In this document: one piece after another, positions 1 through 64,000 of the stretch
Position numbering within the stretch: position 1 is the first letter of the stretch
Layout of the letters: every line of letters begins with the position of its first letter
Source: Aplectana chamaeleonis
Lineage: Eukaryota > Nematoda > Chromadorea > Rhabditida > Cosmocercidae
Direction: 5' to 3'
Assembly: GCA_029168955.1 (NCBI GenBank)
Contig: JAPDOI010001166.1
Coordinates: 150,949 to 214,948 of the forward strand
Length of the DNA stretch: 64,000 bases
Notes under the pieces: generated by a model
Database searches by the model: none
Told to the model about the DNA's origin: nothing
The model's input: the letters and a program-made list of their open reading frames with translations, nothing else
Translations under genes and position numbers: made by a program

Positions 1-242
1 ACACGAGTGAGAAGTTGGCCCCGCCCCTGTATCCGCCCGCCCCCTGCATTTGTGTCCTCCTCCAGAACAGGGGTTGTGGGCCAATTCCACCGTCGTCAAT
101 GTGTGTTGTTTACCTATTGTACCCATTCCACCACCCACAAACGTCGCCGAGGGTGGAAATGGCCCAGCACCCCTGTTTTGGAAGAGGACGCAAATACAGG
201 AGGCGGGTAGATACAGGGGCGGGGCCAACTTCTCTCTCGTGT
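1..242. mobile_element. Short foldback/MITE-like element with 91-bp inverted arms
   Basis: Bases 1-91 and 152-242 are inverted copies of each other (about 85% identical by eye); both outer ends read ACACGAG-GAGAAGTTGGCCCC and both inner ends read GGTGGAA. The 60-bp centre is not repeated. The ORFs here run through the arms and are not genes. The left boundary coincides with the window edge, so the true end and any target duplication cannot be checked. A non-autonomous DNA transposon is the simplest reading. Confidence 0.75.
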
Positions 243-2445
243 AGCGTCATTGTGGATCGTTTTTGACGTTTCAAAATGCGTGGGCGTTGTGTTAGGTGCC
301 TACCATTCTAATTCCGTAGTTATCTCAACTCCGTTTACGAGCGTGTATGCTGCCTTTAATGTTTCCATTGTGAGATTTGAATGTGTTAATGAAAGAAAAG
401 CCCTGAAGAAAACCAGCAACCAGCTTGTCTTCTCGAGATGACCATTGCAGCGCCACGCGATCGACGCGGAGCGATCGTCACTTGCGCATCAAATCTGATG
501 TATTGCGCCACTTCACTGTGAACACCTAGCAAAAACGCGACGCGACGTCGCTTGATCGATACGTAGGCTAATTATAACGTCGCGTGACGAATGAACTCTG
601 AATGCCGGCTGACGCGCGGGATTTCCAAACCCCGTCCCAGCGCGTTCCTGCATGCCGCCCCAGCACCCCCATTGCGGCGCCGCCCGAATCGCCATTGCGG
701 TGTTGCTATTTGCATCATTACTTGATGCTCAGTTCAACTTTGCTGCATCATAAATAATTCTACCAATGTCCTACTCTACCGTGTGCGCCAATGCAAGCCT
801 AGCATTTTCGTGCATGCCACAACTTTTGTCCAGCTTTACTTCGCACAGTCATTTCGGTGCTGCGGTGGATTTCATAGTTGCTTCGCGTCCGTCCTGCGCG
901 GTAAAAAGTTTGATAGTCCACCGCTCGTTCCAAACGTCACGCGTATTCCGCGCTTGCGGCGAGGACTATGAAGGAGACCTTACGCGCAGCTCAGCGGGTT
1001 TTCCCTCCTGCTTATCCTCTGTAATATTTGAAATTCTGATCACTCAGGGCGCACGCAGCGGGCGCGATGCTGCTGCCTCCGTCGGATCTCTGCTCGCTCG
1101 CTGTCTCTAACCTCCGCTCCGCACCTTTCCGCGCCAAAACCACAAGAATTTAACTGTTTTACAGTCTAAATGTATCTTCTCAGCTAATATGGTATGCCTT
1201 TTGTAGGCGCAACACTTTCTCTATCTAATAGCGCTACCCTAAATCCCTACTTCCATATTTCACATCGAAGTGTCAGGGGAGGTTCAAGGGACCGAAAATA
1301 TTTGAATACACATCGTTCTCTTCTTTCAACCCATTCACTCTGTTCAAGATCCTAGAACATATGAATTATGTTAGTTTTGAATCCTAGTACCAAATCGAGT
1401 TAGAGGAAAATTGTCTCAATTTAGCTAATTTCGCATTTCTTGAAATGTTTGAAAAGTACAATTTCCATTATATCTTCATCATCCAACGTCTTCAACCCAA
1501 TTAATTTCTAATTTGATAATTCTGCACAATGATTTATCCTTCTGCCCAAATTCATTTTGCCATATATAAACCATTTTTCAGAGATTCGATTTTAACAGTT
1601 TTCGAAGGTCTCCGGAAAGAAATAACCACAATCGGGAATTTCGCCCCATTGGAGGAATTGGATTAACCCGTTTCAGTACCATAATCAAGTCCTCACATAG
1701 TCAGAAGTTCTATATATGGTTACTTTGTCCAAATCTCTTGGTTTTTATATCCTAGCTTCAAATAAAGCCGGTAAAAGTCGAATAGGTTCGAAAGTAAATT
1801 AATTATTATTTTTTATTTTTTCTTCTACCGGTAGCGAAATAGCTCAAATATTTAGTTAGTAAGAGTTACACCTCGATAACGAATACGGCAGGAAAAAAAC
1901 CGAAATTGCCATGTCTAAGGGCAGTCGAGCATAGGGACTGCTATAATAACAGCTGGGTATAGTAATAATGCAGCAATAGTTTTGGTATCCTGCGAAAGTT
2001 CAGTTCGTATAACTGCTCCGAATTTTGAAGTTGGCCACCCTGGTAATAAAAGCCCGGCGATAGGATGTCTACAAGAAAATCCATGAATCCGGCGGTAGCA
2101 GGTCGTCAGCTGAACTTTTCGGGGCTTCGGTTAAGCCATGCCGCCGTCTCCTAATCCGGCGCTAGGAAGTCTACAGCTGGACTTTTCGGCGTGATACCAG
2201 GTTCTCTCGCGCCGAAATCACCAATGTTTTCGTGTTCTGCTCTGTGACGACACCTCAGAAACCTGCTGTCGACATTTGAGTTTGCCTGAGTTAGCGTTGG
2301 CTTATGGGCATTACACGAGGTAAACTTGTGTTTTGATTATTCTTGCCTTCTTTAAAACATCTTTCGAGATGCTTATGAGAGTACGAAGAACTGATATAGA
2401 GCAGAATGTGCTTTGTAGTACACGCACTTAATCTGAAAGAACGTA
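243..2445. other. Non-coding stretch, no gene recognised
   Basis: Moderately AT-rich sequence with only short ORFs that have no recognisable domains or codon-like bias. Contains a short CG-dinucleotide-rich patch (about 520-690) and one dispersed repeat (1049-1125). I see no splice-bounded exon chain, RNA gene or terminal repeats. Confidence 0.6.
1049..1125 (+). repeat. GC-rich dispersed repeat, also present inverted at 46293-46371
   Basis: The stretch containing GTCTCTAACCTCCGCTCCGC matches the reverse complement of 46293-46371 with scattered substitutions and the same order of blocks (CGCGATG, CTGCCTCCGTC, CGCTC, GTCTCTAACC). It is a two-copy repeat in this window; identity unknown. Confidence 0.6.
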
Positions 2446-2572
2446 TTTCTGAAAGTTGGGCGCCGCAAAAAAAAGGTTAGGGATTTGGCATTGTTCTCAA
2501 ATGTCGTGAAATTGTTTTATTGGATTTGGCTTTCAACTTGATTTCTTAAATGTAGTGAAATTATTGACTTGA

Positions 2573-3246
2573 TTCCTGAAAGTTTAGGTTCCTGGCAAAA
2601 GTAAAGATTTGGCATGGCCGTTTTTTCGAAATTTTAGAAAAAACTTAGTTAAAGGGGAAGGTGAAGAAAAATGGAAAAAGTTTTGAAATATTCCTGAGAA
2701 CGATTTGGCGTAGAATAATTTGATTTCTGGGAAATGTAATGAAATAGTTGAAAGTATGATTTGGCAGTCGAGTTTGAACCAACTATTTACAAGAGTTGTG
2801 CGAAACGAGAGATCGCATTGTATGAGCTTATCCGTAGAACATATCAAAGCAAAATCACGCGTGATATGAAACAAACACTTGATTTTACTTTACTTAATAC
2901 GTGAAGATCGCGGCATTCCAGCTCACAAACGAGCTTTTACTGCTTGCCTTATCACGCGTGATTTTGCTTTGATATGTTCTACGGATAAGCTCATACAATG
3001 CGATCTCTCGTTTCGCACAACTCTTGTAAATAGTTGGTTCAAACTCGACTGCCAAATCATACTTTCAACTATTTCATTACATTTCCTAAAAATCAAATTA
3101 TTCTACGCCAAATCGTTCTCAGGAATATTTCAAAACTTTTTCCATTTTTCTTCACCTTCCCCTTTTAACTGAGTATATTTCTAAAATTTCGAAAAAACGG
3201 CCATGCCAAATCTTTACTTTTGCCAGAAACCTAAACTTTCAGGAAT
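2573..3246. repeat. Palindromic 5' head of A1
   Basis: Arms 2573 to about 2870 and about 2949 to 3246 are near-perfect inverted copies (about 300 bp each), with a 75-80 bp spacer containing TTAATACGTGAAGA. Inner arm ends carry the palindrome TCACGCGTGA. The same structure heads A2, A3 and A4. ORFs on both strands here (SFRTTLVNSWFKLDCQ-type) are mirror images of one another and are not genes. Confidence 0.85.
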
Positions 3247-3483
3247 TTCATTTACTTTTCCTGAAGGTTTCCTTTCTAACATGGTTTATTTACTTTTCCT
3301 GAAGGTTTCCTTTCTAACATGGTTTATGCCTGGTGGTGTTAATTCAAAGCAAACCCACTGATGCCCTGCCCTCCCCCCCCTTCTATGACGTCCTGCACGC
3401 TCGCACTGATGTCCTGCACACGTTCTACGGCGCTCTGCGCACACCCATTTGGTTCACAAGCACGCTCATGCCGATCATTTTTT

Positions 3484-3733
3484 CCGCAGGGCTACCGTAA
3501 CCCTCCTTCGGAAGTTTTACAAGTGTCAGCCTGGATATGAGCACATCGTTATAGCCAACCATCATCTTTGCACAATTTCGACCTCCTCAGTCCTTTCCCA
3601 GTGGCTTCTCGAAGAGAGCGGTGTGTGAATGACTGCATACCGCTCCTCTCCCCTTTTATATCCCGCATGGTATGAGCGTGTGTTATCGTTCGTTATCATG
3701 TTTTGTCCAAGAATGATTACGGTAGCCCTGCGG
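3484..3733 (-). promoter_or_regulatory. Inverted-repeat cassette with TATA-like box and stem-loop (A1)
   Basis: Bounded by CCGCAGGGCTACCGTAA and its reverse complement. On the minus strand it has TATAAAAG (3660 to 3653) followed about 10 nt downstream by a stem-loop, GCGGTATGC...ACACACCGC, with a loop of GAATGA/TTCATTC type. Homologues occupy the same position in A2, A3, A4 and B2, and a solo copy lies at 35754-36060. The TATA-to-stem spacing would place a transcription start in or just before the stem, pointing toward array A and the element's 5' head. Promoter activity is inference from sequence only. Confidence 0.45.
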
Positions 3734-3764
3734 AAAAAATTATCGGCATGGGCGTGCTTGTATT

Positions 3765-4785
3765 TGGGTCCCACACACTTTCTACGGCGTCCGACGCACT
3801 CTCATTTGGGTCCCACACACTTTCTACGGCGTCCGACGCACTGTTATTTGGGTCCCACACATTTTCTACGGCGTCCGACGCACTCTCATTTGGGTCCCAC
3901 ACACTTTCTACGGCGTCCGACGCACTCTTATTTGGGTCCCACACGTTTTCTACGGCGTCCGACGCACTCTCATTTGGGTCCCACACGTTTTCTACGGCGT
4001 CCTACGCACTCTCATTTGGGTCCCACACATTTTCTACGGCGTCCTACGCACTCTCATTTGGGTCCCGCACACTTTCTACGGCGTCCGACGCACTCTCATT
4101 TGGGTCCCACACACTTTCTACGGCGTCCTACGCACTCTCATTTGGGTCCCACACACTTTCTACGGCGTCCGACGCTTTGTTATTTGGGTCCCACACATTT
4201 TCTACGGCGTCCTACGCACTGTTATTTGGGTCCCGCACACTTTCTACGGCGTCCTACGCACTCTCATTTGGGTCCCACACACTTTCTACGGCGCCCGACG
4301 CACTGTTATTTGGGTCCCACACATTTTCTACGGCGTCCTACGCACTCTCATTTGGGTCCCACACATTTTCTACGGCGTCCTACGCACTCTCATTTGGGTC
4401 CCGCACACTTTCTACGGCGTCCGACGCACTCTCATTTGGGTCCCACACACTTTCTACGGCGTCCTACGCACTCTCATTTGGGTCCCGCACACTTTCTACG
4501 GCGTCCGACGCACTCTCATTTGGGTCCCACACACTTTCTACGGCGTCCGACGCACTGTTATTTGGGTCCCACACGTTTTCTACGGCGTCCTACGCACTCT
4601 CATTTGGGTCCCACACACTTTCTACGGCGTCCGACGCTTTGTTATTTGGGTCCCACACATTTTCTACGGCGTTCTGCGCACTCCTACTGGGGTCCCGCAC
4701 ACTTTCTACAGCGTCTTGCGCACCCCTACTGGGGTTCCGCACACTATCTAAGGCGTTCTGTGGATTTCTTCTGATTCACACCGTG
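3765..4785 (+). repeat. 42-bp minisatellite array B of A1 (about 24 units)
   Basis: Unit: TTTGGGTCCCACACACTTTC + TACGGCGTCCGACGCACTCT + CA. Units differ by a few substitutions (CACACA/CGCACA, CTCTCA/CTGTTA, CCGAC/CCTAC). Because 42 is a multiple of 3 and no unit has a stop in several frames, long repetitive ORFs (14-residue repeats such as LGPTHFLRRPTHSH) appear on both strands; these are a by-product of the period, not evidence of protein. Confidence 0.95.
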
Positions 4786-5306
4786 CGGCGTTCTAAAAAA
4801 TACATCCAAGATCCCGCCGTATTGATTGAAGCGTTCAATCCTAAACAAATGCCTATCAGTGACGGTGTTTATTTCATTAGATCATTTTTACGAATGAGTA
4901 AACGTCGGATGGTTTATAATAACATGTTTACGTGTTTTTGTCTCACTTGACCCTCAATTTTGAGGTCCCGCAAAAATTGAGCTACCAACTTCAAATTTTG
5001 TCAGGAGCTAACGGCAATCATAACAAACTTTCTGGCCAAAAATCAGCTTTCTAGCTCAACGATAAGTGTTCCAACAAGATCATGTACGCCAACTGAAAAA
5101 AAGGAGATGAACCCTTTTTTCGACCAAAATCACGTGGTTTTGACAATTTTTCTCGAATCTCAGGTAACCATTCCAGACCATTTTTTGAACAGTTATTCAA
5201 CTTTCTAAAGTATATTAAATGCAAAAAGAACGGACTTCCTACGTTCACTCTGGACCCTGATACTGAGATCAGGGGGTTGCGCGATGGCGAATCAAAGCCA
5301 AATCTG

Positions 5307-5325
5307 GTGAGCGCTTCGCGCTCAC
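5307..5325 (+). other. 3' terminal stem-loop of A1
   Basis: GTGAGCGCTTCGCGCTCAC: 8-bp perfect stem with a TTC loop, followed by CACAA and the insertion junction at 5330/5331. A second hairpin, CCCTGATACTGAGATCAGGG (5255-5274), lies just upstream. A hairpin adjoining the 3' terminus is a hallmark of Helitrons and Helentrons; no CTRR end is present, which is closer to the Helentron pattern. Confidence 0.7.
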
Positions 5326-5391
5326 CACAATTTGGCTGATGATGGTATTTGTGGACATCGTAATCATTAAAATATAGTGAGATTGCTGCTA

Positions 5392-6682
5392 TTAGGTCTA
5401 GAAGTTAATTTCCGCGTTTTTGTTGTTATTGATATTTTGTAAAAAATAAAATTATTTTTATATAACGAATTTTATGTTATAATGCTCACTGTATTATCAG
5501 CTTTCTATTGATATATAACTTGCTTCACGTACCTTATAAAAAAGTATTATTTTAGTTTCAGAATATGTCAACTTTTGTGCCGGAAAAACGCCATTTGCGG
5601 GAAGCTCTCCTTTTCCTTTTTCATCTCAAGAAGAAAGCCACTGACGCGCACCAAATGCTTGCCCAAGCTTACGGGGATGCTGCTCCATCCATAAGAACCT
5701 GCCAAGAATGGTTTCAGCGTTTCAAATCGGGTGATTTTGACGTTAAGGACAAAGATCGACCAGGACAGCCAAAAAAGTTCGAAGACGAAGAACTTCAGGC
5801 TTTGTTGGATCAAGATTCGGCTCAAACGCAAGAACAGCTCGCGGCATCTCTCGGCGTCACCCAAAAAGCAATTTCTATTCGATTGAAGGCAATGGGGAAG
5901 ATTCAAAAGGAAGGAAAATGGATCCCTATGAGCTCTCAGAACGCAACAAAGAGCAGAGAAAAACAACTTCACAAATCTTGTTGGACCGATTCCAAAGAAA
6001 GTCTTTTTACACCGCATCATAACTGGCGATGAAAAAGTGGGTGTACTACGACAATCCGAAGCGAAGAAAATCGTGGTTTAGTCCTGGTGAAACAACAACT
6101 TCGACCGCAAAACCAAACATCCACGGGAAGAAGGTCTTACTGTGCATATGGTGGGATCAACGCGGTATACTGTACTATGAACTTCTTCAACCTGGCGAAA
6201 CAGTTACTGCGAATCGCTATCAACATCAACTAGCGCAATTGCGGCATGAAATCGATGGAAAGAGAGACCAGAATGGGCGAGTCGACACGAAAAAGCCATA
6301 TTGCTTCATGATAACGCTCGACCTCATGTTGCTCGAACGGTAAAGGATACGCTAAAAAGAGTTCAAATGGGAAGTCTTACCGCACCCGCCGTACTCTCCA
6401 GACATCGCCCCGTCGGATTATCACCTTTTCCGGTCAATGGCGCATGGTCTAGCGGAGCAGCGCTTTCAAGATCGTCAAGATGTCAAAAAATGGCTCGATG
6501 AATGGGTGGAGGCCAAACCAGAAAAATTTTATTATGATGGAATCCATAAGTTACCCAAACTCTGGGAAATGGTTGTTATTAATGACGGAAATTATTTTGA
6601 ATAAAAATTTTGTTTAAGTATGTCCAGTTTTCAATAGTGTAAAAAGCGTAAAAAAAACGCGGAAATTAACTTCTAGACCTAA
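5392..6682 (+). mobile_element. mariner transposon (1,291 bp), degenerate
   Basis: Perfect or near-perfect 31-bp inverted ends beginning TTAGGTCTAGAAGTTAATTT, flanked by TA on both sides (5390-5391 and 6683-6684). The matching empty site lies in the other arm of the host palindrome near 6910-6925 (GCTGCTAATGGATTTAGCACG), consistent with a TA insertion. Length and end structure fit the mariner family. The internal transposase gene is broken. Confidence 0.9.
5565..6604 (+). pseudogene. mariner transposase, frameshifted
   Basis: Cut-and-paste transposase of the Tc1/mariner superfamily, mariner (DD34D) type. The first open segment (5565 to about 5940) carries the N-terminal helix-turn-helix region (TCQEWFQRFKSGDFDVKD, DRPGQPKKFEDEELQALLD). 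Frame is then lost; conserved pieces continue in other frames: ITGDEK (first catalytic Asp, near 6030), WVYYDNPKRRKSW, HGKKVLLCIWWDQ, LLHDNARPHVA (second Asp, near 6305), and PYSPDIAPSDYHLF (third Asp, near 6395-6435). The end reads WLDEWVEAKPEKF...NYFE and stops at 6602-6604. An extra G just after the GDEK codons and later indels break the frame, so the copy cannot make a full transposase. Normal family length is about 345 residues, which this span matches. Confidence 0.92.
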
Positions 6683-6977
6683 TATTTGATTTGGCACGCG
6701 CTCTACCAATTATCAGAGTCAAATCACGCGTCAGAAGGAAGTTTGAGTCGAACAAGATTTGGATCAAATCAGAACAAGAATAAGTCTGGCAACAAAAACG
6801 TTCCCATACAATGTGAACCGTGAAAGCGTTGAGGACACAAATACTATCATGAGAAATACTTCTGACACGTGATTTTACTCTGATAATTGATAGAGCGCGT
6901 GCTAAATCCATTAGCAGCAATCTCACTATATTTTCGTGATTACGATGTCTACAAATACCATCGTCAGCCAAATTGTG

Positions 6978-6996
6978 GTGAGCGCGAAGCGCTCAC
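6978..6996 (-). other. 3' terminal stem-loop of A2
   Basis: GTGAGCGCGAAGCGCTCAC (reverse complement of the A1 stem-loop), 5 nt inside the element's 3' junction at 6972/6973. Confidence 0.7.
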
Positions 6997-7549
6997 CAGA
7001 TTCGGCTTTGATTCGCCATCGCGCAACCCCCTGATCTCAGTATCAGGGTCCAGAGTAAACGTAGGAAAACCGTTCTATTTGCATTTAATACACTTTAGAA
7101 AGGTAAATAACTGTTCAAAAAATGGTCCGAAATGGTTACCTGAGATTCGAGAAAAAGTGTCAAAACCACGTCATTTTGGTCGAAAAAATGTTCATCTCCT
7201 TTTTTTCAGTTGGTGTTCACGATCTTGTTGGAACATTTATCGTTGAGCTAGACAGCTCATTTTTGGCCAGGGAGCTGGTTTTGTTTGCACCTAGCTCCTG
7301 TCAAAATTTGAAGTTGGTAGCTCAATTTTTGTGGAACCTCAAAATTGAGGGTCAGGAAAGACAAAAACACGTAAACATGTTATTATAAACCATCCGACGT
7401 TTACTTATTCGTAAAAATGAACTAGTGAAATAAACACGTTACTGATAGGCTTTTGCTCAGGATTTGACGGGGCAACGCTTCAATCAATACGGCAGGATCT
7501 CGGAAGTACTTTTTGGAACGCGGCACGGTGTGACTCAGAAGTGCGCCAC

Positions 7550-9395
7550 AGAACGCCGTAGAAAGTGTGCGGAACCCAAGTGGGAGTGCGCCGGACGCCG
7601 TAGAAAGTGTGCGGGACTCAAGCGGGAGTGCGCCGGACGCCGTAGAAAGTGTGCGGGACCCAAATGGGCGCGCGCAGAACGCCGTAGAAAGCGTGCGGGA
7701 CCCAAGTGGGAGTGCGCCGGACGCCGTAGAAAGTGTACGGGACTCAAGTGGGAGTGCGACGGACGCCGTAGAGAGTGTGCGGGACCCAAATGAGAGTGCG
7801 CCACAAGCCGTAGAAAGCGTGCGGGACCCAAAAGGGAGTGCGCCGGACGCCGTAGGAAGTGTGCGGGACTCAAGTGGGAGTGCGCCGGACGCCGTAGAAA
7901 GTGTGCGGGACCCAAATGAGAGTGCGCCACACGCCGTAGAAAGCGTGCGGGACCCAAGTAGGAGTGCGCCGGACGCCGTAGAAAGTGTGCTGGACCCAAA
8001 TGAGAGTGCGCCGGACGCCGTAGAAAGTGTGCGGGACCCAAGTGGGAATGCGCCGGACGCCGTAGAAAGTGTGCGGGACCCAAATGAGAGTGCGCCGGAA
8101 GCCGTAGAAAGCGTGCGGGACCCAAGTGGGAGTGCGCCGGACGCCGTAGAAAGTGTGCGGGACTCAAGTGGGAGTGCGCCGGACGCCGTAGAAAGTGTGC
8201 GGGACCCAAATGAGAGTGCGCCACAAGCCGTAGAAAGCGTGCGGGACCCAAAAGGGAGTGCGCCGGACGCCGTAGAAAGTGTGCGGGACTCAGGTGGGAG
8301 TGCGCCGGACGCCGTAGAAAGTGTGCGGGACCCAAATGGGCGTGCGCAGAACGCCGTAGAAAGCGTGCGGGACCCAAAAGGGTGTGCGCCGGACGCCGTA
8401 GAAAGTGTGCGGGACTCAAGTGGGCGTACGCAGAATGCCGTAGAAAGCGTGCGGGACCCAAGTGGGAGTGCGCCGGACGCCGTAGAAAGTGTGCGGGACT
8501 CAAATGGGAGTGCGACGGACGCCGTAGAAAATGTGCGGGACCCAAATGAGAGTGCGCCACAAGCCGTAGAAAGCGTGCGGGACCCAAAAGGGAGTGCGCC
8601 GGACGCCGTAGGAAGTGTGCGGGACTCAAGTGGGAGTGCGCCGGACGCCGTAGAAAGTGTGCGGGACCCAAATGAGAGTGCGCCACACGCTGTAGAAAGC
8701 GTGCGGGACCCAAGTGGGAGTGCGCCGGACGCCGTAGAAAGTGTGCGGGACCCAAATGGGAGTGCGCCGGACGCCGTAGAAAGCGTGCGGGACCCAAGTG
8801 GGAGTGCGCCGGACGCCGTAGAAAGTGTGCGGGACCCAAATGGGAGTGCGCCGGACGCCGTAGAAAGCGTGTGGCACCCAAGTGGGAGTGCGCCGGACGC
8901 CGTAGAAAGTGTGCGGGACTCAAGTGGGAGTGCGCCGGACGCCGTAGAAAGTGTGCGGGACCCAAATGAGAGTGCGCCACAAGCCGTAGAAAGCGTGCGG
9001 GACCCAAAAGGGAGTGCGCCGGACGCCGTAGAAAGTGTGCGGGACTCAGGTGGGAGTGCGCCGGACGCCGTAGAAAGTGTGCGGGACCCAAATGGGCGTG
9101 CGCAGAACGCCGTAGAAAGCGTGCGGGACCCAAAAGGGTGTGCGCCGGACGCCGTAGAAAGTGTGCGGGACTCAAGTGGGAGTGCGCCGGACGCCGTAGA
9201 AAGTGTGCGGGACCCAAATGAGAGTGCGCCACACGCCGTAGAAAGCGTGCGGGACCCAAGTGGGAGTGCGCCGGACGCCGTAGAAAGTGTGCGGGACCCA
9301 AATGAGAGTGCGCCGGACGCCGTAGAAAGTGTCCGGTGACAAAGTGAAAGTGCGCAAGACGCCGTAGAAAGTGTGCGGGACCCAAATAGAAGCAC
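7550..9395 (-). repeat. 42-bp minisatellite array B of A2 (about 44 units), with higher-order blocks
   Basis: Plus-strand unit: GTGCGCCGGACGCCGTAGAA + AGTGTGCGGGACCCAAATGA + GA, the reverse complement of the A1 array unit. A variant block (CGCCACAAGCCGTAGAAAGC followed by GGGACCCAAAAGGGAG) recurs near 7797, 8217, 8547 and 8967, i.e. at about 420, 330 and 420 bp, close to 10, 8 and 10 units. Repetitive ORFs of 590-674 codons are open on both strands throughout. Confidence 0.95.
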
Positions 9396-9415
9396 GCCCA
9401 TGCCGATCATTTTTT

Positions 9416-9661
9416 CCGCAGGGCTACCGTAACCATTCTTGAGCAAAACATGATAACGAACGATAACGCACGCTCATAACATGCTGGGTGTAAAAGGGTG
9501 GAGCGGTATGCATTCATTCACACACCGTTCTCTTCGAGAAGCCGCGGGGAAGTGGCTGAGGAGGTCGAAATTGTGCAAACACGTTTGTTAGCTATTACGA
9601 TGTGCTCATATGCAAGCTGACACTCAGAAATTTTTGAAGGAGGGTAACGGTAGCCCTGCGG
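9416..9661 (+). promoter_or_regulatory. Inverted-repeat cassette with stem-loop (A2)
   Basis: Homologous to 3484-3733 in opposite orientation. Ends CCGCAGGGCTACCGTAACC and GGTAACGGTAGCCCTGCGG. The TATA-like site is degraded to TGTAAAAGGG (near 9489); the stem-loop GCGGTATGC...ACACACCG follows near 9500-9530. Confidence 0.45.
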
Positions 9662-9699
9662 AAGAATGATCGGCATGAGCGTGCTTGTGACCCAAAAGG

Positions 9700-9880
9700 G
9701 TGTACGCAGTGTGTGGGACATCAGTGGGAGTGTGCAAGATGTAACAGAATCTGCGCAGGACATTAGTGGGAGTGTGTAGGACGTCATAGAAAGTATGCAG
9801 GACATCAGAGAGGTGTTCAGGACATCAGTTGGAGTGCGCAGTACGTCATAGAAGGGGGAGGGGGGCAGGACATCAGTGGG
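9700..9880 (-). repeat. Array A remnant of A2 (about 4 units of 42 bp)
   Basis: Degenerate GTGTGCAGGACATCAGTGGG / AGTGTGTAGGACGTCATAGA units, the same 21+21 organisation as the long array A at 27950-29400 in reverse complement. Confidence 0.8.
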
Positions 9881-9950
9881 TTTACTTTCATCTAACACCT
9901 TCAGGCATAAATCATGTTAGAAAGGAAACCTTTAGGAAAAATAAATGAAA

Positions 9951-10598
9951 TTCCTGAAAGTTTAGGTTCCTGGCAAAAGTGAAGATTTGGCATGGCCATA
10001 GAAATATACTCATTTAAAAAGGGAAAATAAAGAAAAATGAAAAAAGGTTTTGAAATATTCCTGAGAACGATTTGGCGTAGAATAATTCGATTTTTGGGAA
10101 ACGTAGTGAAATAGTTGAAAGTATGATTTGGCAGTCGAGTTTGAACCAACTATTTATAAGAGTTGTGCGAAACGAGAGATCGCATTGTATGAGCTTATCC
10201 GTAGAACATATCAAAGCAAAATCTAGCGTGATATGGAAGAAACAGTTGATTTTACTTTACTTAATACGTGAAGATCGCGGCATTCCAGCTCACAAACGAG
10301 CTTTTACTGCTTGCCTTATCACGCGTGATTTTGCTTCGATATGTTCTACGGATAAGCTCATACAATGCGATCTCTCATTTTGCACAACTCTTATAAATAG
10401 TTGGTTCAAACTCGACTGCCAAATCATACTTTCAACTATTTCACTACATTTCCTTAAGTCGAATTATTCTACGCCAAATCGTTCTCAGGAATATTTCAAA
10501 ACCTTTTTTCATTTTTCTTTATTTTCCCTTTTTAAATGAGTATATTTCTATGACCATGCCAAATCTTCACTTTTGCCAGGAACCTAAACTTTCAGGAA
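9951..10598. repeat. Palindromic 5' head of A2
   Basis: Inverted arms from TTCCTGAAAG (9951) and CTTTCAGGAA (10598) converging on a spacer near 10240-10310 that contains TTAATACGTGAAGATCGCGG. Very similar to 2573-3246. Confidence 0.85.
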
Positions 10599-11217
10599 TC
10601 AAGTCAATAATTTCTCTACATTTGGGAAATCAAGTTGAAAGCCAAATCCAATAAAACAATTTCACGACATTTAAGAACAATGCCAAATCCCTAACCTTTT
10701 TTTGCGGAGCCCAACTTTCAGAAATTTCACAGCTTTTTCCGAGGGTTTCCCTTCTACAATATCGTCAATCTCTGGAGGGAGGAGCCGCGATGCTTTTATG
10801 ATAGCTTTATTATAAAAGTCAAGTTGATGTTTTTGAGGAAACATAGTGGTAGAAATGAAGAAAGAACCGCTCTGTTGCTATGATAGCAAGGTAATATGTA
10901 GCTGCATCGCGGATTCCTAGAGGTAGAATACAAGGCATATACTTTCTGGATTTAAAAGTCTAAAAAATTAGGAAACGAGTTTTAAAATGACAGAATTGCA
11001 CAGGACCAGTCGCTCTAGCCAAATTTCACCGGTTCTTGTCGCTCGTCTGTGCCGGCCCAGACGTCTGACTCGGAGGCATAACTTGCATACGGTGTCCTGG
11101 ACATTAAACTGAGTCCCTGCACACATCCCATCATGTCCTGCACGCCCCTACTGGGGTCCTACACACGTCCCATGATGTCTTGCACACTCCTACCGAGGTC
11201 CAGCACACTAGAGTGTT
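10599..11217 (+). other. Right head arm and body of B1
   Basis: 10599-10724 mirrors 2446-2572 (B1 outer arm). 10725-11090 is unique B-body sequence whose start matches B2. About 11095-11215 is a decayed array A (CACACGTCCCATGATGTCTT / GCACACTCCTACCGAGGTCC). No coding potential recognised. Confidence 0.55.
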
Positions 11218-11245
11218 GCCCAGGTATTCCTTTATTTGAATAACA

Positions 11246-11340
11246 TTCGAATATTCGAATATTCGAATATTCAAAGAAGTGAAATATTCGGTTCATTCGA
11301 ATATTCGAATATTCAGCATGAATAATTCGAATATTCGACA
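11246..11340. repeat. ATTCGAAT short tandem repeat
   Basis: Runs of TTCGAATA with 8-bp period, interrupted near 11270-11290, resumed to 11340. Self-complementary, so it can form hairpins. The spacing (8 bp) is wrong for a heat-shock element (10-bp repeat of GAAnnTTC). Confidence 0.85.
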
Positions 11341-11770
11341 AGATCGCACTCCATTTTGCCCTGATTTTACATTGCAAACATCTTAGCGTAATGACCCCTA
11401 ATTTCTCACAATTCTTCAGTACCTCCTAAATTTATAGTTATAGCAAGTATGTACAATACATTAAACTGCTCGTAGGATTTTGTCAAAACGCTAGAAATGC
11501 CCATTTCACCTTTAGTTATAGAGAAAAGTTTGAATTTCGAGCGACGCATAAGTATAGCAACACTTGAGGAACGTGAAAGTGTCTTGCAAGAACGGCCACA
11601 TTGTATCATTTTCATGCGTATTTTTGTGGAACTGGTTCAAGGTGATGCTATTCGTCCACTTTCCCGGTGGACTTCACCTGAATACTCATTGTCAGGCTGA
11701 AAAAAAAATTCGAGTTGTCAAGAGGGTGCAGTTTATGAGATGACAACTTAACGTCGGCATGGATCCGGAA

Positions 11771-11872
11771 GAGACTTTGAGTTCACTGTTGAAGGTTGGC
11801 GCAAATTCGGTGCCATATGCTATAACATAGGTGCACCGAATTCGCGCCAGCCTTCAATGGGTAACGAGTCTC
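11771..11872. repeat. Small MITE-like hairpin
   Basis: Arms GAGACT...TTGAAGGTTGGCGC..ATTCGGTGC and GCACCGAATTCGCGCC.GCCTTCAA...GAGTCTC pair over about 40 bp on either side of an 18-bp loop (CATATGCTATAACATAG). No clear target duplication. Confidence 0.7.
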
Positions 11873-11976
11873 TGAGGATCATACCAACCTGTTGTCGACG
11901 CCCCAGTTTGCCTGAGTGGATTGAATGGGATAGTACGCAATAGAGTGTTGCCCAAATATTTGTTTATTCGAATTTA

Positions 11977-11998
11977 TGTTTAATTACCCAAGTTTGAG
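11977..11998 (+). other. SL1 spliced-leader sequence at the 5' end of a LINE
   Basis: The 22 bases match the conserved nematode SL1 leader at 21 of 22 positions (only the first G is replaced); the core ATTACCCAAGTTTGAG is intact. The SL1 RNA gene body that normally follows (Sm site, second hairpin) is absent. It stands 144 nt upstream of the ORF1 start (12143) of a CR1-like LINE, as expected if a trans-spliced LINE transcript was copied back into the genome. The sequence identity is established knowledge; the mechanism is inference. Confidence 0.75.
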
Positions 11999-12142
11999 GT
12001 CTGGTCTATGGTATATGGTGCCTCAGTGGTATTTTCCTTACTGGTCTGGTGATCTCATGGTCTGGTGATCTCATGCGCATTCTATGGTAACCTAGTGCTG
12101 ATCTCCTGCAAACAGTGCGAATTCACTGGTACTTTGTTTGAT

Positions 12143-12465
12143 ATGATGGATAATGCTAGTAATATCATGGCGATGTCATCGACGACGAGTGACTTTGATG
12201 CGGCCGCTAAGCTAATGATGGAGGATGCGTCGATTCCGGCTCACCTTCGTGTTGTGATTGCGTATTTGATGGAAGGAAGAAACCAGATGCAGAACCTGTG
12301 CGATGTGGACCGTGAGCTGTCTCAACATGTTACTGCCTTATTGGAGGACAATGCCAAACTGAGGCAAGAAATCACAGCTCTCAGGAGTAGTAATAATTGC
12401 CTTGTTCCTGCTATTACCGAGTCTTCTCAAGTTTCCGCCGTTAACATCAATTCTGGCGATTCCAA
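12143..12465 (+). pseudogene. CR1-like LINE ORF1, N-terminal fragment
   Basis: Open from ATG 12143 (MMDNASNIM...), in frame with an upstream ATG at 12065. The predicted product has a helical segment (AHLRVVIAYLMEGRNQMQNL) and a coiled-coil heptad stretch (ELSQHVTALLEDNAKLRQEI), typical of the N-terminal oligomerisation part of LINE ORF1 proteins. The frame runs into the 3' end of element B2 at 12466 and continues in frame (GAT TCC AA|T TTT CAT) at 23718. The 5' UTR has a 16-bp tandem duplication (GGTCTGGTGATCTCAT, about 12040-12075). Assignment as ORF1 rests on architecture and on the downstream ORF2; it has no catalytic motif. Confidence 0.6.
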
Positions 12466-12470
12466 TTGTG

Positions 12471-12489
12471 GTGAGCGCGAAGCGCTCAC
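12471..12489 (-). other. 3' terminal stem-loop of B2
   Basis: GTGAGCGCGAAGCGCTCAC, identical to the ends of A2 and A3 although the adjoining 3' region (CCGCGCGGATGCCC...) differs, so the stem-loop is the conserved terminal feature of both subfamilies. Confidence 0.7.
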
Positions 12490-12683
12490 CAGGATTTGGC
12501 TTTGATCTCTTCCCGCGCGGATGCCCTACAATGAGATCACCTATTCATACCGTCAACAGAGGTATGAGCTGTACACTATTCGACGCGCTGCAAGAAATTA
12601 CATATGTGTGCAACTTTTCATCATAACTGGTCCCCGCTTTCTAAAGTTATGACCTCTCAAAGTACGCAAAAACGTTCTTCACC

Positions 12684-12783
12684 ACCGCCTCCGCCTCCGC
12701 CTCCGCCTCCGCCTCCGCCTCCGCCTCCGCCTCCGCCTCCGCCTCCGCCTCCGCCTCCGCCTCCGCCTCCGCCTCCACCTCCG
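12684..12783 (+). repeat. (CCGCCT)n microsatellite
   Basis: About 16 perfect CCGCCT hexamers. It creates poly-proline and poly-arginine ORFs on the two strands; neither has flanking coding character. Confidence 0.97.
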
Positions 12784-12839
12784 TCCGTCGAAAACCATTT
12801 TTTTGGAAGGCGTGGACCAAATCGCTCGAAAATTTGTGA

Positions 12840-13037
12840 CTAGAGGTAATCGGCCACGGGAATGACGAAAATAATTGTCAGAACTCACCATAATGACTTC
12901 TGGGCCCCTAACGGGCGTTTGAAACTCGGAAACCGGCCTCTCAAGATTAGTTTATAAAAATGACGGGTTTTTCGTTATCAGTCATTGTTTTCTTAGAGAC
13001 TCCATATAAATACCTTGCTCTCTAGGGTGGTGTACTC
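12840..13037 (+). repeat. Diverged direct repeat inside B2 (partner 22440-22635)
   Basis: The block around TTATCAGTCATTGTTTTCTTAG...AGGGTGGTG matches CTATCAATCATTGTTTTTATTAG...GGTAGCCTCAC at about 22575-22630, in the same orientation. The sequences are about 70% identical by eye. No function recognised. Confidence 0.5.
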
Positions 13038-13068
13038 TAAGGCCCCGGTCATAGTTGGTGCTATTGTG

Positions 13069-13087
13069 GTGAGCGCGAAGCGCTCAC
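13069..13087 (-). other. 3' terminal stem-loop of A3
   Basis: GTGAGCGCGAAGCGCTCAC, 5 nt from the 13063/13064 junction. Confidence 0.7.
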
Positions 13088-13629
13088 CCGATTTGGCTTT
13101 GATTCGCCATCGCGCAACCCCCTGATCTCAGTATCAGGGTCCAGAGTAGACGTAGGAAGACCGTTCTTTTTGCATTTAGTACACTTAAGAAAGGTGAATA
13201 ACTGTTAAAAAAATGGTCCGAAATGGTTACCTGAGATTGGAGAAAAAGTGTCGAAACCACGTCATTTTGGTCGAAAAAATGTTCATCTCCTTTTCTTTTT
13301 TCAGTTGGCGTTCACGATCTTGTTGGAACACTTATCGTTGAGCTAGAGAGCTCATTTTTGGCCAGGGAGCTGGTTTTGTTTGCACCTAGCTCCTGTCAAA
13401 ATTTGAAGTTGGTAGCTCAATTTTTGTGGAACCTCAAAATTGAGGGTCAGGAAACACAAAAACACGTAAACATGTTATTATAAACCATCCGACGTTTACT
13501 TATTCGTAAAAATGAACTAGTGAAAAAAACACCGTTACTGATAGGCTTTTACTCAGGATTTGACGGGCAACGCTTCAATCAATACGGCAGGATCTCGGAA
13601 GTACTTTTTGGAACGCTGCACCGTGTGAC

Positions 13630-16600
13630 TCAGAAGTGCGCCACAGAACGCCGTAGTAAGTGTGCGGGACCCAAGTGGGAGTACGCAGGACGCCGTAGAA
13701 AATGTGCGGAACCCAAATGGGTGTGCGCAGAACGCCGTAGAAAGTGTGCGGGACCCAAGTGGGAGTGCGCAGGACGCCGTAGAAAGTGTGCGGGACCCAA
13801 ATGAGAGTGCGCCGGACGCCGTAGAAAGCGTGCGGGACCCAAATGGGTGTGCGCAGAACGCCGTAAAAAGTGTGTGGGACCTAAATGAAAGTGCGCCGGA
13901 CGCCGTAGAAAGTGTGCGGGACCCACGTGGGAGTGCGCCGGACGCCGTATAAAGTGTGCGGGTCCCTAATGGGTGTGAGCAGAACGCGGTAGTAATTGTG
14001 TGAGACCCAAATGAGAGTGCGCCGGACGCCGTAGAAAGTGTACGGGACCCAAATGAGAGACCGTCGGACGCCGTAGAAAGTGTGCGGGACTAAAGTGGGA
14101 GTGCGCCGGACGCCGTAGAAAGCATGCGGGACCCAAGTGGGAGTGCACCGGACGCCGTAGAAAGTGTGCGGGACCCACATGGGCGTGCGCAGAACGCCGT
14201 AAGCGTGCGGGACCCAAAGGGAGTGCGCCGGACGCCGTTGAAAGTGTGCGGGACTCAAGTGGGAGTGCGCCGGACGCCGTATAAAGTGTGCGGGACCCAA
14301 ATGAGAGTGCGCCGGACGCCGTAGAAAGTGTGCGGACCCAAATGAGAATGCGCCGGACGCCGTAGAAAGTGTGCGGAACCCACGTGGGAGTGCGCCGGAG
14401 GCCGTATAAAGTGTGCGGGTCCCAAATGGGTGTGCGCAGGACGCTGTAGTAATTGTGTGAGACCCAAATGAGAGTGCGCCGGACGCCGTAGAAAGTGTGC
14501 GGGACCCAAATGAGAGAGCGTCGGACGCCGTAGAAAGTGTGCGGGACCCAAGTGGGAGTGCGCCGGACGCCGTAGAAAGTGTGCGGGACCCAAATGAGTG
14601 TGCGCCGGACGCCGTAGAAAGTGTGCGGGACCCAAATGGGTGTGCGCAGAACGCCGTAAAAAGTGTGTGGGATCCAAATGAAAGTGCGGCGCACGCCGTA
14701 GAAAGTGTGCGGGACCCACGTGGGAGGTGTGCCGCACGCCGTATAGAGTGTGCGGGATTCAAGTGGGAGTGCGCCGGACGCCGTATAAAGTGTGCGGGAC
14801 CCAGAGTGGGAGTGCGCCGGAAGCCGTAGAAAACGTGCGGGACCCAAATGGGTGTGCGCAGAACGCCATAAAAGTGTGTGGGACCTAAATGAAAGTGCGC
14901 CGGACGCCGTAGAAAGTGTGCGGGACACACTTGGGAGTGCGCCGGACGCCGTATAAAGTGTGCGGGTCCCAAATGGGTGTGAGCAGAACGCGGTAGTAAT
15001 TGTGTGAGACCCAAATGAGAGTGCGCCGGACGCCGTAGAAAGTGTGCGGGACCCAAATGAGAGACCGTCGGACGCCGTAGAAAGTGTGCGGGAGTAAAGT
15101 GGGAGTGCGCCGGACGCCGTAGAAAGTGTGGGGGCCCCAAATGAGAGTGCGCCGGACGCCGTAGAAAGTGTGCGGGACCCAAATGGGTGTGCGCAGAACG
15201 CCGTAAAAAGTGTGTGGGACCTAAATGAAAGTGCGCCGGACGCCGTAGAAAGTGTGCGGGACCCACATGGGCGTGCGCAGAACGCCGTAGAAAGCGTGCG
15301 GGACCCAAAAGGTAGTGCGCCGGACGCCGTAGAAAGTGTGCGGGACTCAAGTGGGAGTGCGCCGGACGCCGTAGAAAGTGTGCGGGACCCAAATGAGAGT
15401 GCGCCGGACGCCGTAGAAAGTGTGCGGGACTCAAGTGGGAGTGTGCAGGACGCTGTAGTAATTGTGTGAGACCCAAATGAGAGTGCGCCGGACGCCGTAG
15501 AAAGTGTGCGGGACCCAAATGAGAGAGCGTCGGACGCCGTAGAAAGTGTGCGGGACCCAAATGAGAGAGCGTCGGACGCCGTAGAAAGTGTGCGGGACTC
15601 AAGTGGGAGTGCGCCGGACGCCGTAGAAAGCGTGCGGGACCCAAATTAGAGTGCGCCACACACCGCAGAAAGTATGCGGGACCCAAGTGGGATTGTGCCG
15701 CACGCCGTATAAAGTGTGCGGGACCCACAGGGGCGTGCGCAGAACGCCGTAGAAAGCGTGCGGGACCCAAAAGGGAGTGCGCCGGACGCCGTAGAAAGTG
15801 TGCGGGACCCAAATGAGAGTGCGCCGGACGCCGTAGAAAGTGTGCGGGACCCAAATGGGTGTGCGCAGAACGCCGTAAAAAGTGTGTGGGACCTAAATGA
15901 AAGTGCGCCGGACGCCGTAGAAAGTGTGCGGGACACACGTGGGAGTGCGCCGGACGCCGTATAAAGTGTGCGGGTCCCAAATGGGTGTGAGCAGAACGCG
16001 GTAGTAATTGTGTGAGACCCAAATGAGAGTGCGCCGGACGCCGTAGAAAGTGTGCGGGACCCAAATGAGAGAGCGTCGGACGCCGTAGAAAGTGTGCGGG
16101 ACTCAAGTGGGAGTGCGCCGGACGCCGTAGAAAGCGTGCGGGACCCAAATGAGAGTGCGCCACACGCCGTAGAAAGCATGCGGGACCCAAGTGGGAGTGC
16201 GCCGAACGCCGTAGAAAGTGTGCGGGACCCACAGGGGCGTGCGCAGAACGCCGTAGAAAGCGTGCGGGACCCAAAAGGGAGTGCGCCGGACGCCGTTGAA
16301 AGTGTGCGGGACTCAAGTGGGAGTGCGCCGGACGCCGTATAAAGTGTGCGGGACCCAAATGAGAGTGCGCCGGACGCCGTAGAAAGTGTGCGGGACCCAA
16401 ATGAGAATGCGCCGGACGCCGTAGAAAGTGTGCGGAACCCACGTGGGAGTGCGCCGGAGGCCGTATAAAGTGTGCGGGTCCCAAATGGGTGTGCGCAGGA
16501 CGCTGTAGTAATTGTGTGAGACCCAAATGAGAGTGCGCCGGACGCCGTAGAAAGTGTGCGGGACCCAAATGAGAGAGCGTCGGACGCCGTAGAAAGTGTG

Positions 16601-17670
16601 CGGGACCCAAGTGGGAGTGCGCCGGACGCCGTAGAAAGTGTGCGGGACCCAAATGGGAGTGCGCCGGACGCCGTAGAAAGTGTGCGGGACCCAAATGGGT
16701 GTGCGCAGAACGCCGTAAAAAGTGTGTGGGATCTAAATGAAAGTGCGCCGGACGCCGTAGAAAGTGTGCGGGACCCACGTGGGAGTGTGCCGCACGCCGT
16801 ATAGAGTGTGCGGGATTCAAGTGGGAGTGCGCCGGACGCCGTATAAAGTGTGCGGGACCCAAGTGGGAGTGCGCCGGAAGCCGTAGAAAACGTGCGGGAC
16901 CCAAATGGGTGTGCGCAGAACGCCATAAAAAGTGTGTGGGACCTAAATGAAAGTGCGCCGGACGCCGTAGAAAGTGTTCGGGACACACGTGGGAGTGCGC
17001 CGGACGCCGTATAAAGTGTGCGGGTCCCAAATGGGTGTGAGCAGAACGCGGTAGTAATTGTGTGAGACCCAAATGAGAGTGCGCCGGACGCCGTAGAAAG
17101 TGTGCGGGACCCAAATGAGAGACCGTCGGACGCCGTAGAAAGTGTGCGGGAATCAAGTGGGAGTGCGCCGGACGCCGTAGAAAGTGTGCGGGACCCAAAT
17201 GAGTGTGCGCCGGACGCCGTAGAAAGTGTGCGGGACCCAAATGGGTGTGCGCAGAACGCCGTAAAAAGTGTGTGGGACCTAAATGAAAGTGCGCCGGACG
17301 CCGTAGAAAGTGTGCGGGACCCACATGGGCGTGCGCAGAACGCCGTAGAAAGCGTGCGGGACCCAAAAGGTAGTGCGCCGGACGCCGTAGAAAGTGTGCG
17401 GGACTCAAGTGGGAGTGCGCCGGACGCCGTAGAAAGTGTGCGGGACCCAAATGAGAGTGCGCCGGACGCCGTAGAAAGTGTGCGGGACCCAAATGAGAAT
17501 GCGCCGGACGCCGTAGAAAGTGTGCGGAACCCACGTGGGAGTGCGCCGGACGCCGTATAAAGTGTGCGGGACCCAAATGAGAGTGCGCCACACGCCGTAG
17601 AAAGCATGCGGGACCCAAGTGGGAGTGCGCCGGACGCCGTAGAAAGTGTGCGGGACCCAAATAGAAGCAC
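13630..17670 (-). repeat. 42-bp minisatellite array B of A3 (about 96 units) with about 1-kb higher-order repeats
   Basis: Same unit as 7550-9395. A rare variant (GAGCAGAACGCGGTAGTAAT) recurs at 13977, 14981, 15989 and 17039, spacings 1004, 1008 and 1050 bp, i.e. about 24, 24 and 25 units. Neighbouring variants repeat in the same order, so blocks of about 24 units have been amplified together. A 1,259-codon ORF is open on the minus strand purely because 42 is divisible by 3; small indels in several units switch its repeat frame part-way. Confidence 0.95.
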
Positions 17671-17690
17671 GCCCATGCGGATCATTTTTT

Positions 17691-17940
17691 CCGCAGGGTT
17701 ACCGTAACCATTCTTGAGCAAAACATGATAACGAACGATAACACATGCTCATAACATGCGGGGTGTAAAAGGGCAGAGGAGCGGTATGCATTCATTCACG
17801 CACCGTTCTCCTCGAGAAGCCGCCGGGAAGTGGCTGAGGAGGTCGAAATTTTGCAAACACGTTTGTTGGCTATTACGATGTGCTCATATGCAAGCTGACA
17901 CTCAGAAAATCTTTGAAGGAGGGTAATGGTAGCCCTGCGG
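17691..17940 (+). promoter_or_regulatory. Inverted-repeat cassette with stem-loop (A3)
   Basis: Ends CCGCAGGGTTACCGTAACC and GGTAATGGTAGCCCTGCGG. Stem-loop GCGGTATGCATTCATTCACG..CACCG near 17780-17810, preceded by TGTAAAAGGGC (decayed TATA-like site). Confidence 0.45.
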
Positions 17941-18084
17941 AAAAATGATCGGCATAAGCGTGCTTGTGACCCAAATGGGCGTACGCAGAACGCCGTAGAA
18001 AGTGTGTGGGACCCAAATGAGAGTGCGTTGGACACCTTAGAAAGTGCCGGACCCAAATGGGTGTGCGCAGAACGCCGTAGAAAG

Positions 18085-18310
18085 TGTTCAGGACATCAGT
18101 GGGAGTGTGCAAGATGTAACAGAATGTGCGCAGGACATTAGTGGGAGTGTGCAGGATGTCATACAAAGTGTGTAGGACATCAGTGGAAGGGTGCAGGACA
18201 TTAGTGGGAGTGTGCAGGACGTCATAGAAAGTGTGCAGGACATCAGAGAGGTGTGCAGGACATCAGTTGGAGTGCGCAGGACGTCATAGAAGGGGGAGGG
18301 GGCAGGACAT
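18085..18310 (-). repeat. Array A of A3 (about 5 units)
   Basis: GGACATCAGTGGGAGTGTGC / AGGACGTCATAGAAAGTGTG 21-bp half-units, the reverse complement of the array at 27950-29400. Confidence 0.85.
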
Positions 18311-18387
18311 CAGTGGGTTTACTTTCATCTAACACCTTCAGGCATAAATCATGTTAGAAAGGAAACCTTTAGGAAAAATAAATGAAA

Positions 18388-19052
18388 TTCCTGAAAGTTT
18401 AGGTTCCTGGCAAAAGTGAAGATTTGGCATGGCCTTGTTTTCGAAGAATTAGATTTATACTCAGGTAAAAGGGGAAGGTGAAGAAAAATGAAAAAAAAAG
18501 TTTTGAAATATTCTTGAGAACGATTTGGCGTAGAATAATTTGTTTTTCGGGGAATGAAGTGAAATAGTTGAAAGTATGATTTGGCAGTCGAGTTTGAACC
18601 GACCATTGATAAGAGTTGTGCAAAATGAGAGATCGCCTTGTCTGTGCTTATCCGTAGAACATATCAAAGCGAAATCACGCGTGTTGATTTTACTTCACCT
18701 AATACGTGAAGACCGCCGCATTACAGCTCCCGAAAATGTTTTGATGCTTCCCATTTCACGCGTGATTTCGCTTTGATATGTTCTACGGATAAGCACAGAC
18801 AAGGCGATCTCTCATTTTGCACAACTCTTATCAATGGTCGGTTCAAACTCGACTGCCAAATCATACTTTCAACTATTTCACTTCATTCCCCGAAAAACAA
18901 ATTATTCTACGCCAAATCGTTCTCAAGACTATTTCAAGACTTTTTTTTTCATTTTTCTTCACCTTCCCCTTTTACCTGAGTATAAATCTAATTCTTCGAA
19001 AACAAGGCCATGCCAAATCTTCACTTTTGCCAGGAACCTAAACTTTCAGGAA
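18388..19052. repeat. Palindromic 5' head of A3
   Basis: Arms 18388 to about 18680 and about 18760 to 19052 pair almost perfectly. The spacer near 18685-18755 again contains TAATACGTGAAGACCG. The arms differ from A1/A2 in sequence detail (GATAAGCACAGACAAGG versus GATAAGCTCATACAATG) while staying matched to each other, so the arms evolve in concert. Confidence 0.85.
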
Positions 19053-20180
19053 TTTGCATCTGCATCCCGCACCCCCATCACCCCAACACCCCCCGCACCC
19101 CCCAACACCACCCCGGTCGATACGTATGTTTAAAATGATGGAGTGAGGTTGAGAAAATCTTTCGATGCATCCAACTAGATATGACGATGATTACGTGGCC
19201 AACAGGATTGCACCTGTTCAGAGAAATAGTGAAGGCGAGTATGGGTGAAGTCACGGAGGTAGCAGTAAGGTTAGCTTTCTAGTGATACGCAATGTTTTAT
19301 CTTCGACCCGCCCACCCGGTGATTTTCTCATCCGCCGTCATCCACGTATTGCATGGATATCGACCGCGTCGGATACATTGAGTGATTTTTCTCAACCTCA
19401 CTCCATCATTTTAAACATACGTATCGACCGGGGGGTGCGGGGGTGTTGGGGGGTGCGGGGGTGCGGGGAGCGGGGGATACACCAGTGATTTTCAGCTTCA
19501 CCTCACCATGTTGTTCATACGTATCGACCGGGTGGGTGTTGGGGTGTGCGGGGGGTGAGGCCTTAGGCCCCGGTCATAGTTGGATGAGCCGACGCCTCCA
19601 GCCCGGTCGATACACACAGAATGCATTGGAAATGGGATGCAAAAATCACTCGGTGTATCCCCCGCACCCCCAACACCCCCAACACCCACCCGGTCGATAC
19701 GTATGAACAACATGGTGAGGTGAAGCTGAGAAAATCACTCAGTGTATCCCCGCACCCCCAACACCCCCCGCACCCCCAACCCCACCCGGGTCGATTCGTA
19801 TGTTTAAAATGATGGAGTGAGGTTGAGAAAAACACTCAGTGCATCCGACGCGGTCGATATCCATGCAATACGTGGATGAGAAAATCACCGGGTGGGCGGG
19901 TCGAAGATAAAACATTGCGTATCACTAGAAAGCTAACCTTACTGCTACCTCCGTTACTTCACCATACTCGCCTTCACTATTTCTCTGAACAGGTGCAATC
20001 CTGTTGGCCACGTAATCATCGTCATATCTAGTTGGATGCATCGAGTGATTTTCTCAACCTCACTCCATCATTTTAAACATACGCATCGACCGGGGTGGTG
20101 TTGGGGGTGCGGGGGGTGTTGGGCGGTGCGGGGGGTGTTGGGGGTGCGGGGGGTGTTGGGGGTGCGGGAGGATGCAGATG
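19053..20180. repeat. G/C-tract palindrome of foldback F
   Basis: Inverted arms of about 400-500 bp containing GGTCGATACGTATGTTTAAA, GTTAGCTTTCTAGTGATACG and GGGGGTGCGGGGGTGTTGGG tracts, with several smaller internal inversions (19400-19800). Candidate for strong secondary structure; no ORF of interest. Confidence 0.8.
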
Positions 20181-20334
20181 CAAATAGCACCAACTATGAC
20201 CGGGGCCTAAACGTCCGGCTTGGAACAGGACGCTATGCGGAAGGGTTGTTTTTGAGCGTGGCGCGTGTTTGTACCATGCGCACCAAAGATAAGAAGTCGT
20301 CGCAGGGTGTGCTGAAGTGTCGGTTGACTATGCG

Positions 20335-21830
20335 AGACCGCAGTAGGAGTATGCAGGACGTCGTGGAACTACAGCAACCCCTCAGTAGGGGTGTGCAGGA
20401 CGCCGTAGAATGTGTGCAGGACCTCAGTAGGAGTGTGCAGGACCTTAGTAGGAGTGTGCAGGGACATCATGGGACCTGTGCAGGACCCCAGTAGGGGTGT
20501 GCAGGACGTCGTAGAATGTGTGCAGGACCTCAGTAGGAGTGTGCAGCACCTTAGTAGGAGTGTGCAGGACATCATGGGACCTGTGCAGGACCCCAGTAGG
20601 GGTGTGCAGGACCTCAGTAGGGAGTGTGCATGACATTATGGGACCTGTACAGGACCTCAGTAGGAGTGCGCAGGATATCATGGAACGTGTGCAGGACCCC
20701 AGTAGGGGTGTGCAGGACGTCGTAGAATGTGTGCAGGACACTCAGTAGGAGTGTGCAGGACCTTAGTAGGAGTGTGCAGGACATCATGGGACCTGTGCAG
20801 GACCCCAGTAGAGTGTGCAGGACATCATGGAACCTGTGTAGACCCCAGTAGGGGTGTGCAGGACATCGTAGAATGTGTGCAGAACATCAGTAGGAGTGTG
20901 CAGGACATCATGGGACCTGTGCAGGACCCCAGTAGGGGTGTGCAGGACGTCGTAGAATGTGTGCACAACCTTAGTAGGAGTGTGCAGGACATCATGAAAC
21001 ATGTGCCAAGACCCTGTAAGGATGAGCAGGACTTCATGGAATGTGTGCAGGACATCAGTAGGAGTGTGCAGGACATCATGAAGCGTGTGCAGGACCCCAG
21101 TAGGGATGAGCAGGACGTCATGGAATGTGTGTAGGACCTTAGTAAAATTACACAGGACATCATAGAACGTGTGCAGGACCCCCAATAGGGGTGTGCAGGA
21201 CATCATGGAATGTGTGCAGGACCTTAGTAGGAGTGTGCAGGACATCATGAAACGTGTGCAAGACCCTGTAAGGATGAGCAGGACTTCATGGAATGTGTGC
21301 AGGACATCCCAGTAGGAGTGTGCAGGACATCATGAAGCGTGTGCAGGACCCTCAGTAGGGATGAGCAGGACGTCATGGAATGTGTGTAGGACCTTAGTAA
21401 AATTACACAGGACATCATAGAACGTGTGCAGGACCCCAATAGGGGTGTGCAGGACATCATGGAATGTGTGCAGGACCTTAGTAGGAGTGTGCAGGACACC
21501 ATGAAACGTGTGCAAGACCCCTGGAAGGATGGTCAGAACTTCGTGGAATGTGTGCAGGACATCATTAAGCGTGTGCAGGACCCCAATAGGGGTGTGCAGG
21601 ACATCATGGAATGTGTGCAGGACCTTAGTAGGAGTGTGCAGGACATCATGAAACGTGTGCAAGACCCCTGTAAGGAAGATCAGAACTTCGTAGAATGTGT
21701 GCAGGACATCAGTAGGAGTGTGCAGGACATCATGAAACGTGTGCAAGACCCCCTGTAAGGATGAGCAGGACTTCATGGAATGTGTGCTGGATCTCAGTAG
21801 GGGTGTGCAGGACCTCAGTTCAATGTTCAG
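20335..21830 (-). repeat. Array A of B2 (about 35 units of 42 bp)
   Basis: Alternating 21-bp half-units GTGTGCAGGACCTCAGTAGGA and a partner of the GTGTGCAGGACATCATGGAA type, more diverged than the array in A4 and with occasional 1-nt indels that break the frame. The right end joins the cassette at 21865. Confidence 0.93.
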
Positions 21831-21864
21831 GACACCGTATGCAAGCCAGGCCTCGAATCTACAA

Positions 21865-22177
21865 GAACGATAGTTAAGTCCGCCAGAACAGGGCTACCGT
21901 AATCTCACTCGAGTTGGCTCTAAAATTTTCTAAGTTCTGACTCCGAATTCGCTTCATCTTCCCTACAGGTGGTGATGTTTTCCTGCTTTTAGTCCAGGCA
22001 GATCCTCAACTGCTGACCCCTAGAGAAGGACGGTGTGTGAATCAAGACACACCGCTCTTCACTTCTTTTATACTTTATCATTGATCAATTGGGTATCATC
22101 AAATTTGTTTACGAGAGCCGAATAACATCATTCCTAAGATTACGGTAGTCCTCTTCTGGCGCACTTAACTATCGTTC
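21865..22177 (-). promoter_or_regulatory. Inverted-repeat cassette with TATA box and stem-loop (B2)
   Basis: Arms GAACGATAGTTAAGT.CGCCAGAA...CTACCGTAATCT at both ends. On the minus strand: GTATAAAAGAAGTGAAGAG, then stem GGTGTGT / ACACACC around loop CTTGATTC (near 22030-22060), then GGTCAGCAGTTGAGGATCTG. Closest relative is the solo cassette at 35754-36060. The stem is fully paired here, whereas other copies have other bases that still pair. Confidence 0.5.
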
Positions 22178-22439
22178 GCGCTGGAAATCAATTTCCATTT
22201 TTCAGGCTCAATTTCATGATTGAGCCCGGTAGACCACACTGGTAAACTTTGGCGCGTCAAAAACGTTGGACGATGAGGTTAATATCCGCCACCAATTCTC
22301 ACCAGTCATCTAGTCCTTTTTCCTAGAATGTTGGTGCGACAGTAAGATAACAGGAAAAATTGGTTACGGCACGAACTCCACATGCAGAAAAACTCCAAAA
22401 ATGATTTTGGCGCAAAATTCAAATTCGTATTTACAATGT

Positions 22440-22635
22440 GTTCCGATTGACTTTTCTTTACAAATGAAGGCTTTTCATGGGGCCCGCCAACATTTTCTTT
22501 CACTAAAGGGGCCAAGCTACGCAAAAACTCATAGAAATGATGAAAAACTCTGATAAAGAGGCCTGATACTGCGCTATCAATCATTGTTTTTATTAGAGCT
22601 CTACGGAAATACTTCGACTGGTAGCCTCACCAATG
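22440..22635 (+). repeat. Partner of the 12840-13037 repeat
   Basis: See 12840-13037; contains CTATCAATCATTG. Lies between the cassette and the head of B2. The ORF from 22633 has no domain. Confidence 0.45.
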
Positions 22636-22931
22636 GGCCGTTCATTTCATTTCTGTCTTGAATGGTGCGTGCCCCCCCCCCGTCAAGAAGAGTGCCTAGA
22701 ACCTGTACAATCGGGTCATTTTGAAACTCATTTCTTCATTTTTCGACTTTTAAATTCAAAAAGTATATGCCTTGCATCTATTTGTAGGAAGCCGCGTTGC
22801 AACAATTATCTCGCAGTCTTAGCAGCGGAGCGGTTGTTTCATCATTTCTAACACTGTGTTTTCGAAAAAAAAAACTTCACTTTCAGAGCTTGACGATATT
22901 GTAGAAGGGAAACCCTTGTAAAGTTGTGAAA

Positions 22932-23717
22932 TTTCTGAAAGTTGGGCTCCGCAGAAAAGGTCAAGGATTTGGCATTGCTCTTAAATGTTGTGAAATTGTT
23001 TTATTGGATTGGGCTCTCAACTTGATTTTTCAAATGTAGTGAAATTGTTGAATTGATTTGGCTGTGATGATACTATATGCAGATAACATAATCATTAAAT
23101 GTAGTGAAATTGTTGCAAACGAATTTGGCAGGAGCTCTATGAATTATCATAGTCAAATCACGCGTCAGAAGGGGTTTCTCTTGGAGCGCATATTGAATCA
23201 AATGAGAACAAGAATAACTCTAGCAGAAAAACCTTCTCATACAATGTGAACCGTGGAAGCGTTCAGGACACGAAGACATAGCATTAGTAGCTAATAAATT
23301 GCGTTAGATTTCGTTTTCATGATCTTTATCTAATCGGTGAAGGAAGGTCTGGTACCTTAGTAGGAGCTACACTGAAAAGGCAGATTAACATTCGAAAACC
23401 TTATTTCTAGTCGATAAGGCCAGGTTTCGTTCATTGTTGGCTGTTTTCTTTTTGTCTTTATTTGCTCGCCAGAGGACCTTCTGACGCGTGATTTGACTAT
23501 GATAATTCATAGAGCTCCTGCCAAATTCGTTTGCAACAATTTCACTACATTTAATGATTATGTTATCTGCATATAGTATCATCACAGCCAAATCAATTCA
23601 ACAATTTCACTACATTTGAAAAATCAAGTTGAGAGCCCAATCCAATAAAACAATTTCACAACATTTAGGAGCAATGCCAAATCCTTGACCTTTTCTGCGG
23701 AGCCCAACTTTCAGAAA
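22932..23717. repeat. Palindromic 5' head of B2
   Basis: TTTCTGAAAGTTGGGCTCCG (22932) and its mirror (to 23717) bound arms of about 240 bp. The centre (about 23180-23470) is unpaired and includes ACAATGTGAACCGTGGAAGC, also seen in the B1 centre near 6810. This copy carries no insertion and gives the empty site for A1 and A2 (TTGATTTGGCTG at 23053). Confidence 0.85.
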
Positions 23718-25162
23718 TTTTCATATAGATTCCTTCATTGGTTCTAAAGTTTCACAATCTTCTGATACTTTTAAGACCGCGGATTTTAGAGAGGTGGAGC
23801 GTAGAAGATCCATAGTTATCATAGGCATACCTGAATTCCAACACTTGTATCCTTCATCACGAGATAGGGCTATTAATGATGTGAAACGTGTTTATGATCT
23901 CTTAAGACTCATTTATAGCTGCTCGCTTCGACTAGTCGCGGCACTGCCAACAGTTACAAAACCCGTCGCGTCAACAGCTCTTGCACTGAGCCGCGACGGT
24001 TTGGAACAGTTTGCAGTTTCAGACGCGATCGCCGAGCGACTGGGGTATTTCATAGCTAGTCGAAGCGACCTGCTTGTTTTTGTTAGGTCGCTTCGACTAA
24101 TCGCGTCGCTTCCATAATGGAAGCGATTCGTCTAGTCGAAGCGACTAGGCCGTACTCTTTCGTCAAGACGTTGTGTATTCGGCGCCAAATTGCGCACCTC
24201 CCACGCATTTGGCGTCAATTTCCACTGAAGTCCGACAATTACAAGGTGCCGTTTCATGATTCATTATGCTATTATGCTTTCAAACATCTTTTTCTGCGCT
24301 CTTCATCTCTTATGTTCTTTTCAGGCTTGTTAACTATCTGAATGATCATGAATTTTTCCAGATTTCTCGCTAGTTTTCCAATTTTCGTAGACTTTATCGG
24401 ATTAGGGTACCGAAGTGGTATCTAAATCCACAACCTTTATTTCATGGTTAAATTTCGTAAAATAAAATTTCGTGGGAAAAGTTTGATTTGGAGTTCAAAG
24501 TGAGCGAATTTTAAAAAATCAAAGCAGGAATGGTAGCAAAATCACCACCCGATTCCAAAAATCAATTTCGAGGCGTTGTCCGCAAATCTCCGTCACCTTC
24601 CACGCGGAATTGCGTCTCCTCGAGCGATCTCAAATCGCTCGGCGAATTGAAATCGCTGGACGAAGCGATTTCAAATCGTTTCGTCCAGCGATTTCAAATC
24701 GCGGCAGTTTTGTTGATCGCTTCGACTTCAAGTCGAAGCGGCCAGCTATGAATGAGCCTTTAGACTACTTGTCGGTTGACTGCCTACCTGTATCAGTACC
24801 ATAGGATGGGTAAACCTGATTCTTCTTTTAATAGGCTTATCAGGGTTGTTTTGCCGTCCTCAGCCATTGCAAACATGGTGCTGCAGCGAGCTCCTTGTCT
24901 CAAGCACTTCCCGCACCAAAACGGGGTCTATATAAGACCCTCCCTCCCAAAGGAGGAACGTGTGCGGTGGAGCGCCGGGAGGAGGGGTCGGGGCAGTTCA
25001 TCTACAAGGGCTGATGCTAGTACCTCGCGAGATCTCAATGTTGTTACTACACCATGCATTACTCCTACTGATCGTAATCTTCTTGTTACACCTCCTGACC
25101 CTCTCGATTTATCATTGCTCAGTGATTGTACAGCCAATTCCACCCAGCATTTAAACAAGTAG
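23718..25162 (+). pseudogene. CR1-like LINE ORF1, middle and C-terminal parts, split by a MITE
   Basis: Continues in frame from 12465. 23718-23904 encodes HIDSFIGSKVSQSS...EVERRRSIVIIGIPE, the ERxRSIVIxGIPE motif found at the start of the RRM-like nucleic-acid-binding domain of LINE ORF1 proteins. After the MITE (23905-24759) it resumes as YLSVDCLPVSV, shifts frame near 24795, then reads YHRMGKPDSSF, RLIRVVLPSSAIANMVLQRA, KHFPHQNGVYIRPSLPKEER, a C-terminal ORF1 block (R-x-hydrophobic-KVVLPS...YIRPSLTxEER type). Stop at 25160-25162. Frame damage and insertions make it non-functional. Confidence 0.7.
23905..24759. mobile_element. MITE with TTA target duplication (855 bp)
   Basis: Ends AGACTCATTTATAGCTG and the mirror of AGGCTCATTCATAGCTG, flanked by TTA (23902-23904 and 24760-24762). 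The LINE reading frame resumes right after it. Internally it has several inverted CGCTTCGACT / AGTCGAAGCG motifs. The 3-bp TTA duplication suggests PIF/Harbinger-type mobilisation; no transposase. Confidence 0.8.
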
Positions 25163-25239
25163 ATCATCCCCGGACTTTAAGTACTACTTCAACTTGCATC
25201 TCAACTAACACTCGCTCACTTTCGAAAAACATATATTCC

Positions 25240-26600
25240 CTTTTTTTCTGATCAAACAATGTCAGTTGAGTGTCGTAGCTCTGACTGAGACATGGCTGTC
25301 TGACACTACAAGTGATGCCTCTTTATTAGGTGAGTTTTGCGCTCCTTATGAGTTTCTCAGGTGTGATCGTAGATATAAAAAGGGTGGTGGCGTGGCATTT
25401 TTAATCAAAAAGAATCTTTTCCCTAGGCTTATTTATTCCGACACTATCCCAGATGGATATGAAATTATTTGATCGCAAATTAGCTCTGGTCAACTGGATA
25501 TTCGAATGGTCTTGGTATACAGAACCCCTTCCTGCACGGCAGCGGCCTTCCAACAACTGATTAAAACGCTTAGGGATCTTGCTGTTTGTGACCACCCGTG
25601 TATTATTACAGGTGATTTCAATCTCCCAAACATATGTTGGACGCAACCTCATAATGCTAGTTCTCCTGGAGTGACATCTGAGCCTCCTAGGTTTGTGCCA
25701 CGACTTCAATTTCTCTCAACTCGTTACAAATGAAACACATGGAAGCAATATTTTGGATTTATTACTGACTTCTGACGCTGATCTTGTATGCAGCACAACC
25801 GTCTGTGAACCAGTAGGGACCAGTGATCACGCGACGACTCATTTTTAACTAAACCTCACCCCTCCTAGAAACGATAGTAAGAAACTAAGACGAGATTTCA
25901 AGAGCGCAAATTTCGGCGCCATTTTCGAGTATTTAAAGGCAGGGTTCTCGATAAAATCTGTTGTTGTGCTATCCCCATGGAATGGTAGATCTGGCCATCA
26001 CAAAAGTGAAAATAGGTAAGAAATTAAAGAAGAAACGCTCGGGAACAAATTATGGCTTGGTGTCCTCCCGCCCCCAATTATCGAGATTTGTGTAAAAGCC
26101 TGTTTTGTCAACTTTTATTTCGCTTTTAAAGTAATTTCTGAACATTTCTGGAGACTACTAGTTACTTTAACAGCAAAATAAATGGCGGATAAGCAAGCAT
26201 TAATGAAAATTGCGTTAATTAAAGGGGCCGGCCGACACCGGTAATTAGCCGTTACACTTTGTTTTTGAGCGTTTTTCCCGCGAATTTCCGGGTTTTTTCA
26301 CCTATTTTTACTTTTGTGATGACTAAATCTACATTCTCACAAAGAGACCTCAAAAGTCGTTTTTATCGCGAACCCTACCTTCAAACAACGTAGATTGGTA
26401 CGGTATTTTTAATGCTGTAGATTCAGTTAACGCTAAATATGAGCTCTTCATCAATATTTTGCAGCACTCTATTTATCTCTTTGTGCCTCTCAAGGAGGTT
26501 TCTAAGAACATCCAAATGAATGGGACATCATTTCATCGAGTTTTTAGTGTTTTCCCCGTGTTAAATCTTATGACAAATCAAATGCATCGAGTATTTCACT
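25240..26600 (+). pseudogene. CR1-like LINE ORF2, endonuclease domain and start of linker
   Basis: Apurinic-type endonuclease of a non-LTR retrotransposon. Motifs: VVALTETWLSD (25270, catalytic Glu in ETWL), EFLRCDRRYKKGGGVAFLI, VLVYRTPSC, then CIITGDFNLPNICW (25590; Asp/Asn of GDFN), ILDLLLTSDADLVCSTTV and GTSDHAT (25830; catalytic SDH). The frame changes several times. A TTAA-MITE (25937-26380) interrupts the post-endonuclease linker, which resumes as NNVDWYGIFNAVDSVNAKYE...LQHSIYLFVPLKEV. The RT domain is not found; the copy ends before A4 at 26770, so it is 3'-truncated or deleted. Confidence 0.8.
25937..26380. mobile_element. TTAA-type MITE (444 bp)
   Basis: Ends AGGCAGGGTTCTCGATAAAA and the mirror of AGGTAGGGTTCGCGATAAAA; arms extend about 100 bp and include CACAAAAGTGAAAATAGGT. 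Flanked by TTAA (25933-25936) and TCAA (26381-26384), one substitution from a TTAA duplication. Related by end sequence to 27101-27502. A TTAA target suggests piggyBac-type mobilisation. Confidence 0.75.
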
Positions 26601-26769
26601 TCTTTTAACGAGATTCTCACAAATATTATTATGCCAAATCATAAACCTCCAGTAGCGAAGCAAAACAGTTAGATAATAGGTTACTGTTTTGACATTCCTA
26701 GTTTTACAACACAGTTTCATATCGACGTGTAACTCCGAGTTACTAACAAAAGTCAGAAGCAAAAACTGA

Positions 26770-27848
26770 TTCCTGAAAGTTCAGGTTCCTGGCAAAAGTA
26801 AAGATTTGGCATGGCCATTTTTTTTTCGAAAAATTAGAAATATACTCAGTTAAAAGAGGAAGGTAAAGAAAAATGAAAAAAAGTTTTGAAATATTCCCGA
26901 GAACGATTTGGCGTAGAATAATTCGATTTTTGGGAAACGTAGTGAAATAGTTGAAAGTATGATTTCGCATTCGAGTTTGAACCAACTATTGATAAGAGTT
27001 GTGCAAAATGAGAGCTCGCATTGTATAAGCTTATCCGTAGAACATATCAAAGCAAAATCACGCGTGATATGTAACAAACAGTTGCTTTCACTTCACTTAA
27101 AGGCAAGGTCCGGTCAGATTTTGACACCACCGAAATTCGGGTTAGAAGATAGATTGGGCTGGTCTAGCTGGACACCGTCCAAAATTTTGTCAAACTCTCA
27201 GTCCGTATTTCTGGAGAAAACAGCCTGAAAGTCAGGGATTACGGTATTCACAGCATAATAATCATAGCTGGAATGGCCGATAATTACACAGCACTTTTGA
27301 AGAATGCGTGGACAACCGCTAAAATATGGACGAGGGCCACACTTTTCTGACTTTTCTGGATCACCGGCTAACGGAAGTGGCTGGAATAACTTGAAGAAGA
27401 CCGGTTTTAACGCAGTTTTCGCATGTTCCTTCGGACTACCTGTACCATAAGCACAGATTCAGCGGGAAATCTCAGAATCGAAATTCTGCCCGGACCCTGC
27501 CTTTAATACGTAAAGACCGCGGCATTCCCGAACCAGCTTTTACCGATTGCCTTATCACGCGTAATTTTTCTTCGATATGTTTTACGGATAAGCTCATACA
27601 ACGCGATCTCTCGTTTTGCACAACTCTTATCAATAGTTGGTTCAAACTCGACTGCCAAATCATACTTTCAACTATTTCACTACATTTCCCAAAAATCGAA
27701 TTATTCTACGCCAAATCGTTCTCGGGAGTATTTCAAAACGTTTTTCATTTTTCTTTACCTTCCCCTTCTAACTGAGTATATTTCTAATTTTTCGAAAAAA
27801 TGGCCATGCCAAATTTTCACTTTTGCCAGGAACCTAAACTTTCAGGAA
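26770..27848. repeat. Palindromic 5' head of A4, interrupted by a MITE
   Basis: Arms 26770 to about 27070 and about 27550 to 27848 pair closely; the spacer has received the 402-bp MITE at 27101-27502. Confidence 0.85.
27101..27502. mobile_element. TTAA-type MITE (402 bp) with readable empty site
   Basis: Ends AGGCAAGGTCCGGTCAG and the mirror of AGGCAGGGTCCGGGCAG, flanked by perfect TTAA (27097-27100, 27503-27506). The same spacer in A1 and A2 reads CTTAATACGTGAAG with a single TTAA, which proves the insertion and duplication. piggyBac-type target; non-autonomous. Confidence 0.9.
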
Positions 27849-27949
27849 TTTCATTTATTTTTCCTAAAGGTTTCCTTTCTAACATGATTTATGCTTGGTG
27901 GTGTTAATTCAAAGCAAACCCATAGATGCCCTGCCCCCCCCCATCTATG

Positions 27950-29400
27950 ACGTCCTGCACGCTCCCACTGATGTCTGCACACTTTCTGTGACATCCTGCA
28001 CACTCCCACTGATGGCCTGCGCACATTCTGTGACATCCTGCACGTTCCCAACGATGTCCTGGACACTTTCTATGAAGTCCTGCACACTCCCACTAATGTC
28101 TTGCACACTCCCACTGATGTCCTGCACACTTTCTGTGACATCCTGCACGCTCCCACTGATGTCCTGCTCACTTTCTATGACGTCCTGCACACTCCCACTA
28201 ACGTCCTTCACACTCCAACTGCTGGCCTGCGCACATTCTGTGACATCCTGCACATTCCCACTGATGTCCTGCACACCTTCTATGAAGTCCTGCACGCTCC
28301 CACTAGTGTCCTGCGCGCATTCTGTGACATCCTGCACACTCCCACTAATGTCTTGCACACTCCCACTGATGTCCTGCACACTTTCTGTGACATCCTGCAC
28401 TTTCCCACTAATGTCTTGCACACTCCCACTGATGTCCTGCACACTTTCTGTGACATCCTGCACACTACCACTGATGTCCTGCGCACTTTCTGTGACATCC
28501 TGCACTTTCCCACTAATGTCTTGCACACTCCCACTGATGTCCTGCACACTTTCTGTGACATCCTGCACTTTCCCACTAATGTCTTGCACACTCCCACTGA
28601 TGTCCTGCACACTTTCTGTGACATCCTGCACACTACCACTGATGTCCTGCGCACATTCTGTGACATCCTGCACATTCCCACTGATGTCCTGCACACTTTC
28701 TATGAAGTCCTGCACGCTCCCACTAATGTCCTGCGCTTATTCTGTGACATCCTGCACACTCCGACTAATGTCTTGCACACTCGCACTGATGTCCTGCACA
28801 CTTTCTGTAACATACTGCACACTCCCACTGATGTCCTGCACACTTTCTGTGACATCCTGCACACTCCCACTGATGTCCTGCACACTTTCTGTGACATCCT
28901 GCTCACTCCCACTGATGTCCTGCACACTTTCTGTGACATCCTGCACACTCCCACTGATGTCCTGCACACTTTCTGTGACAACCTGCACACTCCCACTGAT
29001 GTCCTGCACACTTTCTGTGACATCCTGCACACTCCCACTGATGTCCTGCACACTTTCTGTGACATCTTGCACACTCCCACTGATGTCCTGCACACTTTCT
29101 GTGACATCCTGCACACTCCCACTGATGTCCTGCACACTTTCTGTGACATCCTGCACACTCCCACTGATGTCCTGCACACTTTCCGTGACAACCTGCACAC
29201 TCCCACTGATGTCCTGCACACTTTCTGTGACATCCTCCACACTCCCACTGATGTCCTGCACACATTCTGTGACATCTTGCACACTCCCACTGATGTCCTG
29301 CACACTTTCTGTGACATCCTGCACACTCCCACTGATGTCCTGCACACTTTCTGTGACATCTTGCACACTCCCACTGATGTCCTGCACACTTTCTACGGCG
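27950..29400 (+). repeat. Array A of A4 (about 34 units of 42 bp)
   Basis: Half-units CACTCCCACTGATGTCCTGCA and CACTTTCTGTGACATCCTGCA alternate strictly in the 3' half; the 5' half has more variants. In register with array B: the second half-unit corresponds to CACTTTCTACGGCGT.. of B, and the array passes straight into CACTTTCTACGGCGTTCTGC at its end. A 535-codon ORF (CTLPLMSCTLSVTS repeats) and several minus-strand ORFs are open through it. Confidence 0.95.
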
Positions 29401-29451
29401 TTCTGCGCACAACCATTTGGGTTACAAGCACGCTCATGCCGATCATTTTGT

Positions 29452-29701
29452 CCGCAGGGCTACCGTAACCCTCCTTCGAAAAATTTCCAAGTGTCAGCCT
29501 AAATATGAGCACATCGTAATAGCCAACAATCATGTTTGCACAATTTCGACCTCCTAAGCCACTTCCCAGCGGCTTCTAGAAGAGAGCGGTGTGTGAATGA
29601 ATGCATACCGCTCCTCTGCCCTTTTATACCCCGCATGTTATGAGCGTGTGTTATCGTTCGTTATCATATTTTGTTCAAGAATGTTTATGGTAGCCCTGCG
29701 G
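29452..29701 (-). promoter_or_regulatory. Inverted-repeat cassette with TATA box and stem-loop (A4)
   Basis: Ends CCGCAGGGCTACCGTAACC and GTTTATGGTAGCCCTGCGG. Minus strand: GGGTATAAAAGGGCAGAGGA, then GCGGTATGC...CACACCGC stem-loop (29587-29612). The best-preserved TATA-like box among the subfamily A copies. Confidence 0.5.
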
Positions 29702-29734
29702 AAAAAATGATCGGCATGGGCGTGCTTGTATTTG

Positions 29735-30265
29735 GGTCCCGCAAAGTTTCTACGGCGTCCGGCGCATCCCACTTGGTTCCTGCACACGTTCTACGGCGTC
29801 TTGCGCACTTCCACTTGATCACCTCACAGTTTCTACGGCGTCCAACGTACTTTCTTTTGGATCCCACACACTTTCTACGGAGTACTGCGCACACCCATTA
29901 GGGTCCCGCACACATTCTAGGCGCCCGGTGCGCTCTCATTTGGGTCCCACACATTTTCTACCGCGTCCTGAGCACTCTCATTTGGGTCCCACACACTTTC
30001 TACGGCGTCCGACGCACTGTTATTTGGGTCCCACACATTTTCTACCGCGTCCTGAGCACTCTCATTTGGGTCCCACACACTTTCTACGGCGTCCGACGCA
30101 CTGTTATTTGGGTCCCACACATTTTCTACGACGTTCTGCGCACTCTCATTTGGGTCCCGCACACTTTCTACGGCGTCCGGCGCACTCCCACTTGGGTCCC
30201 ACACACATTCTACGGCGTTTTGCCCATTCCTACTGGGGTTCCGCACACTATCTACGGCGTTCTGT
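29735..30265 (+). repeat. Array B of A4 (about 12-13 units)
   Basis: Same unit as 3765-4785 (TTTGGGTCCCACACACTTTC...), more diverged in its first units. Ends with the conserved boundary ...CTGATTCACACCGTGCGGCG shared by A1 and, in reverse, A2 and A3. Confidence 0.93.
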
Positions 30266-30831
30266 GACGCACTTCTGATTCACACCGTGCGGCGTTCCAA
30301 AAAGTACTTCCAAGATCCCGCCGGATTGATTGAAGCGTTGTCCCGTCTCAGGGAGCGTTCATTCTTGAGAAAAAACCTATCAGTAACGGTGTTTATTTCA
30401 TTAGTTCATTTTTACGAATGAGTAAACGTCGGATGGTTTATAATAACATGTTTACGTGTTTTTGCCTTTCTTGACCCTCAATTTTGAGGTTCCACAAAAA
30501 TTGAGCTACAAACTTCAAATTTTGACAGGAGCTAGGTGCAATCATACCCAACTTTCTGGCCAAAAATGAGTTTTCTAGCTCAACGATAAGTGTTCCAACA
30601 AGATCGTGTACGCCAACTGAAAAAAAAGAAGATGGACCATTTTTTCGACCAAAATCACGTGGTTTTGACAATTTTTCTCGAATCTCAGGTAACCATTCCG
30701 GACCATTTTTTGAAGAGTTATTCAACTTTCTGAGGTATATTGAATGCAAAAAGAACGGAGTTTCTACGTTTACTCTGGACCCTGATACTGAGATCAGGGA
30801 GTTGCGCGATGGCGAATCAAAGCCAAATCTG

Positions 30832-30850
30832 GGGAGCGCTTCGCGCTCAC
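30832..30850 (+). other. 3' terminal stem-loop of A4 (one mismatch)
   Basis: GGGAGCGCTTCGCGCTCAC; the second base is G instead of T, so the outer stem loses a pair. Confidence 0.65.
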
Positions 30851-30855
30851 CACGA

Positions 30856-31104
30856 TTCACCCTTCATTCCATAAATCACTCGCGAAGTACTCATGGAACT
30901 CTTAAAATAGTTGTTCCATATTTTTCAACGAGAAAAGGTTGGTCAATTGGCGTATCAATGAAATGGAGGGTTTTCCATTTACAATTTCAATTCATTGTTG
31001 AATAATCCACTTATATGTGCACAAGGATTATTAAGTTTTCTTTTACTAAGCTTCGTGGATGCTTTGCTACAGCCACGCGAATGCACTCCGGTGACAGCGG
31101 CGTG
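30856..31104. other. Non-coding, nothing recognised
   Basis: AT-rich sequence between A4 and the next element. The overlapping short ORFs have no domain. It may be the far side of the A4 target, but I could not match it to the LINE. Confidence 0.4.
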
Positions 31105-31713
31105 CTCAGGAATTCCTGATAAAGTTACATGCGAATGAAGGACTCTGAACATGTTACGTGCGATGTATCTTCATAGCTTTAGGTTACATGTGACCTTCAA
31201 CAAAGTAAGTATGTTGCACGGTGCAAGGTGGCTTACACGTGACATAACGTATCGGCATGTAATTTAAATGTGCTATTTAACTAACTTAACTCGGGGCGGT
31301 CTGTTTCCTAGGGAGGTATACGACGCACTCTCGAGGCAGGATTGACATGTCGGTAGCCGCGCCGGTTCAATTACCCAAGTTTGAGGTAGTTTGTCCAGCA
31401 CACCGGATGGAGGCTCCGCCCAGCCGCTGGAGGCACCCGGAGTGCTCGTGGAGCATGCCGCGTGGCGGTGTGCTTACTGCGTCGCGTGTCAGTGCCGGCC
31501 GCGTCGCGTTTGGGTGTTAGGTAATATGCAGCAATGGTGCAAGTTACTTGCAATGTTGTGTATTATTAGCTCAACTTACATGATGCTCAAATCAAAAATA
31601 TGGGCAAGTTACTCATAACATCGCCTCGAGTTACTTGTGAACTTAATGTAGGTGTTGAAGCCATCACGCAACTTGCGTTAAAGTCTCACGTAACTTGTTC
31701 AGAAATTCCTGAG
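31105..31713. mobile_element. MITE-like element with AGGAATTCCTG inverted ends (609 bp)
   Basis: Left CTCAGGAATTCCTGATAAAG and right mirror CTCAGGAATTTCTGAACAAG; both continue into GTTAC-rich subterminal sequence with scattered GTTACTTG / CAAGTAAC-like motifs. Contains an SL1-like repeat at 31364. No clear target duplication. Confidence 0.6.
31364..31385 (+). other. SL1-like 22-mer, copy 2
   Basis: Matches SL1 at 21 of 22 positions (C for T at position 5) and is followed by GTAGTTTGTCCAGC. The downstream GC-rich sequence (CGCCCAGCCGCTGGAGGC) recurs after the SL1-like 22-mers at 32686 (minus) and 35236. The first bases, GGTTCAA, also resemble a tRNA B box, so a tRNA-derived SINE is an alternative origin. 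Confidence 0.5.
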
Positions 31714-32325
31714 TGGGGACGAGCTTACCACTGCCTCCGCACTCTGAGTCTCTGCCTCGCCCCAGCCCCAACCGGCCTAAACGTCCGCCACCCCAACCTT
31801 ACGAGACTTGTTGGTACTACTTCTTGATACCCATTGTACAATTCGCAGAAGCAGCACCTACCTTACCGGCGCGACGGTATATCGCTTTGACCACAGCAGA
31901 ACCTTCTTTAAAATCCCTTCAGTTCGAAAGGATTGCATCCTAACCGTGGTCACTCCATTATGTATTGTCGTTTTGAGACAGCTCCAACCACAACGACTAT
32001 GTATGATCGGCAAGTATGAACTAGAATCCTTTTTAGAATTTCAGAGGGCCTTGTTTGAATGTAACCCTGAGACTACACCTTGTTCCGATCCCTGCTTTCT
32101 TCCCTGGAAGCTCCTAAACAGAAGCTCGACTGGACACACCTCATGGTGCCTGAGACGAAGGAGTTAATCCAAGTGGCACTGTCAAACCGCTTCTCATTAT
32201 TGTCGGACAATGCATCGGTGGACGAGCAAGAGCGGCAAATAGCAGACGCCATCTTGGAATGTGCAAAGCCACTTTGCCCTGTTACTCGCAATCCAGCCGT
32301 GGATAACAGACGAATCCTTGCAAAA

Positions 32326-33107
32326 GTGTGCCCGAATGAGAATGTCGGCCCACGCGGCAGGCGTGCTTAACAGGCGGCCGTAGCATGTGCCGCCCTCGGA
32401 CGAGTGTTGAATTTCAACGACGGCCGTCCCCTCTCCCACCGTCTGCAGACTCAGAAAACCGCCGCATTCAATGCGTGTCGAATATGCATTCAACTCGAGT
32501 GACCACACCCATCGAAAGGCTTCATGACAGGGAAAATTCAATCGCAGGAGTACGTGCTGCAAGGTAGTCCAGCACACCGACGTGCGACGCGGCCAGCTCG
32601 CCGAGCACCATCTGGGGCCGTCAGCGATTGGACAGGGCTTCTAACGGCTGGGCGGGTAAAGTACCGCAAACTTGGGTAATTCAACCGGCGAAGCAGCCGA
32701 CCTCTCGGTTCCGTCTCAGGAGCGCATCGTATACTTTCCTTATTTGGATAATCGTTTTTTCATCATCAAGTTGAATGTGTATCATGCACGCATTGGACGG
32801 CTTATTTGTTGGGGCACGTGCTGTAATTCGAAACACAATAGGAGCACGTGATCCCCCAGCTGCACGTTCCCTGACTGTGCTCGAAACCACCTTGTCTTCG
32901 AGTTGAATGCATATTTGACACGCATTGGATGCGGCGATTGCCTGAGGAGCTGATTGATCGGCGCAGTGCTTGCTGCCAGCCGGTGCCGACCCTGTTCGTA
33001 GTCGATGGCGGTGGGGACTTTTCGCATGCTCGTCCGAGAGCGGTGAACGCGACGGCCGCCTGCCAAGCACGCCGGCCGCATGGGCCGCCATTCTCATTCG
33101 GGCGCAC
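32326..33107. mobile_element. Foldback insertion in the LINE (782 bp)
   Basis: GTGTGCCCGAATGAGAATG at the left and the mirror of GTGCGCCCGAATGAGAATG at the right; arms of about 200 bp (including CGGACGAG, AATGCGTGTC.AATATGCA and TTCAACTCGA) are inverted. The LINE frame is interrupted between NRRILAK and LLIEERKRAK. Flanks CTTGCAAAA and CTTACTCAT are not a convincing duplication. Confidence 0.65.
32665..32686 (-). other. SL1-like 22-mer, copy 3
   Basis: On the minus strand matches SL1 at 20 of 22 positions and is followed by GTACTTTACCCGCCCAGCCG. Further downstream (minus), CCCAGATGG.GCTCGGCGAGCTGG matches the sequence following copy 4 at 35320, so copies 3 and 4 belong to one repeat of at least 100 bp. 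Confidence 0.5.
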
Positions 33108-35235
33108 CTTACTCATCGAAGAAAGGAAGCGAGCAAAACTGACTGATTTTGATCGATACTGGCAACTCAGCAGAGAAATTCGTTGCAGACTGAAAGCGGA
33201 AAGGGAGTCGTACTGGAATAAAGTGGCTGATGATTTGGAGGCGTCCACTAACACGCATGACTATCGCATATCGCACACTCAGGCGGGTTGGAAAGAAGAC
33301 GAAACGCGTTAGCGATAGTATTAGAAATGCAGATGGATCATTTGTGCGCTCTGTGGACGAGCGTCTTCGTCGTTGGCGACAGTTCTTCAGTGAACTCTAC
33401 AGTCACGAAGCGCCACAAGGACCGCTTGCCGAGCCACCGTCAATCAATGCGCCAGAAGATTCTGATCTCGGCTCAGAGCCCACTGTGGAGGAACTGACGA
33501 CTGCTATCAAATCGCTGAAGAATGGCAGGGCATCAGGCGTTGACAATGTTGCTGCTGAGGCCATCAAAGCGGGTGGAAGCGTGTTACTACTTCAGCTTCA
33601 TTGTCTAATAACTCTCATCTGGCAGTCCGAGATCATACCCGCTTTTTGGAAACGTGCCATAGTTATACCCATCCATAAGAAGGGCGACGCCAGGGACTGC
33701 AAAAATTACCGAGGGATCAGTCTGCTGTCAATCGCAGGCAAAGTCTTTATGAAGAATATCCAGAACAGACTTTAGCGTCATCGAGAACAGACCGGTCGTG
33801 AAGAACAAGCAGGGTTTCGGCCAAGGAGAAGCTGCAGTGATCAAATTTTCGCTCTTCGACAACTTATGGAAGAGAGGATTCGCACTGGGAAGCGAATTGT
33901 CGTCACTTTCATTGATTTCAAGTCTGCATTCGACTGTGTTCATTGGCCTGCGCTATGGAGAGCACTTGATAGCGAACATATACCAGACAAAATAGTTAAA
34001 CTGCTCCAAAAAACGTATGAAGGTTCTTCCAGCTCGGTTCGCGTTGGAGATAAGCTGTCGGAAGAGTTTGCGGTTAAAGCGGGAGTTCGTCAAGGTGATG
34101 TTATATCGCTATTGCTCTTCAATACTGTCGTCGACGCTATTATGAAGGAGGTCTTTGAGAACAGAAGAGGTGTTCAGTTTAGCAGTAATGGATACGTCTC
34201 GGATCTGATGTTTGCGGACGACAGTGCAGTGTTTGCGGATACCGATGAGGATGCAACATACCTGATAAATAGAGTGGCGCATGTTGCAAGCTCTTACGGC
34301 CTAAGAATAAATCAGGAGAAGGCAAAAGTGATGACATCGGATGGCTCGCCTGCAACTGTGCACTTCGAAGGGGCGTAACTTGAGCAGGTCAAGGAGTTCA
34401 AATATCTTGGATCAGTCGTGCAAGAACGGAAAGTTGCGGCCACGGCAGAGGTATTCAGCAGGATCGGGCAGGCATCCAGTGCGTTTGCATCGTTTGGTTG
34501 GTGTCTGTGGAAGAAAAACAATGTCTCACTGGAGACTAACATGCAATTGTTTCGAGCGCTAATAATTCCGATACTACGGTATGGTTCGGAAACATGGACT
34601 CTACTGAAGCCAGACCTTGTCAAGCTGGAAGTCTTCCAGTTGCGGTGCCTGCGACAAATTCTTGGGATCACGATTCGTGACCGTATTTGCAACGATAATA
34701 TTAGAAGGAGCTGTATGGATCAACCGCTGGTTGAAGAGCAACTGAAGACAAGAATAATACGGTGGTTTGGACATGTATGTAGGATGGATGCTAGACGGCT
34801 CCCGTACAGTATGCTGTGGCGGAAGCGTCCGCCATCGTGGAAGATCCAGAGAACGACCCCGAAAAAGACGTGGCTCAAGCATATAGAGGAAGATCTGAAA
34901 ACCCAACGGTGCAGTGTTCTTAACGCTAAACTTATTGCTGCAAACCGTACTGAATGGAAGCGTATCGTTCAGGCCGCACGAGCTCCTATGGCACCTACAA
35001 CAGTGTATTTGTTGAGAGGGCATCCCGCTCCGCCAGACGCCAGCTACTCTGAGAGTTTTGGCCGAGATACAGCCGCGAAATAGCCGAGAAGTGCCTGCTT
35101 GCCGCGTAATAGCCGCTAAATAGCCGCCAAATAATGCTCGCCGCGAAATAGCCGAGAAATAGCCGAGAAATAATGCTCTCCCGGTAGATATACGGAGCAT
35201 TGCAGGGGCATGAATCAGATTTCAGCATCTCCTTC

Positions 35236-35257
35236 TGTTCAATTACCCAAGTTGGAG
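35236..35257 (+). other. SL1-like 22-mer, copy 4
   Basis: Matches SL1 at 19 of 22 positions, core CAATTACCCAAGTT, followed by GTACTTGGACC and CGCCCAGGCGCTGG.GGCCCC. Confidence 0.4.
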
Positions 35258-35437
35258 GTACTTGGACCTGGCTCAGCCTCTGGAGGCCCGCCCAGGCGCT
35301 GGCGGCCCCAGATGGTGGCTCGGCGAGCTGGCAACGGTTACGTCTTGGTCAATTTTGTTTACTTCTGAGTATTTCTCGGTTATATCTCGGCTATCTCTCG
35401 GCTACTTCTTGTCCGTTCCGTGAAAAGCCGAGAAAAA

Positions 35438-35514
35438 GCCGCGAAATAGCCGGGAAATAGCCCACCAGGAGCCGCTGCGAAGCCTGGTGGGCTATTTCCC
35501 GGCTATTTCGCGGC
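35438..35514. repeat. Perfect 32-bp hairpin
   Basis: Arms 35438-35469 and 35483-35514 are exact reverse complements (GCCGCGAAATAGCCGGGAAA...CCACCAGG), loop AGCCGCTGCGAAG. Perfect pairing amid older repeats suggests recent origin or gene conversion between arms. Confidence 0.9.
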
Positions 35515-35753
35515 CAAAGCTCTCAGAGTAACGGGATGAGTGAGTGATCCCTGCTTACGCATGTGAATTAAGACCTAGTGATCTCATGATGCTCCTCCAA
35601 GCAAGGGGCTGTCCTGATCGAATCTCTGTTTACGATGTAACCACTACTAATGGAACGTGAAACAGTTTGTTCCGAAAAGCTCTGTGAACTGGAGTTGAAC
35701 ACAATGTCGCTCGAAACTCTCCTTGAAAAGAAGTTCATCATGCCACTAGGAAT

Positions 35754-36060
35754 AAGAACGTAATGGCCAACCGAACATTGCTCGACACGACGCGGTCACG
35801 TCACGGCTCTTGTAAACAAAAATGATGATAACCAATTGATAAAGGGTATGGTATAAAAGAAGTGGAGGACGGTGTGTCTTAATTCTCATACCGTCCTTCT
35901 CCAGAGGTCAGCAGTTGAGGATCTGCCTGGACTAGGAATTAGAAAAACAGCACCACCGGTGGTCAAGATAAAACAGAATCGGAATAAAAACTTAGAAAAT
36001 TATAGAGCCGTGACGCGACCACGTCGTGTCCACCAATGTTCGGTTGGCCTTTACGATCTT
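35754..36060 (+). promoter_or_regulatory. Solo TATA/stem-loop cassette (307 bp)
   Basis: About 55-bp inverted ends (AAGAACGTAATGGCCAACCG / AAGATCGTAAAGGCCAACCG) with further pairing to ACGGCTCT. Inside: TATAAAAG at 35852-35859, stem-loop GGACGGT...ACCGTCC at 35867-35896, then GGTCAGCAGTTGAGGATCTG, shared with the B2 cassette (minus strand of 21865-22177). No minisatellite is attached, so the cassette can exist as a separate short element. Promoter role inferred from the TATA box alone. Confidence 0.5.
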
Positions 36061-36613
36061 ATCCACTAACGCGATCCAGACTAGCACAGGGTTGTGCTGC
36101 GGTGAAGGGTCAAGAAATAGAACCAACCCTTGCTAGATCTTAAGGTCAGTAACCCTTTAACGCAAACACCACTCCGAAATCTTGTTTCATACGTAGTTAT
36201 ATGCAATTGCACTTTTGACACAACGGGGTAGGGTGCTAAGGTGAGTTAGGAGCAAAAAAGTGGTTTTTTGTGTTATTCAGGTCCATGGTTTTGATTGCCA
36301 CGGAGAGGTAGACTCGTCCCATTCGCCCACAGTCGAAAAGCATTGAAAATAGCAGCAAGCAAAACAACGAAAACCATAAATCACGGGTGGAGGGCATTCT
36401 GCCCAGTGGGCGGAGTCTGGGCGAGGCGCGGGCAACACGCGCCTCACCCAGACCTATTCCAGAGTTCGATCGCCGTGCGATTAGATAGCGTTTTTATCAC
36501 GAGTATCGATCGTGATTGGGTCGCACGTCGAATTTCCTTCGGAGATCGCTGCGCTCGGCGATAGAACTTTGAAAAAGGGCACTGGGCACTTCTTGTAGGG
36601 CGTTAGCACTCGC
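36061..36613. other. Non-coding; GC-rich hairpin at 36414-36455
   Basis: AGTCTGGGCGAGGCGCG and CGCGCCTCACCCAGACC pair around GGCAACA, a 17-bp arm with one mismatch, embedded in GGGCGGAG / GGCACTGGGCA sequence. No gene recognised. Confidence 0.5.
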
Positions 36614-36616
36614 TAT

Positions 36617-36673
36617 GGCATCGTAATAACCCACAAGTTCCCTGGCCGGCCACATGTGGGCTATTACGATGCC
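36617..36673. repeat. Hairpin GGCATCGTAATA
   Basis: GGCATCGTAATAACCCACA (36617-36635) and TGTGGGCTATTACGATGCC (36655-36673) pair with one mismatch. Two more partial copies (CTGTGGGTTATGTCGATGCC, ACGTGGGTTATTCCG) follow to 36735. Confidence 0.8.
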
Positions 36674-36724
36674 ATATGTGACTTATTTTAATGTCACCTG
36701 TGGGTTATGTCGATGCCACACGTG

Positions 36725-36945
36725 GGTTATTCCGAAGATTCCCGCCACGGTCTCCGTGTGTGGAACCACCCACCCCCACTAGCCGTGGGGACCATCCCCT
36801 CAGCTGCCGAAAATTATTCTTCGGCTTCTTAGTGATCCTTCGAAGGTGACTCGAAGTCACCTTCCAGGATCGGCCTCGAAATGTCGAGTGAGCATTCGGT
36901 GAGATGAAGAGTCTTTTATATCCTTCGGTTTGCTTACTCTGAGCA
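36725..36945 (-). repeat. TATA-containing dispersed repeat, copy P1
   Basis: On the minus strand: GGATATAAAAGACTCTTCAT then CTCACCGAATGCTCACTCGA, AGGTGACTTCGAGTCACCTT and GCAGCTGAGGGGATGGTCCC. Homologous to 62290-62535 (P3, same strand) and, for its 3' half, to 60500-60620 (P2, plus strand, just after a LINE). The conserved TATAAAAG plus a downstream CATCTCACC block suggests the 5' end of a transcribed repeat. Confidence 0.55.
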
Positions 36946-36999
36946 TGATACTGATACAAGAAAAAAACTCAATTCTCAACAAGTTCAAGATTGCAGTAC

Positions 37000-37140
37000 C
37001 CTAGCGATGCCACAGCGATGCCATAGCAATTTTATTACGCACAACGCATGATTTGCTACGCCATAGCGATGCTATTGAGCGGAAGAGCTGCATTTCGATG
37101 CCATAGGGATGCTATTTCGCGAAGGAGCTGCATTTCAGTG
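37000..37140 (+). repeat. Short tandem repeats of GCGATGCCATAG / GAGCTGCATTTC
   Basis: A 40-bp direct repeat (GATGCTAT...GAGCTGCATTTC.ATG.CATAG) occurs twice (37070-37150), preceded by shorter GATGCCATAGC copies. Confidence 0.7.
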
Positions 37141-37660
37141 ACATAGCTATACAAAAGCCATGCAAAATTCTCAGAGCAGCTGGCAAAACTTGAGACCTCA
37201 ATTTTACGAGTTCATATTACAATAGCTACTCTAAGGAGGTTAAGATGCTAAACCATCCCTGATGTTCAAATTCTTAGTGTTCGTGCATTACACATTGCAC
37301 CCAGGGTCAAGCAACCCGTTGGAAGAAGTGCGATTATGGTTGCGACCCCCCCCCCTCCAGCGATGCCGAAAGGAGCGACCCCCTCCACAATGACCACACT
37401 GATTCCGCGCTATTTTACCCCGCCCACTTCCTTTTTCCTTAGATATGACGATTTGTTTCGATAATTATTATGATTTTGATTATTCGTCTTCTTTATTTTT
37501 GAAATTTTTTTTTCAAAAATAGGTCAGTGATATTTCTGGAGGTTTTGACCTCAGTGCATAAATAACGAGCAAGAGAATAATTTATTCAGCAACACAATGT
37601 TTATTCGGCAGAAGCCGGCTTGAAAACTAAAGGCTCACGGCGCCGCGGGGTGGAGACTGT

Positions 37661-37908
37661 TCATCGGCAGAATCTCAAGTTCCCGGCCTCGGATACGATC
37701 TGCGGGGATTCATGCGCTGAAAATTGACTTTTAATGTAGCGACTACCAGGCTGTCGTAGAGAAAGTACTCACCATACATACTTTGTATGCAATATACAAT
37801 AAGCAATAAGAATATACAATAAGAAAGCAGGATGGTCGCGCACACCATCCCCACTACTATCACCACTCCTTCGGTCACACCCATTCCATTCAAGAAGTCG
37901 GATTTCAT
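37661..37908 (-). CDS. Candidate two-exon gene for a 63-residue single-span membrane protein
   Basis: Minus strand: exon 1 37908-37773 (ATG to TATG), intron 37772-37717 (GTGAGTAC...TTTTCAG, 56 bp, consensus nematode sites), exon 2 37716-37661 (to TGA). The product starts MKSDFLNGMGVTEG, has a hydrophobic segment VVIVVGMVCATILLSYCIF (continuing LLLIVYCI), and ends with a short polar tail (HESPQIVSEAGNL). The ATG is preceded by TTTCAAG, a possible splice or trans-splice acceptor, and two AATAAA signals lie downstream (about 37580-37605, minus strand). No family recognised. More 5' exons are possible: a TTTTTTTCAG acceptor lies near 38050 minus. Without homology this could still be chance. Confidence 0.4.
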
Positions 37909-38327
37909 GCTTGAAACAATGTTTATGAAGCAGGGTTACATAAAAAAATAATCAGATGAGGTGAGGAGGAAGACGGACTTGAAGAAAATTCTACAGGATT
38001 TGATGATTTTTTGCATGGTCCCTCTCCATGAATGAAACACATTCTGAAAAAAACAAAAAGAATAGGACAAAGGATTAAGTGGAAACAATCTGAACAGAAG
38101 TTGATGAAACAGTGCATACTGGATATGCGTATCTTCGAGTGCGCTCACTGCTCGCCAAATTTCGCAACAATCCGCCCCATGTCATATTTGAAATTAAGCG
38201 TTTTTTGAATTTTGTCCTCGCCTTCAGAAGGTGGCAGCAAGGGGCACCTACGAATTGAAATAATTTAATAACGACCATTGTGCTTCGATTTTAAGAGGAC
38301 GATTGCCTGTAGGCCGCCTGAATGAAA

Positions 38328-40950
38328 CAGCAGAAATGGCCCAAAAATGATTTTTTTCACATCGGCCCAGTTTCGATTGGAATCAACTCGGAATCACTTG
38401 AAACGGTTTTTCACACAGTTTCAGCCGGATCAGAACGGTTTTTTAGCCGCTAGCGACCTTAATGCTCGTCAAAATCGGAAATATCAGAAAAGCGAAAAAA
38501 TGGTTTTTCCGGACCTTCCAGTGTCTTGGGTATTGCCCTGAGGCGCCGTCACCCAGCGGTTCGGTAAACTAGACCGACATAAAAGCTGAAAAAAATCAAA
38601 GCCGCTCTTGTAGAGGGAGAAACAGAAAAATTTGCCCGTTGGAATAAGTGGTGTAAAAAGGCCGTTTATTCCAAATGGCCTTTTCAGCCTTGCTTTTTGA
38701 TTATAGAAGACGGCAGTCGGGCAGAAGGTGCGTCTCCTAAATGGTTATCGAAAACTAAACTAACTGAATTCTTCTCAAAAAAAGTTTTTTGGGATTTTTC
38801 ACCTCACCATGTGCTCCCCCCTTTGGCAACAGCAGAAATGGCCCAAAAATGATTTTTTCACATCGGCCCAGTTTCGATTAGAATCAACTCGAAATCACTT
38901 GAAACGGTTTTTCACACAGTTTCAGCCGGATCAGAACGTTTTTTTTAGCCGCTAGCGACCTTAATGCTCGTCAAAATCGGAAATATCAGAAAAGCGAAAA
39001 AATGGTTTTTCCGGACCTTCCAGTGTCTTGGGTATTGCCCTGAGGCGCCGTCACCCAGCGGTTTGGTAAACTAGACCGACATAAAAGCTGAAAAAAATCA
39101 AAGCCGCTCTTGTAGAGAGAGAAACAGAAAAATTTGCCCGTTGGAATAAGTGGTGTAAAAAGGCCGTTTATTCCAAATGGCCTTTTCAGCCTTGCTTTTT
39201 GATTATAGAAGACGGCAGTCGGGCAGAAGGTGCGTCTCCTAAATGGTTATCGAAAACTGCACTAACTGAATTCTTCTCAAAAAAAATTTTGAGATTTTTC
39301 ACCTCACCATGTGCTCCCCCCTTTGGCAACAGCAGAAATGGCCCAAAAATGATTTTTTCACATCGGCCCAGTTTTGATTAGAATCAACTCGAAATCACTT
39401 GAAACGGTTTTTCACACAGTTTCAGCCGGATCAGAACGTTTTTTTTAGCCGCTAGCGACCTTAATGCTCGTCAAAATCGGAAATATCAGAAAAGCGAATA
39501 AAAGGTTTTTTTCCGGACCTTCCAGTGTCTTGGGTATTGCCCTGAGGCGCCGTAACTCAGCGGTTCGGTAAACTAGACCGACATAAAAGCTGAAAAAAAT
39601 CAAAGCCGCTCTTGTAGAGGGAGAAACAGAAAAATTTGCTCGTTGGAATAAGTGGTGTAAACGAGCCGTTTATTCCAAATGGCCTTTTCAGCCTTGCTTT
39701 TTGATTATAGAAGACGGCAGTCGGGCAGAAGGTGCGTCTCCTGAATGGTTATCGTAAACTGCACTAACTGGATTCTTTTCAAAAAAAATTGTTTGAGATT
39801 TTTCACCTCAACATGTGCTCTCCCCCTTTGGCAACAGCAGAAATGGCCCAAAAATGATTTTTTCACATCGGCCCAGTTTTGATTAGAATCAACTCGAAAT
39901 CACTTGAAACGGTTTTTCACACAGTTTCAGCCGGATCAGAACGTTTTTTTTAGCCGCTAGCGACCTTAATGCTCGTCAAAATCGGAAATATCAGAAAAGC
40001 GAATAAAAGGTTTTTTTCCGGACCTTCCAGTGTCTTGGGTATTGCCCTGAGGCGCCGTAACTCAGCGGTTCGGTAAACTAGACCGACATAAAAGCTGAAA
40101 AAAATCAAAGCCGCTCTTGTAGAGGGAGAAACAGAAAAATTTGCTCGTTGGAATAAGTGGTGTAAACGAGCCGTTTATTCCAAATGGCCTTTTCAGCCTT
40201 GCTTTTTGATTATAGAAGACGGCAGTCGGGCAGAAGGTGCGTCTCCTGAATGGTTATCGTAAACTGCACTAACTGGATTCTTTTCAAAAAAAATTGTTTG
40301 AGATTTTTCACCTCAACATGTGCTCTCCCCCTTTGGCAACAGCAGAAATGGCCCAAAAATGATTTTTTCACATCGGCCCAGTTTCGATTGGAATCAACTT
40401 GGCATCACTTGAAACGGTTTTTCACACAATTTCAGCCGGATCAGAACGTTTTTTTTAGCCGCTAGCGACCTTAATGCTCGTCAAAATCGGAAATATCAGA
40501 AAAGCGAATAAAAGGTTTTTTTCCGGACCTTCCAGTGTCTTGGGTATTGCCCTGAGGCGCCGTAACTCAGCGGTTCGGTAAACTAGACCGACATAAAAGC
40601 TGAAAAAAATCAAAGCCGCTCTTGTAGAGGGAGAAACAGAAAAATTTGCTCGTTGGAATAAGTGGTGTAAACGGGCCGTTTATTCCAAATGGCCTTTTCA
40701 GCCTTGCTTTTTGATTATAGAAGACGGCAGTCGGGCAGAAGGTGCGTCTCCTGAATGGTTATCGTAAACTGCACTAACTGGATTCTTTTCAAAAAAAATT
40801 TGTTTGAGATTTTTCACCTCAACATGTGCTCTCCCCCTTTGGCAACAGCAGAAATGGCCCAAAAATGATTTTTTCACATCGGCCCAGTTTCGATTGGAAT
40901 CAACTTGGCATCACTTGAAACGGTTTTTCACACAATTTCAGCCGGATCAG
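38328..40950 (+). repeat. 500-bp tandem satellite, five full units and a partial
   Basis: Units start (CAGCAGAAATGGCCCAAAAA) at 38328, 38830, 39330, 39835, 40340 and 40846; periods 502, 500, 505, 505 and 506. The last stops after 105 bp at GCCGGATCAG|CTCTG. Units 3-5 are closest (shared GAATAAAAGG, CAACATGTGCTC variants), indicating recent duplications at the right side. Each unit includes an open stretch reading KIKAALVEGETEKFARWNK... through IIEDGSRAEGASPKWLSKT, which looks exon-like, but it has no start and no family match. Confidence 0.95.
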
Positions 40951-41442
40951 CTCTGTTTCCTCATATGCTGGCCCTTCGTGCTGAGTGTAAGCATTTCATA
41001 GTGCAAGTGCACCAAACTCACGCTCTTGCAATTTCTAACTGCAGTCAGCGATCGATTGTGCCGCCACATCTGCTTCTACACAATCGCTCATCTAGAAATG
41101 AGAACCATTTTTCTCTGTTTTCTTCCGTTCCTATTATGTCTGCCACCTGAGGAGAACTGCCATCCGCAGTTTAATGAGCTGAATACTTTTGGTTTTCGCA
41201 CAACCTCTGACACTCTATTCGTTTAGCTAGCTCCCAGTCCAGGTAGGAAAAATATGCATCGTCTGAAAACATATTCGAATCGGATTTTGTTGCTTATAGT
41301 TCGATGTTTCAGCTTGTAAAAACAGTAAGCCTGTAATCAGCGCATATGGACTTTTGGTAATGGACACAAGACCGCCCAACGTTAGCTAATTTCGTTCTTC
41401 TCTCGTGATAAGTCAGTTTCTTATTAGATTACATTTCAGAAA

Positions 41443-42354
41443 ATGCGCAAAGGTTCTTCCACCAAAACTGCGTTCGCTGATTTCAATAATAAGGCCTGGA
41501 AGTATGACTATTTTGTCTTGGGTAGCACTAATGACGATGAGATAGCTTACCGCTTCGACTTCAACTTTTACTCGGCCGAAACAGGAATGGCCAAGTGCAC
41601 AAGGCTTGTGAACTGGAGACATTGTAGAGCTAAAGGTCTTGGATCTGAAATGGGGCAAAAAAGTATTGCTCGGTTCGTGCAGTCGAAAAGACCAAAGTCG
41701 GAGTTAGACTACCCGTGCATAGTTTTTGCAATCGTACATCTTCAACACAAGGAGTTATACGAGGAATTCGTGAAGAAGTTCAGCTTCGTGCACGAAACAC
41801 CTAGCGGTCATACAAAGTATACAGACCACATAGAAATAACCGAAGATAAATTCAAAGCGTTTTATGATAGGCTTCCCACAGCAATACTCAATTTCGCTGC
41901 CTGGCCTACAAACCTCCGCGATGACAGATCAAGTGTTCGCTTCTACCAAACGATCCTGAATGGCACTGGCGCTCTCAATGTCCCCAACACTGTTACTGAG
42001 GTGAGTAGTCGTTCTTTCTCTTCGTTTGTGTGGGCTCAGTAAATCTTCGTAATCTGTTGTAGGCCATCAGATGCGTTTTGGTGATTCCTGCTAGCAACGC
42101 GGACCCAGAAAGATCCTTCTCGGCTGCCAACCGCCTTAGCCGTTACGAAAGAAGCAATATCAACACCAATGTACTCGACTGTTTAATGACGTATGTTATT
42201 TTATGAAGTTTTTCCCACTTTATTCGATTTTGGTATACGCAGGATTGAGCATGATGGACCGTCTGTGACGACCGTCAATACAACAGTATTAGCGAAACAA
42301 TGGCTTAAGCCACGCGACGGACTCGATCTACTCAGAAGTTTTTCAACAACTTAA
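41443..42354 (+). CDS. hAT-transposase-derived protein with C-terminal dimerisation domain, three exons
   Basis: Exon 1 41443-42000 (ATG to ACT GAG), intron 42001-42062 (GTGAGTAG...TTGTAG), exon 2 42063-42190, intron 42191-42242 (GTATGTTA...ACGCAG), exon 3 42243-42354 (TAA). The exons join in frame to about 265 residues. Exon 2 encodes CVLVIPASNADPERSFSAAN and RLSRYERSNINTNVLDCLM, the hATC dimerisation motif (P-x-S-x-A-x-x-E-R-x-F-S). Exon 1 has conserved-looking blocks (YDYFVLGSTNDDEIAYRFDF, KCTRLVNWRHCRAKG) but no zinc finger or catalytic block is seen. The N-terminal exons of a full hAT transposase (normally over 600 residues) are missing or lie upstream. It could be a relic, or a domesticated host gene, since frame and splice sites are intact. 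Confidence 0.65.
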
Positions 42355-42705
42355 CATCCACTAATTCAACAACTTAACGATTGCCTCGTTAAGTTGTCGA
42401 TAAGGCGTCGGAACGTTGTAGAGAGGCGTCCATCAACTTATCCTAAGGTAGGCCTCAACTTGACCTAGAGTAGGTCTCTAGTTGTTCAAAGCCGGTTTCA
42501 GCAACTTGTTGCCTCCTTATCATTAAGTGAAAAACTTCCTTTCAACTACTTGTCGGTCATCTACTATCAAGTTAAACAGCTGTTTCTGACTGCTTGTTTC
42601 GCTCTAATCCACAACTTAAAGACGTCTTTTCAACAAGTGTTCCCCCCTTTTTAACTAGTTAAATACTTCTTTCCAACTACTTTTCTCCCACTTATCAACA
42701 AGAAT
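42345..42705 (+). repeat. Degenerate CAACTT-rich repeat
   Basis: About a dozen CAACTT(A/G) motifs, often CAACTTAA or CAACTACTT, at irregular 25-45-bp spacing directly after the hAT-derived stop codon. Confidence 0.5.
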
Positions 42706-42708
42706 ACA

Positions 42709-42857
42709 CTATACTAGACATCGAATAGGTTCGAATCATCCAATAAATGAATTTTCCTCATTTTGCCCAGGCCCGACTTCTGAGAAGTCCCTTACTGACA
42801 CTCGGGAGGAAAATTCATTTATCGAATGATCCGGAACCATTCGATGCCCAAGTATAG
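42709..42857. mobile_element. 149-bp MITE
   Basis: Inverted ends CTATACT.G.CATCGAAT and inner arms ATCATCCAATAAATGAATTT / AAATTCATTTATCGAATGAT, over 50 bp per arm, around a GCCCAGGCCCGACTTCTGAG core. Confidence 0.8.
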
Positions 42858-44530
42858 AACACATCACTCGCCAGAGAATTGAAAACCACAAGAAAATATT
42901 TTATCAATATCATAAGGGATCACAATTACTCTCTGAGCATACAAAATCGTCTAAAGCCATCATTCTATGGATAGAATAAAATCGGTTATGGCACATGGAA
43001 TAAAAGAGGGAACAGAATTAAGAAAAGCATTGGCCAATCACATCGCCTCATTTTTTTCGGAGTATCATGTCGTAGGCGTCATCCAGATTCATCGTTGCAT
43101 GGCGTCATCTTCACACTTTCTTCATAATATTCGTTCCCGGACATATCCTGCTTGAATTAAATGTGGTAGGGTAACGTTGAACAGCCAAGGCGATTGACTT
43201 TGCTTGAATTTCACCTCCAAATCATTTCAAAATTCATAAACCCCATCCATTTATATTTTTATATGTCCTATTTTTATTTTTTATCTTTATAGTTATAGTT
43301 AGAAGGTTTTAAGAGCTGCTTAAACGGGTGCGAACTTCTAGGTGTTTTCGAGAGTGCGGAATGACGAGGTAAGTGGACAAGGCTTCGGGTTCTTGGCGCC
43401 AGAAGTCATGAAGAGTGGGTGGGGTTCCATGTCAAAAATGGCTATGGGGTCTCCGGGTAAGTGCACGGTATACCGTGGAGGGTGGGCAGCAGGGTCTAGC
43501 GATGTTACGACCGGGCACAACGAGGGTTGGGGGTGGTAACAGTAAAAAATTTGGCCTACAAAGGAAAATATATGTAAATTTGGGGAGAGGACCGCAAGCA
43601 TTCCAGGCTAAATTTCAAACCAGGAGAGAAATTTGGTTTGGAAGAAGTTCCTAGATTTCGTGTACAGTACCATCGCAAATACTAGCCGCGGGCTCATTCT
43701 AGTCGTGCGGCCACGCGGTCTGATTGCCGTGACTCTCCATTATCTCGAGTCGTGGACTAGCGTGGCAGATGCCGCTCTCCCCCAACCACAACCCACTGAA
43801 CCAAAAATTTAGCCGTAGAAAGGAGTTGAAGCAGGCCGCCGTGTAGGACCTCATCGAAGCTACGAGAAATGCCATTTTTCCATTTTTGGTCCCAAAGTAT
43901 TACTCTAGGAGTGGGACGTAAACATGATATTTTTCAAAAATTTCGGCCACCAGGATGTTGATGGCTTCAAAAAGGGTTAGTGTGATCCTGTACCCCGCCC
44001 TCGGGGTGAAGCGGGGTTGCAAAATGTCGCAACGAGGGTGGGGGGGTCGCGAAAATTTTGGCCCGAAAACGAAGGTTAGGGGGTCGCAAAGATTTCGGAC
44101 AGAAAATGAAACATTGGTGAAGATATCCCAAGAATTCTCGATATTTTCGGTCACCAAACGGAAGGGCCGTAGGACCGTTCAGGTTTCAGACGCTTGAGTC
44201 CGACTACTGAATGAATTATGGGCGTCTGACCATTCTTGTAATCAAATACAAACTGCACAGAAATCGCTCCCCGGGGTGGTCGCAAAAATGTGGATAGTTG
44301 GAAAAGAAATTTGACGGTGGGGGGTCGCTCCGATTTTGAAATATTACGCAACGCCCCACTTTACCCTGCCCGCCCTTTATCCGAATTTCAATTTCGAGGT
44401 AGAAAATTCACTATCCGCTTTCCATCCGAGGTTGGCCCTCTTCCGCACAAACACAGTCACATTACCAATTGCAGCTGTTTTGTTTCTAGCATTTTCAGAA
44501 TTTTTCTAGCTCTAACTTAAGATGTGTGTT
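42858..44530. other. Non-coding; recurrent GGGGTCGCAAAAATTT fragments
   Basis: No gene recognised. Several diverged copies of GGGGTCGC(A/G)AAAATTT(T/C)GG occur at about 44040-44100, 44275-44290 and 44325-44340, and related ones at 46490-46670 and 48540-48590. These look like shreds of one repeat family. Confidence 0.5.
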
Positions 44531-44647
44531 TCTGATATCTCTTCGAAATATCAGAAAATAGCCCTTCAGCGGGCACCGCCCGCCTGACGGCTGGCTGGGG
44601 ATCTGGAAACCCCCCAGACCCCCGAATTTCCGCCTCCGGCGGAAATT
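44531..44647. other. Cluster of four adjacent stem-loops
   Basis: 44531-44555 TCTGATAT/ATATCAGA; 44566-44587 TCAG.GGGC/GCCC..CTGA; 44595-44617 CTGGGG/CCCCAG; 44625-44647 AATTTCCGCC/GGCGGAAATT (perfect 10-bp stem, loop TCC). Four stems in 117 bp is unusual for this window and could mark a structured RNA or a transposon end. No promoter recognised. Confidence 0.5.
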
Positions 44648-44884
44648 ATCGGGTTGTCTTTGCATATATAGAATCGGCTCAGAATTTATTTTACCCCAAT
44701 ACATTTTGTTGTAGACATAAAGGTTGCCTGCCGCACATGTGGACACTTGGAAAGGCGGACAGCGGCAAATTATAGAGAGAAAAGCAATGGATCTGCTTCA
44801 GTTGTGCACGCACACAAAATCAATCCGAAGTGTGGCGAATCCTGTAGATTAGCGTTCTCGAGCTCAATTCAAAGACAATTTTCT

Positions 44885-46215
44885 TTCTGCGGCGTCCTGC
44901 GCATTGCTACGTAGTACCACACACTTTCTACGGTGACCAGAGCACTCCCCCTGAGGTTGCGAACATTTTCTACAGGCGCAATCCTACATGGGTCCCGTAC
45001 ACTATTTATGACGTTCAGCGCACTCTTACATGGGTCCCGCACACCTTCTATGGCGTTCGGCGCCCTCTTACAAGGGCCCCGCATTTTTTCTATGGCGTAC
45101 GGCGCACTCTTACATGGGTCCCGCACACTTTCTATGGCGTCCGGAGCACACTGACATGGGACCCACACATTTTCTACGGCGTCCGGCGCACTCCCATATG
45201 GGTCCCACTCCCTTTCTACGGCGTACGGCGCACTCCCATATGGGTCCCACACACTTTCTACGGCGTCCGGCGCACTCCTAAATGAGTTCCGTACACTTTC
45301 TATGGCGTCCGACGCGCAATAACACGGGCCCACAAACTTTCTATGGCGTCAGGCGCACTCCTAATTGAGTTCCGTACACTTTCTATGGCGTACGGCGCAC
45401 TCCCATATGGGTCCCACACACTTTCTACGGCGTCCGGCGCACTCCTAAGTGAGTTACGTACACTTGCTATGGCGTCCGGCGCGCTCTAACACGGGCCCCA
45501 CACACTTTCTATGGCGTCCGGCGCACTCCTAAATGAGTTCCGTACACTTTCTATGGCGTCCGGCGCACTCCTAAATGAGTTCCGTACACTTCTATGGCGT
45601 ACGGCGCACTCCCATATGGGTCCCACACACTTTCTACGGCGTCCGGCGCACTCCTAAGTGAGTTACGTACACTTGCTATGGCGTCCGGCGCGCTCTAACA
45701 TGGGCCCCACACACTTTCTATGGCGTCCGGCGCACTCCTAAGTGAGTTCCGTACACTTTCCATGGCGTCCGGCGCGCTCTATCACGGGCCCCACACACTT
45801 TCTATGGCGTCCGGCGCACTCCTAAATGAGCTCCGTACACTTTCTATAGCGTCCGGGCCACTCCCATATGGGACCCACACACTTTCTACGGCGTCCGGCG
45901 CACTCCCATATGGGTCCCACACACTTTCTACGGCGTACGGCGCACTCCCATATGGGCCCCACACACTTTCTATGGCGTCCGGCGCACTCCTAAATGATTT
46001 CCGTACACTTTCTATGGCGTCAGGCGCACTCCTAAATGAGTTCCATACACTTTCTATGGCGTCCGGCGCGCTCTAACATGGGCCCCACACACTTTCTATG
46101 GCGTCAGGCGCACTCCTAAATGAGTTCCGTACACTTTCTATGGCGTCAGGCGCACTCCTAGATGAGTTCCGTACAATTTCTACGGCATCCGGAGCACTCT
46201 CACATGGATCCGACA
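44885..46215 (+). repeat. Diverged 42-bp array, B-like, without the Helitron-like flanks
   Basis: Unit of the form CACTCCTAAATGAGTTCCGT + ACACTTTCTATGGCGTCCGG + CG, mixed with CCCATATGGGTCCCACACAC units. Same 21+21 plan and TTTCTA.GGCGTCCGGCGCAC core as array B, but AAATGAGTTCCG and TATGGC variants dominate. Neither the cassette nor the 3' stem-loop is adjacent. About 31 units. Confidence 0.93.
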
Positions 46216-46292
46216 TACTTACTGGACAAGTTAAAAGCCTGGGGTATACAGGCTATAAAACGGCAAAATTGACATGGTTCCTACGCGTGCTG

Positions 46293-46371
46293 GTGCGGAG
46301 CGGAGGTTAGAGACAGGGAGAGAGCGGAGGGCAGACGGAGACTGAGGCATCGCGCGCCCCGCTCGCGCCTC
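46293..46371 (-). repeat. Second copy of the 1049-1125 repeat
   Basis: Minus strand reads CTGTCTCTAACCTCCGCTCC etc.; see 1049-1125. Confidence 0.6.
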
Positions 46372-47383
46372 GAATGATGTTAATTACGACGTTTTATAGA
46401 GGGTACACTTAAATCAAAACAATCTTGCGAACGAAGAATACAACTTTTTTAAGTTACAAAGTTTCAATCTTTTTTCGAGGGTTGAGCAGGGTTGCGATCC
46501 GGCTCAAAGAGGCGGGGGCCCGTAAAACGTTCAGAGAAAAAAATGGAATTTACTCCAAACCAATTGATAAGTTAAAATGGGGAAAGCAATTCTTCATCTC
46601 GAGGGAGGAGGGTCGTAAAATACAATTCAACATTTTCCAAAGTTTTCGTCAACGGGGGGAGGGTCGTAGCTACGCCGAAAAGTGGCGCAACAGCCTGCTC
46701 AACTCTGCCCACGACCAAACCAGGAACCCCAACTTCGAAGCGGTAACCCGGTTCAAGAAGGACGTTCTATAAGACTTCAACATGCCTACCAGGGACGTGC
46801 AGAAAATAATTTTTGTACACAGAAAACGAAAAAAAATCTTCAAAAAATGGGCAGAAATCAAAAAATGTCTTACACCCCTGATATCTACGAGTTTTTAGCC
46901 CAACATTCTGAAGATTTCCAGTCGAAATTTTCATTTCTGTGCCCAAATTTCTACGACCCCCCTCATAACCGGTTGAGAAACTACACAACTGCGCATGAAC
47001 CTATTTCTATTTCTTACACGGGAAATCCGTGTGAGCAAGAACAGCTCGTCATGAGAGTGAATCGCAACTGTAACGAAGGATAGCCAGGGGCAACGGTGCT
47101 ATCTTAGAGGAGGGGGAAACTATGACACGACGCACTTGGCCACGCCCATTTCACCATGCCGCACGAAATTTGAGCACCTACCCGGGGTTTCCTTACGTTC
47201 CAAAACCAGGAAAGTCTTTGCCGAACGAAAAAAATGGGCGTGGCCTTATGCGAAAAATGGGCGTGGCCAAGTCCATCGCTCCATAGTGCCCCCCCCCCTT
47301 CCCACATAATACCGGGAGGTTAACGAAGCAGGTTTTCCGATATATCAATCATCGAATAAGACCCGCAGCTGCCTGCGATAAGT
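46372..47383. other. Non-coding; small inverted repeat at 47135-47271
   Basis: CTTGGCCACGCCCATTTC and GAAAAATGGGCGTGGCCAAG are inverted about 100 bp apart, with a third ATGGGCGTGGCC copy between. The ORF at 46425-46772 has no domain and passes through GGGTCG-type repeat shreds. Confidence 0.5.
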
Positions 47384-47392
47384 CAGAAAACC

Positions 47393-48357
47393 GGGTGGTC
47401 GTCTCGTGGCGCCAAAACGTCCGAGGGGTGGGCAAAACGGGGGGAGGGCGCAAGCTCTGTGATTGGAAGGCGCCACTTCGTTGGAGGCGGTCTCCTCTGC
47501 AGCCCTGACGCAGCCAAACCGTGCCGCAGTGACGCACATTTGCAGACGGCCGCACGCGATACTGCACCATTGCGGGCGCGATCGATAAATGGAGAAAAAT
47601 CTCCCGATCCGGCCATCACCTTTCACCCATCCGCAACTATTCTACTGTTTTATTCTGGCTGTATTTCTACCTTTTTGTCGACTTCTGCTACATCGCAGCT
47701 AAATGGAGAAGCTCCTTCTATATTCCACCACATTCTTTTCATTTCTGATTTTCTCGCTGCTGTAGGCTTTATTTTTAATGTTTTCGATTCGAAATTTAGG
47801 TAAATAGTAGGCACAAGTACGTAACGGACAGCCGCTCTGAATGTATTTAGAATTATTTTGAGCTATTATTCGACTACTTATAACCAAGCACTTTTTGAGT
47901 TTTTTTTAAAGTAATTTTTCAGTAAAAACGGTTATTTGGTGGTGTAAACAGAGATGAGTTTTGAAAAACACGAGACAAATTTTCGGTTTTCGGTAGCTTA
48001 GGGTCTGGCTAAAGCAGGCAAATGTTTTTGATCTGGCAAACTTTGCTCAGCGTGGTTTCAAGATGCTTATCACAAATCCAATTTTTTCATAAAGTAGTGG
48101 AAATATGGGAAAATGTGGATTTTTAATTCATTCATAGACGAAAATGAACTTTGCCAATAGAGCTGCGAGCGAAATCTCTTCTCGTTCTGTTTCCTATCCT
48201 TCATTCTCCCACAAGTGTCTCATGGTGGTTTCGCTTGAGTTTCCTTGTTATGCGAAGGGAATCCCGTGATACTGTCGTGAGCCTTTTGATGGGATTTCCT
48301 CTATAAGAAGGCTTTATTTTGCTACATTCCATTCTTCATAACGGAGGTGAGTTAATT
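47393..48357 (+). repeat. MULE left terminal inverted repeat (about 965 bp)
   Basis: Inverted copy of 54246-55205. Contains GC-rich outer 250 bp and AT-rich inner part ending CTCTATAAGAAGGCTTTATT...GGAGGTGAGTTA. The outer ORFs (MKGDGRIGRFFSIYRS-type) occur in both TIRs and are repeat-borne, not genes. Confidence 0.9.
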
Positions 48358-49338
48358 TTTGATAAACATATTTTGTTTTCCCTATTGGTTTTTAATTCTT
48401 TTATCGAAACTTGTTCGCCTTTTGTGATTCGAACATACATAACAGCAATTTAGGAGACGTGAAATACCTATTCATTTTCTATTGCATTGACGCGCTAGAA
48501 TTGAGCGGAGTTGTGCCTGAACACCACTGCTGGAAAGAGGAGTCGTAAAATTTCCCAGAAATGAAAAATTCGAGGGGTCGTGAAATCTTCGGGCGAAAAC
48601 AATGACACTAGATGTAGATCGTATATTTGAGAGAAACCATGCTGCTCTCGAGCCTGACTAAATAAAAAAATGAGTAGCACGATTGTACGCCACATTCATC
48701 TCGTTTCTTGTGTTCTTGGGTCGCTCCAGTGCTGAGATGAAGTCGGTTAGTGGTGAGTGTTGTCCGGGAATGTGCACATAAGTATGTCACTGCTTTTGTC
48801 ACCTTTTTTTATTTTCCGAATATGGAACCGAAGAAGTGCCCAGTTGTATTAGTTGTCCTTAACCCCACTACTGATCCGCTTTGCATCCTACGAAATCCTC
48901 CACCCCACTATACCTGGTGCACTTGAAATTATCCGAAAATTCAATAAACTGCCTGCTCTAGATGTTTTAAGGGGATTTTAGGGAAGGAAGAAAGTCTTCC
49001 TGATAAGGCGCTTTCAGAGTGGCGTCGCTGCGAAATTCGCGGCATCGCTCCTCAGAGCGAGTGAAAAAAGGCGTGGCCTGTCGATTGCCGCCGCGTCATA
49101 TTTCTTTCTCAGCGTCTCTTATTTCTTCGCTGCCCTTTAAGTTCGATCAGAGCGCATAAACATATTGGCGTGCCATCCCTCGCGTGTTCTGCAATCTCAG
49201 ACATTCTGCACTTGATCAACAAAAACGAGTTATAGATTTCTAATAATATACCAGGAGACACTACCACCAGTAGAATCACCTCCAACCGAAAAGATTTGCA
49301 TAACAATAGTGGTGCCCACAACAAAAAATTATTAAACG

Positions 49339-49446
49339 CCATGGCGAAATAAATCCTGGATGACCAATTAAATACCATGACGAAATAAAATCTGGATGAC
49401 AAATCAAAAGCCATGACGAAATTTATACTGGATGGCAAACATCTAA
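49339..49446 (+). repeat. 36-bp tandem repeat, three units
   Basis: GCCATGACGAAATAAAATCT + GGATGACAAATCAAAA with substitutions. Inside the MULE. Confidence 0.85.
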
Positions 49447-50460
49447 AGAAATAGGCAAAAAGATGATTCTACAGAAAGTTAATGGGCAGATAGTAACGAA
49501 GGAACACTAACTAATATGAAGAAACTACAGCGACAAATAGCGACAGCGACAAAGATGGTCGAGACCATTTGCCTCGCAAAACGTCGCAAAACTTCGCAGA
49601 ACGTCGCTCCCAGCCCGCGCCGTCGCTCCCACTCTGAAAGCGCGACGTTCGCTCCCGTCGCGCGGCACGGTTTGCGCTGCGTAGCACCCCCCATCTCTCA
49701 CCACGTCGCCGCGACAGCGAATTTTTCTGCGACGCCACTCTGAAAGGCCCTATAAGGTCGCAAAACAATTTCAGGCGAAAAAGTGAGGTTCTTGATGGTA
49801 TTTAATAAGTTTTTGATTACGAGATCACAGTGAGTTCCCTGCACTAAACGCTCAGGCTTAAGTTAAATTTCCTTCCTATTCAATGTTTGTGCTATATCAT
49901 GGCCCTGGAGCTTCACAAGGAAAGAAGCTCCCCTCGCAATTAAAATTACGAATTTCACGAAGTCGACACTAAGTCACGTTTTTTCTACTCAGACGATTCT
50001 CGACCCGTAGCCGCACCGAACAGGAATGGGGCCGCCTGCAAGTTTGGCTCGTTGTCCCAGTCTCCGAGCCACTGGGGTTGCTATTCGGGCGAACCTGAGC
50101 AGCCTAGACAGCAACAGCAGTAGCCCGGAAAGCAACATCAGTGGTCAGAACAGCAACAGAAGCCGACCCGTAGATTGGCAATACGAATCGAATTGTCAAG
50201 CGGGTCGTTGCCGAAACGCGCCTGAGTAGGGTTGCGCTCGAGTTTACTCTTTGGGGAAAATATTTTAGGTACACATTCTCCGTCGTTTTTCTTGAATTGC
50301 AAGAACGTAGGAACGGTGGATCTTCTATCGCATTTATAGTGCATGGTACTGAGCCTGAAGCTTCGAGTCAGTCGTCTGTTATCAAGTCCACAACTCGATC
50401 ATATTGCTGATCTCAATGCGTTCCGCGGAGTAGAAGATATGTATAACGTTGAGCTTAAAT

Positions 50461-50710
50461 CTAATGCGATCGGAATGTCGCAACCTTTGCCTGTGTGAGA
50501 TGTGATGTCAACATTAGGTCATGGAATACCTTATGCACAAGTCTATTCGCGACGTCTTTAGCCACATTTACTGGTTCGCACACATGGCCAGTAGTTATAG
50601 GGTCATATTCGAAACGCTTATTAGCAACCTGCACTTCGACTGCTATTAGCTCACCCTGTGTTTTCTTAGACAAGAGTCGTTTTGACCTACCGTTTCTCTC
50701 CGATTTTTTT
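50461..50710 (-). pseudogene. Inverted fragment of a MULE transposase zinc-finger exon
   Basis: Minus strand reads TQGELIAVEVQVANKRFEYD then PITTGHVCEPVNVAKDVANR, closely similar to exon 4 of the transposase at 51869-51981 (VEMQVIGERFLSDPMTIGHV, CEPVNVAEDVANR). It is followed by an equivalent splice donor (AAG|GTATTC) and acceptor (CACACAG). The Cys pair of the zinc finger is not found upstream. A partial, opposite-strand paralogue within the same transposon. Confidence 0.7.
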
Positions 50711-51214
50711 CAGCCAGTCCGCTTAGTCCAGTCAAGCTGCGAATGGCTAGAAGAATGGAGAAATATCGCACCCATTTACGATTAAGTTAACATGTTCTAC
50801 TGTTCCGCTGCCTACCTGGACCACGTGCACCGGCTTCAATGATTGGAGAGGGGCTATAAATGCTGCGAGATTTTGCTCTCGCTTTGCACCTTGTACTTTG
50901 CTCTGATGCAGCAGTCCATTTTTAACCCATTGGCTATTCATCGATGCCATGGCGACTGAGCACTCATGTCTTTACTTTTTCTAGTCTTCGGACCTTTATC
51001 GTGACCAGGGATGAGCGGGCGGATTCGGATTAAAATGGAAAATTTGAATTTAGCATGATTTCCATGAGTTCCAGAATCTTGAAATTCACGCTCATCCCAG
51101 GCCGTCAACTGCATAATTCCCTCTAATCAAGTGTTTTGCATGTAACTTTTGAAGTTGTTAATTAGAGTGCTCGCAATCTTTTGAAACCGCTGAAATCGCT
51201 GCCGAAGTAAGAAA

Positions 51215-53596
51215 ATGGAGCGGAATGGGGATAACAATGGTGAGCTAACGCGTTTACTTTACATTAGCTGACGCAGGACCACCTACCTCGAGGGAAATCT
51301 GTGAACTTTCAGCTAGAATCTCAACAGATCTCCCAGGAGTTAGAGATGGTCAGGGCGCGTTTAGATACATATGCGACGGAACTAGTGGGATTCTTCGTCT
51401 TGAAACAGTCCCACCCGCAGGTTTGTATACCACTTCCAATGTTGCAAAATTTCTCTGTTATATCTGATCACCTGCCTTTATTCAAAGCCTCTTAATACAG
51501 GATCATCGCACATGGAACAGTTCATCTCAGCCCCGCTCCCGACGATTTTAGTACCAATACCCTGGGCTGGAATAGCGATTCCCTTCCATGCATCCCAAAC
51601 ATCCACGGTTCCCAATGACCAAAATAGACACAATCCTCCACTTGTAGAGGAACCGACATATTTAGGGAGCAAGGAGGTAAGTGTACACGGGAAACGAGAA
51701 GTGTTGTTATATCCGATTCCAGGCACCACACAACGCTACGTGTTTGCGATGCAAAAAAGTCGGCCGAAGTTTGATCTCTACCGCTGTTCGAGGTGCAAAA
51801 CTAAGGGGGAATCCCGAAGCATAAGAGTCAGTACAATGTTTTTTCTGAACTCACGTGTCCACCCACAGTAGTTGAAATGCAGGTGATAGGAGAGCGTTTC
51901 CTTAGTGATCCTATGACAATTGGTCATGTTTGCGAACCAGTGAATGTGGCTGAAGATGTTGCTAATCGGACCGCGTATAAGGTATTTATCTTGACAACAC
52001 ATCACATCTCATGCATATAAAGTTGCGACGCTTTAGGAAGTTCAGCTGATAAAACAAGACCCCTGCACTGCTGGAACGCCCCCTTTGCAGCATTGGATGG
52101 GCGGGATGAGCAAAATCTCTGAGGATGATACAATGGGTATGAGTGGGTTTCAACAGAAAATAAAGTTTTATAAAAATCTTATTTGCAGAAGAAGAGGTGA
52201 AAAAAGCTGCGGTGGTGGCGTATCGCGGCAGCGGCTATGCGAGCAGGAAGCAGGCATTCTGGAGGTCTTTCATTCTCGAGCATGATCGTCCTTCAAAAAC
52301 GAGAAAAAAACAGGTGTTTCAGAGCCATCAAGAAGCACGTAGACCAAAGAGTTACGATGCAGTTCGTCCCTGCCTATATGACAAACCTACGGGATGGTTC
52401 TCCATTTTTGCACTTAAGGCTGGATGAAATGCACATATACTACTCCGAGGAGTGCATAGAGGTCAGCAAAATGGTCATCAATTTGTGGAATTGATGAAAA
52501 CTGTTCCACCATTTTGGTTTCAGTTAGCCGCCAAATGTGGACTATGGGCTCTCTTGGCTGATGGGGTTCATAGCAAATCGCCGAAGAAGATGCGCCGCAA
52601 TTCGCAGCTCTACACCATCCATGGGATCTGTGATGGAGGATTCGACGTCCCTCTAGTTTTCGCAATTACGGAAAAGAAGACGACGGACGTCTATAATGAA
52701 ATTTTTCAGCACCTACGGAATCAACTGGAGCGTCACAACTTCAACCTAGGTCGCTGCCGTCTTGTCGTCGACTTTGAAAAAGCTGCAATCGCTGCCGCTA
52801 GATCGACGTTGCCTGAAGTGCAGCTGCGAGGCTGCGCTTTTCATATCGTTCAAGCATGGAGCCGCAAAAGAAATGCCGTGGGACTGAAGCCTTTCATCCA
52901 GGGCTCTGATAGTATTCCCCAAATCGAAGATTGGTGGAATACTATCAGAGGCCTGGTATTTTTACCAAAAAGGCTGCACAGCCTTGTGAGGGCATTGAAC
53001 ACCCCTCCGGTTCCCCCGAGTCATCAGGCCTACGCCAAGTTTCAAAAATTTTTAGATTATTTGAGATCAACGTGGTACAGTGGGCCTTTTGATGGTATAT
53101 GGTGTAAGGCTGGAGTTGAGGCGCTGAGGACCACTAATCTGGCGGAGGCATTTCATCGGTAAGCAAATCTGCAATCTATTCGACGTGGCTTTGAAAAGAA
53201 GCTACTCCATGACAGGAGGCTTGATTTCGTGATGCCTGGGGATCACCCACCGCTGTCCGTCTTCATTTCGGCCTTGAAACGCCTGGAAATGGATGCTAGG
53301 GCAATGCTTTGGAGTCTCGACTCGGTGAGTGCGAGCGAGATGCGCTAAACAAGAAATCCAGATTACTCTATTTAGGAAGGTAATCAAAGCAAGGGCATCC
53401 GAAAGAGGGACAGGCTGCGAAGGGCGGAGGTCAAGCGCGCAATGAGAAGGTAAAAAAAGAAGATGTGGAGTATAATTTTCTAATTTCGCATTTGTTTAGA
53501 TTCGAGACGAAATTCGAGACGGTGGGCGTCTCTCGTGTGGAGGCGGAGGCGTACTGCCGAACAATGTCGAGATTCCTCTCGAATAAAACTTGGTAG
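51215..53596 (+). pseudogene. MULE transposase, nine exons, one frameshift and one stop
   Basis: Inferred exons: 51215-51239, 51277-51420, 51501-51830, 51869-51981, 52037-52136, 52189-52461, 52524-53324, 53376-53449, 53500-53596; all introns GT-AG, phases agree. About 650 residues. Exons 3-4 hold a FLYWCH/WRKY-GCM-type zinc finger (YRCSRCK ... GHVCEP). Exons 6-8 hold the DDE-type MULE domain: RLDEMHIYYSEECIE, LLADGVHS (first Asp), YTIHGICDGGFDVPLVFAI, RCRLVVDFEKAAIAAA (second Asp), LRGCAFHIVQAWSRK (C/H motif), then RTTNLAEAFHR. Defects: a 7-A run near 52302-52308 shifts frame by one, and TAA at 53160-53162 follows AFHR although coding continues (ANLQSIRRGFEKKLLHDRR). Starts at the first ATG giving a consistent splice chain. 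Otherwise nearly intact, so related active copies may exist. Confidence 0.82.
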
Positions 53597-54245
53597 TATG
53601 CCCTTTTTATAGAATGGGAACGTTTCCGAGAAAATTATTAGGACTTTTGTTTTGTTGCATCTTCTAGATTTTGAAATCTGGATAAAGGTTCATATTGTGT
53701 GTTTCAAAAAACCAGGTTGGGTCACAATCTTAATCGGGGAAGACTAGAGGATTCATACGAAACCAATGCTCGTGGTGAATTAACCCAGCTGCGTTGATGT
53801 GGTGGTCACAAAAACCTTGCAAAGAGGGGTGTCGTTCAATTTAGCAAACTGCCCCAAACTTGAAATATGCTGCTGAGCAAATATTAAAACAAAAGAAAAC
53901 GATCCAGCTAAGAGCGAAAACCGGTACTGTTCCAGAACGCTTGCTGGAATGAGATTCTACGCACGTTTTCTCCCCGTTCGCGTATCACGTGAGCCCTGGC
54001 GCTCTCCGTGATTGGTCAAAGGGCTCGTTTATACTTCCGCCGCCGTGCGGGGCGGCGAAGAGCAATCCTACAATATCGATCGTGCCGCGTGATCAATATT
54101 ACAGAAATGCTCGGCGGCGGAAGTGTAAACGACCTCAAAGGCGAGAACGTGGGCGGAGAATCTCCTCCCAGCAAGAGTTCTCAATCAGAGCTGAAACAAT
54201 CACCAAAAATAACAGATAACAGGATTTATCGAAAGGCAACTCACC

Positions 54246-55205
54246 TCCGCTAGTGTTTCCTCACGGCTAGAGCATATAATAAAATAAAGCCTTCTTGTAG
54301 AGGAAATATCAGCAAAAGGCTCAAGACAGTATCACGGAATTCCCTTCGCATATTAAGGAAACTCTAGCGAAACCACCTTGAGACAATTGTGGGAGAATGA
54401 AGGATAGAAAACAGAATGAGAAGAGATTTCGCTTGCAGATCTATTTGCAAAGTCCATTTTTTGTCTATGAATGAATCAAAAATCCACATTTTTGGGTATT
54501 TCCGCTATTTGATAAAAAACTGAATTCGCAATAAGCATCTTAAAACCCCGCTGAGCAAAGTTCAAGCCACATCAAAAACATTTGCGTGCTACAATCAGAC
54601 TATCAGCTACCGAAAACCGAAAGCTTTATCTCGTGCTTTTCACAGCTCATCTCTGTTAACACCACCAAATAACCGTTTTTTTCCCTAAAAAATAGTTCAA
54701 AAAGTTTTCGTTTTCAAGGGGTCAAACAATAGCTTAAAATAGTTCTAAACACATTCAGAGCGACTGGCCTTCAAGTTCTTATGCCTACTATTCACCTAAA
54801 TTTTGAATCGAAAACATTAATAATAAAGCCTGCAGCAGCGAGAAAATGAGAAATGAAAAGAATGTGGTGGACTATAAAAAGGAGGCATCTCTCCATTTAG
54901 CTGCGATCTAGCAGAAGTTGGCAAAAGGTAGAAATACAGCCAGAATAAAACAGTAGAATAGTTGCGGATGGGTGAAAGGTGATGGCCGGATCGGGAGATT
55001 TTTCTCCATTTATCGATCGCGCCCGCAATGGTGCAGTATCGCGTGCGGCCGTCTGCAAATGTGCGTCACTGCGGCACGGTTTGGCTGCGTCAGGGCTGCA
55101 GAGGAGACCGCCTCCAACGAAGTGGCGCCTTCCAATCACAGAGCTTGCGCCCTCCCCCCGTTTTGCCCACCCCTCGGACGTTTTGGCGCCACGAGACGAC
55201 CACCC
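54246..55205 (-). repeat. MULE right terminal inverted repeat (about 960 bp)
   Basis: Reverse complement of the left TIR; ends ...GACGACCACCC at 55205, immediately followed by CAGAAAACC. Confidence 0.9.
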
Positions 55206-55214
55206 CAGAAAACC

Positions 55215-56618
55215 ACATCATCGCAGGAGGCTCCTCCAAACTGAATTCAACTGGGAAAGCAGTGCAGGCAGCGCAGGAAAACTCATTCAACGCAAAATCT
55301 AGCAGAGAAAAGTTGCATGAATGGAATGCTACCACCAAAAGCCTTTTGAGTTAAAACCCTTTTGAATGTAAGTATGGAGCTTCGAGGATGGCCTATCTTC
55401 GTTAGTCGCGCGCGGCCGCGATGCGGCGTTGGCTTCGTAGCGCGCCTGGTGGCCTCTCTCCCACTCCACCACTCTTGATAGAGGTTGTTGAGGCCCAGAC
55501 AAACACACTGATTCACTGCAGACTACACATTTTCGCCTATTTTTCCCTCAGGAAACATGTAAGTGCGGAAAGTAGCCTCCTTATAAAGATTTTTCTGTTG
55601 CTTTCGACCACAGTTTCGATACTACTGCTCTCTCAAATAGACAGATTACCGCTTGAAACCAGATCACTCTCTGGAACAAAACCCATTAAACCACTGTAAT
55701 TTTCGGTAAACATCAAAAAACTTTTGTCATATTTATTGAAAGTTTAAGCATGCGGTGACAAGGGGTTACCTAACAATTTGTTATGATTAGAAACACCACC
55801 ATTATACTTACTTGAGCATGCGGAGCGCGGATGCACGGAATTTTCTGTTTTCTGCCCACATTGTTCTGTTCTGTGTAAGGTGACCCACTTTCCTCAGAAA
55901 ACAGAAAGAAAACTTAAAATCGCGATTTCTAGCAAAACTTGTTTAGTGACAAGAGACCAAATTCATTGGCGGTTAAGGACGGATTTCAACCGGATTATGT
56001 GCAGTTCCATGCAATCAAGACTCAAATCTCGTCAAAATGGTACCCTAAGCCATGAGTATGACGAATTTGTGAGGTGCTCGAGTATAAATACCTCCTTCAA
56101 ACGCAGGATATGAATACTCCAGCGCCCGACCTATGACGGAACGGTATGAAGTTGAGTCTTTGTTAATCAAGGCAGATATCAGAATTCCTGAAAATGCGGC
56201 GGGTACCAGTTCTTATAGAATCCACACTGTAGCGTAGTACGATCTTGAATTTTTCATTTTTATTGAATTATACGAACATTTTCTGTTTTCTGCCCATTTT
56301 CGGTGTTTTTTCTGTTTTCTGTTAAAATGGATTTCCTGTTTTCTGATTGAAAATCGCAAATTTGTGATACTGAGTGACCTCTTGAAGATTTGTTCCTTCA
56401 ACCGATGAAGAACTGTTTACAATGAAAGAAGAATTTATGTTATGGAAAGCTGCTGATTGCTCATACGATCTGAGGAACGAAATCCATAGGTATTAAGAAA
56501 GTTCATGTAAGGAGTCATAAGGTGTAGAAATTAAGCTCACAAAAATTTAGCACCAGGGCAATGTGTTGGGCAATAAGGATTAGATAGAAGATAGCTATTG
56601 AAAGCTGCTGCTCGTTCA
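55215..56618. other. Non-coding between MULE and MITE, with one dispersed repeat
   Basis: Contains a repeat at 55360-55530 and T-rich TTTTCTGTTTTCTG stretches (55840-55860, 56275-56350). No gene recognised. Confidence 0.5.
55360..55530 (-). repeat. Dispersed repeat pair with 60945-61115 (inverted)
   Basis: The minus strand here and the plus strand of 60945-61115 share GTGTGTTTGTCTGGG.CCTCA, AGAGTGGTGG.G.G.GAGAGG and GCCGCGCGCG. The parallel translations (GLNN...EEWW...REA.RRA...RGRAR) are similar, so a decayed coding origin is possible; no family is recognised. Confidence 0.6.
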
Positions 56619-56788
56619 GGGGTGCGTTCCAAGAACATTCCCTTGGCAAAACGCGTCCATGGAAACGTGGCCACGGCCACGTGGGAGCAATTTTCAGTCA
56701 TAATTCGCATCCATGGAAAGCATATTCGTCCATTAGGAGGTTGTTTGTCCTCCCATGGCGTCGTGGAAACGTTCTTGGAACGCACCCC
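56619..56788. mobile_element. 170-bp MITE
   Basis: Near-perfect 20-bp inverted ends GGGGTGCGTTCCAAGAACAT / ACGTTCTTGGAACGCACCCC. An internal palindrome (CGTGGCCACGGCCACG) lies near 56660. Target duplication unclear (CA on both sides). Confidence 0.85.
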
Positions 56789-56934
56789 CAGATATTATCG
56801 ATATCTTCAAATCTCGAGAACCCTTCCTTATATATAGTACAACTGCTGCCAACTGTGGCCCATTTGAATATAGCTTGATCCACAGCTCTTCATTCTCGTG
56901 GAGTTACTCCTGTGTAACTCCTCAGACATTGGGA

Positions 56935-57303
56935 GCAGCGGACAGCTGGCGAAAATTGGCCAGTTGCTCAACAGCTGGGTGACAGCTGGCATTCAGCTGG
57001 CCAATGGCAATTACGAGGCCGACAGTTGGCACACACTCGTCATGTCATTTAATGCCAGCCGCGGACGGCTGGCGAATATTTGCAGGTTGCCTAACAGCTG
57101 GATGATAACTGGCATCAAGCTGGCAATCGGCAATTACAAAGCCGACAGCTGGCTCATACTTGGCATCTCAATGAGTGCGAGCGGCGGACCGCTGGCGAAA
57201 ATGTGCCAGCTGCCTGAAAGCTGCGCGATAACTTGCATTCAGCTGACACGGGCGATCACACCTCAAAATTACCGAGTGCATGACAAGGCAGTTATCCGCC
57301 AAT
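56935..57303 (+). repeat. Three 123-bp tandem repeats upstream of a LINE
   Basis: Units start GC.GCGGAC.GCTGGCGAA at 56935, 57058 and 57181; period exactly 123 bp, identity about 75%. They sit 150 bp upstream of the LINE start codon, so they could be LINE 5' monomers with promoter function. Related CGGACCGCTGGCA motifs recur downstream of the LINE (60680-60870) in inverted orientation, and CTCAGACATTGGGA at 56921 has an inverted copy at about 60868-60883. Confidence 0.75.
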
Positions 57304-57454
57304 CGGCACTCGGCTGGCGCTTAACCGCCCAGTGGCCTTCGCTTGGCGCTGAGTCGTCAAATTATTGGCTCTCGAGAGAGCACGCTTTAACATGTCATAG
57401 TTTGATCTCTGCTTTCATTTATAAGCTCAGCCGGTATATAAGCGATTCAGTCCA

Positions 57455-60437
57455 ATGAGTGTTCACTGCTGCCGAGATATCGTACGTTCGTGCCGTGGCA
57501 ATGTGGAGGAAAGAAGATCGCCTCCGTGCAAACCGACGTCATCCCCTCCACAAAGAGGGTTTTTGTCATGGGAGAGGTGCTGGCCACACGCAGCTCTCCT
57601 TCGGATTCTCCTGAAAAGGGCCGGCGTGGAGAGGAATCCTGGACTCGCTCGGAAGTACCTAGGCGCCACGTGCGGCAAGGATGTTAACTGGAGACATACC
57701 AGCGTCCAGTGCTTTGGATGCCAAAGGTGGGTGCATCTCTCCTGTTCGGGTCTCAGCTCTGTGAGGCATCATAACTCCTCTTTTCGTTGTGTATTATGCT
57801 CCTCACCTTCCAACTCAGATTCCTCGATCTCAAATCGCCCCCTTTCCATTGTGCATATCAATCTAAACGGCCTTCGTGCCAAGCTTTCTGAACTCTCTCT
57901 TCGCACGTACTTACCATCCAGACGTGATCATGGTTCAAGAAACCAAGCTCTCTCCATCCCCCACCTATCCTCATCCAAATATCCCAGGCTATACTTCTTA
58001 CCATGCTCCAAGGTCATCTCTCGGCGGAGGAGTTTCTACTTTCGTTTTATCCTCACTTCCCTCACACCTCATTCCCAGCACCCCCACGGACGGTACTCTC
58101 GAGTACCTCCCAATCCATCTCCCCCTAAAAACACCCCTTTCTCTTTTCAACATATACATTCTACCTACAACTTCATGCTCCTTCATCGTACAGTCCTATC
58201 CCACTTCTCAAGCAGCTGAGCGAATGCTCCCTCTCATCCTCGGTCGTTTTCGGGGGTGATTTCAACGCTCACACCTTTTGCTCGTCTCTCTGTCCTGATG
58301 TTAGAGGAAATGACGTCGAAGAATGGGCAGATGAGTGCGACCTGGTCATTTTAAACTATGATCAGCCCACTCGTCTCCCTGCAAACGGCCGATCTTCTAG
58401 CCCAGACATATCTCTTGTCTCGTCCAACCTTTCTAGCTGCTGCTCATGGTCTACCTCGACTACTCTGCCCAGTGACCACGTTCCTGTCTTTGTCCACATC
58501 GATCTATCCAATTCTCTCGCTCCCTTTTCTGGTGTTCGCCAACGTTCTTATCTTAATTTAGGCCGAGCAGACTGGCGCCTGTTCATTAAAGTTGCGCTTC
58601 GCCTATCGCCAGATTACCCGTGGAATGGCGACGTGCACCAGAAAGAGTGCCATTTATCTGACGCAATCCGCAAGGCCATGAATGCGGCTATTCCTATCGG
58701 TCGCGTCAAGGCGTTCTATCTAAATGTCAACAGAGACATCCTCGACAAAATTAGAACTCTTGAAGAAGATACCCACTGAACTACTACCGCTTCTCACTGA
58801 TGTGATAAACACCTCGTTCAGGTCGTGTACTATCCCGCAGAATTAGAAGACGGCAAACGTCGTTCCGCTGCCCAAGCCTGGCAAGCCCCAAGCTTCAGTC
58901 AAGGGGTATCGTCCCATTAGTTTGCTGTCCTCTTTTGCTAAAGTAGCTGAAAAGCTGATCGTTAAGGACCTGGATGGGCATAACGAGAGACAGGTGTTTC
59001 AGCATGGATTCAGAAAAATGCATTCCACCACGACAGCTTTGTTAGAAATTGTTAGCTATGCAATTGATGGTTTAAACGCCTATAAGCCGCAGAGAACTGT
59101 AGCAGTTGCCTTGGATCTCACCAAGGCTTTCGACACAGTGAATCTTGGTTGGTGGTATACTGGAGTCATCAATCCGGCCATGGCAAAAGCGCTGGATAGC
59201 TGCATTCACTAAGGGAAGACGGGCTAGAGTGAGGTTCCAAAATCATGTCTCAAACAGCATTCCGATTGCAGCTGGAGTCCCACAGGGCGGCGTATTGTCG
59301 CCTGCTCTCTTCAGACTGTACCTCGAAGATATACCCGCCCCTCCTCAAGATATCAAGGTGGTCGCTTACGCTGATGATATGACTGTCTTGTGTCGTGATC
59401 GGGACATAAATGTGGCCGCCGCTAAGATTAACGGGTACTTGACCACACTGAAAAGCTTCCTCGACCGCAAAATGCTGAAGATTTCTGCGTCAAAGTCATC
59501 GGTATCCGTACTCACAACGGACCCATCTGAACACAGCGCACATCCGTATGTCGTATGGAATGGAGATCGTTTACCTGCCGCCCGCTTCCCAAAACTTCTC
59601 GGACTCGTGCTCGATCCATCGCTCAAGTTCCATAAGAACACGGGACAGAAGCAGGCTATCGTTAAAGCGAAACTTAACGTGCTTAGAGCCCTGGGCGGTA
59701 CATCATGGGGTAGTAGCAAAGAAACCATTATTACAACGTATAAGACGATTCTCCAGCCTGCACTAGAATACGGCGCACCAGTTTAGCAGCATCTAGTTTC
59801 GGAATCCTCTTGGACTAAGGTGCAACGCATACAGAATACGGCTCTTCGAATCGCCACCGGATGTGCAAGAAGTTCCCCGGTCGATCACTTGCATGCTGAG
59901 ACCCGCTTATTACCAGCAAGGGAGCACTGCCAGCTCCAGGCCCAACAATTTTTCATCAACATTGTCAAACAACCAAATCACCCCTCTTGGAGAGTGCTAA
60001 ACCCCGTCAGAGAAAGAGAGATCAGAAAGCCATTCACCGATGCTCCCAGCAAAGTCAATCTGCAAAGATGGCACGACTCACAGCAAGAACGACTCCGTCT
60101 ATTGCGCGAGGAGCATACTGGGTTCGTACGGTGCCATCTGGAAAAGGCTGTCATTAATCCCATATTGGGGGTAGTGCCGCCCCAAGTCTGCACAACCGAG
60201 GCTGAACTCGGATGAAGGGCCAGGTGCACCCTGGCATCGCTGCGCTGTGGTCATTGTACCATGCTTATGTCCTACGCCAGCAAAATAGACAGCAGCAAAT
60301 CAGATGTCTGCCCGGACTGCGGCTGCCTCGGCCATGACACTGCACACCTCCTCAGATGTCTGGAGAGACCCACCACGCTGACCGTAATGGACTTATGGAC
60401 GAATCCGTTACTGGTCGCCCAGTTTCTCAACCTATGA
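57455..60437 (+). pseudogene. LINE with PHD-like finger, endonuclease, RT and C-terminal zinc knuckle; decayed
   Basis: Non-LTR retrotransposon. Segments in order: ERNPGLARKYLGATCGKDV then PHD-like Cys/His finger VQCFGCQRWVHLSCSGLS..FRCVLC (57700-57800); endonuclease LSIVHINLNGLRAKLSE (57840), DVIMVQETKLSPSPTYPHP (57920), GGDFNAHTFC (58253), DISLVSSNL, TTLPSDHVPVFVHI (58480); then an apparent deletion near 58775, since the next block is already RT: KKIPTELLPLLTDVINTSFR, VKGYRPISLLSSFAKVAEKL (58900), AVALDLTKAFDTVN (59105; Asp), AGVPQGGVLSPALFRLYLED (59270), KVVAYADDMTVLCRD (59358; YADD), SSKETIITTYKTILQPALEY. C-terminal knuckle CPDCGCLGHDTAHLLRCLE (60315). Several frameshifts and stops (for example 59210, 59785, 60213). 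Clade uncertain; resembles Jockey/I-group LINEs. Confidence 0.88.
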
Positions 60438-60499
60438 CAAAACCTTTCAATGTGGCTGCAAAGAAGAAGAAAAAGAAGAGTGTTCTTTCGGCACTTCGA

Positions 60500-60620
60500 A
60501 GCCTGCCCTGGAAGGTGACCTGAAGTCACTCTACAAAGGCTAGCATATTTTTGGCAGCTGAGGTGCAAGTCCCCACGGCTAGGGGGGGAGGTCGGGTGGG
60601 TCCCCCACCTCAGACCGTTG
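60500..60620 (+). repeat. Copy P2 of the TATA-repeat family (3' half), after the LINE
   Basis: CTGGAAGGTGACCTGAAGTC...GCAGCTGAGGTGCAAGTCCC...CACGGCTAG corresponds to the minus-strand 3' half of P1. Lying directly after the LINE coding end, it may be its 3' UTR. Confidence 0.55.
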
Positions 60621-60668
60621 CGTAGGCGATCTCCTACGCAACGATCTGCGGTGAGGGACCCACCCCGA
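60592..60668. repeat. About 35-bp hairpin
   Basis: TCGGGTGGGTCCCCCACCTC...CGTTGCGTAGG and CCTACGCAACG...GGTGAGGGACCCACCCCGA pair around CGATCT; innermost 11 bp perfect, outer part with a few mismatches. Confidence 0.85.
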
Positions 60669-60944
60669 TTCATCGGTCTGCCAAGAGACTGGCGGACCGC
60701 TGGCAAATGATTGTTAAACAGCGGGCTGCCAGGTAATAGCCAAGAGACTGCCAGCCGTCGGCCAGCGTCCTGGCGGACCGCTGGCAGGGTTTTGGCGGAC
60801 CGCCGGGTAATGGCAGTCCGACACCGGGAATGGTTTTTGCTCGCCAGGAAAATGCCGGCGGTCCGCCAATCCCAATGTCTGAGTAGTGGATATTACTGCA
60901 TCACATACTAATAGGATTGCTAAGGCTAAAATATGCTTCCAGTA

Positions 60945-61115
60945 GTGGTTCAGTGTGTTTGTCTGGGGCCTCAACAACCCCGATGAAGAGTGGTGGGGCG
61001 TGAGAGAGGCCAGCAGGCGGGCTGCAATGCTAACGCCGCGTCGCAGCCGCGCGCGGCAAACAGAGATGACCCATCCTTCCCGAGGCTCCATACCTACATT
61101 CAACCCTTTGTTCAT
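60945..61115 (+). repeat. Partner of the 55360-55530 repeat
   Basis: See 55360-55530. Followed by CCTACATTCAACCCTTTG, similar to CTTACATTCAAAAGGGTTTT in the partner. Confidence 0.6.
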
Positions 61116-61209
61116 GCAGAGGCCTATGGGGGAGAAGACTCATTGCGAAGGAGACCACAAGTACTGTTGACCGCCAAGAAAGATACTAAGGAGCACAACT
61201 CACCTAATA

Positions 61210-62289
61210 TACTCATAACCTGCTGCTGCTGCTGCTGATCAATCCCAACGGCCATTATGACGACGTGAAAGAGGGCAGCGAGGCAGACAAGCAAAGGCGC
61301 AAAATAAGAGCACGATGCGAGGTACGGTTAAACTGACCTGCAACTTAAACTTCATAAATCAATGCACACAAAATTAGAAGACAGAATTGGCGCCCATCTC
61401 ATCAATAGAAACATACCTATTTACTAGATGGGCAGATGAGATCGGTGTCGATGCGAAGACGTGTTTCACTCCAAAATCGACGTTGTTGCTTACGGAGCTT
61501 GACATTTTGGCTCCCGGTCGTGGCGGGACCAACTGCGGCGCGGGAGCGACGCACCTTTAACCTTCACAAAATTCTTGTACTTGAAGGCGAGTATCTCGGC
61601 TAATCATGCCTGAGAGGTGTTTAAAGGACATTTTATGTGGAATCATTTCGCCACAATGTCAACAGCCTAGACAACGATGCGCAATTTTTCATTAACTTCT
61701 GAAGCCCTCAGAAAACTCCATAATTTTAACTCACAAATTAACTAGGGTAATTGTCGAATTTCCGCTCAGAATTGACGAATTAACATACTCAGATATGTGT
61801 CATTTATATCAAATCTACCCTCAATTATCAGCCCTCAACAAGTCGCGATAACCGTTTGAATGCCGTCATGAAATATCCAGAATTCAGAAAAGGTCGATAT
61901 AGTGTCGGGATAAACTTTGAAACCATGCATAAATCTCAAAAAAGTGGTAATCCGCCTAAATTTTCTCTATTGTAGAGCTAGTTATGTACCGTCTTAGCTC
62001 TGAATCACAGAAAGAATCAATAGCGAAGATATTGATCGAATTTCAGCACCAGTGCTGCACTCTCAGGTACTCGGGGCTACGGCCGCCGCACCATTGGCCG
62101 CCGAGCCGCGCCTCCGATCAGCGCATCGATGTCGAAAGGTGCGCGGATCGGTGTCCTCCAGTAAAATCTGTCGGTCCCCGGCCCCCGAGCGGTGCAAAAT
62201 TTGTCCATAAGCGGCTCAAAAACTGCCCATGTCCATTTTCGGCGTTTCCGGATTCTTTCAGGGGACACGGGGACAGCCCACAAAGATCA
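61210..62289. other. Non-coding; short CTG run and left arm of an inverted-repeat element
   Basis: A (CTG)6 run near 61219-61236. From 61478 onward lies the left arm of the element described next. The ORF at 61984 is not similar to anything recognised and overlaps repeat P3. Confidence 0.45.
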
Positions 62290-62808
62290 CCCCTGTTGGG
62301 ATCCCTACGGAGGGGAGGGGGTGACCCCACCGTGGACCGTGGGGAGATGGCCTCCAGTTGGGTCCCATGCCCCCCCCGAGCCATGGGGAGCCCTCTCCCC
62401 TCGGCGACAAAAATTATCCTCCGGTATCCGGTGGATCTTCTGGGAAGAGACTCGAGGCCACCTTCCAGGTCCGGCTTCGAAGAGCCGACTGAGGTACACG
62501 GTGAGATGAGGAGCCTTTTATACCAGCAACATTGTTAATGCTTTGGTTTAAACATGTTGATGATCCTGAGCAACTGCGTAGAGGCGCGGATGGCTGTAAC
62601 TGCCAATGTGCGTAGACGTGTCGCGGTCGGGAATCTGCGTCGCGGTCGAGAACGGGCGCGGATGGCCGAATGACTCTCTCTGAAAGTGTGGCGGGCCGTC
62701 TCCGAATGCCTGAGCTGTGAAGGTTAAAGGTGCGTTGCCCCCGCGGTTGGTCCCGTCACGACTAGGAGCCAAAAGGTCAAGTTCCGTAAGCAACAACGAA
62801 ATCGACGG
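61478..62808. mobile_element. Element bounded by about 95-bp inverted repeats, containing P3
   Basis: TTGTTGCTTACGGAGCTTGA...GGACCAACTGCGG...GCACCTTTAACCTTCACA at 61484-61572 is mirrored at about 62711-62805 with some 85% identity. It encloses 1.1 kb including the TATA-repeat P3. No target duplication identified and no transposase. Confidence 0.6.
62290..62535 (-). repeat. TATA-containing dispersed repeat, copy P3
   Basis: Minus strand: GGTATAAAAGGCTCCTCATC, CTCACCGTGTACCTCAGTCG, CTGGAAGGTGGCCTCGAGTC, then GAGGGCTCCCCATGGCTCGG. Same layout as P1 with about 70% identity. Confidence 0.55.
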
Positions 62809-64000
62809 AATATCATAGAAATATGTTAAAGACGTCTGGCACGCAATTGATGGTGTCAGTACATCGCCAACGCTAGCTGCTCTGGAAAAAATGCAGGGAG
62901 TTGACAAAAATTACTGAAAGATTGATAGATAAACGGTGAAAATAAGAAAGACACGTTCAGTACCGTGCAAAGCGAAGAAAATAGCATTAGGAATAGAGGC
63001 ACGGGGAGGAAAAGAGCATCTATCAATCGTTCGATCACGGCTGTTGGCGGCGGAAGCGACGCGGTGGCGTAGGGCGGGTTAGGAAAGTGATTAACCACCG
63101 GATGCCGGCTGGCGCACGCGTGCGACGCAGATCTGCGGCGCGCGCGTTAGACATCATTGGAGCGCGATTATACACTCGACCAAACTCCTATACAGGCGAG
63201 AGAATGCGATGTACAGGCGAAACGAGTCCTATTTCTTCTTAATACCTTATTGACAAACCTCGGGAAGTGAAAATAATATAATATGTGGTATGAATGAAAA
63301 CTAAATTTCACACTTCTCTATAATTAAGAGGTGAAACTAGTCTCAGCCTTTCCCTTTTCCTTTTACTACATGAGCAACATCATTACCAAAGGATGGGTTG
63401 TTCACATAAGATGGAGTTCCGGAGATGTGCAACTTCGATATGTTCAAGGGGGAAGGCAGTGCTCCAATATTTCATACTCAGGATCTGCTAATTGCCTTAG
63501 AGATTTACAGGAGATTGAGAAAAAGGAAGGGGAGCATTTCCATAGCTTTGCTAAGAGGAATTACGGGCACACGAATGACAATTTTTCTTTCGGTGAAAAA
63601 CATTTTCGGTGAAAAAATTGTCTTGGACTGGAGCGTAAAACTTGTTTCTCTTTAGGGGTTGCTTTTCGGTGCTGATTACGAATCTGAGGCCAATTTGTTC
63701 AATGTTTGAAAAATCCATCTGAGAGTTGGTCCAAAGCTTCAAAATGGGGGATTTTTTTGCTGCTTAAACGCGATTTTTCACGATTTCGGAGAATTGTATC
63801 ACATGTTAGGAGTTTTCTTATATAAAGCCGTAATATTCAGTCAGTGTTACAAGGAAGACTTCGGTTACCTGTGAATCCAGTGATAGCCCCCGTCTTCCAA
63901 TATCGTGTATAATTAGAGTCAATTCTTTATATGACGTTCGCAGTTCACAAGCAGAGGGGCATTTATAAATTTTCCACATTTATTTAGCCCTGAGAACAAG
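62809..64000. other. Non-coding to the window end, nothing recognised
   Basis: Mixed AT-rich sequence. Short ORFs (for example 63331-63612) have no domain, no splice chain and no repeat partner in the window. Confidence 0.5.

Follow-up and report, generated by a model that had tools for sequence, protein, structure and literature searches.

A stretch of 64,000 nucleotides from the nematode Aplectana chamaeleonis (the window) carries repeated elements that we read, with a probability of roughly 0.7, as a non-autonomous group of rolling-circle (Helitron-like) transposons, in which RepHel is supplied in trans and the arms of a long palindromic 5′ head are corrected against each other in a hairpin. 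The group falls into two related subfamilies, A and F/B, with a common layout of palindromic 5′ head, cassette, 42-bp arrays, inverted motif, terminal hairpin and CAA (Table 1). The Helitron-like, non-autonomous character is well supported: insertions fall between A and T and duplicate nothing, the ends are fixed, the 3′ hairpin shows a compensatory change, one array is made of tandem units, and RepHel genes are present in the genome; counting against it are the lack of a CTRR end and the failure to find, in the parts read, a RepHel element with the family's ends. What is new here is the concerted change of the head arms, the insertions within the recurrent motif GATTTGGC, and a RepHel-coding Helitron with a similar 42-bp minisatellite.

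Copies in the window and in the genome

The family is genuine at the coordinates of Table 1, far above chance expectation, on the evidence of both the window copies and the genome searches. A preliminary description had given six copies a single layout. Five of the six do have the 3′ end, while none was found in the window for F1, whose body runs on to at least 11209; the 3′ end at 12466 belongs to F2. A search of window positions 1-32000 against Rfam gave nothing at gathering thresholds.

Table 1. Positions of the elements and their parts in the window (~, approximate)
Feature	Position	Strand	Remarks
A1	2573..5330	+	young A lineage; nested in left arm of F1 head
A1 palindromic head	2573..3245	+	arms ~294 bp, 98.3% alike; TTTGGC three times per arm
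A1 cassette	3457..3761	+	inverted ends, stem-loop, TTTTATA
A1 42-bp array	3762..4715	+	22.7 copies
A1 3′ end	5297..5330	+	inverted motif GCCAAATC at 5297-5304, 10-bp hairpin at 5305-5327, then CAA
A2	6973..10598	-	other A lineage; mirror site in right arm of F1 head
A3	13064..19052	-	nested in F2; head arms 99.3% alike
A4	26770..30855	+	head loop interrupted at ~27100-27503
F2, full F/B-type element	12466..23717	-	A3 nested inside; 3′ end at 12466
F2 palindromic head	23717-22932	-	
F2 cassette	~22170-21870	-	
F2 array	21819-20337	-	
F2 second palindrome	~20190-19053	-	by eye
F1 palindromic head	2446..10724	+	A1, a mariner and A2 nested in head
Mirror copy of A3 target, empty site	20054..20208	+	join reads GATGCAGATGCAAA|TAGCACC
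Left side (GA) of repeated target GA|TTTGGC, F head arm	2571..2572	+	right side continues from 5331 on, after A1

Queried with the first 60 bp, the genome yielded 41 matches; a query of the 106 bp surrounding the 3′ end produced 861 candidates at first look, 40 of which were scored. A copy with both ends lies in 13 of 20 10-kb stretches taken from the genome. The autonomous relative with the same ends that had been asked for earlier was not found in the Rep loci read.

Ends and target site

Among the copies read, A precedes the outer 5′ end in 29/29 (54 rows, minus 25 inner head ends), and T follows the 3′ end in 27/27. The latter count includes three tandem units of locus L026 and six copies at the same F site, and leaves out a fourth L026 unit that is cut by the end of its stretch; it was used in place of a laxer 3′ pattern, whose 58 groups are in many cases due to chance. 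The 3′ end of the family terminates in CACAA in 26 of the 27 and in CACGA in one. A copies start with TTCC and F copies with TTTC; the exact frame is uncertain by a single base at either side.

Empty sites, drawn from the loci read, are available for three targets, and all are continuous across the join, with no duplication and no loss. The target of A1 and A2 is empty in both arms of the F2 head and of the L029 F head (L007 is the same place), and in the mirror arms of L048, L049, L050 and L052. That of A3 is empty in its own mirror arm, and that of L041 in a neighbouring repeat (116/120 identical, without gap). For A4, which sits in a LINE, no empty site occurs among the loci read. Insertion between A and T with neither duplication nor loss, as first proposed, is therefore borne out by flanks and empty sites alike. 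A1 and A2 have their target sequence in common, so the three targets then named as independent include a repeated one.

The 3′ hairpin, initially described as a 19-nt stem-loop plus CACAA, was correct in its core; in full it comprises 10 bp (23 nt), leaving CAA, and so stands 3-4 nt before the element end. In A1 and F2 its folding z is about -5, and in L040 and L051 a C:G pair replaces A:T by a change on both sides. The same two elements, A1 and F2, carry an 8-bp inverted motif, which reads GATTTGGC on the 5′ side and GCCAAATC next to the 3′ hairpin. Array A varies in size from ~2 units in A1 (by eye) up to ~34 in A4.

The palindromic head and its concerted arms

The A1 head has a folding energy of -345.5 kcal/mol, where 20 shuffled versions average -64.9. 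Heads are made of two arms of ~295 bp each and have inverted ends (TTYCTGAAAGTT...AACTTTCAGRAA), which gives them a foldback shape, and GATTTGGC recurs in them. TTTGGC is found three times per arm in A1 and F2 and twice in L038; for these arms resampling yields means of 0.18-0.28 (500 sequences) and a maximum that equals the observed value each time. As the preliminary description had supposed, no account of such a long palindromic 5′ head was found in the openly licensed literature.

The two arms change in concert: in A3, 27 differences are symmetric and 2 one-armed. In 25 copies, the changes shared between copies are symmetric in 61 cases and one-armed in 67; since half of them are one-armed, arm correction is incomplete. 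Private changes are one-armed in 102 cases and symmetric in 19. Ten of these 19 lie in A3 and four in L032, lineages each known from one copy, so that their “private” changes may reflect an unsampled lineage. Gapped cells were left out of both arm counts, and L031, whose flanks are those of L027 and which was taken as a duplicate locus, was left out of the 25-copy count and kept in the A3 comparison. That the arms change together along lineages, with one-copy mutations mostly one-armed, suggests a correction tied to transposition.

Ordinary chromosomal gene conversion, independent of transposition, could also make the arms alike. Inverted repeats are well known to undergo gene conversion, and A3, with 27 symmetric arm differences to 2 one-armed, is nearly fully symmetric. 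Conversion at the locus should, however, erase one-armed private changes too, and their persistence speaks against this alternative, as do L027, L034, L036 and L040, which have 5-6 private changes each and not one that is symmetric; we consider it rather unlikely.

Repeated insertions in F heads

In six cases, A- and B-type elements sit inside GATTTGGC at one and the same base of F heads. A1 and A2 occupy mirror-identical sites of a single F head, which amount to one target sequence. A genome search with an F-site query holding one flank only gave 30 F-only matches. The idea that A1 and A2 arose when a single insertion was copied from arm to arm was rejected on head-arm likeness: the A1 arms are 93.5-94.7% like those of A2, yet 95-99.7% like those of 12 other copies. 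Such copying is also contradicted by L048, L049 and L050, one-armed insertions whose mirror arm is empty.

The shared site might instead go back to a single old insertion that was carried along whenever F was copied, with no hot spot. The F copies with inserts are indeed 91-95% alike among L048-L051, loci of which the 3′ junctions were the part read, and the mirror arm of L051 breaks off just past the site rather than being empty. Against this, L051 is the closest F copy to L048 (94.6%) and yet, of these two, one holds an A-type and the other a B-type element at the same base; between L049 and L050, likeness is 88.8% in the A parts (~135 bp) and reaches 95.4% in the F parts; and A1 and A2 belong to different lineages. 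Together with the empty mirror arms, this makes a single copied insertion unlikely.

RepHel genes of the same genome

The genome does contain RepHel genes, with 42 match rows for Helitron_like_N. In 15 Rep loci, covered for ~1.5 kb on each side and in one case partly masked, neither TTYCTGAAAGTT nor the family's 3′ hairpin was found, and the family's 3′ end was absent from the three Rep-locus 3′ sides that were read further. There was no trace of RepHel in the window, in L001-L008 or in the 20 A-locus stretches, while the controls L012 and L018 were detected.

C66, a RepHel Helitron of this genome (L047, L012, L046), bears a 42-bp array that is ~72-80% like the A3 array over ~300 bp. Its likeness to a relative in the window stops at ...GGCT, so that its end, as judged from two copies, may be CTGG|T, which would fit CTRR. 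It has no long palindrome within the 3.4 kb read upstream, and it was rejected as the autonomous partner since its 3′ region differs from that of the family. The strand of the array, opposite in C66 and A, is uninformative as a clue to orientation.

A possible mechanism

In the reading we prefer, RepHel protein supplied in trans would bind the GATTTGGC motifs of the 5′ head and nick between A and T at the 5′ end, displacing a single strand, while the 3′ hairpin would mark the end of the element. The displaced strand would then be joined into another A|T site with no duplication of the target. Its self-complementary head could let this strand fold into a hairpin of ~300 bp, and mismatch correction between its arms would presumably make them alike at each cycle, the arms drifting apart after insertion. 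GATTTGGC in the heads of related copies might in turn attract new insertions.

A bolder proposal is that of a rolling-circle lineage that moves via the ~300-bp 5′ hairpin, its arms correcting each other at each transposition, and that homes to its own head motif GATTTGGC in related copies, the heads being both origin and landing pad. This is tentative and on balance doubtful. If true, the concerted arms would preserve in their sequence the trace of a single-stranded intermediate that had folded, and old insertions would show whether it is as folded single strands that Helitron-like elements move, something so far deduced from models and cell assays. The recurrent head motif would then be a concrete candidate binding site for the RepHel protein, and the nested pile-ups of elements and the spread of 42-bp minisatellites through the genome might be explained.

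Comparison with known systems

The family lies outside canonical Helitrons, having no CTRR, and outside HINEs, its target being A|T and not TT. The following comparisons draw on excerpts of the cited papers. Canonical Helitrons (Helitron1; Helraiser) share the A|T target, the absence of duplication and the 3′ hairpin terminator (PMC4067079, PMC4778049), but have a 3′ CTRR; their 5′ TC may or may not be matched by the TTCC and TTTC starts of the family, and their hairpin lies ~10-12 nt from the end, against 3-4 nt here. The Helitrons of another nematode, C. elegans (Helitron1_CE, HelitronY4_CE, HelitronY1A_CE), also contain internal minisatellites; compared by description only, they differ in that the excerpts do not mention a long palindromic 5′ head (PMC9918286, PMC4039745). 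There are three satellite regions in Helitron1_CE (PMC9918286) and a pair of tandem repeats in HelitronY4_CE (PMC4039745); internal minisatellites are therefore not new, nor can paired arrays be called undescribed, as they had been at the outset. Fusarium Helitron2 elements (FoHeli1/2), for which a circular form is reported, resemble the family in that their terminal inverted repeats are asymmetric, each terminus has a hairpin and the target contains AT, and differ in their short hairpins and TC...ATTTT termini (PMC5148889). The Phytophthora proto-Helentron has a 5′ TT and inserts between A and T, but ends in CTAG and encodes RepHel (PMC4067079).

A Helentron-associated element (HINE) would account for much of the layout. 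The HINE, DINE-1 and Cg_HINE elements have a 5′ hairpin, central tandem repeats, a 3′ inverted motif with a palindrome and no duplication, an arrangement described in mites and oysters (PMC4067079, PMC7492417); the family likewise has the 3′ palindrome, and its 8-bp inverted motif lies near both ends. HINEs target TT, however, whereas all examined flanks of the family are A|T, and on this ground membership, and with it the Helentron kinship first suggested, was rejected. The inverted motif has 8 bp, against 11-15 in HINEs, and the head ~295 bp per arm, against a 5′ inverted repeat of ~12 bp, which leaves this assignment very unlikely.

A cut-and-paste foldback transposon of the Spy or Galileo kind, with the palindromic head as the real mobile unit, is highly improbable: the head does have inverted ends and a foldback shape, and Spy elements are, in the excerpt consulted, likewise without duplications (PMC4482050), but the element is asymmetric, its opposite end being a hairpin plus CAA unlike the head, its flanks are A|T and not AAA|TTT, the 25 inner head ends examined have similar rather than unrelated inner flanks (solo heads may occur among the other F heads), the L029 F head continues into cassette and array, and the frames of at least 100 codons in five A copies and F2 are mostly array or head sequence. 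Spy itself was rejected on its AAATTT flanks and the asymmetric ends of the family. Galileo, a foldback element of P type that has an inverted repeat at each end and duplicates its target (in part after PMC4168063), was rejected since the family's ends differ and no target is duplicated.

Tandem and repeated units

Head-to-tail tandem units occur at L026. They are without cassette and their hairpin has collapsed; given this loss, the L026 array may have grown by unequal exchange. At L032 the 5′ end is repeated over 35 bp, which could mean either that the element inserted into a head motif of an A copy or that its end was duplicated in tandem.

Organization and anatomy of the copies

Judged from its sequence, this element family appears to work like a Helitron. 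The assembly from which the window comes totals 1.04 Gb in 2087 contigs. The window holds six related copies, all within 2446-30855: four of the A subfamily (A1 to A4) and two of the F/B type (F1 and F2). The preliminary description gave the six a single layout; the six related copies are indeed present, but the 3' end of F1 was not found. The 3' end at 12466 is F2's own, since the span of F2 runs to this point with A3 nested in it. The palindromic head of F1 contains A1 and A2 at mirror-identical sites, with a mariner between them.

Coordinates of the copies, sites and neighboring features (window positions unless a locus is named)
Position	Strand	Feature	Remarks
23717 to 12466	minus	F2	A3 nested inside
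20054-20208		Empty A3 target	Join exact; number of nearby repeat units differs
2573-2585, 3233-3245		Heat-shock-element-like TTCCTGAAAGTTT	Both ends of A1 head
5395-6679		Mariner-like element in F1 head, between A1 and A2	ORF with Mos1-type HTH; TA on flanks (by eye)
27100-27503		Insert in A4 head loop, by eye probably a MITE	Ends like AAGGCARGGTCCGG, TTAA-like flank (by eye)
11978-11998	+	SL1-like leader	21/22 nt of the leader sequence; coding-like stretch follows; possibly retrocopied from a trans-spliced mRNA
44560-46199	-	By sequence likeness, seemingly a non-autonomous relative of the RepHel Helitron on C66	Own 42-bp array; 621 bp at 79%
L051r 488-601 (C1483:589350-589950)		Break in mirror arm	Two bases past the hot-spot base; unrelated sequence after
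L026 (C408:1268000-1277900)		Head-to-tail tandem of ~2.87-kb units	(AT)n at joins; no cassette; 3' hairpin collapsed
L047:1-295		Immediately before the C66 RepHel: array with what seems to be another copy's 3' region	By eye, apparently a Helitron in tandem, truncated at its 3' end
L045:4335-5450		Large palindrome directly behind 3' region of C1497 RepHel	F-like motifs adjoining

Uninterrupted A heads measure ~646-677 bp and consist of two ~295-bp arms and a short loop. They align at their ends with F heads, GATTTGGC being common to both, and an inverted copy of this motif adjoins the 3' hairpin, TGGTGAGCGC-TTC-GCGCTCACCA, which is followed by CAA. C:G replaces A:T in the hairpins of loci L040 and L051, possibly one lineage. 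The cassette ends, CTACCGTAA...TTACGGTAGCC, are common to A and B; its stem-loop, folded for A1 only, gave a z of -3.2, with 1 of 200 shuffles equally good, and by eye F2 has a similar one. TTTTATA occurs in the A1 and A4 cassettes and TTTTACA in that of A3. The heat-shock-element-like TTCCTGAAAGTTT also lies at both head ends of A3, L038, L039 and L028, and is absent from window 31000-64000. C. elegans Helitrons are reported to supply heat-shock elements (PMC6927752).

Ends, target and empty sites

A genome search with the first 60 bp of the element gave 41 matches, 30 of which were covered by 20 fetched stretches of ~10 kb (one other lies in the window and 10 fall outside the sample). A copy with both ends is present in 13 of these stretches; in the remaining seven the 3' end lies outside the fetched sequence, is broken, or takes a tandem form. 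A precedes 29/29 outer 5' ends (from 54 rows, 25 inner head ends being excluded) and T directly follows 27/27 3' ends. Among the ends counted are three tandem units of L026, the F site more than once and, for the 5' ends only, both members of the duplicate pair L027/L031. Flanks beyond these bases appear unrelated among copies.

The earlier claim of insertion with neither duplication nor loss holds for the F-arm and A3 targets, but for A4 no empty site was seen among the loci examined. The A1/A2 target is empty and continuous through the join in F2 and in the F head of L029 (both arms in each case), as well as in the mirror arms of L048, L049, L050 and L052. The L041 target has an empty counterpart in an adjacent repeat (116/120 identical, without a gap). 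In addition, 30 of the 40 matches in one search are F arms beginning at the target A and unconnected to this 3' end; because the query carried no left flank, they are compatible with empty sites without proving them.

Repeated insertion into F heads

At 10 places the 3' end of an element abuts F close to a single base. Five were examined closely (L048-L052), a set that excludes those on contigs C75, C846 and C2020. By the 3' junction, four (L048-L051) are inserted at GA|TTTGGC, the base at which both junctions place A1 and A2; L052 lies ~10 bp away. The inserts are A-type in L048, L049 and L050, and B-type in L051 and L052. Among the F copies compared L051 is closest to L048 (94.6%), yet their inserts differ. 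The L051 mirror arm stops at GCCAAATC with other sequence beyond, possibly through a second insertion or a rearrangement.

Concerted change of the head arms

Differences from consensus were counted in 17 copies as symmetric (both arms) or one-armed. Ten copies had no symmetric differences; the others had, respectively, 27 and 2 (A3), 12 and 10 (A2), 12 and 18 (A4), 11 and 14 (L038), 3 and 10 (L034), 4 and 3 (L041), and 1 and 3 (L043). Among 25 copies, private changes were one-armed in 102 cases versus 19 symmetric, A3 contributing 10 and L032 four of the latter, while changes common to several copies comprised 61 symmetric and 67 one-armed cases; those confined to the L026 tandem units were one-armed in six and symmetric in two. 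Thus lineages often alter both arms jointly, and single inserted copies mostly do not. From these counts the likeness of the arms is read as the product of correction while the element transposes. Continuing conversion on the chromosome, which would also keep the arms alike, fits this pattern less well. Concerted arms and insertion into the element's own head motif are two properties worth testing.

Comparison with described Helitrons

Portions of nine reports were compared (PMC5148889, PMC4067079, PMC7492417, PMC4778049, PMC4039745, PMC9918286, PMC6927752, PMC4482050, PMC4168063). The long palindromic 5' head had been put forward as undescribed, and no account of one of ~300 bp in Helitrons was found in the consulted portions of the openly licensed literature. 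The same literature yielded no description of arm correction in Helitrons, in searches not worded for it. Paired minisatellite arrays had also been put forward as undescribed, a claim now withdrawn: from the portions seen, nematode Helitrons with several internal minisatellites are already in print (PMC9918286, PMC4039745). Non-autonomous Helentrons (HINEs) have satellite arrays and, in the parts consulted, 5' inverted repeats of ~12 bp (PMC4067079, PMC7492417), whereas each head arm here is ~295 bp. Each membership, in HINEs and in the canonical Helitron1, fails by a single tested feature.

Search for an autonomous partner

Helitron_like_N gave 42 match rows in the genome. Neither TTYCTGAAAGTT nor a matching hairpin occurred within ~1.5 kb of 15 of these matches (193 bases masked in one stretch), and three 3' sides of Rep/helicase (RepHel) genes, followed further, had no A- or B-like end. 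The window and the A loci held no RepHel trace in a search that recovered the controls L012 and L018. Close to its 3' end, the RepHel Helitron on contig C66 carries a 42-bp array resembling that of A3. Many of its RepHel relatives are from Ancylostoma, Haemonchus, Necator and Ostertagia, and the best named ones from a mite. Together with the SL1-like leader at 11978-11998, these relatives indicate a nematode as the source of the DNA. The likeness of the C66 element to the copy at window 44560-46199 ceases at GGCT, which makes CTGG|T no more than a possible end.
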